A program made the position numbers and the translations under genes. The notes under the pieces are model-generated. The model was not told the origin of the DNA, did not search any database, and worked only from the letters and a program-made list of their open reading frames with translations. A stretch of 64,000 bases of DNA from Bolinopsis microptera (lineage: Eukaryota > Ctenophora > Tentaculata > Lobata > Bolinopsidae), in contig NC_087076.1 in the NCBI RefSeq assembly GCF_026151205.1, positions 16,018,419-16,082,418 of the forward strand, given 5' to 3'. This document shows, piece by piece, positions 1 to 64,000 of this stretch (position 1 is its first letter; the number at the start of each line of letters is the position of its first letter).

Positions 1-276
1 CTCTTACTTGCACTATCAGTGGACTGTCCCAAAATACTCCGATTACATGGATAGGACCTGACAACAACGAAATTTCTGAATCCGACACCAGCGACTATGT
101 GATTAATCAAGAAACATTTGTGTTTTCTAGCAAGGCCTCCACCTTGACTATAACGCCATCGGTTCTTGAATCTCTTCCCTCTACCTCTGTCTACAAATGT
201 AAACTCAAGTCCGCTGCTTATCCTGACTTTTCACCTGAAGTTGTGAACGAGATGACCCTTACTATATTGGAACTCG
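1..276 (+). CDS. Gene 1 Ig exon, type 1 (A1), cut by window edge
   Basis: The reading starts just before the first Ig cysteine (LTCTISG). The tryptophan is in PITWIGP and the second cysteine in VYKCKLKS. The exon ends LELG at donor GTAAAA. The variant SDYVINQETFVFSSK is more diverged than most copies. Confidence 0.88.
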
Positions 277-3200
277 GTAAAAATCATTAAAAGATGTGTT
301 AGATAACCTTACAGTTGATCTCATAGTTATCAGGCAGTCTTTAATTCGTTTTAAAAGAGGGTGTTTCCCATGATTGTATTTTTGCCCAAAAGTCATATCT
401 GCCCTTTTAACAATGATATAACACATCTCCTCTAAAGGTGTTGAGCCTACCAACAAAGAGGTGGAAAGTGGAACAGATACTACAGTTTCATGTTTCATTT
501 CGGGTATCACCCGACAACTTGACGCTGTTGTTTGGAGAAAGGACGGCACCGATGTAACGACTTTGTCAGGAAGCAACTATGTTGTATCTGCAGGGCCTTA
601 TGGTTCCAACTCTCAAACTACAACACTTACTGTAAAAGCTGCTGCTAATACAGCTGATTCCACTTTTACGTGTGCCATCACTTCTAACGAACACCTAGAG
701 ACCAATAAAGAAACCTTTGTTACTTTGAACGTGTTTGGTAAGACATCTTATTGTATCAGATTAGTAGAAGCAATTAATTGTATAATTCTATCGAGTTTAT
801 AACAAATAACACCTTGGCTTAGTTTCGTGCCCAACGATCACTCCGGTGAAGCGTCGGGAATTATTGCGCTTAGCACTCAACAACCAAGGAATTATTTTAT
901 TATATTTACAACAAGCCATGCATGTTTCAGCCTTCCAACTCTTTTTCATAGTAGTGAATATTGTTCGTTATGATTATTATACTATTACTTATCATTTTCA
1001 TGCTATTACAGATGCGTCGTTGGATGACCGAACAGTTGTGCCTGCCACGGATCAGACTATCATATGTTCGGTGTCTGGGTTATCACAGAACACACCTGTA
1101 ACATGGATTGGTCCTGATGATAACGAGATATCAGAGTCTGACTCAAACAACTACTTGATCAGTCAAGGCAGTTTTATTTTCGGAAGCAAAGCTGCCACTC
1201 TGACCATAAAAGCAGCTAAGATGAGTTCCCTGACGTCTGGAGCAGTTTTCAAATGTAAACTGAGGTCGTCTCTTTATCCAACTCATTCGCCTGATGTAGT
1301 AAAAGAAATGGAACTTTCTTTTTATACCCTAGGTATACAGACTTTTTAAATGTACTTCCAATTTGTATGTTGATAAGAATTCGATTACTACCATTTGAAT
1401 ATGATTTTAGGATAATTTTGAATCTTTGATTTGACACGTTTATTCCACTTTTCTCACAACACTCATGATGGTAAATACTTAACCTGTTCTTATCTAAATT
1501 GCTTTTTCAGCGGTTCAAACTGTAAACAAGGAAGTACAATCTGGAGCTGATGCAACCATATCTTGTGTCATCACTGGTATTACCAAAAACCTGGACTCGG
1601 TCATCTGGAGGAAATCTGGTACCGATGTAACAACTTTGTCAGGAAGCAACTACGTTGTATCTGCAGGGACTTACGGTTCCAACTCTCAAACTACAACACT
1701 TACAGTAAAGGCTGCTGCTAATACTGCTGACTCTACCTACACTTGTGCTATCACATCTGATGAGTGGCTGGAAACAAATAAAGAAACCACCTGTGATATT
1801 AAACGTGTTTTGTGAGTCGAACTTTTGATTCAAGACATATATTTTCTAATGGCAAAAATAATTTGTAGCAAAAACAATTAATACTGCTGATACTGATATT
1901 ATTACATTATTTTCAGCCGTTACTTTTGAAGATAAGGTTGTCACCACTACGTCCGATCAAAATCTTATCTGCACGATCAGTGGGTTAGCACAGAACACCC
2001 CTGTAACTGGATTGGACCTGACAACAACGAGATATCTGACTCTGACACCAACAACTATGTTGTTGATCAAGGCACATATATTTTCGGAAGCAAGACATCA
2101 ACACTCACCATCAAAACAGCCAAGTTTGCCTCTCTATCTTCAGGAGATGTGTTCAAATGTAAACTGAAGTCTGCTCTCTATCCTACTGACTCCCCGGAGG
2201 TGGTGAATGAAATGACTCTGACTCTCCTTGAGCTAGGTATGACCTCGATAGCTTCGTCGATCAAATATCCTCCATAAAGCTTTATTTCTCCCTGGCTCAA
2301 TGGTTTCCTCTTTTGAAGTTTTTCCTTAATTTGGTGTGGCTGTATTCTCCGATCTATGTATCAATATCTATGATTTCGGGATTAGAAAGTATCATATGAC
2401 TTCTTATGTGTTTACTAACCCAGCAATGTTTTCTTGTTCTTTGTAGTTTTCTCGATTTCCGAATAACGATACATTTCTAATAGGACTACCTGCTGCATTT
2501 AATATTTTTACTTGTTTTCAGTTGTTCAACCAATCAACAAAGAAATCGAATCTGCGACTGAATCTACCATTTCTTGTGTAATATCTGGTATCACCCGACA
2601 ATTGGACGCTGTTGTTTGGAGAAAGGATGGCACAGATGTAACAACTTTGTCAGGAAGCAACTATGTCGTATCAGCAGGAACTTACGGTTCCAACTCTCAA
2701 ACTACAACACTTACCGTAAAGCTGCTGCTAATACAGCTGACTCTACCTACACTTGTGCTATCACATCTGATGAGTGGCTTGTCACTGATAGGCAGACTGG
2801 TGTTTTCCTGAATGTGTTTGGTGAGTATTTGTATTATATCACTATATCATATAGACCATTTAGCTATGTAGGTTCCATTTGATTCAAACGATTATTATCT
2901 TTTGCGTATCTTAATTGCATACTGATTTTTGCATACTTTTTGCATCTTAAATATCTGTAAGTGGGAAATTATCGGCGTTGCTCAATTATAGTGATTGACA
3001 CTCTAGACTACATGATCACTCGTTTATATTCATAATTATTCTTCAGTTGTTTCATTTGATGACAGATCCGTCTCTACTGGGGTTGATCAAACAATATCTT
3101 GTGTAATTTCGGGGTTATCACAAAACACTCCCGTAACTTGGATAGATCCTGATGGCAATGACATATCCAACACCGACACCGACAATTATGTCATCAACCA

Positions 3201-6200
3201 AGGCAACTTCTTCGCCGGCACAAAGACCGCTTCTCTAACTATCAAGCCAACTGTGTTGCAGACTCTTGAAACAACCTCAGTTTATTTGTGTAAAGTAAAG
3301 TCCGGATTTTATCCCGACTTTTCTCCCGATGTTGTAAACGAAATGACTCTTACTCTGCTGGAACTAGGTAAGTGGAATCAATAAAATTAATTATTAATAA
3401 TTAATTATTAATTAAATCTCTGTTCGACATAATCGTCCAATATTCAGCTCCCTTGCCCCTTTGTGTTTTATATTGTACTGGGTCAGGAGATTTTAGGGAA
3501 CTACTATCCACTGTCATTTGACTGGGCTAAGGTTAAGATAAAACCAATAAACCACGTACAAATTAGTTTGAAGATCAATGTTTGTTCTGGGTAAATGAAA
3601 TGGTTTTTTTTTTCAGCTGTTTCACCCATCAACAAAGAAGTGGAGAAAGGAACTGATGTAACAATATCATGCGTCATCACTGGTATCACTCAACAATTGG
3701 ATGCTGTTGTTTGGAGAAAAGATGGAACCGATGTTACATCTTTGCCAGGAAGCAACTACGTTGTATCTGCAGGAACTTACGGTTCCAACTCTCAAACTAC
3801 AACACTTACTGTAAAAGCTGCTGCTAATACAGCTGATTCAGCATACACTTGTGCTATCACATCTAATGAATATCAAGAAATCAATAAAGAAACCTCGGTG
3901 GTACTAGATGTGTTTGGTAAGACTTTAAGACTTGTTTCCCTCTGAGATAATTTCATGACGTTGTAAAATATTCTGGAACTATAAGTGATATTCAATCAAG
4001 GTCACCTTTATAAAGATTGTTATTCAAGTACTATCGATGTAAAATAACACTTTGTCAAGCTTAGATAGTCGTTAAAAAGTAATCCATTTTCCTTTTCAGT
4101 TATCTTCTTGGACGATAGATCAGTTTCCACGGCAACAGATCAAACCCTCTCCTGTCTGATATCCGAACTATCCCAAAACACTCCCGTTACCTGGATCGAC
4201 CCCAACGGTAACGAGATATCTGAATCTGATACTGTCAACTATGTTGTGGATCAGGGGACTTATATCTTCGGAAGCAAGTCCGCTACATTAACCATTACGA
4301 CAGCAATGATGGCAGGCCTTACATCAGGGGATATGTTTAAGTGTACACTTAGGTCTGCTCGCTATCCGGATAATTCACCTGATGTTGCAAACAGATGGTT
4401 CTTACTATTCTCAGTCTAGGTAATGAGTTTCAGCTTTTACACCCTGTTTAAATGTATTATATGATGCTTTAGAATGGAATTGAGTTGGGCCATAAGTTTG
4501 GGAAATGGAGAACAAAATTGTCACTATACCCGTTACTTAATTTTGGACGTTTTTAAAATGTACTCTACTAATAATATTATCTGTCAGAGGTTCGCCCTGT
4601 TAGCAAAGAAGTCGAATCTGGAACTGATGTCACCATCTCTTGTGTAATTTCTGGTATCACCCAACAACTTGACGCTGTTGTCTGGAGGAAAAGTGGAACC
4701 GATGTTACGACCTTGTCAGGAAGCAACTATGCAGTATCTGCAGGAACTTACGGTTCCAACTCTCAAACTACAACACTTGCAGTAAAAGCTGTTGCTAATA
4801 CCGCTGACACAACCTACACTTGTGCTATTGCATCTGACGAATGGCTTGTGTCAAATCAGCAGACGGACGTTGCACTTGATGTCTTCTGTAAGATTTTAAC
4901 TGAAATTCTTTCGTAGAAGTTTTCATATTATTTAATTCGGATAACCTGAAACCATTTTGCCTGAAATAAAATTTAATACTTCATATAATGCTAGAACACC
5001 AACAATTTGATTAATATTTACCCTCGAATTTCAGCTGTTGTATTGGAGGACAGAGCCGTTTCAACTGCTACAGATCAGCTACTGACCTGCACTATCAGTG
5101 GTTTAGCGCAGAACTCACCTGTAACTTGGATTGGACCTGACGACAACGAAATATCAGACTCTGACACCAACAACTATGTTGTTGATCAAGGCACTTATAT
5201 CTTTGGAAGCAAGGCGTCAACATTGACCATCAAGACAGCAAAGTTTGCTTCTCTACCTTCAGGAGATGTGTTCAAATGTAAACTGAAGTCTGCTCTCTAT
5301 CCTACTGACTCCCCGGAGGTGGTGAATGAGATGACTCTGACTTTACTGACTTTAGGTAAAAATGGGTAGCAGATGAAAATGTTTTCGATTGAATATATGA
5401 AGGCTTTCCTTGAGTCAGGACGGTGTTTATTGGATAGATTACACTTAATTTTGTACATAAATTTAATACGATTGTTAATCGTCAGTATAAATATAATTCT
5501 TTAGATGTAAAACCAACAAACAAGGAGGTTGAAACGAGAACAGACGCAACTATTTCGTGTGTTATCACCGGTATCACTCGACAACTTGATGCTGTTGTTT
5601 GGAGAAAGGATGGAACCGATGTTACATCTTTGTCAGGAAGCAACTATGTTGTATCTGCAGGGACTTACGGTTCCAACTCTCAAACTACAACACTTACTGT
5701 AAAAGCTGCTGCTAATATAGCTGACTCAACCTACACTTGTGCTATCACATCTGATGAGTGGCTACTGGCTAATAAAGACACCACTATATCATTGGAAGTT
5801 TTCTGTAAGTCATATAATCTTCCAATCCAAATCTTATATTACACTATTGATTTATCCCACTTAAAATTGCGCAGGTTTGAATTTAAAAGCAAGAAATGTT
5901 CAGTTTTAAATTTCTAACAGCTCTTAATTAAAACAATTACAGCGGTATCCTTCGAAGAGAACAGGTCCATCACAACTGCCACAGCTCAAACACTCACATG
6001 TGGGATCAGTGGGCTAGCAGCAGTAACTGGTGTCACTTGGATCGGTCCCGACAATAATGAAATATCAGACTCTGACACCAACAACTATGTTATTGATCAG
6101 GGAACATTCGTTTTTGGAAGCAAAGCTTCAACACTCACCATCAAGACTGCAAAGCTTGCTTTCATATCATCTGGAGATGTGTTCAAATGTAAACTAAAAT

Positions 6201-9200
6201 CTTCTTTATATCCAAATGACTCCCCAGATGTTGTGAAAGAAATGGTTCTCACTCTGCTGACTTTAGGTTTGTAACAGTATTTTATTTATAAATTCCGAAA
6301 ATAAGTTACGTGATAATTTTTATTAAATTTTTTATTTGTTGGTTTTTCAAAAGACGCTAAATATAAAGATTATAATTTGGAGAATCGAAATTCGACACCT
6401 TCTATGACGTCCTTTAATGTTACTAAAAACCGCAATTAATTTCAGATGTTCAATCAATTGATAAAGAAGTAGAATCTGGAACTGATGTCACCATCTCTTG
6501 TGTAATTTCCGGTATCACCCAACAACTTGATGCAGTTGTCTGGAGGAAGGATGGCAGCGATGTAACGACTCTGCCAGGAAGCAACTATGTTGTCTCTGCA
6601 GGAACTTACGATTCCACTTCCATCTCGCAGACCACCACACTCACTGTAAAGGCTGCTGCTAATACAGCTGATTCTACCTATACCTGTTTCATTACATCTA
6701 ACGAGTGGCTTCAGACCAACAAGCAGACCAATGTGGTCCTAGGAGTGTTCTGTGAGTAACATTCAATCATTGTGTTAATTTGTACAGAGCATTGAAGAGG
6801 TTCCAATATATTTTGGACGCATCGACTACTAGTACTAGTTCTGATTTTTTATTTTCAGTTGTTTTATTCGACGATGTTGCGGCACCACTGGCTACGGAAC
6901 AAGTTTTGACTTGCACTATTGGTGGGCTATATCAAGATACACCAGTTTCTTGGATAGGACCCGATGACAGTGAAATATTGGTATCTGATACTACACGTTA
7001 CGTTATTGATCAAGGAACCTACGTATTCGGTAGCAAAGCCTCGACATTGACTATTAAACAAAGTGTCATATCCACACTATCTGTAACTTCAGAGTATAAA
7101 TGTAAAATCAAGTCTGCTCGCTATCCTACTTATTCACCCGATGTGATAAAGGAGATGACTCTCACTTTGCTACAACTAGGTAACTTATATTATTTAATTT
7201 GTGGATTTGAATGAAAATTAAGGAAAAATGGAACGAAACATTAACTTGACTCAGGAATTCACATCTATTTATCAACTTATCATTTTAAGGTGTATGATTC
7301 GAATAAACTTCAATGTGACTATGATTGTTTCAGTTATTGAGCCTACGAACAAGGAAGTCGAGACTAGAACAGATGCGACTGTTTCCTGTATAGTTACTGG
7401 AATAACCCAACAACTGGACGCTGTTGTTTGGAGGAAAGATGGAACTGATGTTACGACCTTGCCAGGAAGCAATTATGGTGTATCAGCAGGGTCTTACGGT
7501 TCTAACTCTCAAACTACAACACTTACTGTAAAAGCTGCTGCTAATACCGCTGATTCTTCGTACATTTGCGCTATCACCTCCACAGAATATCTGGTTAATA
7601 ATAGGGAGACAGCAGTGGCATTGGATGTGTTCGGTAAGAAGTGATCCAAATTATTGTACTTACATAGTTTTCAATTTTAAAAATCGTTGAATATCATTAA
7701 GTGGAATGTTTTTTGACCTTCATATTGAAGACAAATAATTTCAGGTGTCGTGTTTGAGGACAAGTTCGTTTCGGCTGCAATCGATCAGACTCTGGACTGC
7801 ACAATTAGTGGTTTATCTCAAGATACTCCTGTTATTTGGGTAGACCCTGACAACAACGATGTTTCGGACTCTGACACAAACAACTATGTGATTGAGCAGG
7901 GAACTTTTGTCTTTGGAAGCAAAGCCTCAACACTAACCATCAAACAAACAAAGTTAGCGACACTCGCTACTGGATCTGTGTACAAATGTACATTGAAGTC
8001 TTCTCTTTATCCAACCTATTCTCCTGATGTGGTGAAGGAGTCGACTCTTACCTTCTTGGGTCTAAGTAAGTCATGTCTGGTATACGTAATCAATTTTGTC
8101 TCTTTACTTTAATCTTTGATTCCTTTCGTATGATATGTTAATTATTGACTTTGTGATATTTTAATGCGTAAATCAGAAAGAAAACAATTTGCTGAATTAT
8201 TGTTATTGATTTTGAGTATAATTTTAACATTTTCAGACATTCAACCAACTAACAAGGAAATCGAAACCGGAACTGAGACAACAATATCTTGTATCGTTAC
8301 CGGAATAACCAGGAAACTTGACGCTGTTGTTTGGAGGAAAGAGGGTACCGATGTTACAACTTTGTCAGGAAGCAACTATGTTGTATCTGCAGGGACTTAT
8401 GGTTCTAACTCTCAGACTACCACTCTAAACGTAAAAGCTGCTGTTAATACAGCTGCCTCTACCTACACTTGTGCCATTACTTCTAACGAACATCAGGAGA
8501 CGGACAAAGAGACGAAAGTTGTGCTTAATGTGTACTGTGAGTGTTATAGTTTTTAGCCAAGTTTCGTTAATAGCAGCTTGGTTGGCAAAATGCCACGATT
8601 ATATTTGTTATGCTACAACCAGGTTTAATGATAATTGATTATTTATCTTATCTAAAACTGTTTAACTTCAACTGTATTCATGAATTTCCTTTTCAGCGGT
8701 TGTATTCGACAACAAATCCATCACAACAGCCACTGATAAGTTCTTAACATGTACTGTCAGCGGACTATCACAGAACACACCCGTCACGTGGATAGATCCT
8801 GAAAACAACGAGATACCAGACTCGGACACAAATGATTATGTCATTGACCAAGGAACTTATGTGTTCGGTAGCAAAGCGTCAACCCTGACCATTAAAACTG
8901 ATAAAATCAACTCTTTGTCATCTGGAGATACGTTCAAATGTAAATTGAGGTCTGCCCAGTTCTCAACATACTCACCAGATGTCGTTAAGGAGATGATCCT
9001 AACCTTGTTGACTTTAGGTAAACAACTTTATACATTTGCTTTATAATTTAGATATGTGTTGTCTAGACTCCCTGCCAATTTGACATTTTGCAATGCTTAC
9101 TTTCACCACGGTGTTCTCCAGGGTGGTATTTTAGAGCCGTACAACTAAACTTTGCTCAGATTGATTGTTATGATGTTTTACTGAAGCCTATAATTTTCAG

Positions 9201-12200
9201 ACGTTGAAGCTACAAACAAGGAGGTGGAAGTGGGTACAGATGAAACTATTTCCTGTGTTATCACTGGCATTACCAAACAACTGGACTCGGTCGTTTGGAG
9301 AAAGGACGGCACCGATGTAACGACTTTGTCAGGAAGCAACTATGTTGTTTCCGCAGGGACGTACGGTTCCAACTCTCAAACTACAGAGCTAACTGTAAAG
9401 GCTGCTGCTAATACAGCTGACTCAACCTACACTTGTGCTTTCACATCCGACGAATGGCTACAGACAAACAAGGAAACTAATGTCATTCTAAACACATACT
9501 GTAAGCTCAATTTTTTCTCATTCGTATGCTATACAATCGATCTCAATAAATTTATTTATCTAAAAAATCTACGATTTTTCAAGATTCAATTTTCTTATTT
9601 AAAAAATGAATTGAGCAGATCATAAATCGGTCAATTGTAAAAGTTGAATATTTTCAGCTGTCATCGTTAAAGACGTAACAGATGGTGTTAAAACAGACCA
9701 GACTCTGACATGCACGGTATCTGGATTATCACAAAACACACCGGTATTCTGGGTAGATCCTGATAATAATCAAGTAGACAACTTTGATACTGAAAACTAC
9801 GTCATCGATCAAGGAACGTACGTGCTCGGAAACAAGGTCGCGACTCTGACCATCAAAGAAGCTAAAGTTGTGACACTAGGCTCCAGCTCTGTGTTCAGAT
9901 GCAGACTAAAGTCGGCTATTTTCCCTACGTACTCACCAGATGTTGTTAAGGAGATCAGCTTCAGCTTTTTGGGCTTAGGTAAGGCACAGATGGTGAAAAT
10001 GATAAAAGAATCACTATATGTGTGGTGACATAATATGTTTCAAATTTATAATAATAGTTGGACATTGTACCATGGGCAGGGCTTGAGGATGAAACATACT
10101 TATCAAGGGAAAAAATCGCTCTCTAAGATAACGTTGAACTCAAATCTTCTTGCAGTTATATTAATCACAATTGTTTTACTAACAACAATCCTTTCCAGTT
10201 ATCCAGCCAACAAACATTGAAGTTGAGCAAGGCACAGATGCTACAATATCTTGTATTGCTTCTGGAATCAGTCAAGGGTTGGATAAGGTTGTTTGGACGA
10301 AATCTGGCACCGACGTAACGACTTTATCAGGAAGCAACTATGTTGTATCAACGGGGACTTACGGATCCAACTCTCAAACTACAACACTTACTGTAAAGGC
10401 TGCTGCTAATACAGCTGACTCAATATTTACATGTGTTATCACTTCAAACGAGCACCAGGAGACTAATAAAGAGACTGCTGTTAGTCTCGATGTCTTTTGT
10501 AAGTTCACTTTGACGATTCCTATAATATAACTATGTCTATCCCATTAGAATTCAGAAAGAATCACACAATTCATTTTCTTACTGTAAATAGTTTAAGTCA
10601 ATTTTAACTAGTTTTCCTACTCTAAAATGAAAGTTTTACCAACTTTTGCAGCTGTTGTGTTCGAGGACAGGACAACGGCTGTTGGGGCTGCAACAACCAT
10701 CACGTGCACCGTTATTGGACTATCTGAAAACACTCCTGTTACTTGGATTGATCCATCTAACAATGAGATATCCGGGACAGACACCAGCAACTATTTTATA
10801 GATCAAGGACATTTATATTCGGTAGCAAAGCATCCACTCTCAAGATATTTGAATCCAAGTTACAGAATCTGCCCTCATCATCGATCTTCAAGTGTAAACT
10901 GAAATCTGCACGTTATCCAACGCACTCACCTGATGTGGTGAAGGAAATGACTCTTACCGCCTTTGGTCTAAGTATGTGTATTTTTCTTTATTCTAGTGAA
11001 AACAAAAATTAAAAACAAATCCATCTACCAATATAATTTGATTCCAATACTGTAGAAGTCCTTCATTCGTGCCTTTAACTAAATTATCATTTCGCTCAGG
11101 TGTACAAGCGGTTAACAAGGAAGTCCTGACTGCAACTGATGCAACCATTTCTTGTGTTATTTCTGGAATTACTCAAAAACTGGACGCTGTTGCTTGGAGA
11201 AAAGATGGAATCGATGTTACAACATTCTCCGGAAGCAACTTTGTTGTATCTGCAGGAACTTACGGTTCCAACTCTCAAACTACAACACTTACTGTAAAAG
11301 CTGCTGCTAATACTGCTGACTCCACCTACACTTGTGCTATCACATCTGATGAGCATCAGGAGACAGACAAGGCAACTTTGGTGACATTGAAAGTGTTCTG
11401 TAAGTAAAGCACAAGTCGGTCAAAATTAATGTATGAACTACTCTCATTGATAAGTATTTTTTGTGTCTCGTTTTTCCCTGAAATTAAAAACTTAATTCAA
11501 TTTTTTGCAGCTGTTGTTTTCGAGGACAAGGCAGTCATTACCGCAACCGACCAAACTCTGGTATGTACAATTAGTGGATTGTCACAGTACACTCCTGTTA
11601 CTTGGATCGGACCAGACAACAACGAGATATCAGACTCTGACACCAACAACTATGTCATTGATCAAGGCAACTATATTTTTGAGAGTGTAGCGACAACCCT
11701 GACCATCAAGACCGCCAAGTTTGCTTCCCTAAAATCAGGAGATGTGTTCAAATGTAAACTGAAGTCTGCTCGTTATCCTTCTGACTCCCCGGAGGTGGTG
11801 AAGGAGATGACTTTGACCTTACTGTCTCTAGGTAAAATATAATGATATTCCACGTATTGAAATTGCATAGTCCTTGTGAAATGTTTTTAGTAAGACTTTG
11901 ATTATCATTCATCTGTTCCACAGAAAATTATAATTGTTGTAAAAGCTTTATACAGTCATCTACTAACCTATTGCAATTTACCAGATATTGAACCTACCAA
12001 CAAAGAAGTGGAAAGTGGTACAGATGCTACAGTTTCATGTGTTATTTCTGGTATCACCCGACAACTTGACGCTGTTATTTGGAGGAAGGATGGTACTGAT
12101 GTTACAACTATTACAACTGGAAGCAACTACTTTGTATCGCCAGGAACTTACGGTTTCAATTCTCAAACTACAACACTTGTTGTAAAGGCTGCTGCTAACA

Positions 12201-15200
12201 CAGCTGACTCAACCTACACTTGTGATATCACATCAGACGAGTGGCTTGTAACCTCTCGGCAGACAAATGTGGTCTTAAATGTTTTCGGTAAGAATTTCCG
12301 TTCACTTCTGTAAACTTAATGAATAAAAGAATAAAGAGATTCGTCAAGGCTCCATCGTTCCTATTGTAACAATTTCTTTAACAACATGATATTTGCAGCT
12401 GTTGAACTTGTAGACAGATCTGTGGCAACTGGAGTTGACCAATCTCTAACATGCACTATTAGTGGATTGTCACAGGACACCCCTGTTACTTGGATAGATC
12501 CTGATAACAATGAAATATCCAATTCTGACACCAACAACTATGTGATTGATCAGGGAACCTATGTATTTGGAAGCAAATCTTCGACTCTTACCATCAAGCA
12601 ATCCCAATTACAAAGTCTGCCATCATCATCAATTTTCAAGTGTAAACTGACATCCGCTCGTTATCCAACGTACTCACCTGATGTGTTGAAGGAAATGACT
12701 CTTACACTCATCGGCCTAAGTATGTTTGTTTTTCGAATTGACTTCTTCTGTTACTTCTATAATAAGTATAACATATTTTTATATTCATTAACATCAACAT
12801 CTCGGCCGTTCTAGTCTAATTTAAAATTTTGCTCAGGTGTGCAACCGGTAAACAAAGAAGTCCTTACTACAACGGATGCAACTATTTCTTGTGTTATTTC
12901 TGGAATCACCCAAAAACTGGATGCAGTTGTCTGGAGGAAGGATGGTACCGATGTTATGACCTTGTCTGGAAGCAACTATGTTGTATCTGCAGGAACTTAC
13001 GGTTCCAACTCTCAAACTACAACACTTAGTGTTAAAGCTGCTGCTAATACAGCTGACTCAACATACACTTGCGTCATAACATCAAATGAGCACCAGGAGA
13101 TAAATAAACCGACTACCGTCAGGCTTAATGTCTTTTGTAAGTTATCTTGTGATTTTAAGCAGGGCAGTTTATTTTGTATGGTTTTAGGAACGTTTTTTGT
13201 TGACTAGCAATTGAGGAATATAAACTTAACTGAATTCAATTCATCAGCTATTACACTTGACGACAAAGTAGCTACGACTGCAACTGATCAAGATCTTTCC
13301 TGTACGATAAGTGGTTTAGCGCAGAACTCCCCTGTAACTTGGATTGGACCTGACAACAACGAAATATCAGACTCTGACACCAACAACTATGTTGTTGATC
13401 AAGGAACATATATTTTCGGAAGCAAGGCATCAACTCTGACCATCAAAACAGCCAAGTTCCCTTCTCTTTCTTCAGGAGATGTGTTCAAATGCAAACTCAA
13501 GTCTGCTCTCTATCCTAATGACTCCCCGGTTGCGATGAAAGAAATGGTTCTTACTCTGCTAACTCTAGGTAACAAAATCATTCCATTGATATTCTTGATA
13601 TTAATGTCCAATAAGAGTTAAATTCGAAGTTTAACAAATCCGTGTCCCTCAATTTGCATGAATTTATTCGCAAAATTTAAAGTTCTATCAAAATAAATCC
13701 AGGGCAAATTACAAATCATTTAAATTGATTAATCATTAAATCGTTTAAATGATCTTTTATTTTTAGTACAAGAAATTTCATTTAAAAAAAATTATTTATC
13801 AGAGATTGAACTTACCAACAAAGAGGTGGAAAGTGGTACAGATACTACAATTTCATGTGTTATTTCTGGTATCACCCGACAACTTGACGCTGTTGTTTGG
13901 AGAAAGGACGGAACAGATGTAACGACTTTGTCAGGAAGCAACTATGTTGTATCTGCAGGGACTTACGGTTCCAACTCTCAAACTACAACACTTACTGTAA
14001 AGGCTGCTGCTGTTACTTCTGACTCAACATACGCCTGTGCTATCACATCTGATGAGTGGCTTGAGACCAACAAGCAGACTAATTTGATCTTGAATGTATT
14101 CGGTAAGGATTTGTCAGTTTTTTGATAAGTTTAATGTTGCAAATGTTTATATTTTATTGATTCGAATTTAAATAATCAATGATTTCTCCTTCATTCTCCT
14201 CGTTAACAGCCATTTGACGTCAACATATTTTCAGCTGTTGAATTTGTAGACAGAACTGTGGCTACTGGAGTTGACCAATCTCTGACATGCACTATTAGTG
14301 GATTGTCACAGGACACCCCTGTTACCTGGATAGATCCTGATAACAATGAAATATCCAATACTGACACCAACAACTATGATATTGACCAAGGAAATTTTAT
14401 ATTTGGAAGCAAAGCATCAACACTAACCATCAAGCAATCCAAATTACAAAATTTACCCTCATCATCAATCTTCAAGTGTACATTGAAATCCTCTCGTTAT
14501 CCAACGTATTCACCTGAAGTGGAAAAGGAAATGACTCTTACATTCATCAGCCTAAGTATACATATTTTTATTCCGCCTTCTTTCGTTAATTGTCTTTCGT
14601 TTCTAAAATAATTTGATTTTATGAGCATCAACTTTTATGTAAAATGTTAAAAAGAATTTATGACCTTCACGTTTTAATTCATTTTTCCCCAGACGTACAA
14701 CCGGTTAACAAGGAAGTCCTTACTGCCACTGATGCCACTATCTCTTGTGTGATTACCGGCATCACCCAGCAACTTGACGCTGTTGTTTGGAGAAAGGATG
14801 GAACCGATGTAACATCTTTGTCAGGAAGCAACTATGTTGTATCCGCAGGGACTTATGGTTCCATCTCTCAAACTACAACACTTAGTGTTAAAGCAGCTGC
14901 TAATACAGCTGACTCAACTTATACATGTGTTATTACATCAAATGAGCACCAGGAGATAAATAAAGCGACTTCTGTGAAACTGAATGTGTTCTGTAAGTTT
15001 TATAAATTGTAATTAAGTCATCATACTGTGGATTAACTTTTTTACTTCTTTCTGAGTTTCTGTTCCTAATTCTCGTTATCTTGCAGTACAAGAATAGTAA
15101 CTATACTACAATTTTTCAGCTGTTGCTCTTGAAGACAAAGTAGCCACGACCGCAACCGATCAAAATATTATCTGCACGATCAGTGGGATATCACAAAACA

Positions 15201-18200
15201 CCCCTGTTACTTGGATAGGACCTGATAACAACGAAATATCAGGAACTGACATCAACAACTATGTCATTGATCAAGGCACTTATATATTTGGAAGCAAGGC
15301 GTCAACTTTGACTATCAAGACAGCCAAGTTCGCTTCTCTATCTTCAGGAGATGTGTTCAAATGTAAACTGAAGTCTTCTTTCTATCCAAATGACTCTCCA
15401 GATGTTGTGAAAGAAATGGTTCTCACTCTGCTTACTCTTGGTATAGTTATTCAATATACAGATTATTAAGGAGCTTTTAATATTAAATGTAATGATGCCA
15501 TGAAAATACGCCAAGTGTGATTGTTCAGAAGCAATAACAAAAACATTTTGAACCTTTTGGGTTCTTGTTCTTGTACATTTACATTCGAAACTCAAAGAGC
15601 TTTGAAACCGTTATTTTTCATTTAGCTTATTGGCTTAGTGTTATGTTATAGAATCATATTGTTCTGCTTCATTCTTTTAACATTAATTGATAAAGAGAAA
15701 ATCGTTAATTAGTTAATACTAATGACTAAATACACAATATAATAATATCATCATCAACAGATATTGAACCAACAAACAAAGAGGTGGAAAGCGGAACAGA
15801 TGCTACAGTTTCATGTGTTATTTCTGGTATCAACCAACAACTTGATACAGTTGTCTGGAGAAAGGATGGAGCCGATGTAACAACTTTGTCAGGAAGCAAC
15901 TATGTTGTCTCTGCAGGAAGTTACGATTCCACTTCCATCTCGCAGACCACCACACTCACTGTAAAGGCTGCTGCTAATACAGCTGACTCTACCTACACTT
16001 GTCTTATCACTTCCAACGAGTGGCTTGTAACCAATCAGCAGACAAATGTTCTCTTGGACGTATTCGGTATGGATTTACCGTGTACTTTTGTAAATTTTAG
16101 TTTTTACTGTTTATTGTAGCCGATTTAATATTTCAAGGATTTTATTAAAGATCCGGTTTTGAACTACCTTTTAATTTCTTGGTATTTTCAGCTGTTGAAC
16201 TGGTAGACAGAACTGTGGCTTCTGGAATTGACCAATCTCTGACATGCACTATTAGTGGATTGTCACAGGACACCCCTGTTACCTGGATAGATCCTGATAA
16301 CAATGAAATATCCAACACTGACACCAACAACTACGTGATTGACCAGGGAACTTACGTCTTCGAAAGCAAAGCATCGACTCTCGTGATCAAACAGTCTAAA
16401 TTAGAAAATCTGTTCTCACCATCAATCTTCAAGTGTAAACTGAAATCAGCTCGTTATCCAACGTACTCACCTGATGTGGTGAAGGAAATGACTCTAACAC
16501 TGATTGGCCTAAGTATGAATATTACGATATTGTATTCATCTTAATCTATTCTTCTTTTCTATGATAATACAAATTAACTTTTGAATTGAATAATTGAAAA
16601 GATTTTTCATTAATATTATTATAATTGATCATTTCGCTCAGGTATACAACCGGTAAACAAGGAAGTCCTCACTGCAACAGAAGCCACCATCTCTTGTGTC
16701 ATTACTGGAATTACACAAAAACTGGACGCTGTTGCTTGGGGAATAGATGGCACTGATGTTACAACATTCTCCGGAAACAATTATGTTGTATCTGCAGGAA
16801 CTTACGGTTCCAACTCTCAAACTACAACTCTCACCGTGAAAGCAGCTGCTAATACAGCTGACTCAACATATACATGTGTTATTACTTCAAACGAGCATCA
16901 GGAGATAAATAAACCGACTGTCGTGACACTGAATGTATTTTGTAAGTTGTTTTTCTTTATATCGCAATTGCGACATAAGGTTGTGGAATTTCAATATATT
17001 TCTTTTTCTTTCTTCTTTTTTATTCATTTTAATTTCCAAGTCATTGTTGAAGCAATAAAAAGTAATTCAATTCTATTTTCAGCTGTTGTACTTGACGACA
17101 AATCTGTCACTACTGCAACCGACCAAAATTTGGTGTGTACGATCAGTGGATTATCACAGAACTCCCCTGTAAATTGGATTGGACCTGACAACAACGAGAT
17201 ATCAGACTCTGACACCAACAACTATGTCATTGATCAAGGCACTTATATATTTGGAAGCAAAGCGTCAACTTTAACCATCAAGACCGCCAAGTTTGCTTCT
17301 TTATCTTCAGAAGATGTGTTCAAATGTAAACTGAAATCTTCTTTCTATCCAAATGAATCCCCGGAGGTGTTGAAGGAGATGGTTCTCACTCTGCTGACTC
17401 TAGGTAACAAATCATTCCATTGATATGGTACTATGAAAATTGATGTCTTAATTCAAATTCAATATGAATCTCATCTTTAACAAATTAACAAAATGATGTC
17501 ATTGAATCATAACCCCTAGATTTGAAGTTAATTGTTGCCTTGATATATTTTTCGTCAGATATTGAACCTACCAACAAAGAGGTGGAAACTGGAACAGATG
17601 CTACAATTTCATGTGTCATTTCTGGTATCACCCAACAACTTGACACTGTTGTTTGGAGAAAGGATGGAACCGATGTAACATCTTTGTCAGGAAACAGTTA
17701 TGTTGTTTTTGCAGGAACTTATGGTTCCAACTCTCAAACTACAACACTTACTGTAAAGCCTGTTGCTAACAAAGCTGACTCAACCTACACTTGTGCTATC
17801 ACATCCAATGAGTGGCTTGTAACTAATCAGCAGACCAATGTGCTCTTAAATGTATTTGGTAAGGATTTGTCGGTTTACCGATTACTCTTGTAAACGTTCA
17901 TTGTTTAAGATATAGTTGATGTAATGAATTCACATTTTTCTTCTTCGTTACTTTTCAGAACAGTTATCTAACTTAATCGTATTTTCAGCTGTTGACTTTG
18001 TAGACAGAACTGTTGCTACTGGAGTTGACCAATCTCTGACATGCACTATTAGTGGATTGTCGCAGGACACCCCTGTTACCTGGATAGATCCTGACAATAA
18101 CGAAATATCCAATAGTGACACCAATAACTATGCGATTGATCAGGGAACTTTTATATTTGGAAGCAAGGCATCAACACTCACCATCAAGCAATCAAAATTA

Positions 18201-21200
18201 CAGAATCTTCCATCATCATCGATCTTCAAGTGTGAACTAAAATCCACTAGTTATCCAACGTATTCACCAGAAGTGGTGAAGGAAATGACTCTCACACTAA
18301 TCGGCCTAAGTAAGTAATATTGATGATGTCTTTTGTGATAATCAGCTGGTTCTTCTATAATAATTTGTAACTTTTAATCGTATATTAAAATGAAATTTTG
18401 TTTCCCGTTCTTATCAATTATATCGCTCAGGTGTACAACCAGTTAACAAGGAAATCCTTACTGCCACTGATGCAACCATTTCTTGTGTTATTACCGGCAT
18501 CACTCAACAATTAGATGCTGTTGTTTGGAGAAAATCTGGTACCGACGTTACAACATTCTCCGGAAGCAACTATGTTGTATCTGCAGGAACTTATGGTTCC
18601 AACTCTCAAACTACAACAGTCACTGTAAAGGCCGCTGCTAATACAGTGGATTCAACATATACGTGTGCTATCACTTCAAATGAGCATCAAGAAGTCAATA
18701 AAGCGACTGTTGTGACACTGAATGTCTTTTGTAAGTTGTTTTAACCGTGATTACTTCATTAATCTGTTTATATCAATTTAAAAATTTGTTTACTTTTGGT
18801 CTTATTGTAAGCTCTCGGTATCCAAAATAAAAGGAACAATAAGCTTAATAGAATTCGTTCCCCCAGCTGTTGCATTTGACGATAAAGCTATCTCGACTGC
18901 AACCGACCAAAATTTGGTGTGTACGATCAGTGGACTATCACAAAACTCCCCTGTAACTTGGATTGGTCCTGATAACAACGAAATATCAGACTCTGACACC
19001 AACAACTATGTTGTTGATCAAGGCACATATATTTTCGGGAGCAAGGCATCAACTCTGACCATAAAAACAGCCAAGTTTGCTTCTCTATCTTCAGGAGATG
19101 TGTTCAAATGTAAACTGAAATCTTCTTTCTATCCTACTGACTCCCCGGAGGTGGTGAATGAGATGGTTCTAACTCTGCTGACTCTAGGTAACAAATCATT
19201 CCATTAAAATGCCATTTATAATTCATATGCTATATTTATAATTCATATGCTATATTTATTTAATTCATTAATTCCGGTTATATTGTTATTTTAAGCGAAT
19301 ATATATGTGCCATGAATCAGTATCCCTGCAGCTTTCAAGTTAAAATAATGATACAATTCAACAGATATTGAGCCTACCAACAAAGAAGTGGAAAGTGGTA
19401 CAGATGCTACAGTTTCATGTTTCATTTCCGGTATCACCCAACAACTTGACGCTGTTGTTTGGAGAAAGGATGGAACCGATGTAACATCTTTGTCAGGAAG
19501 CAACTATGTTGTATCTGCAGGGACTTACGGTTCCAACTCTCAAACTACAATACTCACTGTAAAGGCTGCTGTTAATACAGCTGACTCAACATACACTTGT
19601 TTCATCGCTTCCAGCGAGTGGCTTGTTACCAACAGGCAGACAAATGTGCTCGTAAATGTGTTCGGTAAGGATTTCTCCGTTTAATACTGTAGATGATTAT
19701 TATTTAATGTTAATGTTGATTCATGGATTCCTCCTTCATTTTTCTATTTCACGGAAACTTACATGATCATATTTTCAGCTGTTGACTTTGTAGACAGAAC
19801 TGTGGCAACTGGAGTTGATCAATCTCTAACATGCACTATTAGTGGATTGTCGCAGGACACCCCTGTTACCTGGATAGATCCTGACAATAACGAAATATCC
19901 AATAGTGACACCAATAACTATGCGATTGATCAGGGAACTTTTATATTTGGAAGCAAAGCCTCAACCCTGACTATCAAGCAATCTAAATTGGAGAATCTGC
20001 CCTCATCATCGATCTTCACGTGTAAACTGAAATCTGCTCTTTATCCAACGTATTCCCCAGAAGTGGTGAAGGAAATGACTCTAACACTCATCGGACTAAG
20101 TATAAATATATTGATACTTAGTTTCTTACAACTGGCTGATATTTCTAAGATAATTTGATGTTCATAAGCAATTTTAAAAAGAAGTTTAATTTGCATTGTG
20201 TTCTAATCAGTTATTCTGCTCAGGTGTACAACCGGTTAACAAGGAAGTCCTCACTGCAACTGATGCAACCATTTCTTGTGTTATTTCTGGAATTACCCAA
20301 CAACTGGATGATGTTGTTTGGAGGAAAGATGGTACCGATGTTACATCTTTGTCAGGAAGCAACTATGTTGTATCTGCAGGGACTTACGGTTCCAACTCTC
20401 AAACTACAACACTTAGTGTTAAAGCTGTTGCTAATACAGCTGACTCTACCTACACTTGCGTCATAACATCTAATGAGCACCAGGAGATCAATAAACCGAC
20501 TTCTGTGAAACTGAATGTCTTCTGTAAGTTTTTTAGATCGTTATTACGTCATACGGCTGCAAAATTCAATTTTATTTCGTTTTTCTTCCTTCTCTCTTTC
20601 GATCATTTTTATGTCCCATTCTTATAATGTTAGAAAGAATAACAAGCTTAATTCATTCGAATTCTTAAGCTGTTGTTATTCAGAAGTGAAGTAATAAGAC
20701 ATCTAATTTGATTCAATTTCTCAGCTATTTTACTTGACGACAAATCTGTTTCAACTGCAACTGAACAAAATTTGGTGTGTACGATCAGTGGATTAGCACA
20801 GAACACCCCTGTTACTTGGATTGGACCTGAAAACAATGAATTATCAGACTCTGACATCAACAACTATGTTATTGATCAAGGCACTTATATCTTTGGAAGC
20901 AAGGCGTCAACATTGACCATCAAGACATCAAAGTTTGCTTCTCTATCTTCTGGAGATGTGTTCAAATGTAAACTCAAGTCTGCCCTCTATCCAAATGATT
21001 CTCCAGATGTTGTGAAAGAAATGGTTCTCACTCTGCTGACTCTAGGTAACAAATCATTGCATTCATACGCTAACATCATACTTGAAATTCGATTTGATTT
21101 TTATAGCTATGACTTAAATCTGTGGCCCTTCCGATTTGGATTTTTAATGGTTCTCTAAAATAATGATTTTCTTCAACAGATATTGAACCTACCAACAAAG

Positions 21201-24200
21201 AAGTGGAAAGCGGAACAGATACTACAGTTTCATGTGTTATTTCTGGTATCACCCGACAACTTGACGCTGTTGTTTGGAGAAAGGATGGAGCCGATGTAAC
21301 ATCTTTGTCAGGAAGCAACTATGTTGTATCTGCAGGAACTTACGGTTCCAACTCTCAAACTACAACACTTACTGTAAAAGCAGCTGTTAATACAGTAGAT
21401 TCAACATACACTTGTTTCATCGCTTCCAGCGAGTGGCTTGTTACCAACAGGCAGACAAATGTGCTCGTAAATGTGTTCGGTAAGGATTTCTCCGTTTACT
21501 ACTGTAGATAATTATTATTTAATGTAAATGTTGATTCATGGATTTCTCTTTCATTTTTCTATTTCGCGGAAACTTACATGATCATATTTTCAGCTGTTGA
21601 CTTTGTAGACAGAACTGTGGCAACTGGAATTGACCAATCTCTGACATGCACTATTAGTGGATTGTCGCAGAACACCCCTGTTACCTGGATAGATCCTGAC
21701 AATAACGAAATATCCAATAGTGACACCAATAACTACGCGATTGATCAGAGAACTTTTATATTTGGGAGCAAAGCCTCAACCCTGACTATCAAACAATCTA
21801 AATTGGAGAATCTGCCCTCATCATCGATCTTCACGTGTAAACTGAAATCTGCTCTTTATCCAACGTATTCCCCAGAAGTGGTAAAGGAAATGACCCTAAC
21901 ACTCATCGGTCTAAGTAAGCATATTTTCATGTAACCTTGTTAGTTGTTATGTTAATTGGCTTTTGTTTCAAAAATAATTTGATTTTTATGAGCAATAAGT
22001 TTCACCTTTTAATCTAATATTTTCTCCAGGTGTACAACCTATAAATAAGGAAGTCCTTACTGCCACTGATGCCACCATCTCTTGTGTTATTACCGGCATC
22101 ACCAAACAATTGGATGCTGTTGTTTGGAGAAAGGATGGAACCGATGTAACGTCTTTGTCTGGAAGCAACTATGTTGTGTCAGCAGGGACATACGGTTCCA
22201 ATTCTCAAACTACAACACTGACTGTAAAAGCTGCTGCTAATACAGTTGATTCAACTTATACATGTGTTATTACTTCAAATGAGAGTCAGGAGAAAAATAA
22301 ACCGACTGTCGTGAAACTAAATGTCTTTGGTAAGTTTTTCAGGTTTTGTTTCATTTTCCTCTTTGTTACAATTTTATTGGTCCCAGACCCTGCAGTCATC
22401 AATGAATAATAAGTTTAATCCAATTCTATTTCCAGCTGTTGCTCTTGACGATGAAGTTGTCACAACTGCAACCGACCAAAATTTGGTGTGCACGATCAGT
22501 GGATTGTCACAGGACACACCTGTTACTTGGATAGATCCTGATAACAACGAGATATCAGACTCTGACACCAACAACTATGTTGTTGATCAAGGCACTTATA
22601 TCTTTGGAAGCAAGGCGTCAACATTAACCATCAAGACAGCCAAGTTTGCTTCTCTATCTTCAGAAGATGTGTTCAAATGTAAACTGAAGTCTTCTTTCTA
22701 TCCAAATGACTCCCCAGATGTTGTGAAAGAAATGGTTCTCACTCTGCTTACTCTAGGTAGATATTTTCAATACATGTGTTTTAGATCGCTTTTTACAGAC
22801 AATCCGTTTCGCTTTTAATTTTATGTTTGATAAATTTGTACCCTTAAAAAATTGTCGAGGAAAAATTGCTCCTTAGTTTTGACGTTCACTCAATAACCGT
22901 AGCTTTTAATCTGAAGTAGAAGAATACCGTGCCAATACTATAAGTATTGACATCTCTTTAATCATAATCTAACAAATATACCACCGTCAGAGATTGAGCC
23001 TACCAACAAAGAAGTGGAGGGTGGAAAAGATACTACAGTTTCGTGTGTTATTTCTGGCATCACCCAACAGCTGGATGCAGTTGTCTGGAGGAAGGATGGT
23101 ACTGATGTTATGACCTTGTCAGGAAGCAACTATGTTGTCTCTGCAGGAACTTACGGTTCCAACTCTCAGACCACCACACTCACTGTAAAGGCTGCTGCTA
23201 ATACAGCTGACTCTACCTACACCTGTGCTATTACATCCAACGAGTGGCTTGTAACCAATCAGCAGACAAATGTTGTCTTGAATATATTCGGTAAGAATTT
23301 GTCGGTTTAATCTTGCAAATGTTTATTGTTCACTGTAGCTTGATTCATCCTTCGCTTACTATATTTTTTTGAAGCTAATTTGAGCTAATTTAACTTCCTC
23401 TCCTCCTCCCCTAATAACTTCACTCCCTACAATTCCATTCTACAAAGGGATGATGTTAAATCTTATCTCGACAGTCTTTCTTCTTCTTTTATTATTTGCT
23501 CCGTAGATAAAGCTTCAAATAATTATGTTTTTGTCTGCAAGAAGTTTTATCTTTTAACCCTTCTCAACGAACTTGGCTACGATCTCACTTCTCTAGAGTG
23601 TCGTGGCAATTCTACTTATCATCCGGTTAACTCTGTAGAGGATGATATTATTCAGGAACATGTGAACTTCATTAAAGATAACTTTAATATTCGTGTTTCT
23701 GAGGACAACCTTTGTCTACCGAGAATCTTTTGGATTCCTAAACTTCACAAGAATCCTTATAAGTCTAGATTTATAGCTGGGGCCAGTAAATGTACCACTA
23801 AGCAGATATCAGTTGTAGTCAACAAAGCTTTAAAAGTTTTAAAAGAATACTTTTCCAAATACTGCAACTCTATCTACAACAATACTGGAATTAACTGCGA
23901 CTGGAGCATTAACAGCTCTAAACAGTTCCTGGAAAGGCTGCCTAGACTAGAGATTTTTAATATGCAGGTATACGACTTTACCACTCTGTATACCAATCTA
24001 GACCTTCAGGTTGTACAGTCACTGCTTTTCGAGCTAATAGATCTCCTCTTTAGTAATACGAATAAATTTATTTGTGTTTCTCTGTATAAGAACAACAATT
24101 TTTTCTCTAAAAAGGAATATAACGGATACTTATGTTTTTCTGCTGATAAACTCAAAACAGCTATTACATTTATTCTGTTTAACACTTTTGTTTGTTTTGG

Positions 24201-27200
24201 GGATCAGATTTTAAGACAAACGAAAGGCATTCCCATGGGAGGGAATTCTAGTAGCCAGTTCGCTGATCTTTCGCTAGGGAAGTGTGAATTCAACTACATG
24301 ACACGCCTAATCAAAGAAAAGAAGTTCGGTCTCGCTAAGCTCCTCTCAAGAAACTGCAGATATGTCGACGACCTCAACACCATGAACTATTTGCATTTCT
24401 CTAACCTAATCAGGTCCATTTATCCACCTGACCTGCTTATGGAGAGGAGTGGTGACGACAATAAGTCCGTAAACTATCTCGACATCAACATCTCGATGAA
24501 TAACTCCGGACACGTCGCCACCAAGCTTTACAACAAACTTGATGACTTCAACTTTCCTGTGGTCATGTACACCTTTCCTAACAGTAATATTTCCTCTTCT
24601 GTTGGTTATAATGTTTTTTACGGTCAGGTCCTTCGTTACTCTTCCATTATCTCTGACCTTGATTCTTTTCTGTGTTCTACCAACACCCTTTATAGGACAC
24701 TTCTTTCAAGATGTTATAATGACAGACTCCTGAAGAGTAAATTCAGAAAGCTTCTGAAAGACCGACCTAGTATTCTGTACAAATACAGTATACTTGATGT
24801 CAGCGACATCCTTGACATCACATTTAACGTGAACAGGTGATCACTGACGAGTGATTGCTAGGGGGTCTTGGCACATTAAACCGGTACAGGTATTAAACCC
24901 CCGAAACCGGTGTGCCAAGTCATCTGCTGATGATGTTCACATAACATTATTTCCTCTCTCCTTTATTCCTTCCGTCTTTTCTTAAACTTACAGTTCAGTT
25001 ACTTTATTTCACCAGGTCTACCTAAGGATCAATTATTCTTTGGTGGGGTTTCACTTCTGGTATTGGCTTCATTCCCGCTCCTTTTCCTTATTCTTTATAC
25101 TTATTTTTTATATAGTTTAATGAGATTGATGAATTCATCGATTTCTCCCTGTGAACAGTCATTTGACGTCAATATATTTTCAGCTGTTGAACTTGTTGAT
25201 AGAACTGTGGCTACTGGAATTGATCAATCTCTGACATGCACTATTAGTGGATTGTCACAGGACACCCCTGTTACTTGGATAGATCCTGACAATAACGAAA
25301 TATCCAATAGTGACACCAACAACTATGTGATTGATCAGGGAACTTTTATATTCGGAAGCAAAGCATCGACTTTAAGCATCAAGAAATCTAAATTACAAAG
25401 TCTGCCCTCATCATCGATCTTCAAGTGTAAACTGAAATCAGCTCGTTATCCAACGTACTCACCTGATGTGGTGAAGGAAATGACTCTTACACTCATCGGC
25501 CTAAGTATGTATTTTGATGCTTGAATTTCTTTTAGCAATTGCTTCTGTCTCGAAAACTATTTGATGTTTATTATTCATTTGACAATGTGTTTCTGCCTTC
25601 ACATTCTAATTACTTATATCGTTCAGGTGTACAACCGGTTAACAAGGAAGTCCTCACTGCAACTGATGCAACTATTTCTTGTGTTATTTCTGGAATTACT
25701 CGACAACTGGATGATGTTGTTTGGAGGAAAGATGGTACTGATGTTACATCTTTGCCAGGAAGCAACTATGTTGTTTCTGCAGGGACTTACGGTTCCAACT
25801 CTCAGACTACAACACTTGGTGTTAAAGCAGCTGCTAATACAGCTGACTCAACTTATACATGTGTCATTACTTCAAATGAGAGTCAGGAGACAAATAAACC
25901 CACTATCGTCACACTGAATGTCTTTTGTAAGTTTGTCATGGTGAAATTACATTAATAATAGAGCAATATGGTTTGATATTATTTCTCCCCTGGCTTACCT
26001 TTTTGTTGCAAATTATTTTCCAGCAGTAACGAAATGATAGAATAGTCTAATTTGATTTCTCAGCTGTTTCACTTGACGATAAAGCTATCACAACTGCAAC
26101 CGATCAAGATCTTATCTGCACGATTAGTGGATTGTCAAAGAGCTCCCCTGTAACTTGGATAGATCCTGATAACAACGAAATATCAGACTCTGACAATAAC
26201 AACTATGTCATTGATCAAGGCACTTATATCTTTGGAAGCAAGGCGTCAACATTAACCATCAAGACAGCCAAGTTTGCTTCTCTATCTTCAGGAGATGTGT
26301 TCAAATGTAAACTCAAGTCTTCGTTCTATCCAAATGACTCCCCAGATGTTGTGAAAGAAATGGTTCTCACTCTGCTAACTCTAGGTTTGTACTTATTCGG
26401 TGTTCTATCATCGTTTTTGACAAACACAGAATCTGATTCGCTCTTATTCTTTACAAATTTGTACCCTTAAACTCTGTTCAAAGAACAATAGCCCCTTAAA
26501 TTTTAAGTTCATTCTGTAAAATTTTTGACGGTGTCAATTATAAATATTTAGATCTCTTTAATCTTAAAATTATTTCATCATCAGATATTGATCCTACCAA
26601 CAAAGAGGTGGAAAGTGGAACAGATACTACAATTTCATGCGTTATTTCTGGTATCACCCGACAATTGGATGCTGTTGTTTGGAGAAAGGATGGAACCGAT
26701 GTAACGTCTTTGTCAGGAAGCAACTATGTTGTTTCTGCAGGGAATTATGGTTCCAACTCTCAAACTACAACGCTTACTGTAAAGGCTGCTGCTAATACAG
26801 CTGACTCTACCTACACCTGTGCTATCACATCTGATGAGTGGCTTGTAACCAATCAGCCGACGAGTGTGGTCTCGAATGTGTTAGGTATGAGTTTTTTCCT
26901 GCACCCTGTCTATTTAAATGACAATTTCTTAAACAGTACAACTTTTACTCAGTTGGTGACATTTTCCCTTTATTGCACTTTCAAAAATTAAGAAAAGTTG
27001 TTAACCGCATGATAATTTCAGATGTTGAATTTGTTGATAGATCGGTGCCAACTGCAGCTGACCAATCTCTGACATGCACTATTAGTGGATTGTCACAGGA
27101 CACCCCTGTTACTTGGATAGATCCTGACAATAACGAAATATCCAATTCCGACACCAACAACTATGTGATTGACCAGGGAACCTATGTTTTCGGAAGCAAA

Positions 27201-30200
27201 TCATCGACTCTCGTGATCAAGCAATCTAAATTGGAGAATCTGCCATCATCATCGATCTTCAAGTGTAAACTGAAATCAGCTCGTTATCCAACATACTCAC
27301 CTGATGTGGTGAAGGAAATGACTCTTACTCTTGTTGGTCTAGGTACGTCCATTTTATTGTTGCCTTTTGTTCAGCAGGGACACCGTTTTTGAGAGCATAA
27401 GCGGTTGGGGATCTTACCTTGTTCACCGTTTTTGTTTCCTTCATAAGCTTTCCATAATTCAAGTCAGTCTTGTTTGGTTATTTATGTTTCGTTTCAACTA
27501 TTCATTATTTTGCTCAGGTGTACAACCAGTAAAGAAGGAAGTCCTCATTGCAACTGATGCAACCATCTCTTGCATCGTTACTGGCATCACCCGACAATTG
27601 GATGCTGTTGTTTGGAGGAAAGATGGAACTGATGTAACAACTTTGTCCGGAAGCAACTATGTTGTATCTGCAGGAACTTGGGGTTCCAACACTCAAACTA
27701 CAACACTCACTGTAAAGGCTGCTGCTAATACAGCTGACTCAACCTACACTTGTGCTATCACATGGCAGGAAGTCGGCAAAGAAACCATTGTGAACCTGAA
27801 CGTATTCTGTAAGAACAACTTTGCCCTTCCTAATGAATTTACCTTATTGGACGTTATTTGATCAGACACTAAAATGAACGCTAGCGTCCATTTAATGTCC
27901 GTTCAAATAAATTCCGATAAGGTATAATGGTATAGATTATAGAAACATCCGATCTAAAAAGTTGATTGATTGGTAATTTGATTGATTTATTTAACCTTAT
28001 AAAATGCTTTCTCTTCAGCGGTACTATTTGAAGACACGTCTGTTACTACAGCCACTGATCAAACTATAACCTGCTCTTTGAGTGGACTATCACAAAACAC
28101 TCCTGTAACTTGGATTGGACCTGACAACAACGAGATATCAAACACTGACACCAACAACTATGTCATTGATCAAGGATTTTATGTTTTTGGCTCCAAAGCA
28201 GCGACTCTTCTCATCAAGACAGCTAAACTAGCCACACTCTCATCTGATTCTGTGTACAAATGTAAAGTAAAGTCCTCCCAGTATCCTGAAAATTCTCCTA
28301 ATGTTGTTACACAAATCAGCCTGACGCTGCTTCAGTTCGGTAAGTAGTTGATTGCTGTAACCACAGTAACCACAGTAACCACAGTAACCACAATAACCAC
28401 AGTAACCACAGTAACCACAGTAACCACAGTAACCACAGTAACCACAGTAACCACAGTAATAAAGCCTTTTGGTTAGTTACTAATAATTCGTTATCCGAAA
28501 CTAAGAAAACATGGACTGACTTCGTTAATTCTTAACAGATATTGAAGCGAAAAACCAGGAGGTCGAAAAGGCAACCAACGCTATTCTGTCTTGCATTATC
28601 ACTGGAATAAGCCAACAACTAGACGCTGTTGTATGGAGAAAGGATGGCACCGATGTTACATCTTTGTCTGGAAGCAACTATGTTGTATCTACAGGAACTT
28701 ACAGTACTAACTCTCAAACTACAACACTCACAGTACCAGCTGCTGTTAATGCTGGTGACTCGACATACGCTTGTGTTATCACTTCTAACGAGTGGCTTGT
28801 CACCAATCAGCAGACATCTGTGTCTGCAACTGTATTCGGTAAGGGTGATTTCTTATGAATTGTCTCTAACTTTCAGCATACCTCAGTAAATTGTGCAGTG
28901 TACAGAGTGTTGGTTTATTCGCATGACTATAGTAGGTGCTTTGAAAGATAAAACCGGCGACTTTTAATATATTTCAAGCAGATTTCAAACAAAATCATCT
29001 CTCTCAGAGTTTACCGTGAACCCGACAGCGCAAGACTTGGTTGGCGGAGACAGTCTCTCCCTGTCCTGCAAGATATCTGGCAGCGCACAAGTGACAGTTA
29101 CCTGGCAGAAGGATGGAGTTGATATCAGCTCTGAGAACAGTATTTACAGCCAACAAGATATCTTCTCAGGGGGTGTCACTACCTCTATCCTCACCAGTGC
29201 TAATGCAGGCACCAGTTAGTTCCTTGCTTGTTAGGCTTAAACTTTGAGTATTACCGGCTACTTGCTAACTTGGTACTGCATGATGATATAAAATGAACCG
29301 GAAACTTTAGAACATTATCAAAGAATATTGTTAAAATTGTTAAATACTAAATCCTCCAGGTGTGATTGGTAGTTACCAATGTGTTGCCACGAAAGGAACA
29401 CTTTCTTTGACTTCGTCACCTGCTTCTGTCTCTGTGAAAGGTTATATATTGATATAACTCCATTAGTGCTGGGGCTTGGGGGTGTGCTCATCATTCAGTG
29501 ATTCTTATAAATTATCTTGTCCTCGGATTAATTCAATCGGATGCTGTCTTCGAATCTTTCACATCATTGAATATTAAATTTATTTCAGCTCTCGATTTCG
29601 TGAGTTCAGTGGCAGAGAGAGGAGAGGAGGTGACTTTGGAGTGCTTGTACACCGGACCTGACACCGTTACCAGTATGGTACTAGAGGTTCAGTCACAGGG
29701 TACATGGGTTCCTGTTCAGACCAACTCATTTGTCACCGCAGTTAATCAGTAAGTTTCTTATATTTTCTATTTTCTATTCAAATTGTTTTGACAAATTTTT
29801 GACTCGAGAAGTCCCACTTCATTCGGATTCATTCTTATTTCTTTATTCGAGAATGTGGCTTAAATTCAAAACAAAATTATAACCCATTGCTGCTAATTTG
29901 TGAGTCCTGCCTCATGTTAACAAAACTGCTAAACCTGCAACCAACCCCAGGTTGAGTACGTCCGGAGAAAAGCAATTTAGCTCTATCGTACTCACAGCTG
30001 ACAGAGCGGTGGAATACAAATGTACCGCGGAGTATGGTGGAAACACTTACGTGAAGACCGCTACTCTTACTGTTGTTGAAGGTAGCATACACTGACTCCA
30101 TAGTAATTAAGAGTTTGCGCTTTATTTTTCAAACTGTAAATTCAACATATTTTAATAATTCATACTCAATAATCGCCTCGTCCCAGTTGAGCCCGCTACC

Positions 30201-33200
30201 GCACAAGAGGAGTTCTTTATCCGAACTGGACAAACTGCCACCTTCAGCATCACCATCAAGTCATCACCTCCACTGGAACCAACCGTGTCCTGGACTAACA
30301 ACAACTCTCCTGCTGTCAGCGGAACAGGTAACTGGGTGACAATAACTAACCAAGATAAATGTTTGACTGTAGCTCCAAATGTTTAATTGCTATGTTGGTT
30401 TATATGTGATGCTCGTTTTTTGGTGCTAATTTTTATTTTTCCACACTTATAATTTACAACATATTTAGATACAAAACAACGTCTATTTTTCCAATTTTAG
30501 TTATTTCTGGTCACGAATCATACTTCAATTCAGATGATATGGTGTTCTCAAAAGTCTTCAACCCGTCTACGGGCGATACCGCGGTGGTGTTTACATACTC
30601 CGGAACAGAGGATCAAAACACCCTGTCCGGAAGAATGAGCTTCAGCGTGGGTGACCAGTTTACTGACTTCAACTACAACCTCCGTATTGATGTGTTCGGT
30701 ATGTACCTTGTAAAGTATAACACGCATCAGGATTTTCATCATATTATTATCAGTTTAAAGTTCGTCAGTCCTCACTCAAAATGCCTAGGAATTAGGATCA
30801 CTGTTTTAATAATTTAGTATATATTTATAGAATTAAAGAAGTGATGGACCAAAATTTTAAATTTCCTGTCACAATACGAATTGATCTCATTTCAATGAAC
30901 ACATCTCTTCACCCATCAGATGTAACGTTTGCACCCTCAATCGGGGAACAATACCAAGCAGTTGACAAGGAAATGACGCTCTCCTGCACCGTAAGGAACC
31001 TTGACCACGGTCAAGTTACCTCATACTCCTATACCTACCCTGCTAGCTGCTCTAACTGCCAACCCTCCACAACCTCAACTTACACTCTAGTGGTACGTTT
31101 ATTTAGTATAAGTTGTAGTTTTGCTAATATGCTAAATGCTAATTTGCTAATATGCTAATTGCTAATTACTAATTACTAATTGCTAATGACTAATTAATAA
31201 TTGCTAATGACTAATTGCTAATTGCTAATTACTAATTGATAATGAGTAGTTTTCTGCTGTTATTCCCGTTCAATATGGGTAATGAGCTAGTCCCCTTCCC
31301 TTTATTGGGCATTTCTTCAATATTGCAATGCCACTGCTGGTTTGTTGGCCATCCCTATGTAGATTTTATTTTCTGGTCATGATTTTATTTTAAAGGAAAT
31401 CTAATAAACTTGCTGCAGAAAATAATGCGCATTTTATCTGAATACATAATATAAAAGTCACACAATAATTATAGTATAGATTATTATTAACGCTTGATTC
31501 TCATCTATAAAAAGTAAATGAATTTTCAAATTAAAAGAATTATGCAAATTAAAGTTGTAATATTAGATATTTGTCTCAGTTGCAAGACTGATAAACTCTT
31601 ACTATGGAAGAGTTACATTACAGTGGTATGTATATTGTATAAGTGTATAGTAGTCAAAAACAATAGTTAGAAAAGCTATGTCAACTGAATCAACCTAAAG
31701 ATGACAAGAAAACAATTATAAACTACGAATGTTTCAGTCACTTTCTTTACCTGATTTCCACAGCGCATCCACAACTTTTTCGGTGGACAGTAGAGAACCT
31801 TCAACCCACCCCTGAAACCCGCTCCAAGATTCATTGCAGAAGTAGATATTCTTTCCTTTCATCGGCTGTGTCGCCTTTTTCATTATCTTTCTATCATCAA
31901 CCCCTACACCCCACATATGAATAGCATATCCATACTCACATGTAGGTGATGTAGCATGATTGTCTCCGTCGTCCCAGCTTCTTTCTTCACCATTCCATCT
32001 TCTGTCTCCACCGTCCCAGCTTCTGTAGCTTGTCAGTATCGGATGAGGGATGTCCTTGATGTTGAAAACTTTAGAAAACTGCTTGATGGCTTCGTCGACT
32101 ACTGATTCTGACGCAGGGCGGAGCTTCTTTTTTTCCATCTGAAGTGGGGACTGGAAGTTATTGCCAAGTTTCTGGAGTGAGCTCCAGTATTGAGCGTTGT
32201 TGACGTCACAGTAGATTGTTAGGGCAGCTGGACAGGGGTCATCATCACACTTATCACAGCCTTTGCATCCTATTGACTTGCAATCTCCGTAGAAAGGGTA
32301 TACGAACCCGCAGGGTAAACTTGTGATGTTAGGTCCATACATGAGAGTGCCTTCCGTTTGGTTCCACCAATCGTTGTCGAAGTAGAGGTTTATCTTTGTG
32401 CAGTGAATTCCCTCGACTGGCCGGCATATGGTATCTAGACTTTTATTTTCGCTTTCGAAAGAGAAAGTTATGTCTTCAACTGATTTCGGTGGCACAGCCA
32501 TAACCACATGCTTTGCCGATATTTCGCCGACACTTTCAAGACTCAACTTAAAGCCTTTTTTTTCTTCACAAATCGTTGAAACACCGCAGCTGTTCCACAT
32601 TTCTACTTCCACTCCATCGCTTCTGTTGGTTTTCTTTAAGTGTTTCTTTATAATATTGTTGACCAGGGATGACCACCCTTTCTTGAATTGGTAGAGTTTG
32701 TTCCAGATGAGGTTGAAGGTTATAAGATCTTGCAGGATGGACCCCACATTCCCTTCAGAAAGACTAACACATAAGAAACCTTGCGTTTGGACCATCATCA
32801 TGATACATCCATGAGAATATTACATTGTTGTCAGTAGAGCTTGCATCGAGAATTTGTTCAGAGGAATCTCTTGCATTCCCACAGGCCATGTGAACTCGTT
32901 CCTAAAAAAGGCCCAGTACTTTTGGTCTTCATATTCTTGCAGAAGGTTGGTGTCCTTTTGTTCTAAAATAACTTCTGCTGTCTTTGAGAAATTGAACAAA
33001 AGCTTAGATTTGTTGTGATCCAGGAGTTTTCTGTAAATATCTTTAACAATTTCACCCGCAGACTTGAACTCCTCATCCCCCTCCAGATTGAACAGGTTCT
33101 TCCACAGATTGGGGTTTTGTGTGGTGTACCAGTCAGTAAAGTGCCTCCCGTTGAAATAGCGAGAGTTACAATTAGGCACAGAATCTGCGTCTCCTGGCTG

Positions 33201-36200
33201 ATTTTGGGGTTCCTTTTTAATTTTTCGGGGTTCCATGTAGAAGGGGAGTACGTCGTCTTCCATCTGGAGGAATTTAATCAGTTCTGCTAGAAGGGGCATG
33301 TTTGACTTACTCTTTGGATCGCTCTTGTCCGGATAAGTGAAGCGCATGGCACCTTCTTCTTCTTTCACAAATTCTCTTCTGTCTTCAGTTTTCTTTATTT
33401 TGATGATGTCTGTACACAGTCGACCGCCCCACCTGACAGACTTCTCCAAGATGATGATTTTCTTGATAGCTAGCTCTTCAAGATTGTCGGGCTTTTCCAG
33501 TAATTTCAGGGCGCAATACAGTCCAGATATGCCGCCTCCAACTATTGCCACGTCGTATTTGTCGTTATTTGGGCTCTGAGAAAAAATATTTGTTGAGTAA
33601 TAATTACGGTTGTTTTTTGACAGTTTATGGGCGAATTTATAAAGATTATTAATCTGATTAATTACCTTTTGAAATTTACAAAAAAAATAACGCGGAAGTG
33701 TCTAACTTAAAAAGAAATCATATTTGTTCATTGAACTAACCTTTCCTTCCATGATAGTGAGCGTCTTGAATTTTGGTTGATTTCCTTCTATGAACTAACA
33801 AATGAAAAATAGGTGTTAATATGTATATAATATAAAATTCACTACCGCAGTAAAATTTATTTCATAACTAACTTTACCAGTGTACATAATGAAAAAATTA
33901 TCCGATAAACTAAAAAATCCAGAGACTAGCCATGGCCAAGAATGGAACGAGAATAAATTGTGTTCGAGCTACAATAACCCAACAATCATAATGGGTTTCT
34001 TTTTAAAATGAGCTGCTTAAATATCGAATTGTCGGGCGACGGCTTCTCAAAGTCAAAACCAGAACTTCACTGTTTATCGTGATTATTTGACTCGTGCTCT
34101 TTATCTATTTATCTTCATTTACTTATCTTAGTATCCTGCTATCACTGGTTGCCAGATTTTGTGGGTTGGTTGAATATTTAACACACCCACGCTGTGCTCT
34201 TCAAATGCAAGTATACTGCTCACGTGAGTAGGACAATAGACACGTGACCAGCAAAATTCTGTTCATTCGCTATTGAAACTTACAAATTAGATTATAAGTT
34301 ATAACAATCTCGTTTTAAAAGAAACGTTTTAGATAATGTTCTAGAATCTTAAATGACTCGCCCATTCTTCGAATGTTATGGCAAAATATCATTTTAATTT
34401 TGAATTTACATTACGATGCATAGTCTTAGACAGCTAAACTTAAATTTCACAATCCATAAAATATAAATATCGTTCAACTTTTGATATCTATAAGAGGCAG
34501 CGAACGTTATAATGCGGGTATGATTTGAAAATCAGACGATCAGGCCACGAAACAAAAGCAAAACTTTCACGGGTCAAACTGTAGGTACTGGTCGGACGTG
34601 TTATCTAATAAATTCCTGCATCGAATGTTGCTTGCAACTCGTATCAAATTTACGTACTTGGCAATTGGCATTCTCTCAATTTGGTGAGCGCTTAAATAAA
34701 GTACGGAAAATGCCTGCAAAGCGTTTTTACGAGTATTCCTAAATAAAGGAAGCAAATAGTGATACAGAATTTATTCCTTCTAACAAAGTCCTGCTTGTAT
34801 GAAAAAATATGAACTACACGAGCCAATAAACTACTAGCCAGCTACTAAATATCAGATTTTGCACCTTCATAAACGGCTTAGATCCTCGCTTATTCTCCAG
34901 AAAAGTGACAGGATTTTGTCCACAAAATGATCTTTTTTTGTTCCCTAATGTCTTCTGAATAATTATTATTTTTCCGACTTCACCAAAAAAAAGGAAGACA
35001 ATTTAGTGAGATAACACTTCCACGGAGCGATATTTGCCATCTAGAATTTCTAAATATTGCGGTAGCATCGAGTTACACATCGTACGTGACAATAACAATA
35101 AACCTCACAATTCTCTCATTTCAGAGTGCTTCCCTGGATGATACAGGAACGTACACTTGTCAAGCTACTCTTCAGTCCTCTACTACATCAGCTCAGTTCC
35201 TTACTGATCAGCTAAACCTCTTTATTACAACATACGGTAAGACAGAGGCTTTTCAAACAGTCCTAACTCCTATATCTATTTTCAAGCAGTTCTATATCTA
35301 TATTTTTCAAACAGTCCTGTATCTATTTTCAACCAGTCCTAACTCCTATATCTATTTTCAAACAGTCCTAGATCTATTTTCAATCAGTCCTTACTCCTAT
35401 ATCTATTTTCAAACAGTTCTATAATGTATATCTATTTTCAAACAGTCGTGTTTCAAAATTTTTCTCTCGCGCATGGTTTTTTGGGACAGTACTTTTTAAT
35501 AAAAATTTAAAAGTACGTATGGCTTGGCACCGTCGAATTGAAAAGTACGACTAGTTCGTACTTCTCATTTTAATTTTTAGGGTGTAATGCCATACCAACA
35601 TTCTAAAAATCATCTTTATAGAAAAAATATTTTAGAGAAATGAATTATCTTGCACCGTTTAGAAATGATTTAGAAAGTTAGAAAGTAATTTCATAAACAA
35701 ATTTGCCCACAGAATTGGAGTTTGGAGATGGCACGGTATACCGAGCAGTGGGAGGAAGTGTTGAGTTGTTTTGCTCCTTCACCAGCACTGCCACTGTTAC
35801 TAGCACAGAGATCGTTAAAACTGGCGGCTCCGTCCTCCAAACATCTACTTCTGGTTAGTTGAACACAGTTGTAACAGCTATTGCTAACACGTATAACTGT
35901 TGCTCAGGTCAACAATACGATTCAGGGACATGTGCAATTATTCTAACCGGGTTCTTTGCTTACTCTGAGTTATTAGCTAATACTTGTTTACAAAACGTTA
36001 ATGACTGTGTTTCAGGAACAGTGACCACGACAGTAAGTAGTCTAACAACCACCGATGGGACGACCTTCGCCTGTAGAGTTGTTCTGGACGATTCTGCGGA
36101 TACAGTTCTTACAGCCACAAAACAGTTGGAAATATTAGGTGAGATTGATCGTTAAGTTGTGTAAGCTTGTAAGCTTGTAAGGTGTATTTGCTCTACTCTG

Positions 36201-39200
36201 TGAGATAACTGGAATAACTTAACGTAAACGACTAAACACCTAAAGTTGATATCATTATTTACATAGTTTGTACTGAAATATTCCGTGATTTCGATGGATT
36301 TGTCATGATATTCTAATACTTTATCGGATGATAGCTTCTTATACCGTCATGTAATTCAGATGCACGAGTAAGGAGCAGTGATTCCAGCAACACCATCCCC
36401 GCTGGAACACCCGTCACTCTAACATGTGATTACACCTCTTCTCCCCTCACCCCTACTCTCCAGTGGCTCTTCAAATCTTCTCCCCTCTCTTCTGAAACCA
36501 ACCCCACTCTTCCAATAGTGAATCCTGCCGGTCCTGATTCAGGTATTTGGAAAAGTACTTTTGTGTTCAAACTTTATGTTAAGTATGTATTTATTAGCGA
36601 CCAGTTACCATCACCGTTGTTATTTTATATGAAGTGTATAGTGTATACTGTATAGCAAGTATACTGTATATTAGTGTTCATATCATACCGAAAGAACGCA
36701 TCATCCACTACTTTTATTGCTGCAAATAATGCTGACTACTGCTGACTACTGCTGACTACTGCTGAATATTGCTGAATATTCAATGACCTCAGGCCAGTAC
36801 AAGTGCCAAGTAACCTGGCCAGATGACGTGGGCTCCTTCACAACACCGGACTATATTCTGTACATTCGGGACGTTACCATCTCCTCTGACGCGTGGTTCA
36901 TCGGGGCTAGCAATCTCCAGGTTTCTAGATCGTCTTTATTTTATAGTTTACAATTAGTTGCAATTGCGTGTTACTTTGATGTACATGCGTACATTAATAT
37001 TTATCAACAGATCGATGGAGAAGGTTCGTATTTCAATCCAAAATGTCCTATGAAAGTCAACAAATTGTATGTAATCCCTGACCAAAAACCACTCAGGTAA
37101 CCTTGACCTGTACTGTGTACGGGGACGAAGCCAGCTCATCAGTCCAGTGGACCAGTGAAACCGGGGGTAGTCTGTCAGACAGTCAGATCACCAACACAGA
37201 CTACACAGATTTCAGGACGGAGTCTGTGTTTTCAGCAGTCAGATCTGCAGCTGATGACAAGATAAGCTGCTCATTCCGTTACATTGCTGATAATCAGAGA
37301 GTGGAGGTGTCAGCTGACGTGAAGTACATTGCTGGTAAGTGCTCCTTTGTTACAACGCACGTGTTATCGTCGTAATGGGATCAAATATAGTATCCATTTT
37401 AAATTGGATTGATTGTTCAAAATTTCTGATTTTCCCTCTTCTGTAACAAGGTGAGCGATATGACTGATGATTTTATTGCTGAGTGGATTTCTTAATTGAA
37501 TCACCCTTTTAGATTCAACCAGCATTGCTACTTTGAGCGGCGAAAACGCCGTTAAGATCGGAGGAGATGAACAGTTTACTTGCTCATTCACGTACATCGC
37601 TGGGGTGACCATAACTCCTGAAATCTCATTCGGGAATACCCCAGTCACTTCTCTCATTTCCAACGCTCAAATAGGTTACTATTTCTACTCATGATTGGAT
37701 CTTTTTTAAATTGTATAGTTGCGATCAGATCTACAGATTCTGTAAATAAACTGAAAAATCTAGCTTGATTAACTTTTAATAAACTTAAGGCTAACCTGAA
37801 AATATAGTCTTGACCCTACCTCCTTCTCCAGACGACAGTCAGACAGGTAAGTTGGTGTGGATAGGATCCTCTCTCTCCTCCAGTCTCAACACCCAGGATG
37901 CCCTGGTCTGCAAGGTTTCCTACTCTTTCCCTCAGCAGAACAACTTCCTCCTTAACTATCTATCAGGTGACTGTCGACTTCTGTTCTGTATTCTGAACTT
38001 ACTGTTAAATTTCGAACTATACTCCCTAAATTGAGTGAATCTGCTTCAACGCCCGATGAAAATATGAATAACGCGGTATAATTTATGAAAATAATCTTCC
38101 CCAGACCCGCTAAAGTACTACGTTCTGGATCTCGAAGTGGAACCCACATCAGTGACAGTCTTCATAGACTCCGCAAGCAACCCAATAGTCTGTACTGCTA
38201 AAGGAACCGAACCAGGCTCATTTGACTGGTTCTACAGTAATGGTGAGAAGGTGGGAGGTGTTGGGAACATCAACACCAACTCAGAGTCTGTTGTCAAGGG
38301 CAGCTTCAGCACCAGTTCTTACTCTCAGACTCTCACTTTGACTCTGGGTGCTACTAAAGAGGATAAGAGTTACACTTGTAAAGCAGCGTGGGGGGACGAG
38401 GAGTTGACTAGAATCACTACTGTCACAGTCCTCGGTAAGATTGACCAGAATATTTCCCAATTCACTAGCTTTTCCAGATATAACTCAAGATAGCATATAT
38501 ATCAGGGTATCTATCATCCAATACTTGCTAGTTAGAGACTTTATCCTCCAAATTTAGGACCCGTTCTTAACTAACTTCCCTTGCAGCCACATGTCCTGTG
38601 GGACAGTTCCGAGGGGATGGTGGTTGTGAAGACTGTCCTGTTGGTTCTTACTCCCCCGGAGGTGTTGTTATCAAATGTACACCGTGTCCGGACGACTTTA
38701 CCACCGCTAACCCTGGTTCTTCTGATCCTTCTCAATGTTTCGGTAGGTTTTTAATTTCCAACTCATGCTATTGTTATCTGCATAAAGATCTATGATAAAG
38801 TTCACTTTTTTTCTTAGCGCACATCAAAAAATCCTCACTATAACCTTTCTAGGTCTGAAACCCCGACAAGGAGCGTTCGTAGCGCAGCAGGGTGAAGAAT
38901 TGACAATACCCTGTATCTACGAGGGAAGCCCGGCTGCCAGCTCCATTACCTGGAAACAAGATGCCACCCAACTGTCCACCACCACCACCTCCCAGCAGTT
39001 GGACCTGGTTCTGGGTAGTGTAACCAAGACCCAGAACGGGGAGTACACGTGTGTTGTGGTGTTCGGAGGAAACTCCTTGGAGCGGGTCGTGGAACTCAAT
39101 GTTCTGAGTAAGTCAACTATAAAGCCTTCTTTTCTTCCCATCTTAATACTGCTACTTTGGGATTTCGTTCATTATGAAGCTAGTATGTGACCCGATGTTG

Positions 39201-42200
39201 GATGAGTTTCTGCTATAAAATTGTAAGCAACCATGTCTGATCTCATCCTCACACTCAAAGATAAATTCTGTCTCCTTTCAGCTACTTTGGCTCAGCCCAC
39301 TCCCAGCAGCTCAATACAGATTGGAGATTCTCTGACACTGTCCTGCAAGATAGAACCTGGGCCACCAGGTGTTCCCCCCACCAACTACTGGCAGATGGAC
39401 GGTGGAGGTCTCCCCACCGGCACTTACACCTATATCAGGGAGGATGAGGACGGTATCACCAGTTTCCTGGTCTTCTTCAGTGTTACTGGCGATATGGATG
39501 GTTCCTACATCTCCTTCATCAGTTTCTACGACGACCAGGTTATTAAGTCTGCTCCTGCGATTTTGTCGGTTGAGGGAATCAAGTCATTCCCAACAGCCGC
39601 ACGTGGGGTGGTAAACGACAAGGTTGTGATCACGTGTGTTGCTAGTGGAGACAGCTATGCATCTAATATTATCTGGTATGAAGATGGAACGGACGTAACT
39701 ACAATCGGTCTAGGATCTATCTCGGCACCAGGTGAACTAATAAAACGAGTAAAACTTGCATTGTATAATGATTAATGACAGCTTTGACTTTTTAAGTGAA
39801 TTGCATTGATCAGTTTTATAGGCCAAACGATTTATGAATATTAATAAAAATTGTACATGGTTCATTTTTAGTTAAAACTCAATCGGGAGGAAAGTTTATG
39901 ACAACATCAGTCCTGACTATCGACTCGCTCAAACCCGAAAATGCTGGAAACCTGGAGTGTGCTATGGATCTAGGATCAAAGACAGTGCGATCTAAACCTT
40001 GTGCTCTGGTGGTAATCGGAATAGAGCAGCCTCCAACTAGTAGTGATTTCTTAATCGGAGAGACTGGCAAACTCTTCTGTATTGCTACAGGTTGGTGGTT
40101 TAAAGCGGGGGTTTCTGGTTTAAATTTTAATGTTTCTAACTTTTTCCTTAGGAAATCTGATTGAAATAGATATTTCTTTGATGATACTGTTGATAGCGGA
40201 TTTTTGTCGTTTCTTAAATTTGATTATTCCTAGCTAATCTTCTCCGTACACAGGTCCCCCACAACCTAGTTTCACCTGGCTGAGAGACGGAGTGGAATAC
40301 ACTGGTGGTGACGATTTCGTGTCCGCCAGCGGTAACCGTTATACCTCTTACCTCAGAATCAGGGACATCGGCAGGGTGAGCATTTGCGGCACCACTAATC
40401 ACTATTGCGGTTACGCTTATTTTTAGGATAAAGTGCATACCATAAGAAATCAATTGCCAGGATTATGATTTTTTCATGCATTGGAACCTTATCTTCCTCT
40501 TATCCTTTTATTCCATCCAGGAAGCAGCAGGAAAGTTCATTTGTAAAGTTTCTTACGCTCCTCTCGGAGACGTCTTCCTCGGGGGAGAAATCCAGTCTGA
40601 AGAAGTAAACCTGAACGTCTACGGTATAATTTCTCTAAAGCTTACCAAGACAACGGTTAACATAGGCGATGACGTCACGATAACTTGTACAGCGGATAAC
40701 CAAGCGAATCCTAAGTTCCTGTGGTACAAGAACGGGTTCGAAATCTCAGACGGTGACAGTGATGCCAGTGCTGCTGAACAGATATCATTGACTGCCGTGA
40801 GTTTATTATGTCTTCTATTGGAAGAAGCATGTCCGGGTTTCCTTACTGATTTCACCCCCAGTTCCATGGTCTAATAATTTGGCATAATATCCGGCCATGG
40901 AACTGGGGGGTAAGGCTTAGGAAGACCTTTGTAAATAAAGTTGTGCTTTTATCAATATTAACATTGTTGTTGAAAGCATAATTAGTCATGCTGTCAATAT
41001 ACAATCACTGATAGTCACCATCACTGCTCGGACTCTACCTAAACTACCCTCAGATTCGAGGTAAAAAAGTGCTGACAGACTTGCAAGTTGCTGACACCGC
41101 TTCGTACGGCTGTGCGGTCCAATATGACACCCGAACCTCGGCGGAGGAGTCCACCTTTGTCACCGTGCTGGCTTCGTGCCCTGTGCTCGAGGTTCCGGAT
41201 AATGGTCGACTGGAGTGCAGCGGCCCCGATACTGAAAAAACTTGTGTGGTGAGAGCAGCATCGCGGGACAGTCAAAATTCATAATATTCAATTTACATTG
41301 AGCTCATGATTTTCCGCGTATTTTAAACGTTGATCACAAGTAGAACTTGCAATCTATGGAGATGATCTTTTATACACGAATCGATTGTAAACGACACCGA
41401 CATAAGCTATCAGCTGAAATCACGATCCGTCTAACATTATGTATTACATGTTGCATTTGGACACGAAGGAAAACACACAATATTAGGCTTGAATCCTTCG
41501 TAAATAAAATATATCTTTAGAGCTTGTAAAACATTTAAGATCAAGCAAAATTCATATAATCATCATAATTTATTTATTATGTATATAACAGGTGGTTTGT
41601 AATGACGGCTACGTCGGTCCTGGTATAACTTACACCTGTAATGACGGAGTGTGGGACCACGTGTCAGCTGACAACCCCACGGGAAAAGTCGGCTCTTGCA
41701 ACTGTAAGTTTACTCATGACACTCTGTGATATTTCGTTTCTCTCTTACAAAGAGAGAGCATAGCTCGAAAAAAATCAACCAACTTATGTCCAAGAGTTTT
41801 AGATTTACTGTTCCCGATAATATATCATCACCGGACTTTTGTCCCACAGTGAAAGTGCTACCCTCAAGAAGGATAGGACGAGTTGTGGTATCGTACACTG
41901 GTCTCAGTGGTAAAGACTACTGTTCTATTGGAATAGGTCCCAAGTTTATTGCTGCCTACCCGATACATTTGGCGAACGGCCAATTCGCCGAAGTTTTGGT
42001 AAGTTAAGACTGTTCACCCAATTTGGTATTAATTGTATAAATTTTGATAACTCGACACACATAAAGTGAATGTATTAATGTTTTGGCTCCTCTTGTACAT
42101 CCTAATCGACGATAAAATATTAACTTTTTCATGCTCAGGCGGGAAAAGCGTACCTGTACGATCAAATAACATGTTCGGGCACATCACAAGTCATGAGGAT

Positions 42201-42743
42201 TACCTTCCGGTACATTCAGGTTAGTCCCAATTGTCAAGATACTGATCACATGATAGCTAGTTACTTCCTTTTGCTCTTTTGGGGAAATACGTGATGATAT
42301 TCTTAATATTGTAATAATCGATTTTAATTTAGCATATATTTCTTTGACGATTCGTGTTAAAGTTAGTGTGGTTTTTATCTCCAGAAATAAGCTTTGCATC
42401 AACTGGTCCGAAGAAGTTTTGGAGTTATTCATGCTTTAGATTTTTAAGAAGTAAATTTGAATCTAGAGGCATGCATCTAAAGTTTTTCAACAAGATCAAA
42501 ATTACTTGTTATGAAACTAACAACCGAGAAAGTGACAAGCATGCAATTTAGAAATTCTTGGAAGCAAACAAATCACGCTCGAAAAATCTCTACAATATTG
42601 ATATAATGAACAAAACTGAATCGTCAAATTCAACGATAAAATATTTTCAGGACACAAACTTAGAAGATGCAAACGTTCTTGTGGACCTGCTCAACGAAGT
42701 CGCACCGTATCTTAGAACAACAACACTCGATCTTGATGAATTG
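1..42743 (+). CDS. Gene 1: giant tandem-Ig protein (gene span, 5' partial, 3' end uncertain)
   Basis: This is the span of a very large multi-exon gene that enters from the left edge. Fifty-eight whole-domain Ig exons (1-28838) are followed by 14 more Ig domains, one GCC2/GCC3-like cysteine-rich module, one sushi module and an unrecognised tail. Every array exon is bounded by an AG acceptor and GT donor, and each junction falls after the first base of a codon, so the exons join in one frame. Each domain shows the Ig pattern Cys - Trp - Cys (for example TC, VTW, FKC). The signal peptide must lie upstream of the window and no membrane segment is seen. Such proteins normally work outside the cell in adhesion, matrix or recognition; that role is inferred. 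Five array exons have one-base indels. The last exon I trust ends at 42743 in phase 0. Whether one transcript covers the whole span is unproven. Confidence 0.75.
438..737 (+). CDS. Gene 1 Ig exon, type 2 (B1)
   Basis: 300 bp, opens GVEPTNKEVESGTD. Cysteines are in VSCFISG and FTCAITS, tryptophan in VVWRKDG. It has SAGPYG where most copies read SAGTYG. Confidence 0.92.
1012..1332 (+). CDS. Gene 1 Ig exon, type 1 (A2)
   Basis: 321 bp after acceptor TATTACAG, opens DASLDDRTVVPATDQ. It has serine for threonine before the first cysteine region (CSVSG) and ends FYTLG. Confidence 0.92.
1511..1811 (+). CDS. Gene 1 Ig exon, type 2 (B2), frameshifted
   Basis: 301 bp instead of 300. It opens AVQTVNKEVQSG and reads normally to NKETT. 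An extra base near 1792 then throws the last strand (expected VILNVF) out of frame, although that strand is still readable in the next frame up to donor GTGAGT. Either a real lesion, skipped by splicing, or a sequence error. Confidence 0.78.
1917..2236 (+). CDS. Gene 1 Ig exon, type 1 (A3), frameshifted
   Basis: 320 bp instead of 321, opens AVTFEDKVVTTTSDQ. One T is missing near 2008: the usual ACTTGGATTGG reads ACTGGATTGG. The conserved tryptophan is lost in frame, while the rest of the domain is intact in the shifted frame. Confidence 0.78.
2522..2820 (+). CDS. Gene 1 Ig exon, type 2 (B3), frameshifted
   Basis: 299 bp instead of 300, opens VVQPINKEIESATES. One base is missing near 2720 in the run normally read GTAAAAGCTGCT, so the end of the domain (AAANTADSTYTC) lies in another frame. 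Confidence 0.78.
3047..3367 (+). CDS. Gene 1 Ig exon, type 1 (A4)
   Basis: 321 bp with no early ATG, opens VVSFDDRSVSTGVDQ. It is diverged in the middle (NQGNFFAGTKTASL) and has VYLCKVKSGFYP at the second cysteine. Confidence 0.9.
3617..3916 (+). CDS. Gene 1 Ig exon, type 2 (B4)
   Basis: 300 bp behind a long T-rich acceptor tract. Opens AVSPINKEVEKGTD. Has LPGSN rather than LSGSN, and ends LDVFG. Confidence 0.92.
4100..4419 (+). CDS. Gene 1 Ig exon, type 1 (A5), frameshifted
   Basis: 320 bp instead of 321, opens VIFLDDRSVSTATDQ. A G is missing near 4393, so the expected VANEMVLTILSLG ending is out of frame and the exon hits TAG at its own 3' end. Confidence 0.78.
4588..4887 (+). CDS. Gene 1 Ig exon, type 2 (B5)
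   Basis: 300 bp, opens EVRPVSKEVESGTD. Carries WRKSGTD and NYAVSAG variants, and AIASDEW after the second cysteine. Confidence 0.92.
5035..5355 (+). CDS. Gene 1 Ig exon, type 1 (A6)
   Basis: 321 bp, opens AVVLEDRAVSTATDQ. A near-consensus copy with NYVVDQGTYIFGSKAS and VFKCKLKSALYP, ending LLTLG. Confidence 0.93.
5505..5804 (+). CDS. Gene 1 Ig exon, type 2 (B6)
   Basis: 300 bp, opens DVKPTNKEVETRTDA. Ends SLEVF with the last codon split at TTCT before GTAAGT. Confidence 0.92.
5943..6266 (+). CDS. Gene 1 Ig exon, type 1 (A7), one codon longer
   Basis: 324 bp, still a multiple of three, opens AVSFEENRSITTATAQ. The loop before the tryptophan is changed to GLAAVTGVTW where other copies read GLSQNTPVTW. 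Confidence 0.9.
6446..6751 (+). CDS. Gene 1 Ig exon, type 2 (B7), two codons longer
   Basis: 306 bp, opens DVQSIDKEVESG. Has GTYDSTSISQTTT where most copies read GTYGSNSQTTT. The only other copy with this insertion is B17, about 9 kb away. Confidence 0.92.
6859..7179 (+). CDS. Gene 1 Ig exon, type 1 (A8)
   Basis: 321 bp, opens VVLFDDVAAPLATEQ. Diverged at CTIGGLYQDTPVSWIGP, ends LLQLG. Confidence 0.92.
7334..7633 (+). CDS. Gene 1 Ig exon, type 2 (B8)
   Basis: 300 bp, opens VIEPTNKEVETRTDA. Variants NYGVSAGSYG and YICAITSTEY. Confidence 0.92.
7745..8065 (+). CDS. Gene 1 Ig exon, type 1 (A9)
   Basis: 321 bp, opens GVVFEDKFVSAAIDQ. Ends FLGLS; the split codon starts with A rather than G, as in the later class ending GLS. 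Confidence 0.92.
8237..8536 (+). CDS. Gene 1 Ig exon, type 2 (B9)
   Basis: 300 bp, opens NIQPTNKEIETGTET. Has WRKEGTD and AAVNTAAST variants. Confidence 0.92.
8697..9017 (+). CDS. Gene 1 Ig exon, type 1 (A10)
   Basis: 321 bp, opens AVVFDNKSITTATDK. Variant KTDKINSLSSGDTFKC, then LRSAQFSTYSP. Confidence 0.92.
9201..9500 (+). CDS. Gene 1 Ig exon, type 2 (B10)
   Basis: 300 bp, opens DVEATNKEVEVGTDE. Has KQLDSVVW and TTELTVK. Confidence 0.92.
9658..9978 (+). CDS. Gene 1 Ig exon, type 1 (A11), divergent
   Basis: 321 bp, opens AVIVKDVTDGVKTDQ. Among the most diverged type 1 copies: VFWVDPDNNQVDNFD and VFRCRLKSAIFP. Confidence 0.91.
10199..10498 (+). CDS. Gene 1 Ig exon, type 2 (B11)
   Basis: 300 bp, opens VIQPTNIEVEQGTDA. 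Diverged around the tryptophan: ISQGLDKVVWTKSG. By its position it can be counted as the first exon of the four-domain repeat series. Confidence 0.92.
10652..10971 (+). CDS. Gene 1 Ig exon, type 1 (A12), frameshifted
   Basis: 320 bp instead of 321, opens AVVFEDRTTAVGAAT. One A is missing near 10810 (GGAACATTT reads GGACATTT). The downstream part still codes KLQNLPSSSIFKC and ends FGLS in the shifted frame, which places it in the class found later as VDRTVATG exons. Confidence 0.78.
11100..11399 (+). CDS. Gene 1 Ig exon, type 2 (B12)
   Basis: 300 bp, opens SVQAVNKEVLTATDA. Has VAWRKDGIDVTTFSG in the tryptophan region. Confidence 0.92.
11511..11831 (+). CDS. Gene 1 Ig exon, type 1 (A13)
   Basis: 321 bp, opens AVVFEDKAVITATDQ. 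Has GNYIFESVATTLTIK where others read GTYIFGSKASTLTIK. Confidence 0.92.
11985..12287 (+). CDS. Gene 1 Ig exon, type 2 (B13), one codon longer
   Basis: 303 bp, opens DIEPTNKEVESGTDA. Reads VTTITTGSNYFVSPG where others have VTTLSGSNYVVSAG. First exon of repeat unit 1. Confidence 0.92.
12399..12719 (+). CDS. Gene 1 Ig exon, type 1 (A14)
   Basis: 321 bp, opens AVELVDRSVATGVDQ. Has KQSQLQSLPSSSIFKC and ends LIGLS. Second exon of repeat unit 1. Confidence 0.93.
12837..13136 (+). CDS. Gene 1 Ig exon, type 2 (B14)
   Basis: 300 bp, opens SVQPVNKEVLTTTDA. Third exon of unit 1; has DVMTLSG. Confidence 0.93.
13248..13568 (+). CDS. Gene 1 Ig exon, type 1 (A15)
   Basis: 321 bp, opens AITLDDKVATTATDQ. 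Closes unit 1. Variant SPVAMKEMVLTLL. Confidence 0.93.
13803..14102 (+). CDS. Gene 1 Ig exon, type 2 (B15)
   Basis: 300 bp, opens EIELTNKEVESGTDT. Starts unit 2. Has AAAVTSDSTYAC before the second cysteine. Confidence 0.93.
14235..14555 (+). CDS. Gene 1 Ig exon, type 1 (A16)
   Basis: 321 bp, opens AVEFVDRTVATGVDQ. Unit 2. Has NYDIDQGNFIFGSK and FISLS at the end. Confidence 0.93.
14693..14992 (+). CDS. Gene 1 Ig exon, type 2 (B16)
   Basis: 300 bp, opens NVQPVNKEVLTATDA. Unit 2. Has TYGSISQTTT. Confidence 0.93.
15120..15440 (+). CDS. Gene 1 Ig exon, type 1 (A17)
   Basis: 321 bp with no early ATG, opens AVALEDKVATTATDQ. Closes unit 2. Has EISGTDINNYVIDQ. Confidence 0.92.
15761..16066 (+). CDS. 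Gene 1 Ig exon, type 2 (B17), two codons longer
   Basis: 306 bp, opens DIEPTNKEVESGTDA. Starts unit 3. Shares the SYDSTSISQTTT insertion, and its synonymous codons, with B7. Confidence 0.93.
16192..16512 (+). CDS. Gene 1 Ig exon, type 1 (A18)
   Basis: 321 bp, opens AVELVDRTVASGIDQ. Unit 3. Has TYVFESKASTLVIK and LENLFSPSIFKC. Confidence 0.93.
16642..16941 (+). CDS. Gene 1 Ig exon, type 2 (B18)
   Basis: 300 bp, opens SIQPVNKEVLTATEA. Unit 3. The nearly invariant VVWRKDG is VAWGIDG here. Confidence 0.93.
17083..17403 (+). CDS. Gene 1 Ig exon, type 1 (A19)
   Basis: 321 bp, opens AVVLDDKSVTTATDQ. Closes unit 3. Has PVNWIGP where others read PVTWIGP. Confidence 0.93.
17559..17858 (+). CDS. Gene 1 Ig exon, type 2 (B19)
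   Basis: 300 bp, opens DIEPTNKEVETGTDA. Starts unit 4. Variants SGNSYVVFAG and VKPVANKADS. Confidence 0.93.
17989..18309 (+). CDS. Gene 1 Ig exon, type 1 (A20)
   Basis: 321 bp, opens AVDFVDRTVATGVDQ. Unit 4. Has IFKCELKSTSYP. Confidence 0.93.
18431..18730 (+). CDS. Gene 1 Ig exon, type 2 (B20)
   Basis: 300 bp, opens SVQPVNKEILTATDA. Unit 4. Has WRKSGTDVTTFSG and TTVTVK. Confidence 0.93.
18867..19187 (+). CDS. Gene 1 Ig exon, type 1 (A21)
   Basis: 321 bp, opens AVAFDDKAISTATDQ. Closes unit 4. Near-consensus middle with KTAKFASLSSGDVFKC. Confidence 0.93.
19365..19664 (+). CDS. Gene 1 Ig exon, type 2 (B21)
   Basis: 300 bp, opens DIEPTNKEVESGTDA. Starts unit 5. The YTCFIASSEW ending is shared only with B23. 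Confidence 0.93.
19779..20099 (+). CDS. Gene 1 Ig exon, type 1 (A22)
   Basis: 321 bp, opens AVDFVDRTVATGVDQ. Unit 5. Has IFTCKLKSALYP, shared with A24. Confidence 0.93.
20224..20523 (+). CDS. Gene 1 Ig exon, type 2 (B22)
   Basis: 300 bp, opens SVQPVNKEVLTATDA. Unit 5. Has QQLDDVVWRKDG and AVANTADS. Confidence 0.93.
20725..21045 (+). CDS. Gene 1 Ig exon, type 1 (A23)
   Basis: 321 bp, opens AILLDDKSVSTATEQ. Closes unit 5. Has GPENNELSDSDINNY. Confidence 0.93.
21180..21479 (+). CDS. Gene 1 Ig exon, type 2 (B23)
   Basis: 300 bp, opens DIEPTNKEVESGTDT. Starts unit 6. Very close to B21, including YTCFIASSEWLVTNRQ. Confidence 0.93.
21594..21914 (+). CDS. Gene 1 Ig exon, type 1 (A24)
   Basis: 321 bp, opens AVDFVDRTVATGIDQ. 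Unit 6. Close to A22; one change gives IDQRTFIFGSK. Confidence 0.93.
22030..22329 (+). CDS. Gene 1 Ig exon, type 2 (B24)
   Basis: 300 bp, opens SVQPINKEVLTATDA. Unit 6. Has NESQEKNKPTVVK. Confidence 0.93.
22436..22756 (+). CDS. Gene 1 Ig exon, type 1 (A25)
   Basis: 321 bp, opens AVALDDEVVTTATDQ. Closes unit 6. Its tryptophan loop reads DTPVTWIDP, as in the VDRTVATG class, so it looks mosaic. Confidence 0.93.
22991..23290 (+). CDS. Gene 1 Ig exon, type 2 (B25)
   Basis: 300 bp, opens EIEPTNKEVEGGKDT. Starts unit 7. The intron that follows holds the Penelope-like insertion. Confidence 0.93.
23389..24840 (+). CDS. Penelope-like reverse transcriptase (no start codon, truncated)
   Basis: An open frame of 483 codons ending TGA, with no credible ATG because the 5' end is missing. 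From the N side it shows SVDKASNNYVFVCKKFY, then PKLHKNPYKSRFI, motif A as YDFTTLYTNL, motif B as GIPMGGNSS, the catalytic YVDD at 24361-24372, and NYLDINIS after it. This order is that of reverse transcriptases, and the spacing and PKLHK motif fit the Penelope-like group. The enzyme would copy element RNA into DNA at the target. The frame has no stops, so the copy is probably young, but without a 5' end it is unlikely to move by itself. The exact clade is not determined. Confidence 0.82.
   Translation, partial: FNFLSSSPNNFTPYNSILQRDDVKSYLDSLSSSFIICSVDKASNNYVFVCKKFYLLTLLNELGYDLTSLECRGNSTYHPVNSVEDDIIQEHVNFIKDNFNIRVSEDNLCLPRIFWIPKLHKNPYKSRFIAGASKCTTKQISVVVNKALKVLKEYFSKYCNSIYNNTGINCDWSINSSKQFLERLPRLEIFNMQVYDFTTLYTNLDLQVVQSLLFELIDLLFSNTNKFICVSLYKNNNFFSKKEYNGYLCFSADKLKTAITFILFNTFVCFGDQILRQTKGIPMGGNSSSQFADLSLGKCEFNYMTRLIKEKKFGLAKLLSRNCRYVDDLNTMNYLHFSNLIRSIYPPDLLMERSGDDNKSVNYLDINISMNNSGHVATKLYNKLDDFNFPVVMYTFPNSNISSSVGYNVFYGQVLRYSSIISDLDSFLCSTNTLYRTLLSRCYNDRLLKSKFRKLLKDRPSILYKYSILDVSDILDITFNVNR
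24867..24919. repeat. Hairpin after the reverse transcriptase
   Basis: CTTGGCACA at 24867-24875 pairs with TGTGCCAAG at 24911-24919, and CCGGT at 24881 pairs with ACCGG at 24906, with a five-base bulge between the two stems. The hairpin begins 26 bases after the stop codon. Confidence 0.7.
25184..25504 (+). CDS. Gene 1 Ig exon, type 1 (A26)
   Basis: 321 bp, opens AVELVDRTVATGIDQ. Unit 7, directly after the retroelement. Has LSIKKSKLQSLPSSS. Confidence 0.93.
25627..25926 (+). CDS. Gene 1 Ig exon, type 2 (B26)
   Basis: 300 bp, opens SVQPVNKEVLTATDA. Unit 7. Has RQLDDVVW, LPGSN and TTLGVKAA. Confidence 0.93.
26064..26384 (+). CDS. Gene 1 Ig exon, type 1 (A27)
   Basis: 321 bp, opens AVSLDDKAITTATDQ. 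Closes unit 7. Has GLSKSSPVTWIDP. Confidence 0.93.
26585..26884 (+). CDS. Gene 1 Ig exon, type 2 (B27)
   Basis: 300 bp, opens DIDPTNKEVESGTDT. Starts unit 8. Has AGNYGSN and ends VSNVLG. Confidence 0.93.
27022..27342 (+). CDS. Gene 1 Ig exon, type 1 (A28)
   Basis: 321 bp, opens DVEFVDRSVPTAADQ. Unit 8. Ends LVGLG instead of LIGLS. Confidence 0.93.
27518..27808 (+). CDS. Gene 1 Ig exon, type 2 (B28), three codons shorter
   Basis: 291 bp, opens GVQPVKKEVLIATDA. Three residues are missing after the second cysteine (AITWQEVGKET), and an extra tryptophan appears in GTWGSN. Confidence 0.93.
28019..28339 (+). CDS. Gene 1 Ig exon, type 1 (A29)
   Basis: 321 bp, opens AVLFEDTSVTTATDQ. Closes unit 8. 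More diverged at the end: VVTQISLTLLQFG. Confidence 0.93.
28357..28459. repeat. 9-bp minisatellite, unit GTAACCACA
   Basis: About eleven copies of GTAACCACA with one A variant, inside the short intron between A29 and B29. Confidence 0.95.
28539..28838 (+). CDS. Gene 1 Ig exon, type 2 (B29), last of the array
   Basis: 300 bp, opens DIEAKNQEVEKATNA. Diverged: GTYSTNSQTTT, TVPAAVNAGDSTYAC and an ending SATVFG. The regular two-type alternation stops here. Confidence 0.92.
29008..29214 (+). CDS. Gene 1 Ig59, first part
   Basis: Opens EFTVNPTAQDLVGGD. Cysteine in SLSCKISG, tryptophan in TVTWQKDG. Ends in ILTSANAGTS at donor GTTAGT in phase 1, before the second cysteine. Confidence 0.85.
29360..29440 (+). 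CDS. Gene 1 Ig59, second part
   Basis: 27 codons giving the second cysteine (GSYQCVAT) and the last strand ASVSVKG. Frame fits phase 1 on both sides. Confidence 0.82.
29589..29748 (+). CDS. Gene 1 Ig60, first part
   Basis: Opens ALDFVSSVAERGEEV. Cysteine in TLECLYTG. The usual tryptophan position reads SMVLEVQ. Ends in phase 2 at CA before GTAAGT. Confidence 0.84.
29951..30081 (+). CDS. Gene 1 Ig60, second part
   Basis: Second cysteine in VEYKCTAEYGG. Ends TLTVVEG in phase 1. Confidence 0.85.
30187..30327 (+). CDS. Gene 1 Ig61, first part, no cysteine
   Basis: Opens VEPATAQEEFFIRTG. TATFSITIKSSP has no cysteine at the first Ig position, while PTVSWTNN keeps the tryptophan. Confidence 0.82.
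30501..30698 (+). CDS. Gene 1 Ig61, second part, no cysteine
   Basis: Second cysteine position reads AVVFTYSGTED, so this domain lacks the whole disulphide pair. Ends LRIDVFG. Confidence 0.82.
30920..31092 (+). CDS. Gene 1 Ig62, first part
   Basis: Opens DVTFAPSIGEQYQAV. Cysteine in TLSCTVRN, then an extra close pair in ASCSNCQPS. Ends in phase 0 at TLV before GTACGT. A 4-kb intron with the antisense oxidase gene follows. Confidence 0.84.
31122..31245. repeat. Short degenerate repeat, GCTAAT and ACTAAT units
   Basis: Irregular runs of GCTAAT, ACTAAT and AATTGCTA words just inside the intron after Ig62 first part. Confidence 0.85.
31734..33752 (-). CDS. FAD-dependent amine/L-amino-acid oxidase-like gene with in-frame stop
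   Basis: A two-exon gene antisense in an intron of gene 1. Exon 1 (33752-33741) is ATG GAA GGA AAG before GTTAGT. Exon 2 (33575-31734) follows a CTCAG acceptor in phase 0. The N-terminus has the FAD-binding VAIVGGGISGLY, an acidic end of the second strand (ILEKS), the RWGGRL motif and EGAMRF. The C-terminus has NESWSGFQGWVEGSL, typical of the flavin amine oxidase family. About 616 residues with no signal peptide, so probably cytosolic. It would oxidise amino acids or amines, releasing peroxide; the substrate is unknown. A TAA at 32822-32820 (codon 256) interrupts an otherwise continuous frame, and the one GT-AG intron that could remove it leads to a new stop. A cysteine-rich insert (GCKGCDKCDDDPC) is unusual. 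Nonsense allele, pseudogene or sequence error. Confidence 0.82.
33753..35124. other. Intron sequence without recognised features
   Basis: The remainder of the large gene 1 intron upstream of the oxidase gene. I see no convincing exon. It should hold the oxidase promoter, but no clear core element can be named. Confidence 0.5.
35125..35236 (+). CDS. Gene 1 Ig62, second part
   Basis: Opens SASLDDTGTYTCQAT, carrying the D-G-Y-C motif and second cysteine. Phase 0 in and phase 1 out, matching the first part 4 kb upstream. Confidence 0.85.
35251..35447. repeat. Minisatellite with ATCTATTTTCAAACAGTCCT units
   Basis: Six or so irregular copies of a unit of about 20-32 bp, in the intron after Ig62. 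Confidence 0.88.
35713..35853 (+). CDS. Gene 1 Ig63, first part
   Basis: Opens ELEFGDGTVYRAVGG. Cysteine in VELFCSFTS. No tryptophan in this part. Ends in phase 1 at GTTAGT. Confidence 0.82.
36016..36138 (+). CDS. Gene 1 Ig63, second part
   Basis: Second cysteine in TTFACRVVLDD. Ends KQLEILG at GTGAGA. Confidence 0.84.
36360..36542 (+). CDS. Gene 1 Ig64, first part
   Basis: Opens DARVRSSDSSNTIPAG. Cysteine in TLTCDYTSS, tryptophan in LQWLFKSS. Ends PAGPDSG in phase 1. Confidence 0.85.
36731..36780. repeat. 10-bp repeat, GCTGACTACT, five copies
   Basis: Three exact copies and two GCTGAATATT variants directly before the next exon acceptor. Confidence 0.9.
36793..36920 (+). CDS. Gene 1 exon joining end of Ig64 to start of Ig65
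   Basis: Begins QYKCQVTWPDD (second cysteine of Ig64), ends YILYIRD of Ig64, then runs on as VTISSDAWFIGASNLQ of Ig65 to a phase 0 donor. Confidence 0.82.
37097..37334 (+). CDS. Gene 1 Ig65, remainder
   Basis: VTLTCTVYGDE, VQWTSE and ISCSFRYI give both cysteines and the tryptophan. Ends ADVKYIAG in phase 1. Confidence 0.87.
37513..37674 (+). CDS. Gene 1 Ig66, first part
   Basis: Opens DSTSIATLSGENAVKIG. Cysteine in QFTCSFTYIAG. No tryptophan (PEISFGNT). Ends in phase 1. Confidence 0.82.
37808..37966 (+). CDS. Gene 1 Ig66, second part
   Basis: Second cysteine in DALVCKVSYSFP. Ends NNFLLNYLSG. The acceptor is a weak AATATAG. Confidence 0.8.
38105..38434 (+). CDS. Gene 1 Ig67, whole domain
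   Basis: 330 bp, opens DPLKYYVLDLEVEP. Cysteines in PIVCTAKG and SYTCKAAWG, tryptophan in FDWFYSNG. Phase 1 both sides, one of few undivided domains outside the array. Confidence 0.88.
38587..38742 (+). CDS. Gene 1 GCC2/GCC3-like cysteine-rich module
   Basis: 52 codons opening ATCPVGQFRGDGGC, then CPVGSYSPGG, CTPCPDDFTT and GSSDPSQC. The C-x-x-G-x-y/f pattern matches ephrin-receptor-like GCC2/GCC3 repeats of secreted and surface proteins. Same size and phase as the module in gene 2 at 46484. Confidence 0.87.
38853..39107 (+). CDS. Gene 1 Ig68, whole domain
   Basis: 255 bp, opens GLKPRQGAFVAQQGEE. TIPCIYEG, ITWKQDA and EYTCVVVFGG give the Ig core. Ends VELNVLS. Confidence 0.89.
39282..39731 (+). 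CDS. Gene 1 exon: Ig69 whole plus first half of Ig70
   Basis: 450 bp. Ig69 has TLSCKIEPG and NYWQMDGG, but GSYISFISF where the second cysteine should be. Ig70 begins near GIKSFPTAARG with VITCVASG and IIWYEDGTDV, and stops in phase 1. Confidence 0.86.
39872..40090 (+). CDS. Gene 1 exon: end of Ig70 plus start of Ig71
   Basis: LTIDSLKPENAGNLEC gives the second cysteine of Ig70. GIEQPPTSSDFLIGE starts Ig71, with KLFCIAT before a phase 1 donor. Confidence 0.84.
40254..40375 (+). CDS. Gene 1 Ig71, middle exon
   Basis: PPQPSFTWLRDGVEY carries the tryptophan. Ends YLRIRDIGR in phase 0. Confidence 0.85.
40521..40796 (+). CDS. Gene 1 exon: end of Ig71 plus start of Ig72
   Basis: EAAGKFICKVSYAP closes Ig71. 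IISLKLTKTTVNIGD, TITCTADN and FLWYKNGFEI open Ig72. Phase 0 at both ends. Confidence 0.86.
40855..40909. repeat. Foldback hairpin in intron, 15-bp perfect arms
   Basis: CCCCCAGTTCCATGG (40855-40869) and CCATGGAACTGGGGG (40895-40909) are perfect reverse complements separated by 25 bases. An outer CCTTAC/GTAAGG pair extends them loosely. Could be a small foldback or MITE remnant. Confidence 0.85.
41054..41248 (+). CDS. Gene 1 exon: end of Ig72 plus first half of sushi module
   Basis: LTDLQVADTASYGCAVQ closes Ig72. CPVLEVPDNGRLEC and KTCV are the first two cysteines of a sushi (complement control) module. Phase 0 at both ends. Confidence 0.84.
41592..41703 (+). CDS. Gene 1 sushi module, second half
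   Basis: VVCNDGYVGPGITYTC, then DGVWDH and GSCN, giving the sushi W and last cysteines. Phase 1 out. Confidence 0.84.
41850..41998 (+). CDS. Gene 1 tail exon 1, unrecognised
   Basis: LKVLPSRRIGRVVVSY, then DYCSIGIGPKFI and ANGQFAEVL. The frame continues from the sushi exon in phase 1 and leaves in phase 0. I recognise no family. Confidence 0.7.
42139..42219 (+). CDS. Gene 1 tail exon 2, unrecognised
   Basis: 27 codons, AGKAYLYDQITCSGTS then MRITFRYIQ, phase 0 on both sides with good CAG acceptor and GTTAGT donor. Confidence 0.65.
42651..42743 (+). CDS. Gene 1 tail exon 3, unrecognised
   Basis: 31 codons, DTNLEDANVLVDLLNEVA then PYLRTTTLDLDEL, phase 0, donor GTAAGC. Acidic and probably helical. 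Confidence 0.65.
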
Positions 42744-45415
42744 GTAAGCTATCTAATTTTTTGAAAACTCATTATTTTTCTGAATTTTTGTAACTCTTGG
42801 CAATTGGTATTCACTGAAACTGGTCTTAATTCAGTACTTCGTTGATTTCCGAGTGTGACATCTACGCAATTGTGGAAATTTGAGTGATCAACTCTGTTTA
42901 CTGTCACCACGATGATTGACGAAGAATTTGTTTTGTTGTTTTTCTGAGTTTAAAACGAATAGTCAATAGACTCATAATTTTAATTCGTGAACGACAATGC
43001 TCATTCATCCTAGTAAAACTCTGATCCAATCCCTAAAGAACGATTCCTATAAATCACCTGAGCGTAACATTTCTAAGTTTTATGAGACGTAAAGATTATT
43101 TAGTATTTCACAATCCAGACTGAAACTTCACGGATCAAGTGGCTTGAAACGACAATGATCTTTCATAAATAAAGTCTCACTGACAAATGATTAGAATCTA
43201 CAATCTTCACAGTTTAATTCAATATCTGTCGAATCGAGATATATTTTGAATAAGTGACTTGTGACTTGTATCTAACATCATCTGACAAAGACAATCGAAA
43301 ATAATTATTCATCAATTAATTTCTTCGCAACAACAACATCATCATCATCAGAACTGTACTATATTAGTATATCATTAGTTCGAATGAGGACGTCAATGCA
43401 GTCATGATGCTTGAGAGTTAACCTTACAAATTTATTTTCTACACATCATGGGCGTGAACACACATCACACTATGTGATGAATGCGAAAGCAGTTTAGTAG
43501 ACCATCTACCTCATAATATTATTTCCCGCGTCTAGCTTGGTCTGTGTTATATCTTAACTCTATCAGGCGTCACAACGTCTATTGTCTCTTCTGAGCAACA
43601 TATTATTACGGTATATTGTTCACGCTTAGCTCGGTTAATTACACACGTAGCTACATGTGTTTTTAGTTTGACCGCAAATGTTTCTCAGTTTTAACTGCCT
43701 TATCGTTTTGATATTTTTGTCGCACTGCTTCTTTATTCATACTCTGGCGTATATTTCTATGAATATGATCTCACCACAAGAAAGGCTATGATACTGTATT
43801 GTGCAATGACTGATATACAAATAGTACCCATTCAGTGTTATAAATATATGAATAGAACATGAGCAGTTATCAGCACCTGTAACACACCTGATTATCTGTG
43901 CTTCTCAGAATCCAGTTTGAACAGTACATTCGGTATCACTATCTAGACATCTATAAGTATAACCAAGGTTTTCTATCTTTACACAATAAGCTGTGATGGC
44001 AACCTACGGCCTACCACTGGTAAAACATTAGTATTCTCTGTTTTATTGCCGTTGTCATTTGTCGTTGGACTTGCTTGATTCTTTGATAGGTAATAACCAA
44101 CGAAAACTTTGTAGAACCAAATGACAGACATTCTGAAATACCAAAGAATTGCCCGAGCCAGGAGCCTATAAGCTTTACCAGAGCAATGCAGTTACATATT
44201 TGATAAACACAGGCCTCTCAGTTCCAAAGAGTTGTAAACAAGCTGCATAATGTCAAAACAACAAGAGGATACTCGACTGTAATTTCCTAGCATTTTGTAA
44301 CCGTTATTGGGATGCTCCACATTATCAGTGATAATGGAGTAGTGTGGAGCATGCCTAATTTATCACCTATTTGTTTAAACCTGTGGTCTGCATATTTTAA
44401 TATATGTAAGAATACTCGAACATGAAGCTATGAAATATGGCCACCATAATTTCACTCCCAATATGAAGTTAAAGCAGTTATGATGAAGCTAATATTATTG
44501 ATTCGATGTAATATATTTTCCAGAATCCTTTTCTTGTTCTAACTTCTTAAAGGATGAGGAGAGCTTAGAATCGATTTACAAATATTCGCTTTTATATCCG
44601 ATGAAGGTTTACAGAAAGCACGGTTTTTTTCCGCAAAACACATATTAATGTTCAGTATAGGAAGCATTACATTGAATTTATGCACCGTCACTCAGCTGAT
44701 CGTTATGATACTTTGATGTCTGTTCAGTCGTATCCTCGTCTGTTGTTGTTCGTGAGAAAACATTATAGGTTTACTTACCGAATGCAATGAAAAAACAACA
44801 AAAAGCCTTGTATTGGTTACTTTCACATTTTATCGCGAAAATATGCATGTCCCCACCATGAGACTGAATATTATACAATACTTTATCATATTTTATTGAA
44901 CTAAGGTGTAGTATTGCCAGATCCCAGTTCAATTTGTAACGGAGGTTTATATTAACAGGAAACGATGTAACAGAGTCGATATATTTTAATGTTGCCATGG
45001 GGTGGCAACTGGCAAGTCCCCAGACATCGTGGTCCGGTAGTTTCATTGCGTCTTAATAGTTAATATGTAGACTGTAATCGATGCTTTCTGAAGGCACTTT
45101 GTCAGAACGCGCACCATTTGTTTCATGTCATTGTTTCTTGATCACCTTCAGAGTTTAAATTAGCTGAGTACACAATTTCTCGTAAGTTATCCACGACATA
45201 GCCAAACCAGAACGAGATCTTTTATTCGAAGTGTTGGCAAGCAATTGCTTCACAAGCAACTTCGTCTCTGTTACATAAGAGCTGCTCTGTTCGATTCTCA
45301 TAATTTTTCAGTTTGATCCGGCTTCCGTTTGCTTTTGTTAACTTCCACAGCCTTTAAAACATTTTAAGTATTTTCTTAGTTTACTGAAGGTCAAGAAGTT
45401 CGGATAACTACCTTT
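42744..45415. other. Region between genes 1 and 2
   Basis: No convincing exon. A possible last exon of gene 1 (YFVDFRV then TGA) sits at 42835-42858 behind TTAATTCAG, and an AATAAA lies at 43168-43173. A 10-bp-arm hairpin lies at 44312-44352 (ATGCTCCACA with its reverse complement). Otherwise plain AT-rich sequence. Confidence 0.5.
43168..43173 (+). terminator. Candidate poly(A) signal AATAAA for gene 1
   Basis: AATAAA about 310 bp after the possible final stop codon of gene 1. Position only; such hexamers are common in AT-rich DNA. Confidence 0.2.
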
Positions 45416-45469
45416 ATGAAGTGTTATTTTACCCTGTTGGTGGTATTTGTACTCATTGGATTCTGTCAG
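45416..45469 (+). CDS. Gene 2 exon 1, signal peptide
   Basis: 18 codons: MKCYFTLLVVFVLIGFCQ, a short charged start and a hydrophobic core, ending in phase 0 at GTGGGT. The frame is also open back to a TTCTTAG at 45379, so an internal exon cannot be fully excluded. Confidence 0.75.
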
Positions 45470-48400
45470 GTGGGTACAACATGGCCCTAACTATCTTACA
45501 TCATTTTGAATTTATCTTAACTTTTTCATTATGGAGGGTAAAACGTCTGGTAACCTTGACTTATATCAATTTACAAATGGTTATTTCAGCTCGCTGAGGG
45601 GGGTTCCAACAGAAAGAAGAGAGATCTACCATATCGTTTTAGACGATCTGTATTGAGAAATAAGAGGTACAACGCCGGCCTCCCAGAAGATGTAGATATC
45701 GGTATAGACGGTATAGTCGGTCTACAACGATCTACCTCTAAGTTGAGAAGGAACTCAGAGTCTACAATTAGCCAAGAATGCTCTGAAGGATCAGTCGGTA
45801 TTGACGGCCAGTGCAGTAAGTATATCTCTATTTGTTACTTTGTCACTACTCAAGCTTCTTCGCTTCTTGTTGGATACAATCTTTAAACTTCATACAACAA
45901 TTAGTGTTTTAACAATTTCTAGGACTTTTTGCTGTCAAATTTTTAAAACGCCTCCAGTGCTTGGATCGATAATGTATAAACACTAGCTCTGAGGGCTCGT
46001 GTTTATACTGGGTATATCCACAACCGGACCAAAAACTGTCGGTGTTCTTTGTGTTGTAAATCTTTATTTTCTTTTGAAACGTTTTCCGCTCATACAAACT
46101 ATTTTATTTCATGCGTCAACACCGACACAGACTCTTTGCTAGGCACCCACAAAGACAACCAACAAACATTAACGGACACTTACACGATACACAAATATGT
46201 TCTTATAAATGACCATGACAAAATACTGATCCCAGATTACGACAAAACGTCAGGTACTTGACAAAACCCTGACAAATTACTAACATTGAATTTATAATTC
46301 AAAACATCCACGCTTATTTCGACTTTTGATGAGCACTTCTTTAGGCAAATACCCAAACCAACCTATTCATTTAAATGTTCATTTATTCATTGAAGAGTTG
46401 TATTTACTGCAACAACAAAAAAACTGTGTAGTGTGTAACGACCGACCCCTCAGTTTCACATTTTAAAACTATAACCCCACCAGGTCAATGTGGAGCCGGA
46501 ACCTTTGCCTCAGGCGGAGTCTGTGTGCAGTGTCCCAAGGGCACCTATCAGAGCAGCTCAGGGCAGACTTTCTGTAACAGTTGTAACGCAGGAAAATCTA
46601 CCATCTCTGTTGGTAGCGCATCTGAGGACAGCTGCATAGGTTCGTGATTTTACAGGATAATGGTAGCTGTTATACAATGTTGTATTTTATTTCTCTGTCT
46701 TCCAATCTTTTTATTGAAATTTTGATTATTATCGCCTAACAAAATTTCCATATAAAACATTAAAAACGCTCCCAAATTTGATGTATGTTGACACCAAACA
46801 TTTCCCCACAGTCGTTTGTAAGATCCCTGAAGTGCCCTACGGAACACCAGACCCACCCGCCGGCTACCAAATTGCAGACGGGTCTCAAGTTACCATAACC
46901 TGTGATTCCACCTATAAGATCAACAACAACAACGTGTTTACCACCACCTGCGCATCTGATTTACCTTCCTGTAGCTGTGAGTTTGTGGATTAATTTCTTA
47001 TCATTGTCAGTAGATTTAGTTGCTGGCTTGTATTGTCAGGGTCCCCTTGAAGACCCCCTCAGATAAGGTGTATCTCTTAAAACGAATCTAAACCCCTTAA
47101 CACACCCTCCCCTCAGACGTAACAACAAGAGCAGAAAACAGTCAAGTAATCGGAGGAACAAACGGTGTTCTGACGTGTCAGGTGACATCAGGAGATGCCC
47201 CCTCTACCTGTACTTGGTGGAAAGACAGTCAACAGGTTCGTAATTTGATAAATAAACTGATTCGCAATCCTACTTCGAGAATCTTCCTGAGCTGCTTCAA
47301 GATTCCTCTCTTGTCATAAATCTAGGGACTGTTACAATAAAATATCTGACCCTGTTCCTGTGTTCCAGGTGTCCTCTGGGATCAGTAGTATCTCCTCCGA
47401 CGGGGACACCCACCAGTGCACGCTGACCCTACCCTCCTTCTCCTCCAACGATGTTGCCAAGTACCAATGTAGAGCCGTCATCAATGGGAACACTGAGTTA
47501 GCTGCTCGTAATGTAGAGGTTGGATTACTAGGTGAGGAATCAATACTGAATCTCTCTCGCTTAACTTTTATTAAGTGCTTTGATATTATTGTAGTTTTAG
47601 TGATTAAAAGATTAACAATCTTTCTAATTTCACAATTAATCCCAGAGATCACGTATGATACCTCATCCCTGGCGATAGAGGTAGGTCAGTCTGCAACTTT
47701 AACCTGCACAGTGACCAACCCTGACGATCTAGACCTCCCTGCGGAGGTTCAGTGGATGAAGGTATGCTGATATTATGTGGATATTGTTTGAATACTTAAT
47801 TGTATGTGGATGAAGGTATGTGATTCGTCATTTTAATGCATACTTAATAAATTGTAGTTTTTCTTGAATATAGCTTTGTTTTTTATTAAAGAGAACAGCT
47901 CCAATCTCTGACAGTACTTTATTCTTTTCTCATGCAGATCGCAGAAAATGTTTTTATTCTAATTATTAAACTACTCTATCCTGAACACTTTTCGAATGTT
48001 CATAAACACATGCTTAAATATCCGCATACAATGTTGTTAAACAAAACTATTTTAGTCTCATTCAATAGTTTATTGTAGAAATCATTATTTCTTCATCTAA
48101 GAGTACTAATTCTGAGGAAGAGAACTAAAAAGAGTGCGGATAACATCTCTCATCATAATAATTCAAAAAACAGATTTAAATGAAAACGCGAATTCATAAT
48201 TTGATCAGATTCTTAACCAATCTCCCCTCAGGACGGTGATCTACTAGGCTCCCCCAGCTCCATGATATTTGAACCGGGAGTTGCAACTCTGGATCTGAAC
48301 TCTGTGACAGTATCTGATGCTGCCGACTACAAGTGCGTCGCCTCCTACCAGGGGATTGGAGTCATCACAAGCAATCCTAAACCTGTATATGTCAGAGGTA

Positions 48401-50010
48401 AACATTAAAACTTAAAGTTCCTATAAAGTCTCTTGGGAGTATTGGAACAGGCGAAAGCCAGTTTTCAAAATTTTAGGTTCAAGAATTAAAATTGAGAATG
48501 TCTGGGACTGATTTTGAGTTTGGTCGCAGTAGTCTTTCGAGTCGCTAGCTATAGTCGGCAGTCGCTAAGCGATCGCAGTCTAGTTCATGACAATTTCGCA
48601 TGCTATACCACAGATGAATGTTTTTACTTAACCATGAAGTTTGGTTGCTTGGGAGATGCAAAGTTTGCCATCACCATGATGTTATCCGGGTGCAAATATA
48701 GCGCGTTACATCACTCAAACCGCACTACAGACGTCACCCATAGTGTCGCATGACAACAAACACAGTGAAGCTCGCTATCACAATGAACGGCTATCTTTGC
48801 CAAGCTAGTGCTGTTAAACAGCTATTTCACTGGCACTGCAGCGTAACACATGTAGATTTCAACGAGCAACGACAGAGCCTGGTCGGGAGTTTAAAGTTTC
48901 CAAGACATGCATTTGCTTACCACAAGCATGAGCGTCATCATGGAAAGACTCTGAAGGGTTCACCTTCGTGGAATAATCAGGAGAATGTGTGGTTTATAAT
49001 TATAATGTGGTTTATACTCATTCGTAGTTCCGACCCCTAACCATGAGCTAACCTCTCGTACCCGTACAATTATTAGGATCAAATTCGTTCGTTGACCTTT
49101 ACGAAAATAAAGAATTAATAATTTAGATCGTCATGATATGAGTATAAGAGTGATGATGTCACCAAACTGGTGAGGCCACCAGCAGAGAATTTGTCAATTG
49201 TCGATTCACAAAATTGAGGTTTATCTAGTGAATTGATCAGATCTTGATCTTTAAAATTATCGCTGTCAGGAGCATATTCACCTGCAAATTTCTTTAAAAA
49301 TGTAAGCTCTAGCTTTTTGTAGCTTGATTGTTAAACCACCATATTTCAGCAATAAAGAAGGGATTAGTAAACAAATACGCCCGTGTCGGTGAAAACGTAG
49401 AACTGACATGTGTTTATGTTGGAGACGCACAGGCTTCAGTCTCTTGGACTGAAAACTACATTGCTTACTCCAGTGAGGATATTTCATTTTATAATTCCAT
49501 CTTTATTATTTGTATTATCTAAGACTTTAAGGTTATAACAATATTCTGACACTATATTTGTTAAATAAACCTTTTAATACCCATCTATGTATATCTACAA
49601 AGTATATAATATATATACGTACGATTCACATCATGAATCATACCTAAACAATGATCACAATGATTACAATGATTACAATGATCACAATGAGACAATAATT
49701 AAAATAATTACAATGATTACAATGATTACAATGATTACAATGATTGCAATGATTACAATGATCACAATGAGACAATAATTACAATAATTACAATGATTAC
49801 TGGTATGATTATAATATCTGCAAATGTTAACGCCACTCCCCTCAGACGCAGAAAGCATCTCCACCTCGTACAGTCCCACCAGTAAGGAGACCACCTCGGT
49901 GCTCTCTCTGTCCTCTGTCTCCACTGCTAAGAACGGTGTCAACTACAAGTGCACCATGGTCACATCTGACACAACCCTCGTCTCCAGTGCTCTGCTTTTC
50001 GTTAATACCA
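45416..50010 (+). CDS. Gene 2: secreted GCC2/sushi/Ig protein (gene span)
   Basis: Ten exons: signal peptide, basic propeptide-like segment, one GCC2/GCC3-like module, one sushi module and three Ig domains each cut by an intron. All junction phases agree. The order signal peptide - GCC2 - sushi - Ig uses the same modules found late in gene 1, so the two are probably relatives. It would be secreted or displayed outside the cell, likely after cleavage at multibasic sites. The 3' end is uncertain: the last sure exon ends in phase 1, and reading on through its donor gives a short hydrophobic tail and a stop at 50066. Confidence 0.78.
45590..45815 (+). CDS. Gene 2 exon 2, basic segment with furin-type sites
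   Basis: 75 codons with RKKR before DLPY, RFRR before SVL, RNKR before YNAG and KLRR before NSES, then two cysteines (QECSEG, DGQC). The clusters fit furin-family cleavage sites after a signal peptide. Ends in phase 1. Confidence 0.8.
46484..46639 (+). CDS. Gene 2 exon 3, GCC2/GCC3-like module
   Basis: 156 bp: QCGAGTFASGGVCVQC, CPKGTYQSSSGQTFC and GSASEDSC. Phase 1 both sides. Confidence 0.88.
   Translation, partial: VNVEPEPLPQAESVCSVPRAPIRAAQGRLSVTVVTQENLPSLLVAHLRTAA
46812..46976 (+). CDS. Gene 2 exon 4, sushi module
   Basis: VVCKIPEVPYGTPDPP, GSQVTITCDSTYKI, FTTTCASD and PSCS fit a sushi (CCP) module in one exon. It lacks the usual tryptophan before the last cysteine. Confidence 0.83.
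47117..47235 (+). CDS. Gene 2 exon 5, Ig1 first part
   Basis: VTTRAENSQVIGGTNG, VLTCQVTSG and CTWWKDSQQ, phase 0 at the donor. Confidence 0.85.
47369..47531 (+). CDS. Gene 2 exon 6, Ig1 second part
   Basis: LTLPSFSSNDVAKYQCRA carries the second cysteine. Ends VEVGLLG in phase 1. Confidence 0.87.
47646..47761 (+). CDS. Gene 2 exon 7, Ig2 first part
   Basis: EITYDTSSLAIEVGQSA, TLTCTVTN and VQWMK, phase 0 at GTATGC. Confidence 0.86.
48232..48397 (+). CDS. Gene 2 exon 8, Ig2 second part
   Basis: DGDLLGSPSS, LNSVTVSDAADYKCVAS, ending PVYVRG in phase 1. Confidence 0.87.
48398..49349. other. Gene 2 intron 8 with unexplained open stretch
   Basis: 951 bp. Plus-strand frames at 48514-48753 and 48750-49040 stay open (79 and 96 codons, overlapping by four bases) over sequence richer in CpG than its surroundings. 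No family is recognised. It may be a mobile-element remnant. Confidence 0.35.
49350..49472 (+). CDS. Gene 2 exon 9, Ig3 first part
   Basis: AIKKGLVNKYARVGENV, ELTCVYVG and VSWTENYIAYS, phase 1 at GTGAGG. Confidence 0.83.
49650..49800. repeat. 9-bp minisatellite, unit AATGATTAC
   Basis: Runs of AATGATTAC with ATCACAATGA and AATAATTAC variants, in the intron that splits Ig3 of gene 2. Confidence 0.93.
49846..50010 (+). CDS. Gene 2 exon 10, Ig3 second part
   Basis: SKETTSVLSLSSVSTAKN then GVNYKCTMVT carries the second cysteine. Ends LLFVNT in phase 1 at GTAAGT. No later gene 2 exon is convincing. Confidence 0.84.
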
Positions 50011-51732
50011 GTAAGTTTCAGTTCGTTGTAATTGCATCAATAATATTTGTATGCATTATTCGATAGCATAATATCCTGTGTTTGCTAAAAACCGCGAGCT
50101 GGTCGATTTTACTTTTCTAACATTTATTTTTGTGGCCCACTCGACTCTTGGGAAATTTATAATCTTTTCGCTAAAAGCTTATACAGTAAATTTTAGCTCA
50201 GGTTCTGAGAATGTTTGGTAAGTTCGTTTTTTCTGATTTGCAGCGTGATGATTACCCATTGAACATTATTGATTAGATTTGATTCAAAATTGAACCTGTT
50301 TGAACTTGAAGAATCAAATATTTTATGAAATAAGTATACTCAACTTGGATTGATCTCAAAGCTGTCTGATCATGGTGCAAATATAACAAAAAACAGGATT
50401 ATGCTATGATTATAATTTTATAATAATGACCATTGCCTCTGGAGCGTTGGAGTCGCGACACATTGTCAATAATATAAACGTACAATTGGGACATATAATG
50501 GCTAAGTGGATGGCATATTGGATAGCTAGAGTGTAGTGCACTGTCAAATAAAGTGCACGCCAGAAAACAGCAGCAGGTTATTAAAATTGCTTGCGATCTA
50601 GTTCCAACAATGGCATTTACCCCTTAATTTATGTTACCGAGACACCACCGCGGTATTCATGACATTCCTTTGTTTTTTTTGTGTGGCGGTCTTTACCTAC
50701 TGGCTACTACTAATATTATTTTGTGGTGGCGGAATCTGATTTCTCACGCAAACAAAACTTGATTTGCCGATGACGAGTTGACAAATTGCCAGCTGCCTAG
50801 CCTGGACAATCACTGCACATTCCCCAATCAGAATAACTCAATCGTAGCGTCATTGAGCGTCCTCATTGGCACATTACACGTACAACTATGAAGAGTACAC
50901 CTTTGTTATTGTACATTATTCTCCACACTTCTCACTCTCTTGTCTGTATCATGTCTTGGGAACAATTATAGGAATTCCGTGACGTAACTGTAATCGTATC
51001 ATGTAAACATGTAGTATACCTTAGTGTTTCCAATGTTCATAATTAATTTTGTTTGACTGATATCTGTCGAGTTTTGGTAGTTGAAGTTCACAACAATTCT
51101 AGGCCTATGATGTAGCCGCATCGCAATGTTCATAATTAACAGGGTCGTAATTCCGTTTTCGATCTTTTGTATTGTAACCTACCACGCACAGTGCATAGTG
51201 AACTAACGTTGAGTCCTTGAACAGCACGTAAGCCCAGCCCTAGCTATTCACCTGCGGTTGATGGAGCTGTCAAAACATCCCCTTTCGTACTCATAGGAAG
51301 TAATCTGGTTGTATACTCTGGTACTAATCTAACCAGGCTCCCAATAACTATGCATTGTAGTTCCTACAGTCCATACCATTATTCAAATACTACACCAATG
51401 CTCCTATACTATGTATTATGTCATCCTACCTCGACTTGTATTGTTATCATTACGCTGCTCCGAACTTTGACCTGCAGACTATAACAAGCACGCACCACTC
51501 CACTGACGTCACGTGTCCAACTTTTGCAATGCATATTAAACTCGATCAATTTTAAAAGCTCGTTTCAGAACTAGATTTTGCTTAGTTGTTTCGTTTCTCG
51601 CTGCGGGTTTTTTCAGCTGGACTGTGCCTGCTATAGTTTGTTATTTTACTGATCGAATCTTCGTGACTTTATTACTTCAAGAAAAGGAGAAAGAGGGGCT
51701 AATATTTAGTCCGATCATCTCGCTCTCTCACC
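50011..51732. other. Region between genes 2 and 3
   Basis: No exon recognised. An AATAAA at 50547-50552 could end gene 2. The right half should hold the gene 3 promoter. Confidence 0.5.
51504..51515. promoter_or_regulatory. Overlapping CRE-like and E-box sites upstream of gene 3
   Basis: TGACGTCA (51504-51511) overlaps CACGTG (51510-51515), 218 bp before the gene 3 ATG. Both are palindromic sites of bZIP and bHLH factors; function here is not shown. Confidence 0.35.
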
Positions 51733-51829
51733 ATGATAATTGTTATACTGCTCTGTTTTCTGTCATTAACAGAACAACAGTGGCTGCCTGATGCGGTTGA
51801 TACTCAGATATGCGATGGAAATTGCCTAG
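51733..51829 (+). CDS. Gene 3 exon 1, signal peptide
   Basis: MIIVILLCFLSLTEQQW, then DAVDTQICDGNCLG, ending in phase 1 at GTAAGG. The hydrophobic core is short but clear. Confidence 0.8.
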
Positions 51830-54800
51830 GTAAGGGGTTTTTTAGGAAGTCGATTTTTTGCTGTTTAATTGTTTGGCCCAGACTCGTGACTCAGTCTCTT
51901 GTGCAATTTATTATCCAAACAACAAGCATCTATCATGCTGTGATTTTATCAAAATTCCTGACACATGAAAGTGAGGGTAGAATTCATTGTAAAGTCACTT
52001 GTGTTTGTACATGATGATTTCATGATCAAAATGGGGACTCTGAAAAGTTAGATCAATCAGATAGATCACTAGAAGATCACACTTATAGAAGTAGAATGTA
52101 TATCAGTATATCACACTGATTGTTGGTCACACTCACAGATCACAGTAGATTTATAACCGTTCTCTAAAATCATCTCTTGAAGTTAAGATAACGTCATAAC
52201 GATCTACACCGTGTTTTCTATTAACGCCGTGTTTTCTATTAACACGGTCGTGTTTTTTATTAACACCGTGTTTTCTATTAACACCATGTTTCCTATTAAC
52301 ACCGTGTTTCCTATTAACACCGTGTTTTCTATTAACACCGTGTTTTCTATTAACACCGTGTTTTCTATTAACACCGTGTTTTCTATTAACACCGTGTTTT
52401 CTATTAACACCGTGTTTTCTATTAACACCGTGTTTTCTATTAACACCGTGTTTTCTATTAACACCGTGTTTTCTATTAACACCGTGTTTTCTATTAACAC
52501 CGTGTTTTCTATTAACACCGTATTTTTTATTAACACCGTGTTTTATATTAACACCGTGTTTTCTCTCTCCAGATGAGGGAGTAGTGATCCCACCTGAAGA
52601 CATAAGTGCAGCGGAGGGTGAAAGTGTTCAGTTTACCTGCACTTTGGGCAACCCTGTAATCAACCCTGTAACCAACGTACAATGGTACGTGTTTTCTCTC
52701 TGTTCAGAAGATTATCAGCTTATTACCAAACTATAAAGTCGTTCCTCTTCTACGTCTTAATAAGATTGTTGTTGTGAATACAGCTTGTGTTTTGCTATTC
52801 TTCACCCTCTCGTCTGACTCACTTGTAACTCAGGTACAAAGTAAACTCTGCTGGGTCAGACATCCAGCAAATGAGCGTTATAAACCAGGATTTGGGGAAC
52901 ACCCAGTATGAGTCTAAACTTATTTTGGGTAACCTGGTCCTGGGGAGCAAGGGAGAGTACTACTGCAAGGCTACTTATACTGACAACAAAGTTGTTGAAA
53001 GTGACCAAGTTACTCTCTTTGTTCAAGGTGGGTGTATTGCGACTCCATTTCAAATTTTACATCCTTCACACTGAATCAAGATAATGAATGCAGCTCTGTT
53101 TTTTCTACTGTAATGAATATCACTTGAATAATTCGATAATTCTAAAATCATGTTTGTCTGATCTATTCCCCTGAGCTTGCTTGCCAAGCCCGTTATCACA
53201 AAACTGTTCATGACACAAGATCTCTTTCCCAGGGTTTGCAATTTCACCGCAGATTCAGAATCCCAAGGTTGGCGAGTCAGCTACCTTTACCTGTGTCTCT
53301 AGTGGAGGTCCGGCAACTATAACTTGGAACTTCAACGATAATCAGATACCGTCCAGCTCTCTCAGTGAAGCTTGTGAGTTCTCCTTGACAAGATAAGCAC
53401 GTTCGACTTAAAAATACGGCAATATATTTTTATTTTTGCGCTTTGTTGATAAGCAGCATTGGCTGAAAGTTGGCTGAAATAACAAGTTAACAAAACAATT
53501 TAATATACGAATGAATTATTCCTGGAAATTCGTGGGAATGAAACTTCAATAGACCTTATGAATATTTCTTTCTAGACCAAAGTCAGACCGCAAACCAAGA
53601 TGTGCTATTAAAAAACGACCGCGATGATTACTTACCTCATTAACAAGTCCTCCACCCTCAGCTGTGTCCTCTGGCGTGTACCAAGACAGAGACCAGACCC
53701 TGAAATCTGTGCTGACAATCAACTCGGCTAGCACTCAGTACGAGGGCGTGTATCGGTGTGTGGCTGATTTTGGAAACTCTGCAACTGCTGAATCTGGAGC
53801 CACCTCTCTTGTCATCTACAGTAAGTTTTGTTATATTATCTACAATTATTATTATAAGATTTTGTGTTTAGTACTTTTTTAGTGTTTTAGAAGAGAAGAA
53901 CTTCAATTCAAAACTTATCTTACATTTTTTAACTGACATCACCTTCTACAGACATCGAGGTGAAGCCAGAGTTCGGTATTCTAGGATCATCAGTAACCCT
54001 GACCTGTACCGTCAAATCTGACAGACCAGAACGAGTCGACTGGACCAAGGAACAGAACGTTATTGTAGATGCTAATGCTATCAGTGATTTCAGGTTGGAG
54101 AATTGTTTCTGTTTTTTTCTTCATTCTTATCGTCTATCCATGATTTTAATCTAGGTAAACTATAGGTAAAAATATAATATTAATCATAAGCTAAAATGTA
54201 CTAATCTTTGTATTCTAAATGGGGAAAAAGAAGAAACATTGTCAGTCAGTCGAGAAAATTGTCAGTCAGGCTATATGGCAGCTTTGTAGATGTTGTGACT
54301 ATGCTAGTAGTGGTCCCAGGCTTGCGACTGGAATTGCGGTGTTAAATCGAATTAATGGTACCAACGATCCACCTCCCACTTGTTGTTTGGTACTTAGCAT
54401 TAATAGTGTTAGCTGTAGCCATTTATAGCAAGAATCTTAAAACTAAAGGGGATGACAAGGAAAAGAGGAAGGAAAAAGAATAACGGGACAAACAATTAAT
54501 TAAAGTATTTATAGGAGTATTAGATATTGTAATTACAAGCTTCAATAATAAATCACTGACTAAAACTTCTAATTAAAATGACACTTGGTACGCTCGCCCA
54601 TTTTCACTGGTCAGTCTGAACTTCGGTTTAGCACGTTGTACACTTATTCACCTAAGTTTCAGAATTTGTTCAGTTTAGCAGAGTTAGTAGTAACTTAGAT
54701 AGACCATTTGTCGCAGCAATAATTAAACAGTTTTGAATTGACGTGTACAATGAACTACGCAGTAAAGATTTAAAATAATGTCTCGTCAAAACAAAAAGGA

Positions 54801-57800
54801 ACCACTCGAGTTTGAAAATTACAATAAAATCTTTGTTCCCATGCTCGAAGTTTCTAAAATTACATTTGCGCCGTCACGCAACAAGTTTTAGAACAGCTTC
54901 TTCCGAATTAGCTTTAAAAGTTCTAAATCTATTATAATGCCCTCGTGGATAAAAGTTAAGTCTAAAACATTACATGCAATGGCGTAAATTGTGCCGAACA
55001 ACTAATCTACGATACACAATAATGCAAATCATCAAAAACCTCAACACTACACTCAGCAAAAACAGACAAGATTACAGAACTGCAGTTCACCTCATCACGG
55101 GTCACTGCGGCTTAAACAAACACCTTCACACCATTTGCAAATCAAACACCAGTGCTTGTCCTATGTGCGGCGACGGAGAGGAAACTGTCTCACACTTCCT
55201 TGGACAGTGTCCAGCTATTGCCCAAATTAGAGGTCAATATTTCCAGGACTACTACCTCTCTGTCAATGACATATTCGACAACCAACACATCACCACAATT
55301 GTCAATTTCGCAAACCGCACCAAACGCTTAATTGTGCCGGAAGAGCTGGATCAGACCGGGGTGACTTAAAGTATTATCTCATATGCTGTCTCGTCTCGTT
55401 TTACTTTTCCAAACCCAGCTGGCATTTAAGCGTATCATTTTGACTCATATATCATCTTACACCATCCTCCACCAATCACTCTGATTTCACCGGCAACCTT
55501 CCCCAAGGTTGCCACACCCCAGAGGTAGGCAGAGCATCTCAATGCTATCCTCTCGTGGGCTATCTTGGCCCAGCCTCTCTAAAAAAAAAAATAATAATAA
55601 TGCAAATGGATAGTCTAAGAGCCAAAATTTTACCGTCCTTGCCAAATTAATGTGTGACTAAAATGCCACTTAAAATGATATCTATTCAATCAAAGATGTA
55701 AACCACGGGTCGTATCTTGACATTACTGCCATAGAACAAGAACTGCTCATAAATGCCACCAGCAGGAGCTGCTCCTTCCCCCTTCTTGTAGAACTGGTAG
55801 GGACCCCAGCACCAGTATTTGTTGGTTCCATCCCGACATGGTTTACCGTACCACGTGACCGGACGGTTAGCATTTCCGTTGTGATTGGTAACATCAAGAG
55901 CCAGGTGAAGTTTACAAACTAGGGAATCTTCTTTGTGTAAGTGGATGTCTGTGGAGTAAAGGGTGGGGTCTGTAACCAGCTGTATATTGAAAGGAGCATC
56001 TCCTGATTCTGCTGTAACACGGAGAATAAACCCACAATCTCCTGCTTCGCTGCATTTTCTGTCGGATTTATCTTGAGTTTAAAGTTCATGTGGTGGTCTC
56101 TGGAAAACAGTTCATCTGGTGTGTATTTAGAGACAGATCGGGTGATGTAGTAATGCTTCTCAGTCACAAGTTTCGGGTTTTGCTGTATATTTTCAGTTAG
56201 ACCACCCGCCCATGACTTAGCTTTGTGTTCGATGTATTCACGAGCCAAAGGTCTCCATCCACTCTTTGATAGCTTTTTCCAGAGTGTTCTAAGAAATGTG
56301 TGATTAACAGAGAGGCACGGAGATCCATCTAATTGGTTTTCTAGCAGCCAGCAATATACTGCATCGAAGGTTATGAAACTGGTTTTTGTCGAAGTAGACT
56401 CAACTACGAAAGCAGTAAGGGCCTCGGGGTCATTTAAATCTTTAAGTTGTTGAAAGTCGTGAAACAGATTTGGTAAGCTGGTGTAAGAGGTGGAATCTCT
56501 CATTCGTTTAAGTGCATTGTTAGACTGTCTCAGAATCTTTACTATCAGCCGATAGTCTTCAGTTGATGGATTATCAATGTTCTCCAGCTTCTCCAACAGA
56601 CGTCTATAAGACAACTCGTAGGTAGGCTGATAGATAGTGACGTCCAGTCTTTCCAATATGTACCTACTGTTCTTACTCAGCGAGGAGTTGGTTTTTTCAA
56701 AGTCTCTGACAAGAAAATCTACAAGAATGTGTTCTTGTTTTGCTGTCATTTTGATGATCACATCGAGACTTTTTACGGAGCGAGGTAAAGTGTCGGCGAG
56801 GTAGTTAGTAACAAAATGCTGGGTGCAGGTTCTCTGGGACGAGAACCTTTTGATAACAGTTTCCATGAAATGTCTCTTCTCATGAGTATCCAAAACGAAC
56901 ATCGCTTCTTCGTAGACATAGAGCTGATCGCCATATTGGTCATCCTTAACAGCATCCACCTGTGACTGGAAGAAGCTGAAGCACTTTTCAGCGAGCCATG
57001 TCACTTGGAATGCGTGACACATACTGTTGACATCTCGAAACGTGGACTTTGAAATGGTTTTTATGTTTCCAGAGTAGGATGCATCAAGGAAGCATTGCAC
57101 AGCATCTTTGGAGAAGGCTGAGGCGTCAACAAATACTGTACTTGTTTGACCGTTTTCAGTTGTCAGTTTCTTGATCATGGGACTATTGAAGGACATGACA
57201 GTTGAGTTGGCAAGGAGTTCCTCTCCACCTTTTAGCAGAAACTTGAGGTTGCCGTGGGACGGGGATCCGAGATATTCAATCCCGAAATCCGTAGGAACTT
57301 GAACTTTAGCTATGCTAGCCATAGCTGTTGTAAAACACAAGTTCTACTACGAGTAACTTACACCAATATTTCGTAAGGGAGAGCACAGCTCTGAATTTAG
57401 GAAGAATGTTCTGAAATTTACTGACTATGGTTAATCGATTATTGATCGTTACGCTAAGGTTAAAGTTTCAAAATGGATGTTCTAAATCAGTAAAGTGTGT
57501 TTTAAGTTTGTTGATATATTTAACTGTATAAATTAACTATTCAATTTATGAAGTCTTTGTTGTTGGCGGCTCATTTGTGATTTATAAAACAGTTTATGAT
57601 GCCCATTGGTTTCAAAAAACCTTTAGATTAAACAATTTATCAAAGCATCATAGCAACTTTCCTTTCCATATGACACTATAATTGATTAATCTTGAACAGA
57701 AATGCATTTAACTTAACTTTGACTTCCTTATTGGTTACTGTAAATCAAAAATCAAAACTAAGCCTTTAACTAGAACAACTTTCCCCGCCACAAGAGGTAA

Positions 57801-60800
57801 TTCCCCGTTATGATAAGATATTAAGTGTAAACCGTAACTGCTATTTCCTACAGACAAACCTTAAATCGAACCCTCAAAGTCCCATCGAACTAAATGTATT
57901 ATTCCCTTGGACTGCTTGTTAGCCTAACCGATACACTTTCAGCACCAATTCAAAGACGACGGTGAACAAGATAACGATAAGCAACCTGAAAGAATCAGAT
58001 TTCGGGAAATACGCATGCATTGCGTACTACAACAGCTTGACAAGCTCACTGTTATCCCCTGGTGTTGACCTTACACAGCTCAGTGAGTCTTTTAACAGTA
58101 AACTTTTAACTTATAAAGTTCTATACAACTCACCAGATAGATTAACATTAAGATAAGAACGTATCTATCTTAAATGAACCCTGTGGAGCGGGTTATATCT
58201 GATAGACAGCTCCGAGTGCGCATATCTAAAATAACATACAAATTGACCTTGGAAACGGTAACTTAACATTTCACTTATCTCCACAGAAGTATTGTCGGTG
58301 TCAGAATCTATCGCAAAGACTGCTGGAGAGTCCACCGCTCTGACATGCTCCGTCAGTCAGCCTACAGGTCTGTCTGTAGATGCTGTTCTTCAGTGGACCA
58401 AGGACAGTGTACCACAAACAGGTGAGCCCTCTACCTCTCCATTTCTCTGTAAAATTTGATTCGATAACTTTTTATTGCTTTGTAAAAATGAAACGTTTCG
58501 TCTCCAAACGGGCAGGTTTCATGGTAAAACTATAACAACAGGTGTCTAACAGCCGCTTTCCCAGGTGCAACCGCTACTACACAAGGAACAACCCGGACTC
58601 TGTCTCTCCCCCTGAACTCCCTAACCCTCTCTCAAACCGGGGACTACAAGTGCTCTGCCACTTACCCTGGAGTGGCTGGATCTCTGGAGACTGATAATGT
58701 CAATTTGTTTGTCCGAGGCTGGGTTACCACTCTGGGAAGTGATTATATTGTGGATGGTACTGGGAGACAATTTGTTTGTGTTGCTCAGACTGAAGCTGAA
58801 CCTGTTGTTACTTGGTGGGTTCAGACAGACTTTTAACTCATGAAGTCATTTACACTTTTAACTCATTAAAAAATATTAACTGGATAATGGATATTGAAAT
58901 AATTGATGTTATGTGGGGCGCTCCTCATGCCCAAAAATGAGCTTTATATGGCTTGAGCACGATTTCAGTCTTAATACCACAAAAGTTTTGTAGGTAGCAG
59001 TGACACTTTAAGAACACAATACCTTCTTGCTGGGTTCATTTGCAAAATTTATCAGGCTTCCAGTTCCAATCGCAATTTTTCTGCTTTTTGGTTGTGTTTC
59101 CTTTAAGCATGCCATTATATGCACTATATGTGCAATAATCTACGGACAGTGGCCGTATGTAATGTACAATAAGCAATAAGCATGTACCGGGTAGCCGCTT
59201 ATCAAATATTTAAAAAGATAAGAGAGCTCGCTAATTGCTAACCTCGTGTACCAGGTATGTCGGAGGTCGAGCAAAGTCTGCAAGTAAGAACACCTACGAA
59301 AACAACCAGGTCACCAGTGTTTACGATATCGGTCTAACTAGATCAGATACCAGTATCGAGTGTCGCGCCACCGTTAACGGGTTAACAATCAAAACTTCCG
59401 GGACTATCGGAGTACTCAGTAAGTAAACTTATCATTCTTATTGAATAATATACAGAATGTGTATATATATAACTTACAGATATTTAATCAACCTTTTTAC
59501 CAGGTCTGTTGAGTCATGTCAAGTATTATTTATTTGGTTCATTTTGTTTTTATTTCACTTTTATCCTGCCATTGGAATGAATCTATAATGACCTTATTTC
59601 AGAAATGAAAAGCTACTCGGCAGAGGATGTGACCATTTTAGCTGGCGCCACCAAAGCCTTCACTTGCGCATTTTCAAATGCAATGAATCCATCAGCTACT
59701 TGGTGAGCAATGAGCATTTATATTAATCATAATGAAATTTAAACTGATACCCTAGGTATACCTACGCTAGAAAGAATAGAAGCTTAAGAAGTCATGTTTA
59801 ACTCTAATCTCACTTCAAATTTATCAACTACTAATAATAGTAGTCCTTTCTCCGGCATAAACTCACAAAACCCACCCAGGTATAAAAACGGAGCAGCTTT
59901 CGCCTCTGACAAGGATATAGAAGCGGACTACTTTAATACGAGAACCTCAACTCTTACTATCACCACCGCAAATGTGGACGATAGAGGCACTTATTCTTGT
60001 TCGGTCGATTACCCTGCCGATGGAAACGGCTTCGATGCAGGAGTACTGAAAACTCCAGGATTCCTAATCTCCGTTACATGTGAGTTTTATTGAAGCTGTA
60101 ATTATAGTGCGAATTATATAGGTTGTTAAGTGACAAGAAGCGATTTTCTATAAATATCACTTCGTATAATTTTATGGACTTTTAGAACTGCATGTATAAG
60201 AGTAAAACAATCAATTATGAAGATAGAAAATACATTGCACTATGAGCAGCAGCAACTAAATAACACAGCAAGGACAACACGAAAATGGGGTTCCATAATT
60301 TCTAACATAATCACACCTAATGTGATATTAAAACTGATCTTAACCATCAAAAACCACACTTTATTATCATCTTGTGTTTTCAGCCTTCTGGGAAGCCCCT
60401 ACTGACATTTCAATAGTGGAGAACTCTGTTGCCAGACTGACCTGCGCTTTCATCAGCAGTGGGGAGGCGACCAGTATCACCTGGAAAACTGGCAGCGGTG
60501 GCTCTTGGTCAGACGTAAGTTCTACTCTGTAAAAACTTTCCTATTCTATGTGCAAGTTAGATGAGGGGTCACTAAACTCTAAAGTTAATAAGATATGGTG
60601 TCACATGCGGGGTGATAAAAACTACTTCAATATTCCATGATGAAGAGCTATTAGCTCGGTTGAGATAGATAAAGTCTTAAATCCTCAAGTCGGCAAAATA
60701 GATTTTCGTTATTTTAGCGTTCACCACATCGCACGAACAAAAAAATCTTATAACTTCTTGAATAACAATCTCTGATCAAGTCGTTTAAATCAATCTCCGT

Positions 60801-63800
60801 TCGTCAAAATCTCTAGAATCAGTCTCTCGTAGTCGTAAAGTCGTATCAATTTGAGTAGAGTTTGTAGTCTTAACTCTCAAGCCTTCATTTGATTCGAGTA
60901 AACTATCAAACATCTGTGACGGGTTTATCAACCGAATGTGCAGAGGCACTGTTTGTCGCAGCTAATAGACCGTTCTTTTTGGTTAGCTGATTATAAGGGC
61001 GATTATCAGAAGTCAGACAAATAGTACTATTTGGTGGCGGTTCACACAAAGGTTTCAAATGGAAGACTAAAGAAAGAATTGAGTGTCCTTTTCTGATGAG
61101 CGTCTCCTTGGTATACGTCCTGGCCCTTTGGTTGAGGAGGAGTATCGTGAGGGGGTTTAACATGGATGTGAAGCATGCTACAGTGGGGAACGTCAGCAGA
61201 GCAAAGGTCACCCCAGAAATTCCGGTTAGAGTAACGAGGATTAGAACGACCGACACAACGTACGGCAGGTTCATCAACAAGATGGTAACCGAGCTCCTTG
61301 TCCGTTTGTCCGGGCTCTGGGTTAGTCGTGCCTTGAAAATGACATTGAGCACCGTAAACAAGGAGGAACTTATCCCGATCAGACACTGAGAAACGTTGAG
61401 GATCAAACAAATCCTGGATAAATTGGGCCCCAATCCTTTGGGGGCGGGGAATATTTTACAACACATAGTGGAGAGGTTGAGTCCAGCCATGATGACAGAA
61501 TACACCTTGATGTACCCCATCACGATCCTACTGGACACTCCTACAAAGGGATTAACAATACAGATAAACCTGGTTACTGCTAACATGGCAGTGGAGACCT
61601 GAGAGATACAACTGCACGTGCAGATCATCAAGACGCCGATTAGGATGGCGATGCCAGCGGGGTCGGTTACAGGAAGGTTGTAGACATTGTAGACCTTTGG
61701 GAGGCAGATGAAGATGAGGTAATGTATGATGGGGTAACTGTTGGTGAGGGTATCACAAACTGCAATCATGCTAAATAGCTTCCGGGATAGTCTGTCTCTT
61801 CTTCCTCTTCTCCTGAAGATTTAGTGCAGATTTATAACTTAGAATATAAGCTTTAAGTCGAATAATTCTCTAATATAAACAGAATTTTACATACAAATAT
61901 TATTTAATGAACAGTAGTAAGGGGAAAAAGGAAACTTTAAACATTACACAATTAAAAGACTGAGCAGGGCATATTTACCAGTGGTAGTAGAAGATGATGG
62001 GGTTTAAGATGGTGGAGACAAGAAACCCCACTATCATCAACCCCGCCACAGCTAGGTTTATCTTCGCATTGAGATTAAGGAGGGTATCGTCCTGTTTCTT
62101 CAGCCAGATCAACATTGTCACTAAAAGCTGTTAGAGCACACAGGTTTAGATTTGAGGGACAGGTATAATATATGTATAGGTTAAAGTTTCAACTAGACTA
62201 GGAGGCTGGATCAGATAATATCTTAATTGGCATGTGCTGAATGGGCCTAGGTCACCAAATTGCAGCCGCTCGTGGTCGCTCTTCATTATGACCAAGCTAA
62301 TGAGAAGATTGTGATAATTTTCGCGTAATAAACATGCTCGGTTAGGTACGGTTAGGTACGGTTAGGTACAGTTTATCGTTAAGGTGTGATACGAATGGTT
62401 GCAGCCTCAAATTCAGCTCATAGTTTAGAGTAGTATCATGGAAATTTTACCGTCAAGGGAGGAACTTGAAACATATATAAATGATACGAAATGTTTTATT
62501 AGCAGGAGCTTTCAGAATACATGTGTAAATCGTTATCAGTCATAATAACCCAGTTATATTGTGAACAACGTTGTAACTGGGTGAATTTCCTGGTTACAAC
62601 TGCAACAATACCTGTCTGCCCTAAAATTTAATGTTTTGGGCCTATATTATGTTATAGTGGCGGCATAGTATGGCATCGTGGCGTTGGTAATCGGTGGACC
62701 TAGCTCAAAGCCTGAAATTTCTTGCTAATATGATATTTTAGCTCCAACAACATTAATATAAGGTAACAAATCGTTTGAGATAACGTTGATGTTGAAGAAA
62801 ATACTGATGAAAAAGTAAAATGGTTCATTACATTGGAGTTCGTTTCGTTGCTCAAAAACTTGAAATATTCCAAAATAATAATATTTAGAATTTTGATTTA
62901 TATGTTGGTTTACTCCAGTCCTAGAAAATAATCATCAGTCCAATGAAGTCACAAAATCGCAGAAAATTTGCAGATAATCGTCAAATTATGAACAGCTAAG
63001 TATTTTTATGAATTATCTTTCTTCTTCGAAATTAGTTCTCTAGAGACTATACTTTTGTGTCGTAAATGGAGCAGTAAAATGTCGAAAATAGATTAGCCGA
63101 TGCTAAATTATCTAATTTTTGAAGTTGTGCTGTGCTAAGTGGGATTCATTTTACTAAGATGATTCATAAGTATGGACCATCTGGCCATTACAGCATTACG
63201 AACCCAAAGTATTTGCCGGTGTCTCGTAAATTACACTACGAAATAGCTTAAAAGAAATTGAATGATCGCAGACCATTAGTATTGCATTAGTATTGCATAA
63301 TATTGCAATAAGGTGACCACAAGACACTTTATTTCTGGATAAGGCCAGCAAATGACCAGATGCCCATGACGAAAAATTATAAATCATTCTAGAATTATAT
63401 AAGACACAGAAAATAAAGAGCAGAGAAATAGTGAGTCCTCACGTTTTTATATATATGTACATTATATATATATTATGACCATGGTCATGAATGCACGTGA
63501 AATCATGCTGATTGATCGTTCAAACTGGAATACTGAGCACATTAATACTACTCATGTGTACCAAAACAAACTGATAAAATATTCTCCGCCACTCTTAAAG
63601 CAGGGAATTATATGCGTTCTAAAACCACACTGTATATCTCTGCAGGTTTCACAAGATCTATCTACGAAGAAATACAGTAATCTGGCGAAGGTTACGACCA
63701 GTGTCCTCACCTACCCCTCTACAGGCAGTGGACAGTACCAACAGTACAAATGTGCAGCTGTGTACCTTGGCACTACCGTGGAGAGTGGAGTGGCTACCAT

Positions 63801-63811
63801 CACCAAAACAA
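51733..63811 (+). CDS. Gene 3: secreted or surface multi-Ig protein (gene span, 3' partial)
   Basis: Fourteen exons that join in frame: a signal-peptide exon, then seven Ig domains, each divided by an internal intron. In three domains the intron splits the tryptophan codon itself (TG then G: exons 2/3, 9/10, 11/12). The ATG sits in CTCACCATG and is followed by a hydrophobic stretch. The last exon seen leaves in phase 1, so the gene goes on past the right edge. Two of its introns contain antisense genes (BTB and a 7TM receptor). Probable role is adhesion or recognition at the cell surface, by domain content only. Confidence 0.78.
52210..52565. repeat. 18-bp minisatellite, unit TAACACCGTGTTTTCTAT
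   Basis: About twenty copies, the middle ones identical and the edges varied. The last unit runs straight into the splice acceptor of gene 3 exon 2. The long open frames it creates on both strands are repeat artefacts. Confidence 0.97.
52573..52684 (+). CDS. Gene 3 exon 2, Ig1 first part
   Basis: DEGVVIPPEDISAAEG, VQFTCTLGN, VTNVQW with the tryptophan codon split before GTACGT (phase 2). Confidence 0.86.
52834..53027 (+). CDS. Gene 3 exon 3, Ig1 second part
   Basis: YKVNSAGSDIQ, SKLILGNLVLGSKGEYYC, ending VTLFVQG in phase 1. Confidence 0.88.
53233..53373 (+). CDS. Gene 3 exon 4, Ig2 first part
   Basis: GFAISPQIQNPKVGES, TFTCVSSGG, ITWNFNDNQ, phase 1 at GTGAGT. Confidence 0.87.
53662..53820 (+). 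CDS. Gene 3 exon 5, Ig2 second part
   Basis: LTINSASTQYEGVYRCVA carries the second cysteine. Ends TSLVIY in phase 1. Confidence 0.88.
53952..54093 (+). CDS. Gene 3 exon 6, Ig3 first part
   Basis: NIEVKPEFGILGSS, TLTCTVKS, VDWTKEQNV, ends DF and AG in phase 2 before GTTGGA. Confidence 0.85.
54094..54954. other. Gene 3 intron 6, left part
   Basis: Nothing convincing. A 69-codon plus frame at 54219-54428 has no recognisable domain. Confidence 0.4.
54955..55601 (+). mobile_element. Non-LTR retrotransposon (LINE) 3' fragment
   Basis: An open frame ending at 55369 includes LITGHCGLNKHLHTI and CPMCGDGEETVSHFLGQC, the region after the reverse transcriptase or RNase H part of LINE ORF2 proteins with its C-x-x-C...H...C cluster. 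A 3' UTR follows, with a tail of A then TAA repeats at 55581-55600. It is 5' truncated at a stop near 54952. The exact clade is not decided. Confidence 0.7.
55686..57322 (-). CDS. BTB/POZ-domain protein, apparent one-base frameshift
   Basis: A single-exon antisense gene in gene 3 intron 6. The start is taken as MASIAKVQV (57322); an ATG six codons upstream is also in frame. Residues about 25-125 form a BTB/POZ fold (LKFLLKGGEELLANSTV, AVQCFLDASYSG), a dimerisation domain often used by ubiquitin ligase adaptors. A long helical middle follows. Near 56060-56080 the coding sense moves to another frame: the first frame stops at 55919, while the other continues with GDCGFILRVTAESGDAPF, LYSTDIHLHKED, RPVTWYGKP and NKYWCWGPYQFY to TGA at 55688-55686. 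One added base would give about 545 residues. The C-terminal domain looks compact and conserved, but I cannot name it. Either a sequence error or a recent pseudogene. Confidence 0.8.
57323..57942. other. Gene 3 intron 6, right part
   Basis: Upstream flank of the BTB gene and the 3' end of the host intron. No exon or clear promoter element seen. Confidence 0.45.
57943..58082 (+). CDS. Gene 3 exon 7, Ig3 second part
   Basis: STNSKTTVNKITISNLK then DFGKYACIAYYN carries the second cysteine. Phase 2 in and phase 1 out match exon 6 almost 4 kb upstream. Confidence 0.86.
58287..58421 (+). CDS. Gene 3 exon 8, Ig4 first part
   Basis: KVLSVSESIAKTAGEST, ALTCSVSQ, VLQWTKDSVPQTG, phase 1. Confidence 0.88.
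58565..58814 (+). CDS. Gene 3 exon 9: end of Ig4 plus start of Ig5
   Basis: LNSLTLSQTGDYKCSATY closes Ig4 at NLFVRG. GWVTTLGSDYIVDGTG, FVCVAQTE and VVTW open Ig5. The tryptophan codon is split in phase 2. Confidence 0.86.
59255..59418 (+). CDS. Gene 3 exon 10, Ig5 second part
   Basis: YVGGRAKSAS, VYDIGLTRSDTSIECRAT, ends GTIGVLS in phase 1. Confidence 0.86.
59603..59702 (+). CDS. Gene 3 exon 11, Ig6 first part
   Basis: KMKSYSAEDVTILAG, AFTCAFSNAMNPSATW, tryptophan codon split in phase 2. Confidence 0.86.
59880..60079 (+). CDS. Gene 3 exon 12, Ig6 second part
   Basis: YKNGAAFASDKD, LTITTANVDDRGTYSCSV, ends FLISVT in phase 1. Confidence 0.88.
60384..60514 (+). CDS. Gene 3 exon 13, Ig7 first part
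   Basis: SFWEAPTDISIVENSV, RLTCAFISSG, ITWKTGSGGSWSD, phase 0 at GTAAGT. Confidence 0.86.
60906..62115 (-). CDS. Rhodopsin-like (class A) 7TM receptor
   Basis: A two-exon antisense gene in gene 3 intron 13. Exon 1 (62115-61979) codes MLIWLKKQDDTLL and TM1 (VAGLMIVGFLVSTILN, with the TM1 Asn). A phase 2 intron of 166 bp splits the tryptophan codon of YYHW. Exon 2 (61812-60906) follows with the basic loop RRGRRDRLSRK. TM2 has MIAVCD (TM2 Asp), TM3 ends LAVTRFICIVNP, TM6 has MNLPYVV, and TM7 has SMLNPLTILL. In all 347 residues with no stops. The E/DRY acid is Thr (TRF) and NPxxY lacks its Tyr, so it is an atypical receptor, possibly fast-evolving or an orphan. It would sit in the plasma membrane; ligand unknown. 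Confidence 0.85.
62116..63645. other. Gene 3 intron 13, right part
   Basis: Upstream flank of the 7TM receptor gene. Three tandem copies of GGTTAGGTAC-like 10-mers occur at 62340-62369. No exon recognised. Confidence 0.45.
62340..62369. repeat. 10-bp repeat, GGTTAGGTAC, three copies
   Basis: Three consecutive copies, about 225 bp upstream of the receptor start codon on its own strand. Confidence 0.9.
63646..63811 (+). CDS. Gene 3 exon 14, Ig7 second part
   Basis: VSQDLSTKKYSNLAKV, then QYQQYKCAAVYLG gives the second cysteine. Ends ATITKT in phase 1; the next exon is beyond the window. Confidence 0.86.
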
Positions 63812-64000
63812 GTGAGTTATTAATGAGGGGTTACTAATAAAGTTAGTAACTAATAATTATAAAGGGACGAAAGAAAACGCTCAAGTTTGCTATTTTTCTC
63901 AGATGAATCATTTCATTTCAACGTATTTAAACCAATATAGAGGGTGACAATTCATAGGCTCACGTAATAGCCTGATGAGAGCCTGATAAGTGGTGATAGT

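Follow-up and report, generated by a model that had tools for sequence, protein, structure and literature searches.

In Bolinopsis microptera, two types of immunoglobulin (Ig) exon, A and B, alternate perfectly (111/111) in an array of 111 exons spanning 55.2 kb (55,225 bp). Judged from its sequence, this array is on balance probably the repeat region of a single, very large ctenophore gene for an extracellular Ig protein. The array comprises 56 A exons (~300 bp) and 55 B exons (~321 bp); A and B correspond, respectively, to type 2 (300 bp) and type 1 (321 bp) of a previous sequence-only reading. The window, i.e., the whole stretch of 64,000 nucleotides analysed, cuts the array, which begins 26.4 kb upstream, at window position -26386. 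The 58 alternating single-exon Ig domains reported for the window by that reading are real (29 A and 29 B, without exception; the first starts at -44), and 58 is too small a number for the array as a whole.

Organization of the array

Exon length is exactly 300 bp in 48/56 A exons and exactly 321 bp in 49/55 B exons, and exon sequence totals 34,492 bp of the array. Donor sites of the GTRAG form are found in 66/111 exons; AG/GT borders and phase 1-1 do not constitute independent proof, since the exon-fitting script gave them preference. Super-periods are also present: two-pair units are clearest in the last third, and three-pair units are seen among the B exons of the first half. The exons located in the window are as follows (window coordinates, strand, exon number, type).

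1..276, +, exon 54, B, cut by the window (start -44)
438..737, +, exon 55, A
1012..1332, +, exon 56, B
1511..1811, +, exon 57, A, 1-bp indel, frame broken
1917..2236, +, exon 58, B, 1-bp indel, frame broken
2522..2820, +, exon 59, A, 1-bp indel, frame broken
3047..3367, +, exon 60, B
3617..3916, +, exon 61, A
4100..4419, +, exon 62, B, 1-bp indel, frame broken
4588..4887, +, exon 63, A
5035..5355, +, exon 64, B
5505..5804, +, exon 65, A
5943..6266, +, exon 66, B
6446..6751, +, exon 67, A
6859..7179, +, exon 68, B
7334..7633, +, exon 69, A
7745..8065, +, exon 70, B
8237..8536, +, exon 71, A
8697..9017, +, exon 72, B
9201..9500, +, exon 73, A
9658..9978, +, exon 74, B
10199..10498, +, exon 75, A
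10652..10971, +, exon 76, B, 1-bp indel, frame broken
11100..11399, +, exon 77, A
11511..11831, +, exon 78, B
11985..12287, +, exon 79, A
12399..12719, +, exon 80, B
12837..13136, +, exon 81, A
13248..13568, +, exon 82, B
13803..14102, +, exon 83, A
14235..14555, +, exon 84, B
14693..14992, +, exon 85, A
15120..15440, +, exon 86, B
15761..16066, +, exon 87, A
16192..16512, +, exon 88, B
16642..16941, +, exon 89, A
17083..17403, +, exon 90, B
17559..17858, +, exon 91, A
17989..18309, +, exon 92, B
18431..18730, +, exon 93, A
18867..19187, +, exon 94, B
19365..19664, +, exon 95, A
19779..20099, +, exon 96, B
20224..20523, +, exon 97, A, modelled as Ig fold
20725..21045, +, exon 98, B
21180..21479, +, exon 99, A
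21594..21914, +, exon 100, B
22030..22329, +, exon 101, A
22436..22756, +, exon 102, B
22991..23290, +, exon 103, A
25184..25504, +, exon 104, B, modelled as Ig fold
25627..25926, +, exon 105, A
26064..26384, +, exon 106, B
26585..26884, +, exon 107, A
27022..27342, +, exon 108, B
27518..27808, +, exon 109, A
28019..28339, +, exon 110, B
28539..28838, +, exon 111, A, last of the array

There is little space for gene ends inside the array, since the median intron is 148 bp (minimum 104 bp) and only 2/110 introns exceed 500 bp. These are an intron of 1,224 bp after exon 50 and one of 1,893 bp after exon 103, the latter holding an RT-like ORF. In a single gene, the exons would be spliced in series to give one protein, to which the array itself would contribute ~11,500 residues. 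Neighbouring exons are separated only by the single residue made at the splice junction, so such a chain could take the shape of a long semi-rigid rod, sited either in the matrix or at the cell surface. The rod might bind along its length or keep other domains away from an anchor; its role is thus perhaps that of a semi-rigid adhesive or spacer element.

Domain identity

Both types are assigned to the immunoglobulin superfamily, each being modelled as an Ig beta-sandwich and carrying two cysteines in every open exon (52 of type A, 52 of type B). Within the window, A exons match Pfam Ig_3 in 27/27 and I-set in 26/27 cases (E <= 0.001). The B matches are weak (I-set 8/25, Ig_3 7/25, E <= 0.1), with the first member under the cut-off. 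The model of an A exon (exon 97, pLDDT 77.6) has its best PDB matches in Tyro3 and neurotrimin, and that of a B exon (exon 104, pLDDT 88.2) has its best Foldseek matches in NCAM2, NCAM and MyBP-C; no CEACAM occurs among the PDB chains in the matches listed. UrIg2 is among the PDB matches of A, and a literature search on UrIg gave nothing relevant. Opposite charge as a device for A/B pairing was rejected (mean net charge -4.35 and -4.62).

Sequence divergence and the duplicated unit

Mean protein identity is 0.749 among A exons and 0.645 among B exons (1,326 pairs each), but falls to 0.281 when A is compared with B (66 sampled pairs), so the likeness within each type exceeds chance. The pN/pS ratio is 0.27 for A and 0.33 for B (1,326 pairs each), with a mean intron identity of 0.53–0.56 vs. 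0.521 for shuffled introns. Both exon types are under purifying selection, and intron identity is near-random on average. The highest pN/pS of any block is 0.68, and positive selection is not apparent on average. The A-exon core has low synonymous divergence, and A exons look mosaic, with region-to-region distance correlations of 0.11–0.32 vs. 0.58–0.71 in B.

Distances among A exons track those of the preceding B (0.50) more closely than those of the following B (0.35; permuted mean ~0, sd 0.09). This is a hint, not proof, that the duplicated unit is B-A after one lone first A. Duplication of the pair as a unit, proposed in the sequence-only reading, gains support from the presence of the same pair in 22 other match clusters and from two clades that are older than the loci. 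Exact runs shared by A and B are no longer than 14 bp (3,080 pairs), those between A exons reach 82 bp and those between B exons 135 bp. Since no exact A-B run exceeds 14 bp, the alternation could survive unequal crossing-over without selection on the pair, which weakens the earlier proposal of the pair as functional unit. The term "heterodimeric" applied to it also finds no support, as A and B stand in series in one direction. The pair would accordingly be an inherited duplication unit, with selection maintaining each fold and the alternation kept passively by two types too unlike to recombine.

Related clusters in the genome

Among the matches listed, 22/30 other genomic clusters contain both types; these are found on nine further large contigs besides that of the array. 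Neighbours less than 800 bp apart alternate in 243/243 listed cases, the exception being one A-like-only run (L019; five matches at ~400-bp spacing), so A-like domains can multiply alone. In the tree, A and B form separate clades (100/98) with subtrees similar by eye, which implies that the A-B pair predates the loci. The pair is thus an old module that was expanded in this animal, probably to give very long extracellular proteins. Some arrays are nearly or fully homogenised, e.g., L009 on contig C4 (10 kb at 100% identity, 950-bp period). Copy divergence thus extends from identical (a C4 array) to high (C5, the contig of the 111-exon array), a natural series for testing concerted evolution and selection on domain repeats.

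Reading frames and alternative interpretations

Frames are open in 104/111 array exons and in 53/58 within the window. The other five in the window carry a frame-breaking 1-bp indel (exons 57, 58, 59, 62 and 76); two further indels lie upstream (exons 15 and 19). Exons 15 and 57 are open only with weak alternative splice sites and were scored as broken. If real, the seven frame breaks would cut short a constitutive protein, which counts against one giant gene. They could also mark a decaying or non-coding relic; four of the five in the window lie between 1.5 and 4.4 kb of it. A relic is highly improbable given the 104 open frames and the low pN/pS beside near-random intron identity. The seven indels are likely, though not proven, to be assembly errors. 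For the published B. microptera assembly, wtdbg served as assembler and polishing relied on pilon with Illumina reads (available portion of PMC10232365); if it is the genome used here, uncorrected indels in repeats are plausible. A genome search with the region richest in broken exons gave nine matches, all paralogous-looking, and the query itself was not recovered, so that a further copy of the region may have been missed.

Broken exons could also be bypassed by skipping, as in a Dscam-like gene whose symmetric exons serve as cassettes, a subset being used per transcript to yield a diverse receptor repertoire. Dscam clusters consist of tandem symmetric Ig exons encoding mutually exclusive variants of one domain, and such clusters share intronic docking/selector elements. 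The array resembles them in its tandem symmetric Ig exons; its 104 open exons are skippable in frame (length divisible by 3, phase 1-1), and the mosaic look of A exons fits this scheme. However, two types alternate here instead of variants of one domain, and docking-like intronic words are not above shuffles. With exact words in 108 introns (the two long introns excluded), the commonest 8-mer occurs in 10/108 introns vs. a shuffle average of 14.05, and 10-mers and 12-mers likewise do not exceed shuffles. Steric exclusion is unlikely since introns measure at least 104 bp. Optional exons are therefore considered unlikely. Several tandem genes, each owning part of the array, could be separated at the two introns above 500 bp, one of them with the RT-like ORF. 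This is improbable too: the typical intron leaves almost no space for a start, signal peptide, anchor and UTRs, and alternation continues unbroken through both long introns.

Compatible with a single giant gene, though distinctly doubtful, is the view that A-B arrays across the genome form a fast-turnover immune or self-recognition repertoire, its diversity arising as pair units recombine. The 22 other both-type clusters, the homogenised L009, the A-exon core and the A mosaics could be cited for it, as could the hundreds of genes bearing I-set, V-set and similar domains in three ctenophores (available portion of PMC11797021). The lack of any sign of positive selection on average, with no block above 0.68, argues against it. 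A broader proposal, rather unlikely as a whole, is that ctenophores independently evolved a genome-wide giant A-B Ig repertoire with one obligate heterotypic pair, in which recombination drives turnover of copy number and sequence, the A-exon core is the exchange tract, and the product is a variable recognition/adhesion system.

Comparison with known Ig systems

Among the closest known systems is CEACAM5/CEA (A1-B1-A2-B2-A3-B3), in which two Ig subtypes, each encoded by a single exon, alternate and were duplicated together; a literature search for the CEACAM A/B exon layout found no paper describing it. The likeness concerns layout, not homology: CEACAM5/CEA has three pairs and is mammalian, whereas the array counts 55 pairs and an extra A, and loci of this kind are numerous. 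An N-terminal IgV-like domain is a hallmark of the CEACAM family. Titin/connectin, characterized by kinase domain(s), the FnIII-Ig A-band pattern and Ig-FnIII super-repeats, shares a long Ig series with super-repeats, the comparison resting on the Ig series. Hemicentin, an extracellular protein with a long series of I-set-like domains, an N-terminal vWA and C-terminal nidogen G2F and EGF modules, is likewise comparable in its Ig series; we know of no two-type alternation in it.

According to the available portion of PMC12198301, connectitin is absent in ctenophores. Region II of MpAFP, a giant adhesin, has ~120 tandem Ig-like repeats (PMC4083281, available portion); it is bacterial, Ca2+-dependent and built of one repeat type, and is an analogy only. 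In the titles and abstract openings listed for ctenophore Ig proteins, mostly from open-access sources, no alternating Ig array is described. Long Ig arrays are known, but one of 111 domains in strict two-type alternation was not found described in these sources. Support for ctenophores as the sister group of other animals comes from a 2023 study (PMC10232365, available portion); the array is thus a candidate for giant Ig adhesion/matrix proteins that arose independently.

Surroundings of the array

Same-strand Ig-like ORFs, judged by eye and pattern, flank the array on both sides. The following ORFs lie downstream in the window.

28968..29216, +, ORF outside the array resembling the first half of the next Ig domain (A profile 17.2 bits)
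31737-33701, opposite strand, amine oxidase-like ORF
38095..39772, +, three more Ig ORFs, not of A/B type, putative members of the same gene
46718..46990, +, Sushi-like ORF, putative member of the same gene (E 0.0011, 19.8 bits, curated cut-off 20.7)
55922-57343, opposite strand, BTB ORF

The downstream Ig ORFs may belong to other genes, since the opposite-strand amine oxidase-like and BTB ORFs lie between them. An Rfam search of the window gave nothing reaching the gathering threshold. The signal-peptide scan was uninformative (three candidates on the + strand, 11 on the opposite one).

Extent of the alternating array

The array lies on C5, a contig of the Bolinopsis microptera assembly (264,652,675 bases, 232 contigs), and is a variant of known long Ig arrays. 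The window covers C5:16018419-16082418. Its exons, delimited by DNA profiles of both exon types and subsequent splice-site fitting, number 111 and extend from -26386 to 28838 of the window (negative positions lie upstream of its start). Their order is A B A ... A with 0 exceptions; 48 of the 56 A exons are 300 bp long, and 49 of the 55 B exons are 321 bp long. The 58 alternating Ig exons reported from the sequence-only reading are confirmed within the window (29 A and 29 B), the array proving larger than noted there once upstream DNA is included. In off-array ORFs of the 133.9 kb studied, neither the A nor the B protein profile scores above 17.2 bits. The intron separating exon 110 from exon 111 contains a 9-bp tandem repeat (11.4 copies, window 28357-28459).

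A 1-bp indel is present in 7 of the 111 exons (5 in the window, 2 upstream). Relative to the nearest intact copy, exon 57 has gained 1 bp, exons 19, 58, 59 and 62 have lost a single base, and exons 15 and 76 show a loss together with a pair of compensating gaps in the alignment. Passages of PMC10232365 name PacBio CLR or HiFi libraries for three species including B. microptera, and describe a wtdbg assembly of the B. microptera genome with Illumina/pilon polishing. The indels in these seven exons are probably assembly errors.

Duplication of the A-B pair

Copies were compared by lag, A with A and B with B. Beginning at copy 39 of either type, identity averages 0.78-0.86 at even lags (to lag 14) vs 0.68-0.74 at odd lags. 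In the first half, B exons have a mean identity of 0.734 at lag 3 vs 0.646 at lag 1, the corresponding pattern being weak in A (0.783 vs 0.765). Of the 56 A exons, 38 have their closest same-type relative at lag 2, 3, 4, 8 or 18, as do 31 of the 55 B exons; lag 18 is closest for 6 A and 5 B exons, and the mean at this lag rises only slightly. Since the longest exact run common to A and B is 14 bp (3,080 pairs), as against 82 bp in A-A pairs and 135 bp in B-B pairs, repeats of whole pairs are expected without selection. Duplication of the pair, as proposed from the sequence alone, is supported; its proposed role as the unit of function does not follow from alternation.

The tree comprises 42 A and 42 B domains (84 in total, 13 loci), the rows being chosen and typed by C5 profiles; 22 are from C5, and other loci contribute at most 4 per type, below 90% identity. 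The split between A and B has a support of 100/98 and is recovered in 100% of 200 bootstrap trees, with the caveat, raised by the tool, that columns are few and some branches long, among them that of A_C2a_1, the A-like repeat of locus L019. Locus groupings appear alike by eye in the A and B halves. This agreement and the supported split indicate that the A-B pair probably predates the spread of the loci.

Other A-B loci

Four protein queries (an A and a B from the C5 array, a B from a locus on C1, an A from a locus on C7) gave at least 150, 150, 150 and 151 matches, every derived count being a lower bound. Pooled matches outside C5 number at least 323 (153 A and 170 B, typed by their query) and form at least 30 clusters at a 15-kb gap. 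Both types occur in at least 22 of the 30, on C1, C2, C3, C4, C6, C7, C8, C9 and C10; among the matches listed, 8 clusters have one type only and 19 have four or more matches. Alternation was scored for neighbours less than 800 bp apart within clusters, which are of unlike type in 243 of 243 cases among the matches listed; the remaining 50 of 293, likewise among those listed, are spaced wider and include some of the same type. Match scores of certain paired clusters on C3 and C7 are almost the same, so the locus count may be raised by allelic copies in the assembly.

Alternation was checked with C5 profiles in 19 fetched pieces of DNA from 12 loci. Twelve of the 19 strings alternate throughout, including L018 on just three weak matches. 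In L011, L015, L020 and L023 alternation is broken by weak matches of 9-20 bits. Near the array end, a gap of approximately 765 bp in L012 and L016 contains no B match, possibly a real break. L019 (C2:17444001-17454000, - strand), with five A-like matches at a spacing of approximately 400 bp, is a real exception; it is absent from the 243 neighbours, as the query matches did not include this run.

Divergence, selection and homogenization

Averaged across 1,326 pairs per type from 52 open exons each, pS and pN are 0.535 and 0.147 in A exons, 0.664 and 0.219 in B exons. Introns average 0.530-0.560 identity at seven lags vs 0.521 when shuffled, and those still alignable are a minority, with between 2 and 10 at each lag exceeding 0.65 identity. 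Consequently, most copies are old, their exons being held by selection.

Codon columns 41-72 of A deviate from this picture, with pS of 0.23-0.33 vs 0.50-0.81 in the other blocks of A and DNA identity of 0.864 vs 0.714 across the remainder; B exons have no such dip. Distances in this A core barely track those of adjacent B exons (-0.09 to 0.20). The core probably results from short-tract gene conversion, though constraint acting on the DNA itself may produce the low pS. Some A-B arrays are homogenized: L009 (C4:3531001-3541000) has a 950-bp period with 100% identity across 10 kb, introns included, a uniformity that may alternatively be an assembler artefact.

Fold and junctions

At E <= 0.001, the A model (exon 97; pLDDT 77.6, pTM 0.69) matches two PDB structures, those of Tyro3 and neurotrimin. 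The B model (exon 104; pLDDT 88.2, pTM 0.77) has 53 matches at this threshold, headed by NCAM2, NCAM and MyBP-C. The A sequence resembles that of an antibody heavy chain (6.8e-7), and 26 of 27 A members match Pfam C1-set; the best sequence match of B is no better than 0.035. An exon-exon boundary adds only one residue, formed at the splice junction (Ala or Ser at 40 of the 55 A-to-B boundaries, Asp or Glu at 28 of the 55 B-to-A boundaries), which suggests Ig domains in series without linkers. Such a series would be rod-shaped, and the favoured reading is that the array encodes a long rod of Ig domains within an extracellular protein of very large size.

Flanking ORFs

Further parts of the same protein may include flanking Ig-like ORFs, two Sushi-like ORFs and an ephrin-receptor-like domain. 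The ORF at 23389-24837 has a best Pfam match of 0.11, to an unrelated DUF. Features in window coordinates are as follows:

-29119 to -28142, + strand: LINE-like reverse-transcriptase ORF (by eye), upstream of the array
23389-24837, + strand: open reverse-transcriptase-like ORF of 483 aa (by eye), contained in the intron of 1,893 bp that separates exons 103 and 104
31737-33701, - strand: ORFs resembling flavin amine oxidase (PF01593; one at 4.4e-8), between Ig ORFs on the opposite strand
46718-46990, array strand, downstream: weak Sushi-like ORF (E 0.0011, below the curated cut-off)
52206-52564: 18-bp minisatellite, 19.8 copies, open in several frames
55922-57343, - strand: BTB-domain ORF (9e-7), between Ig ORFs on the opposite strand
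60909-61820, - strand: long ORF, GPCR-like by eye, with no Pfam matches at E <= 1
76654-76887 (2754-2987 of L007, a piece of DNA downstream of the window), array strand: ephrin-receptor-like domain (1.1e-9)

The second weak Sushi-like ORF (E 0.0061, below the curated cut-off) is located downstream on the array strand near the ephrin-receptor-like domain. By eye, many Ig domains flanking the array are apparently divided between two ORFs, in contrast to the single-exon array domains, and one ORF beside the array (73113-74372) contains several Ig-like stretches.
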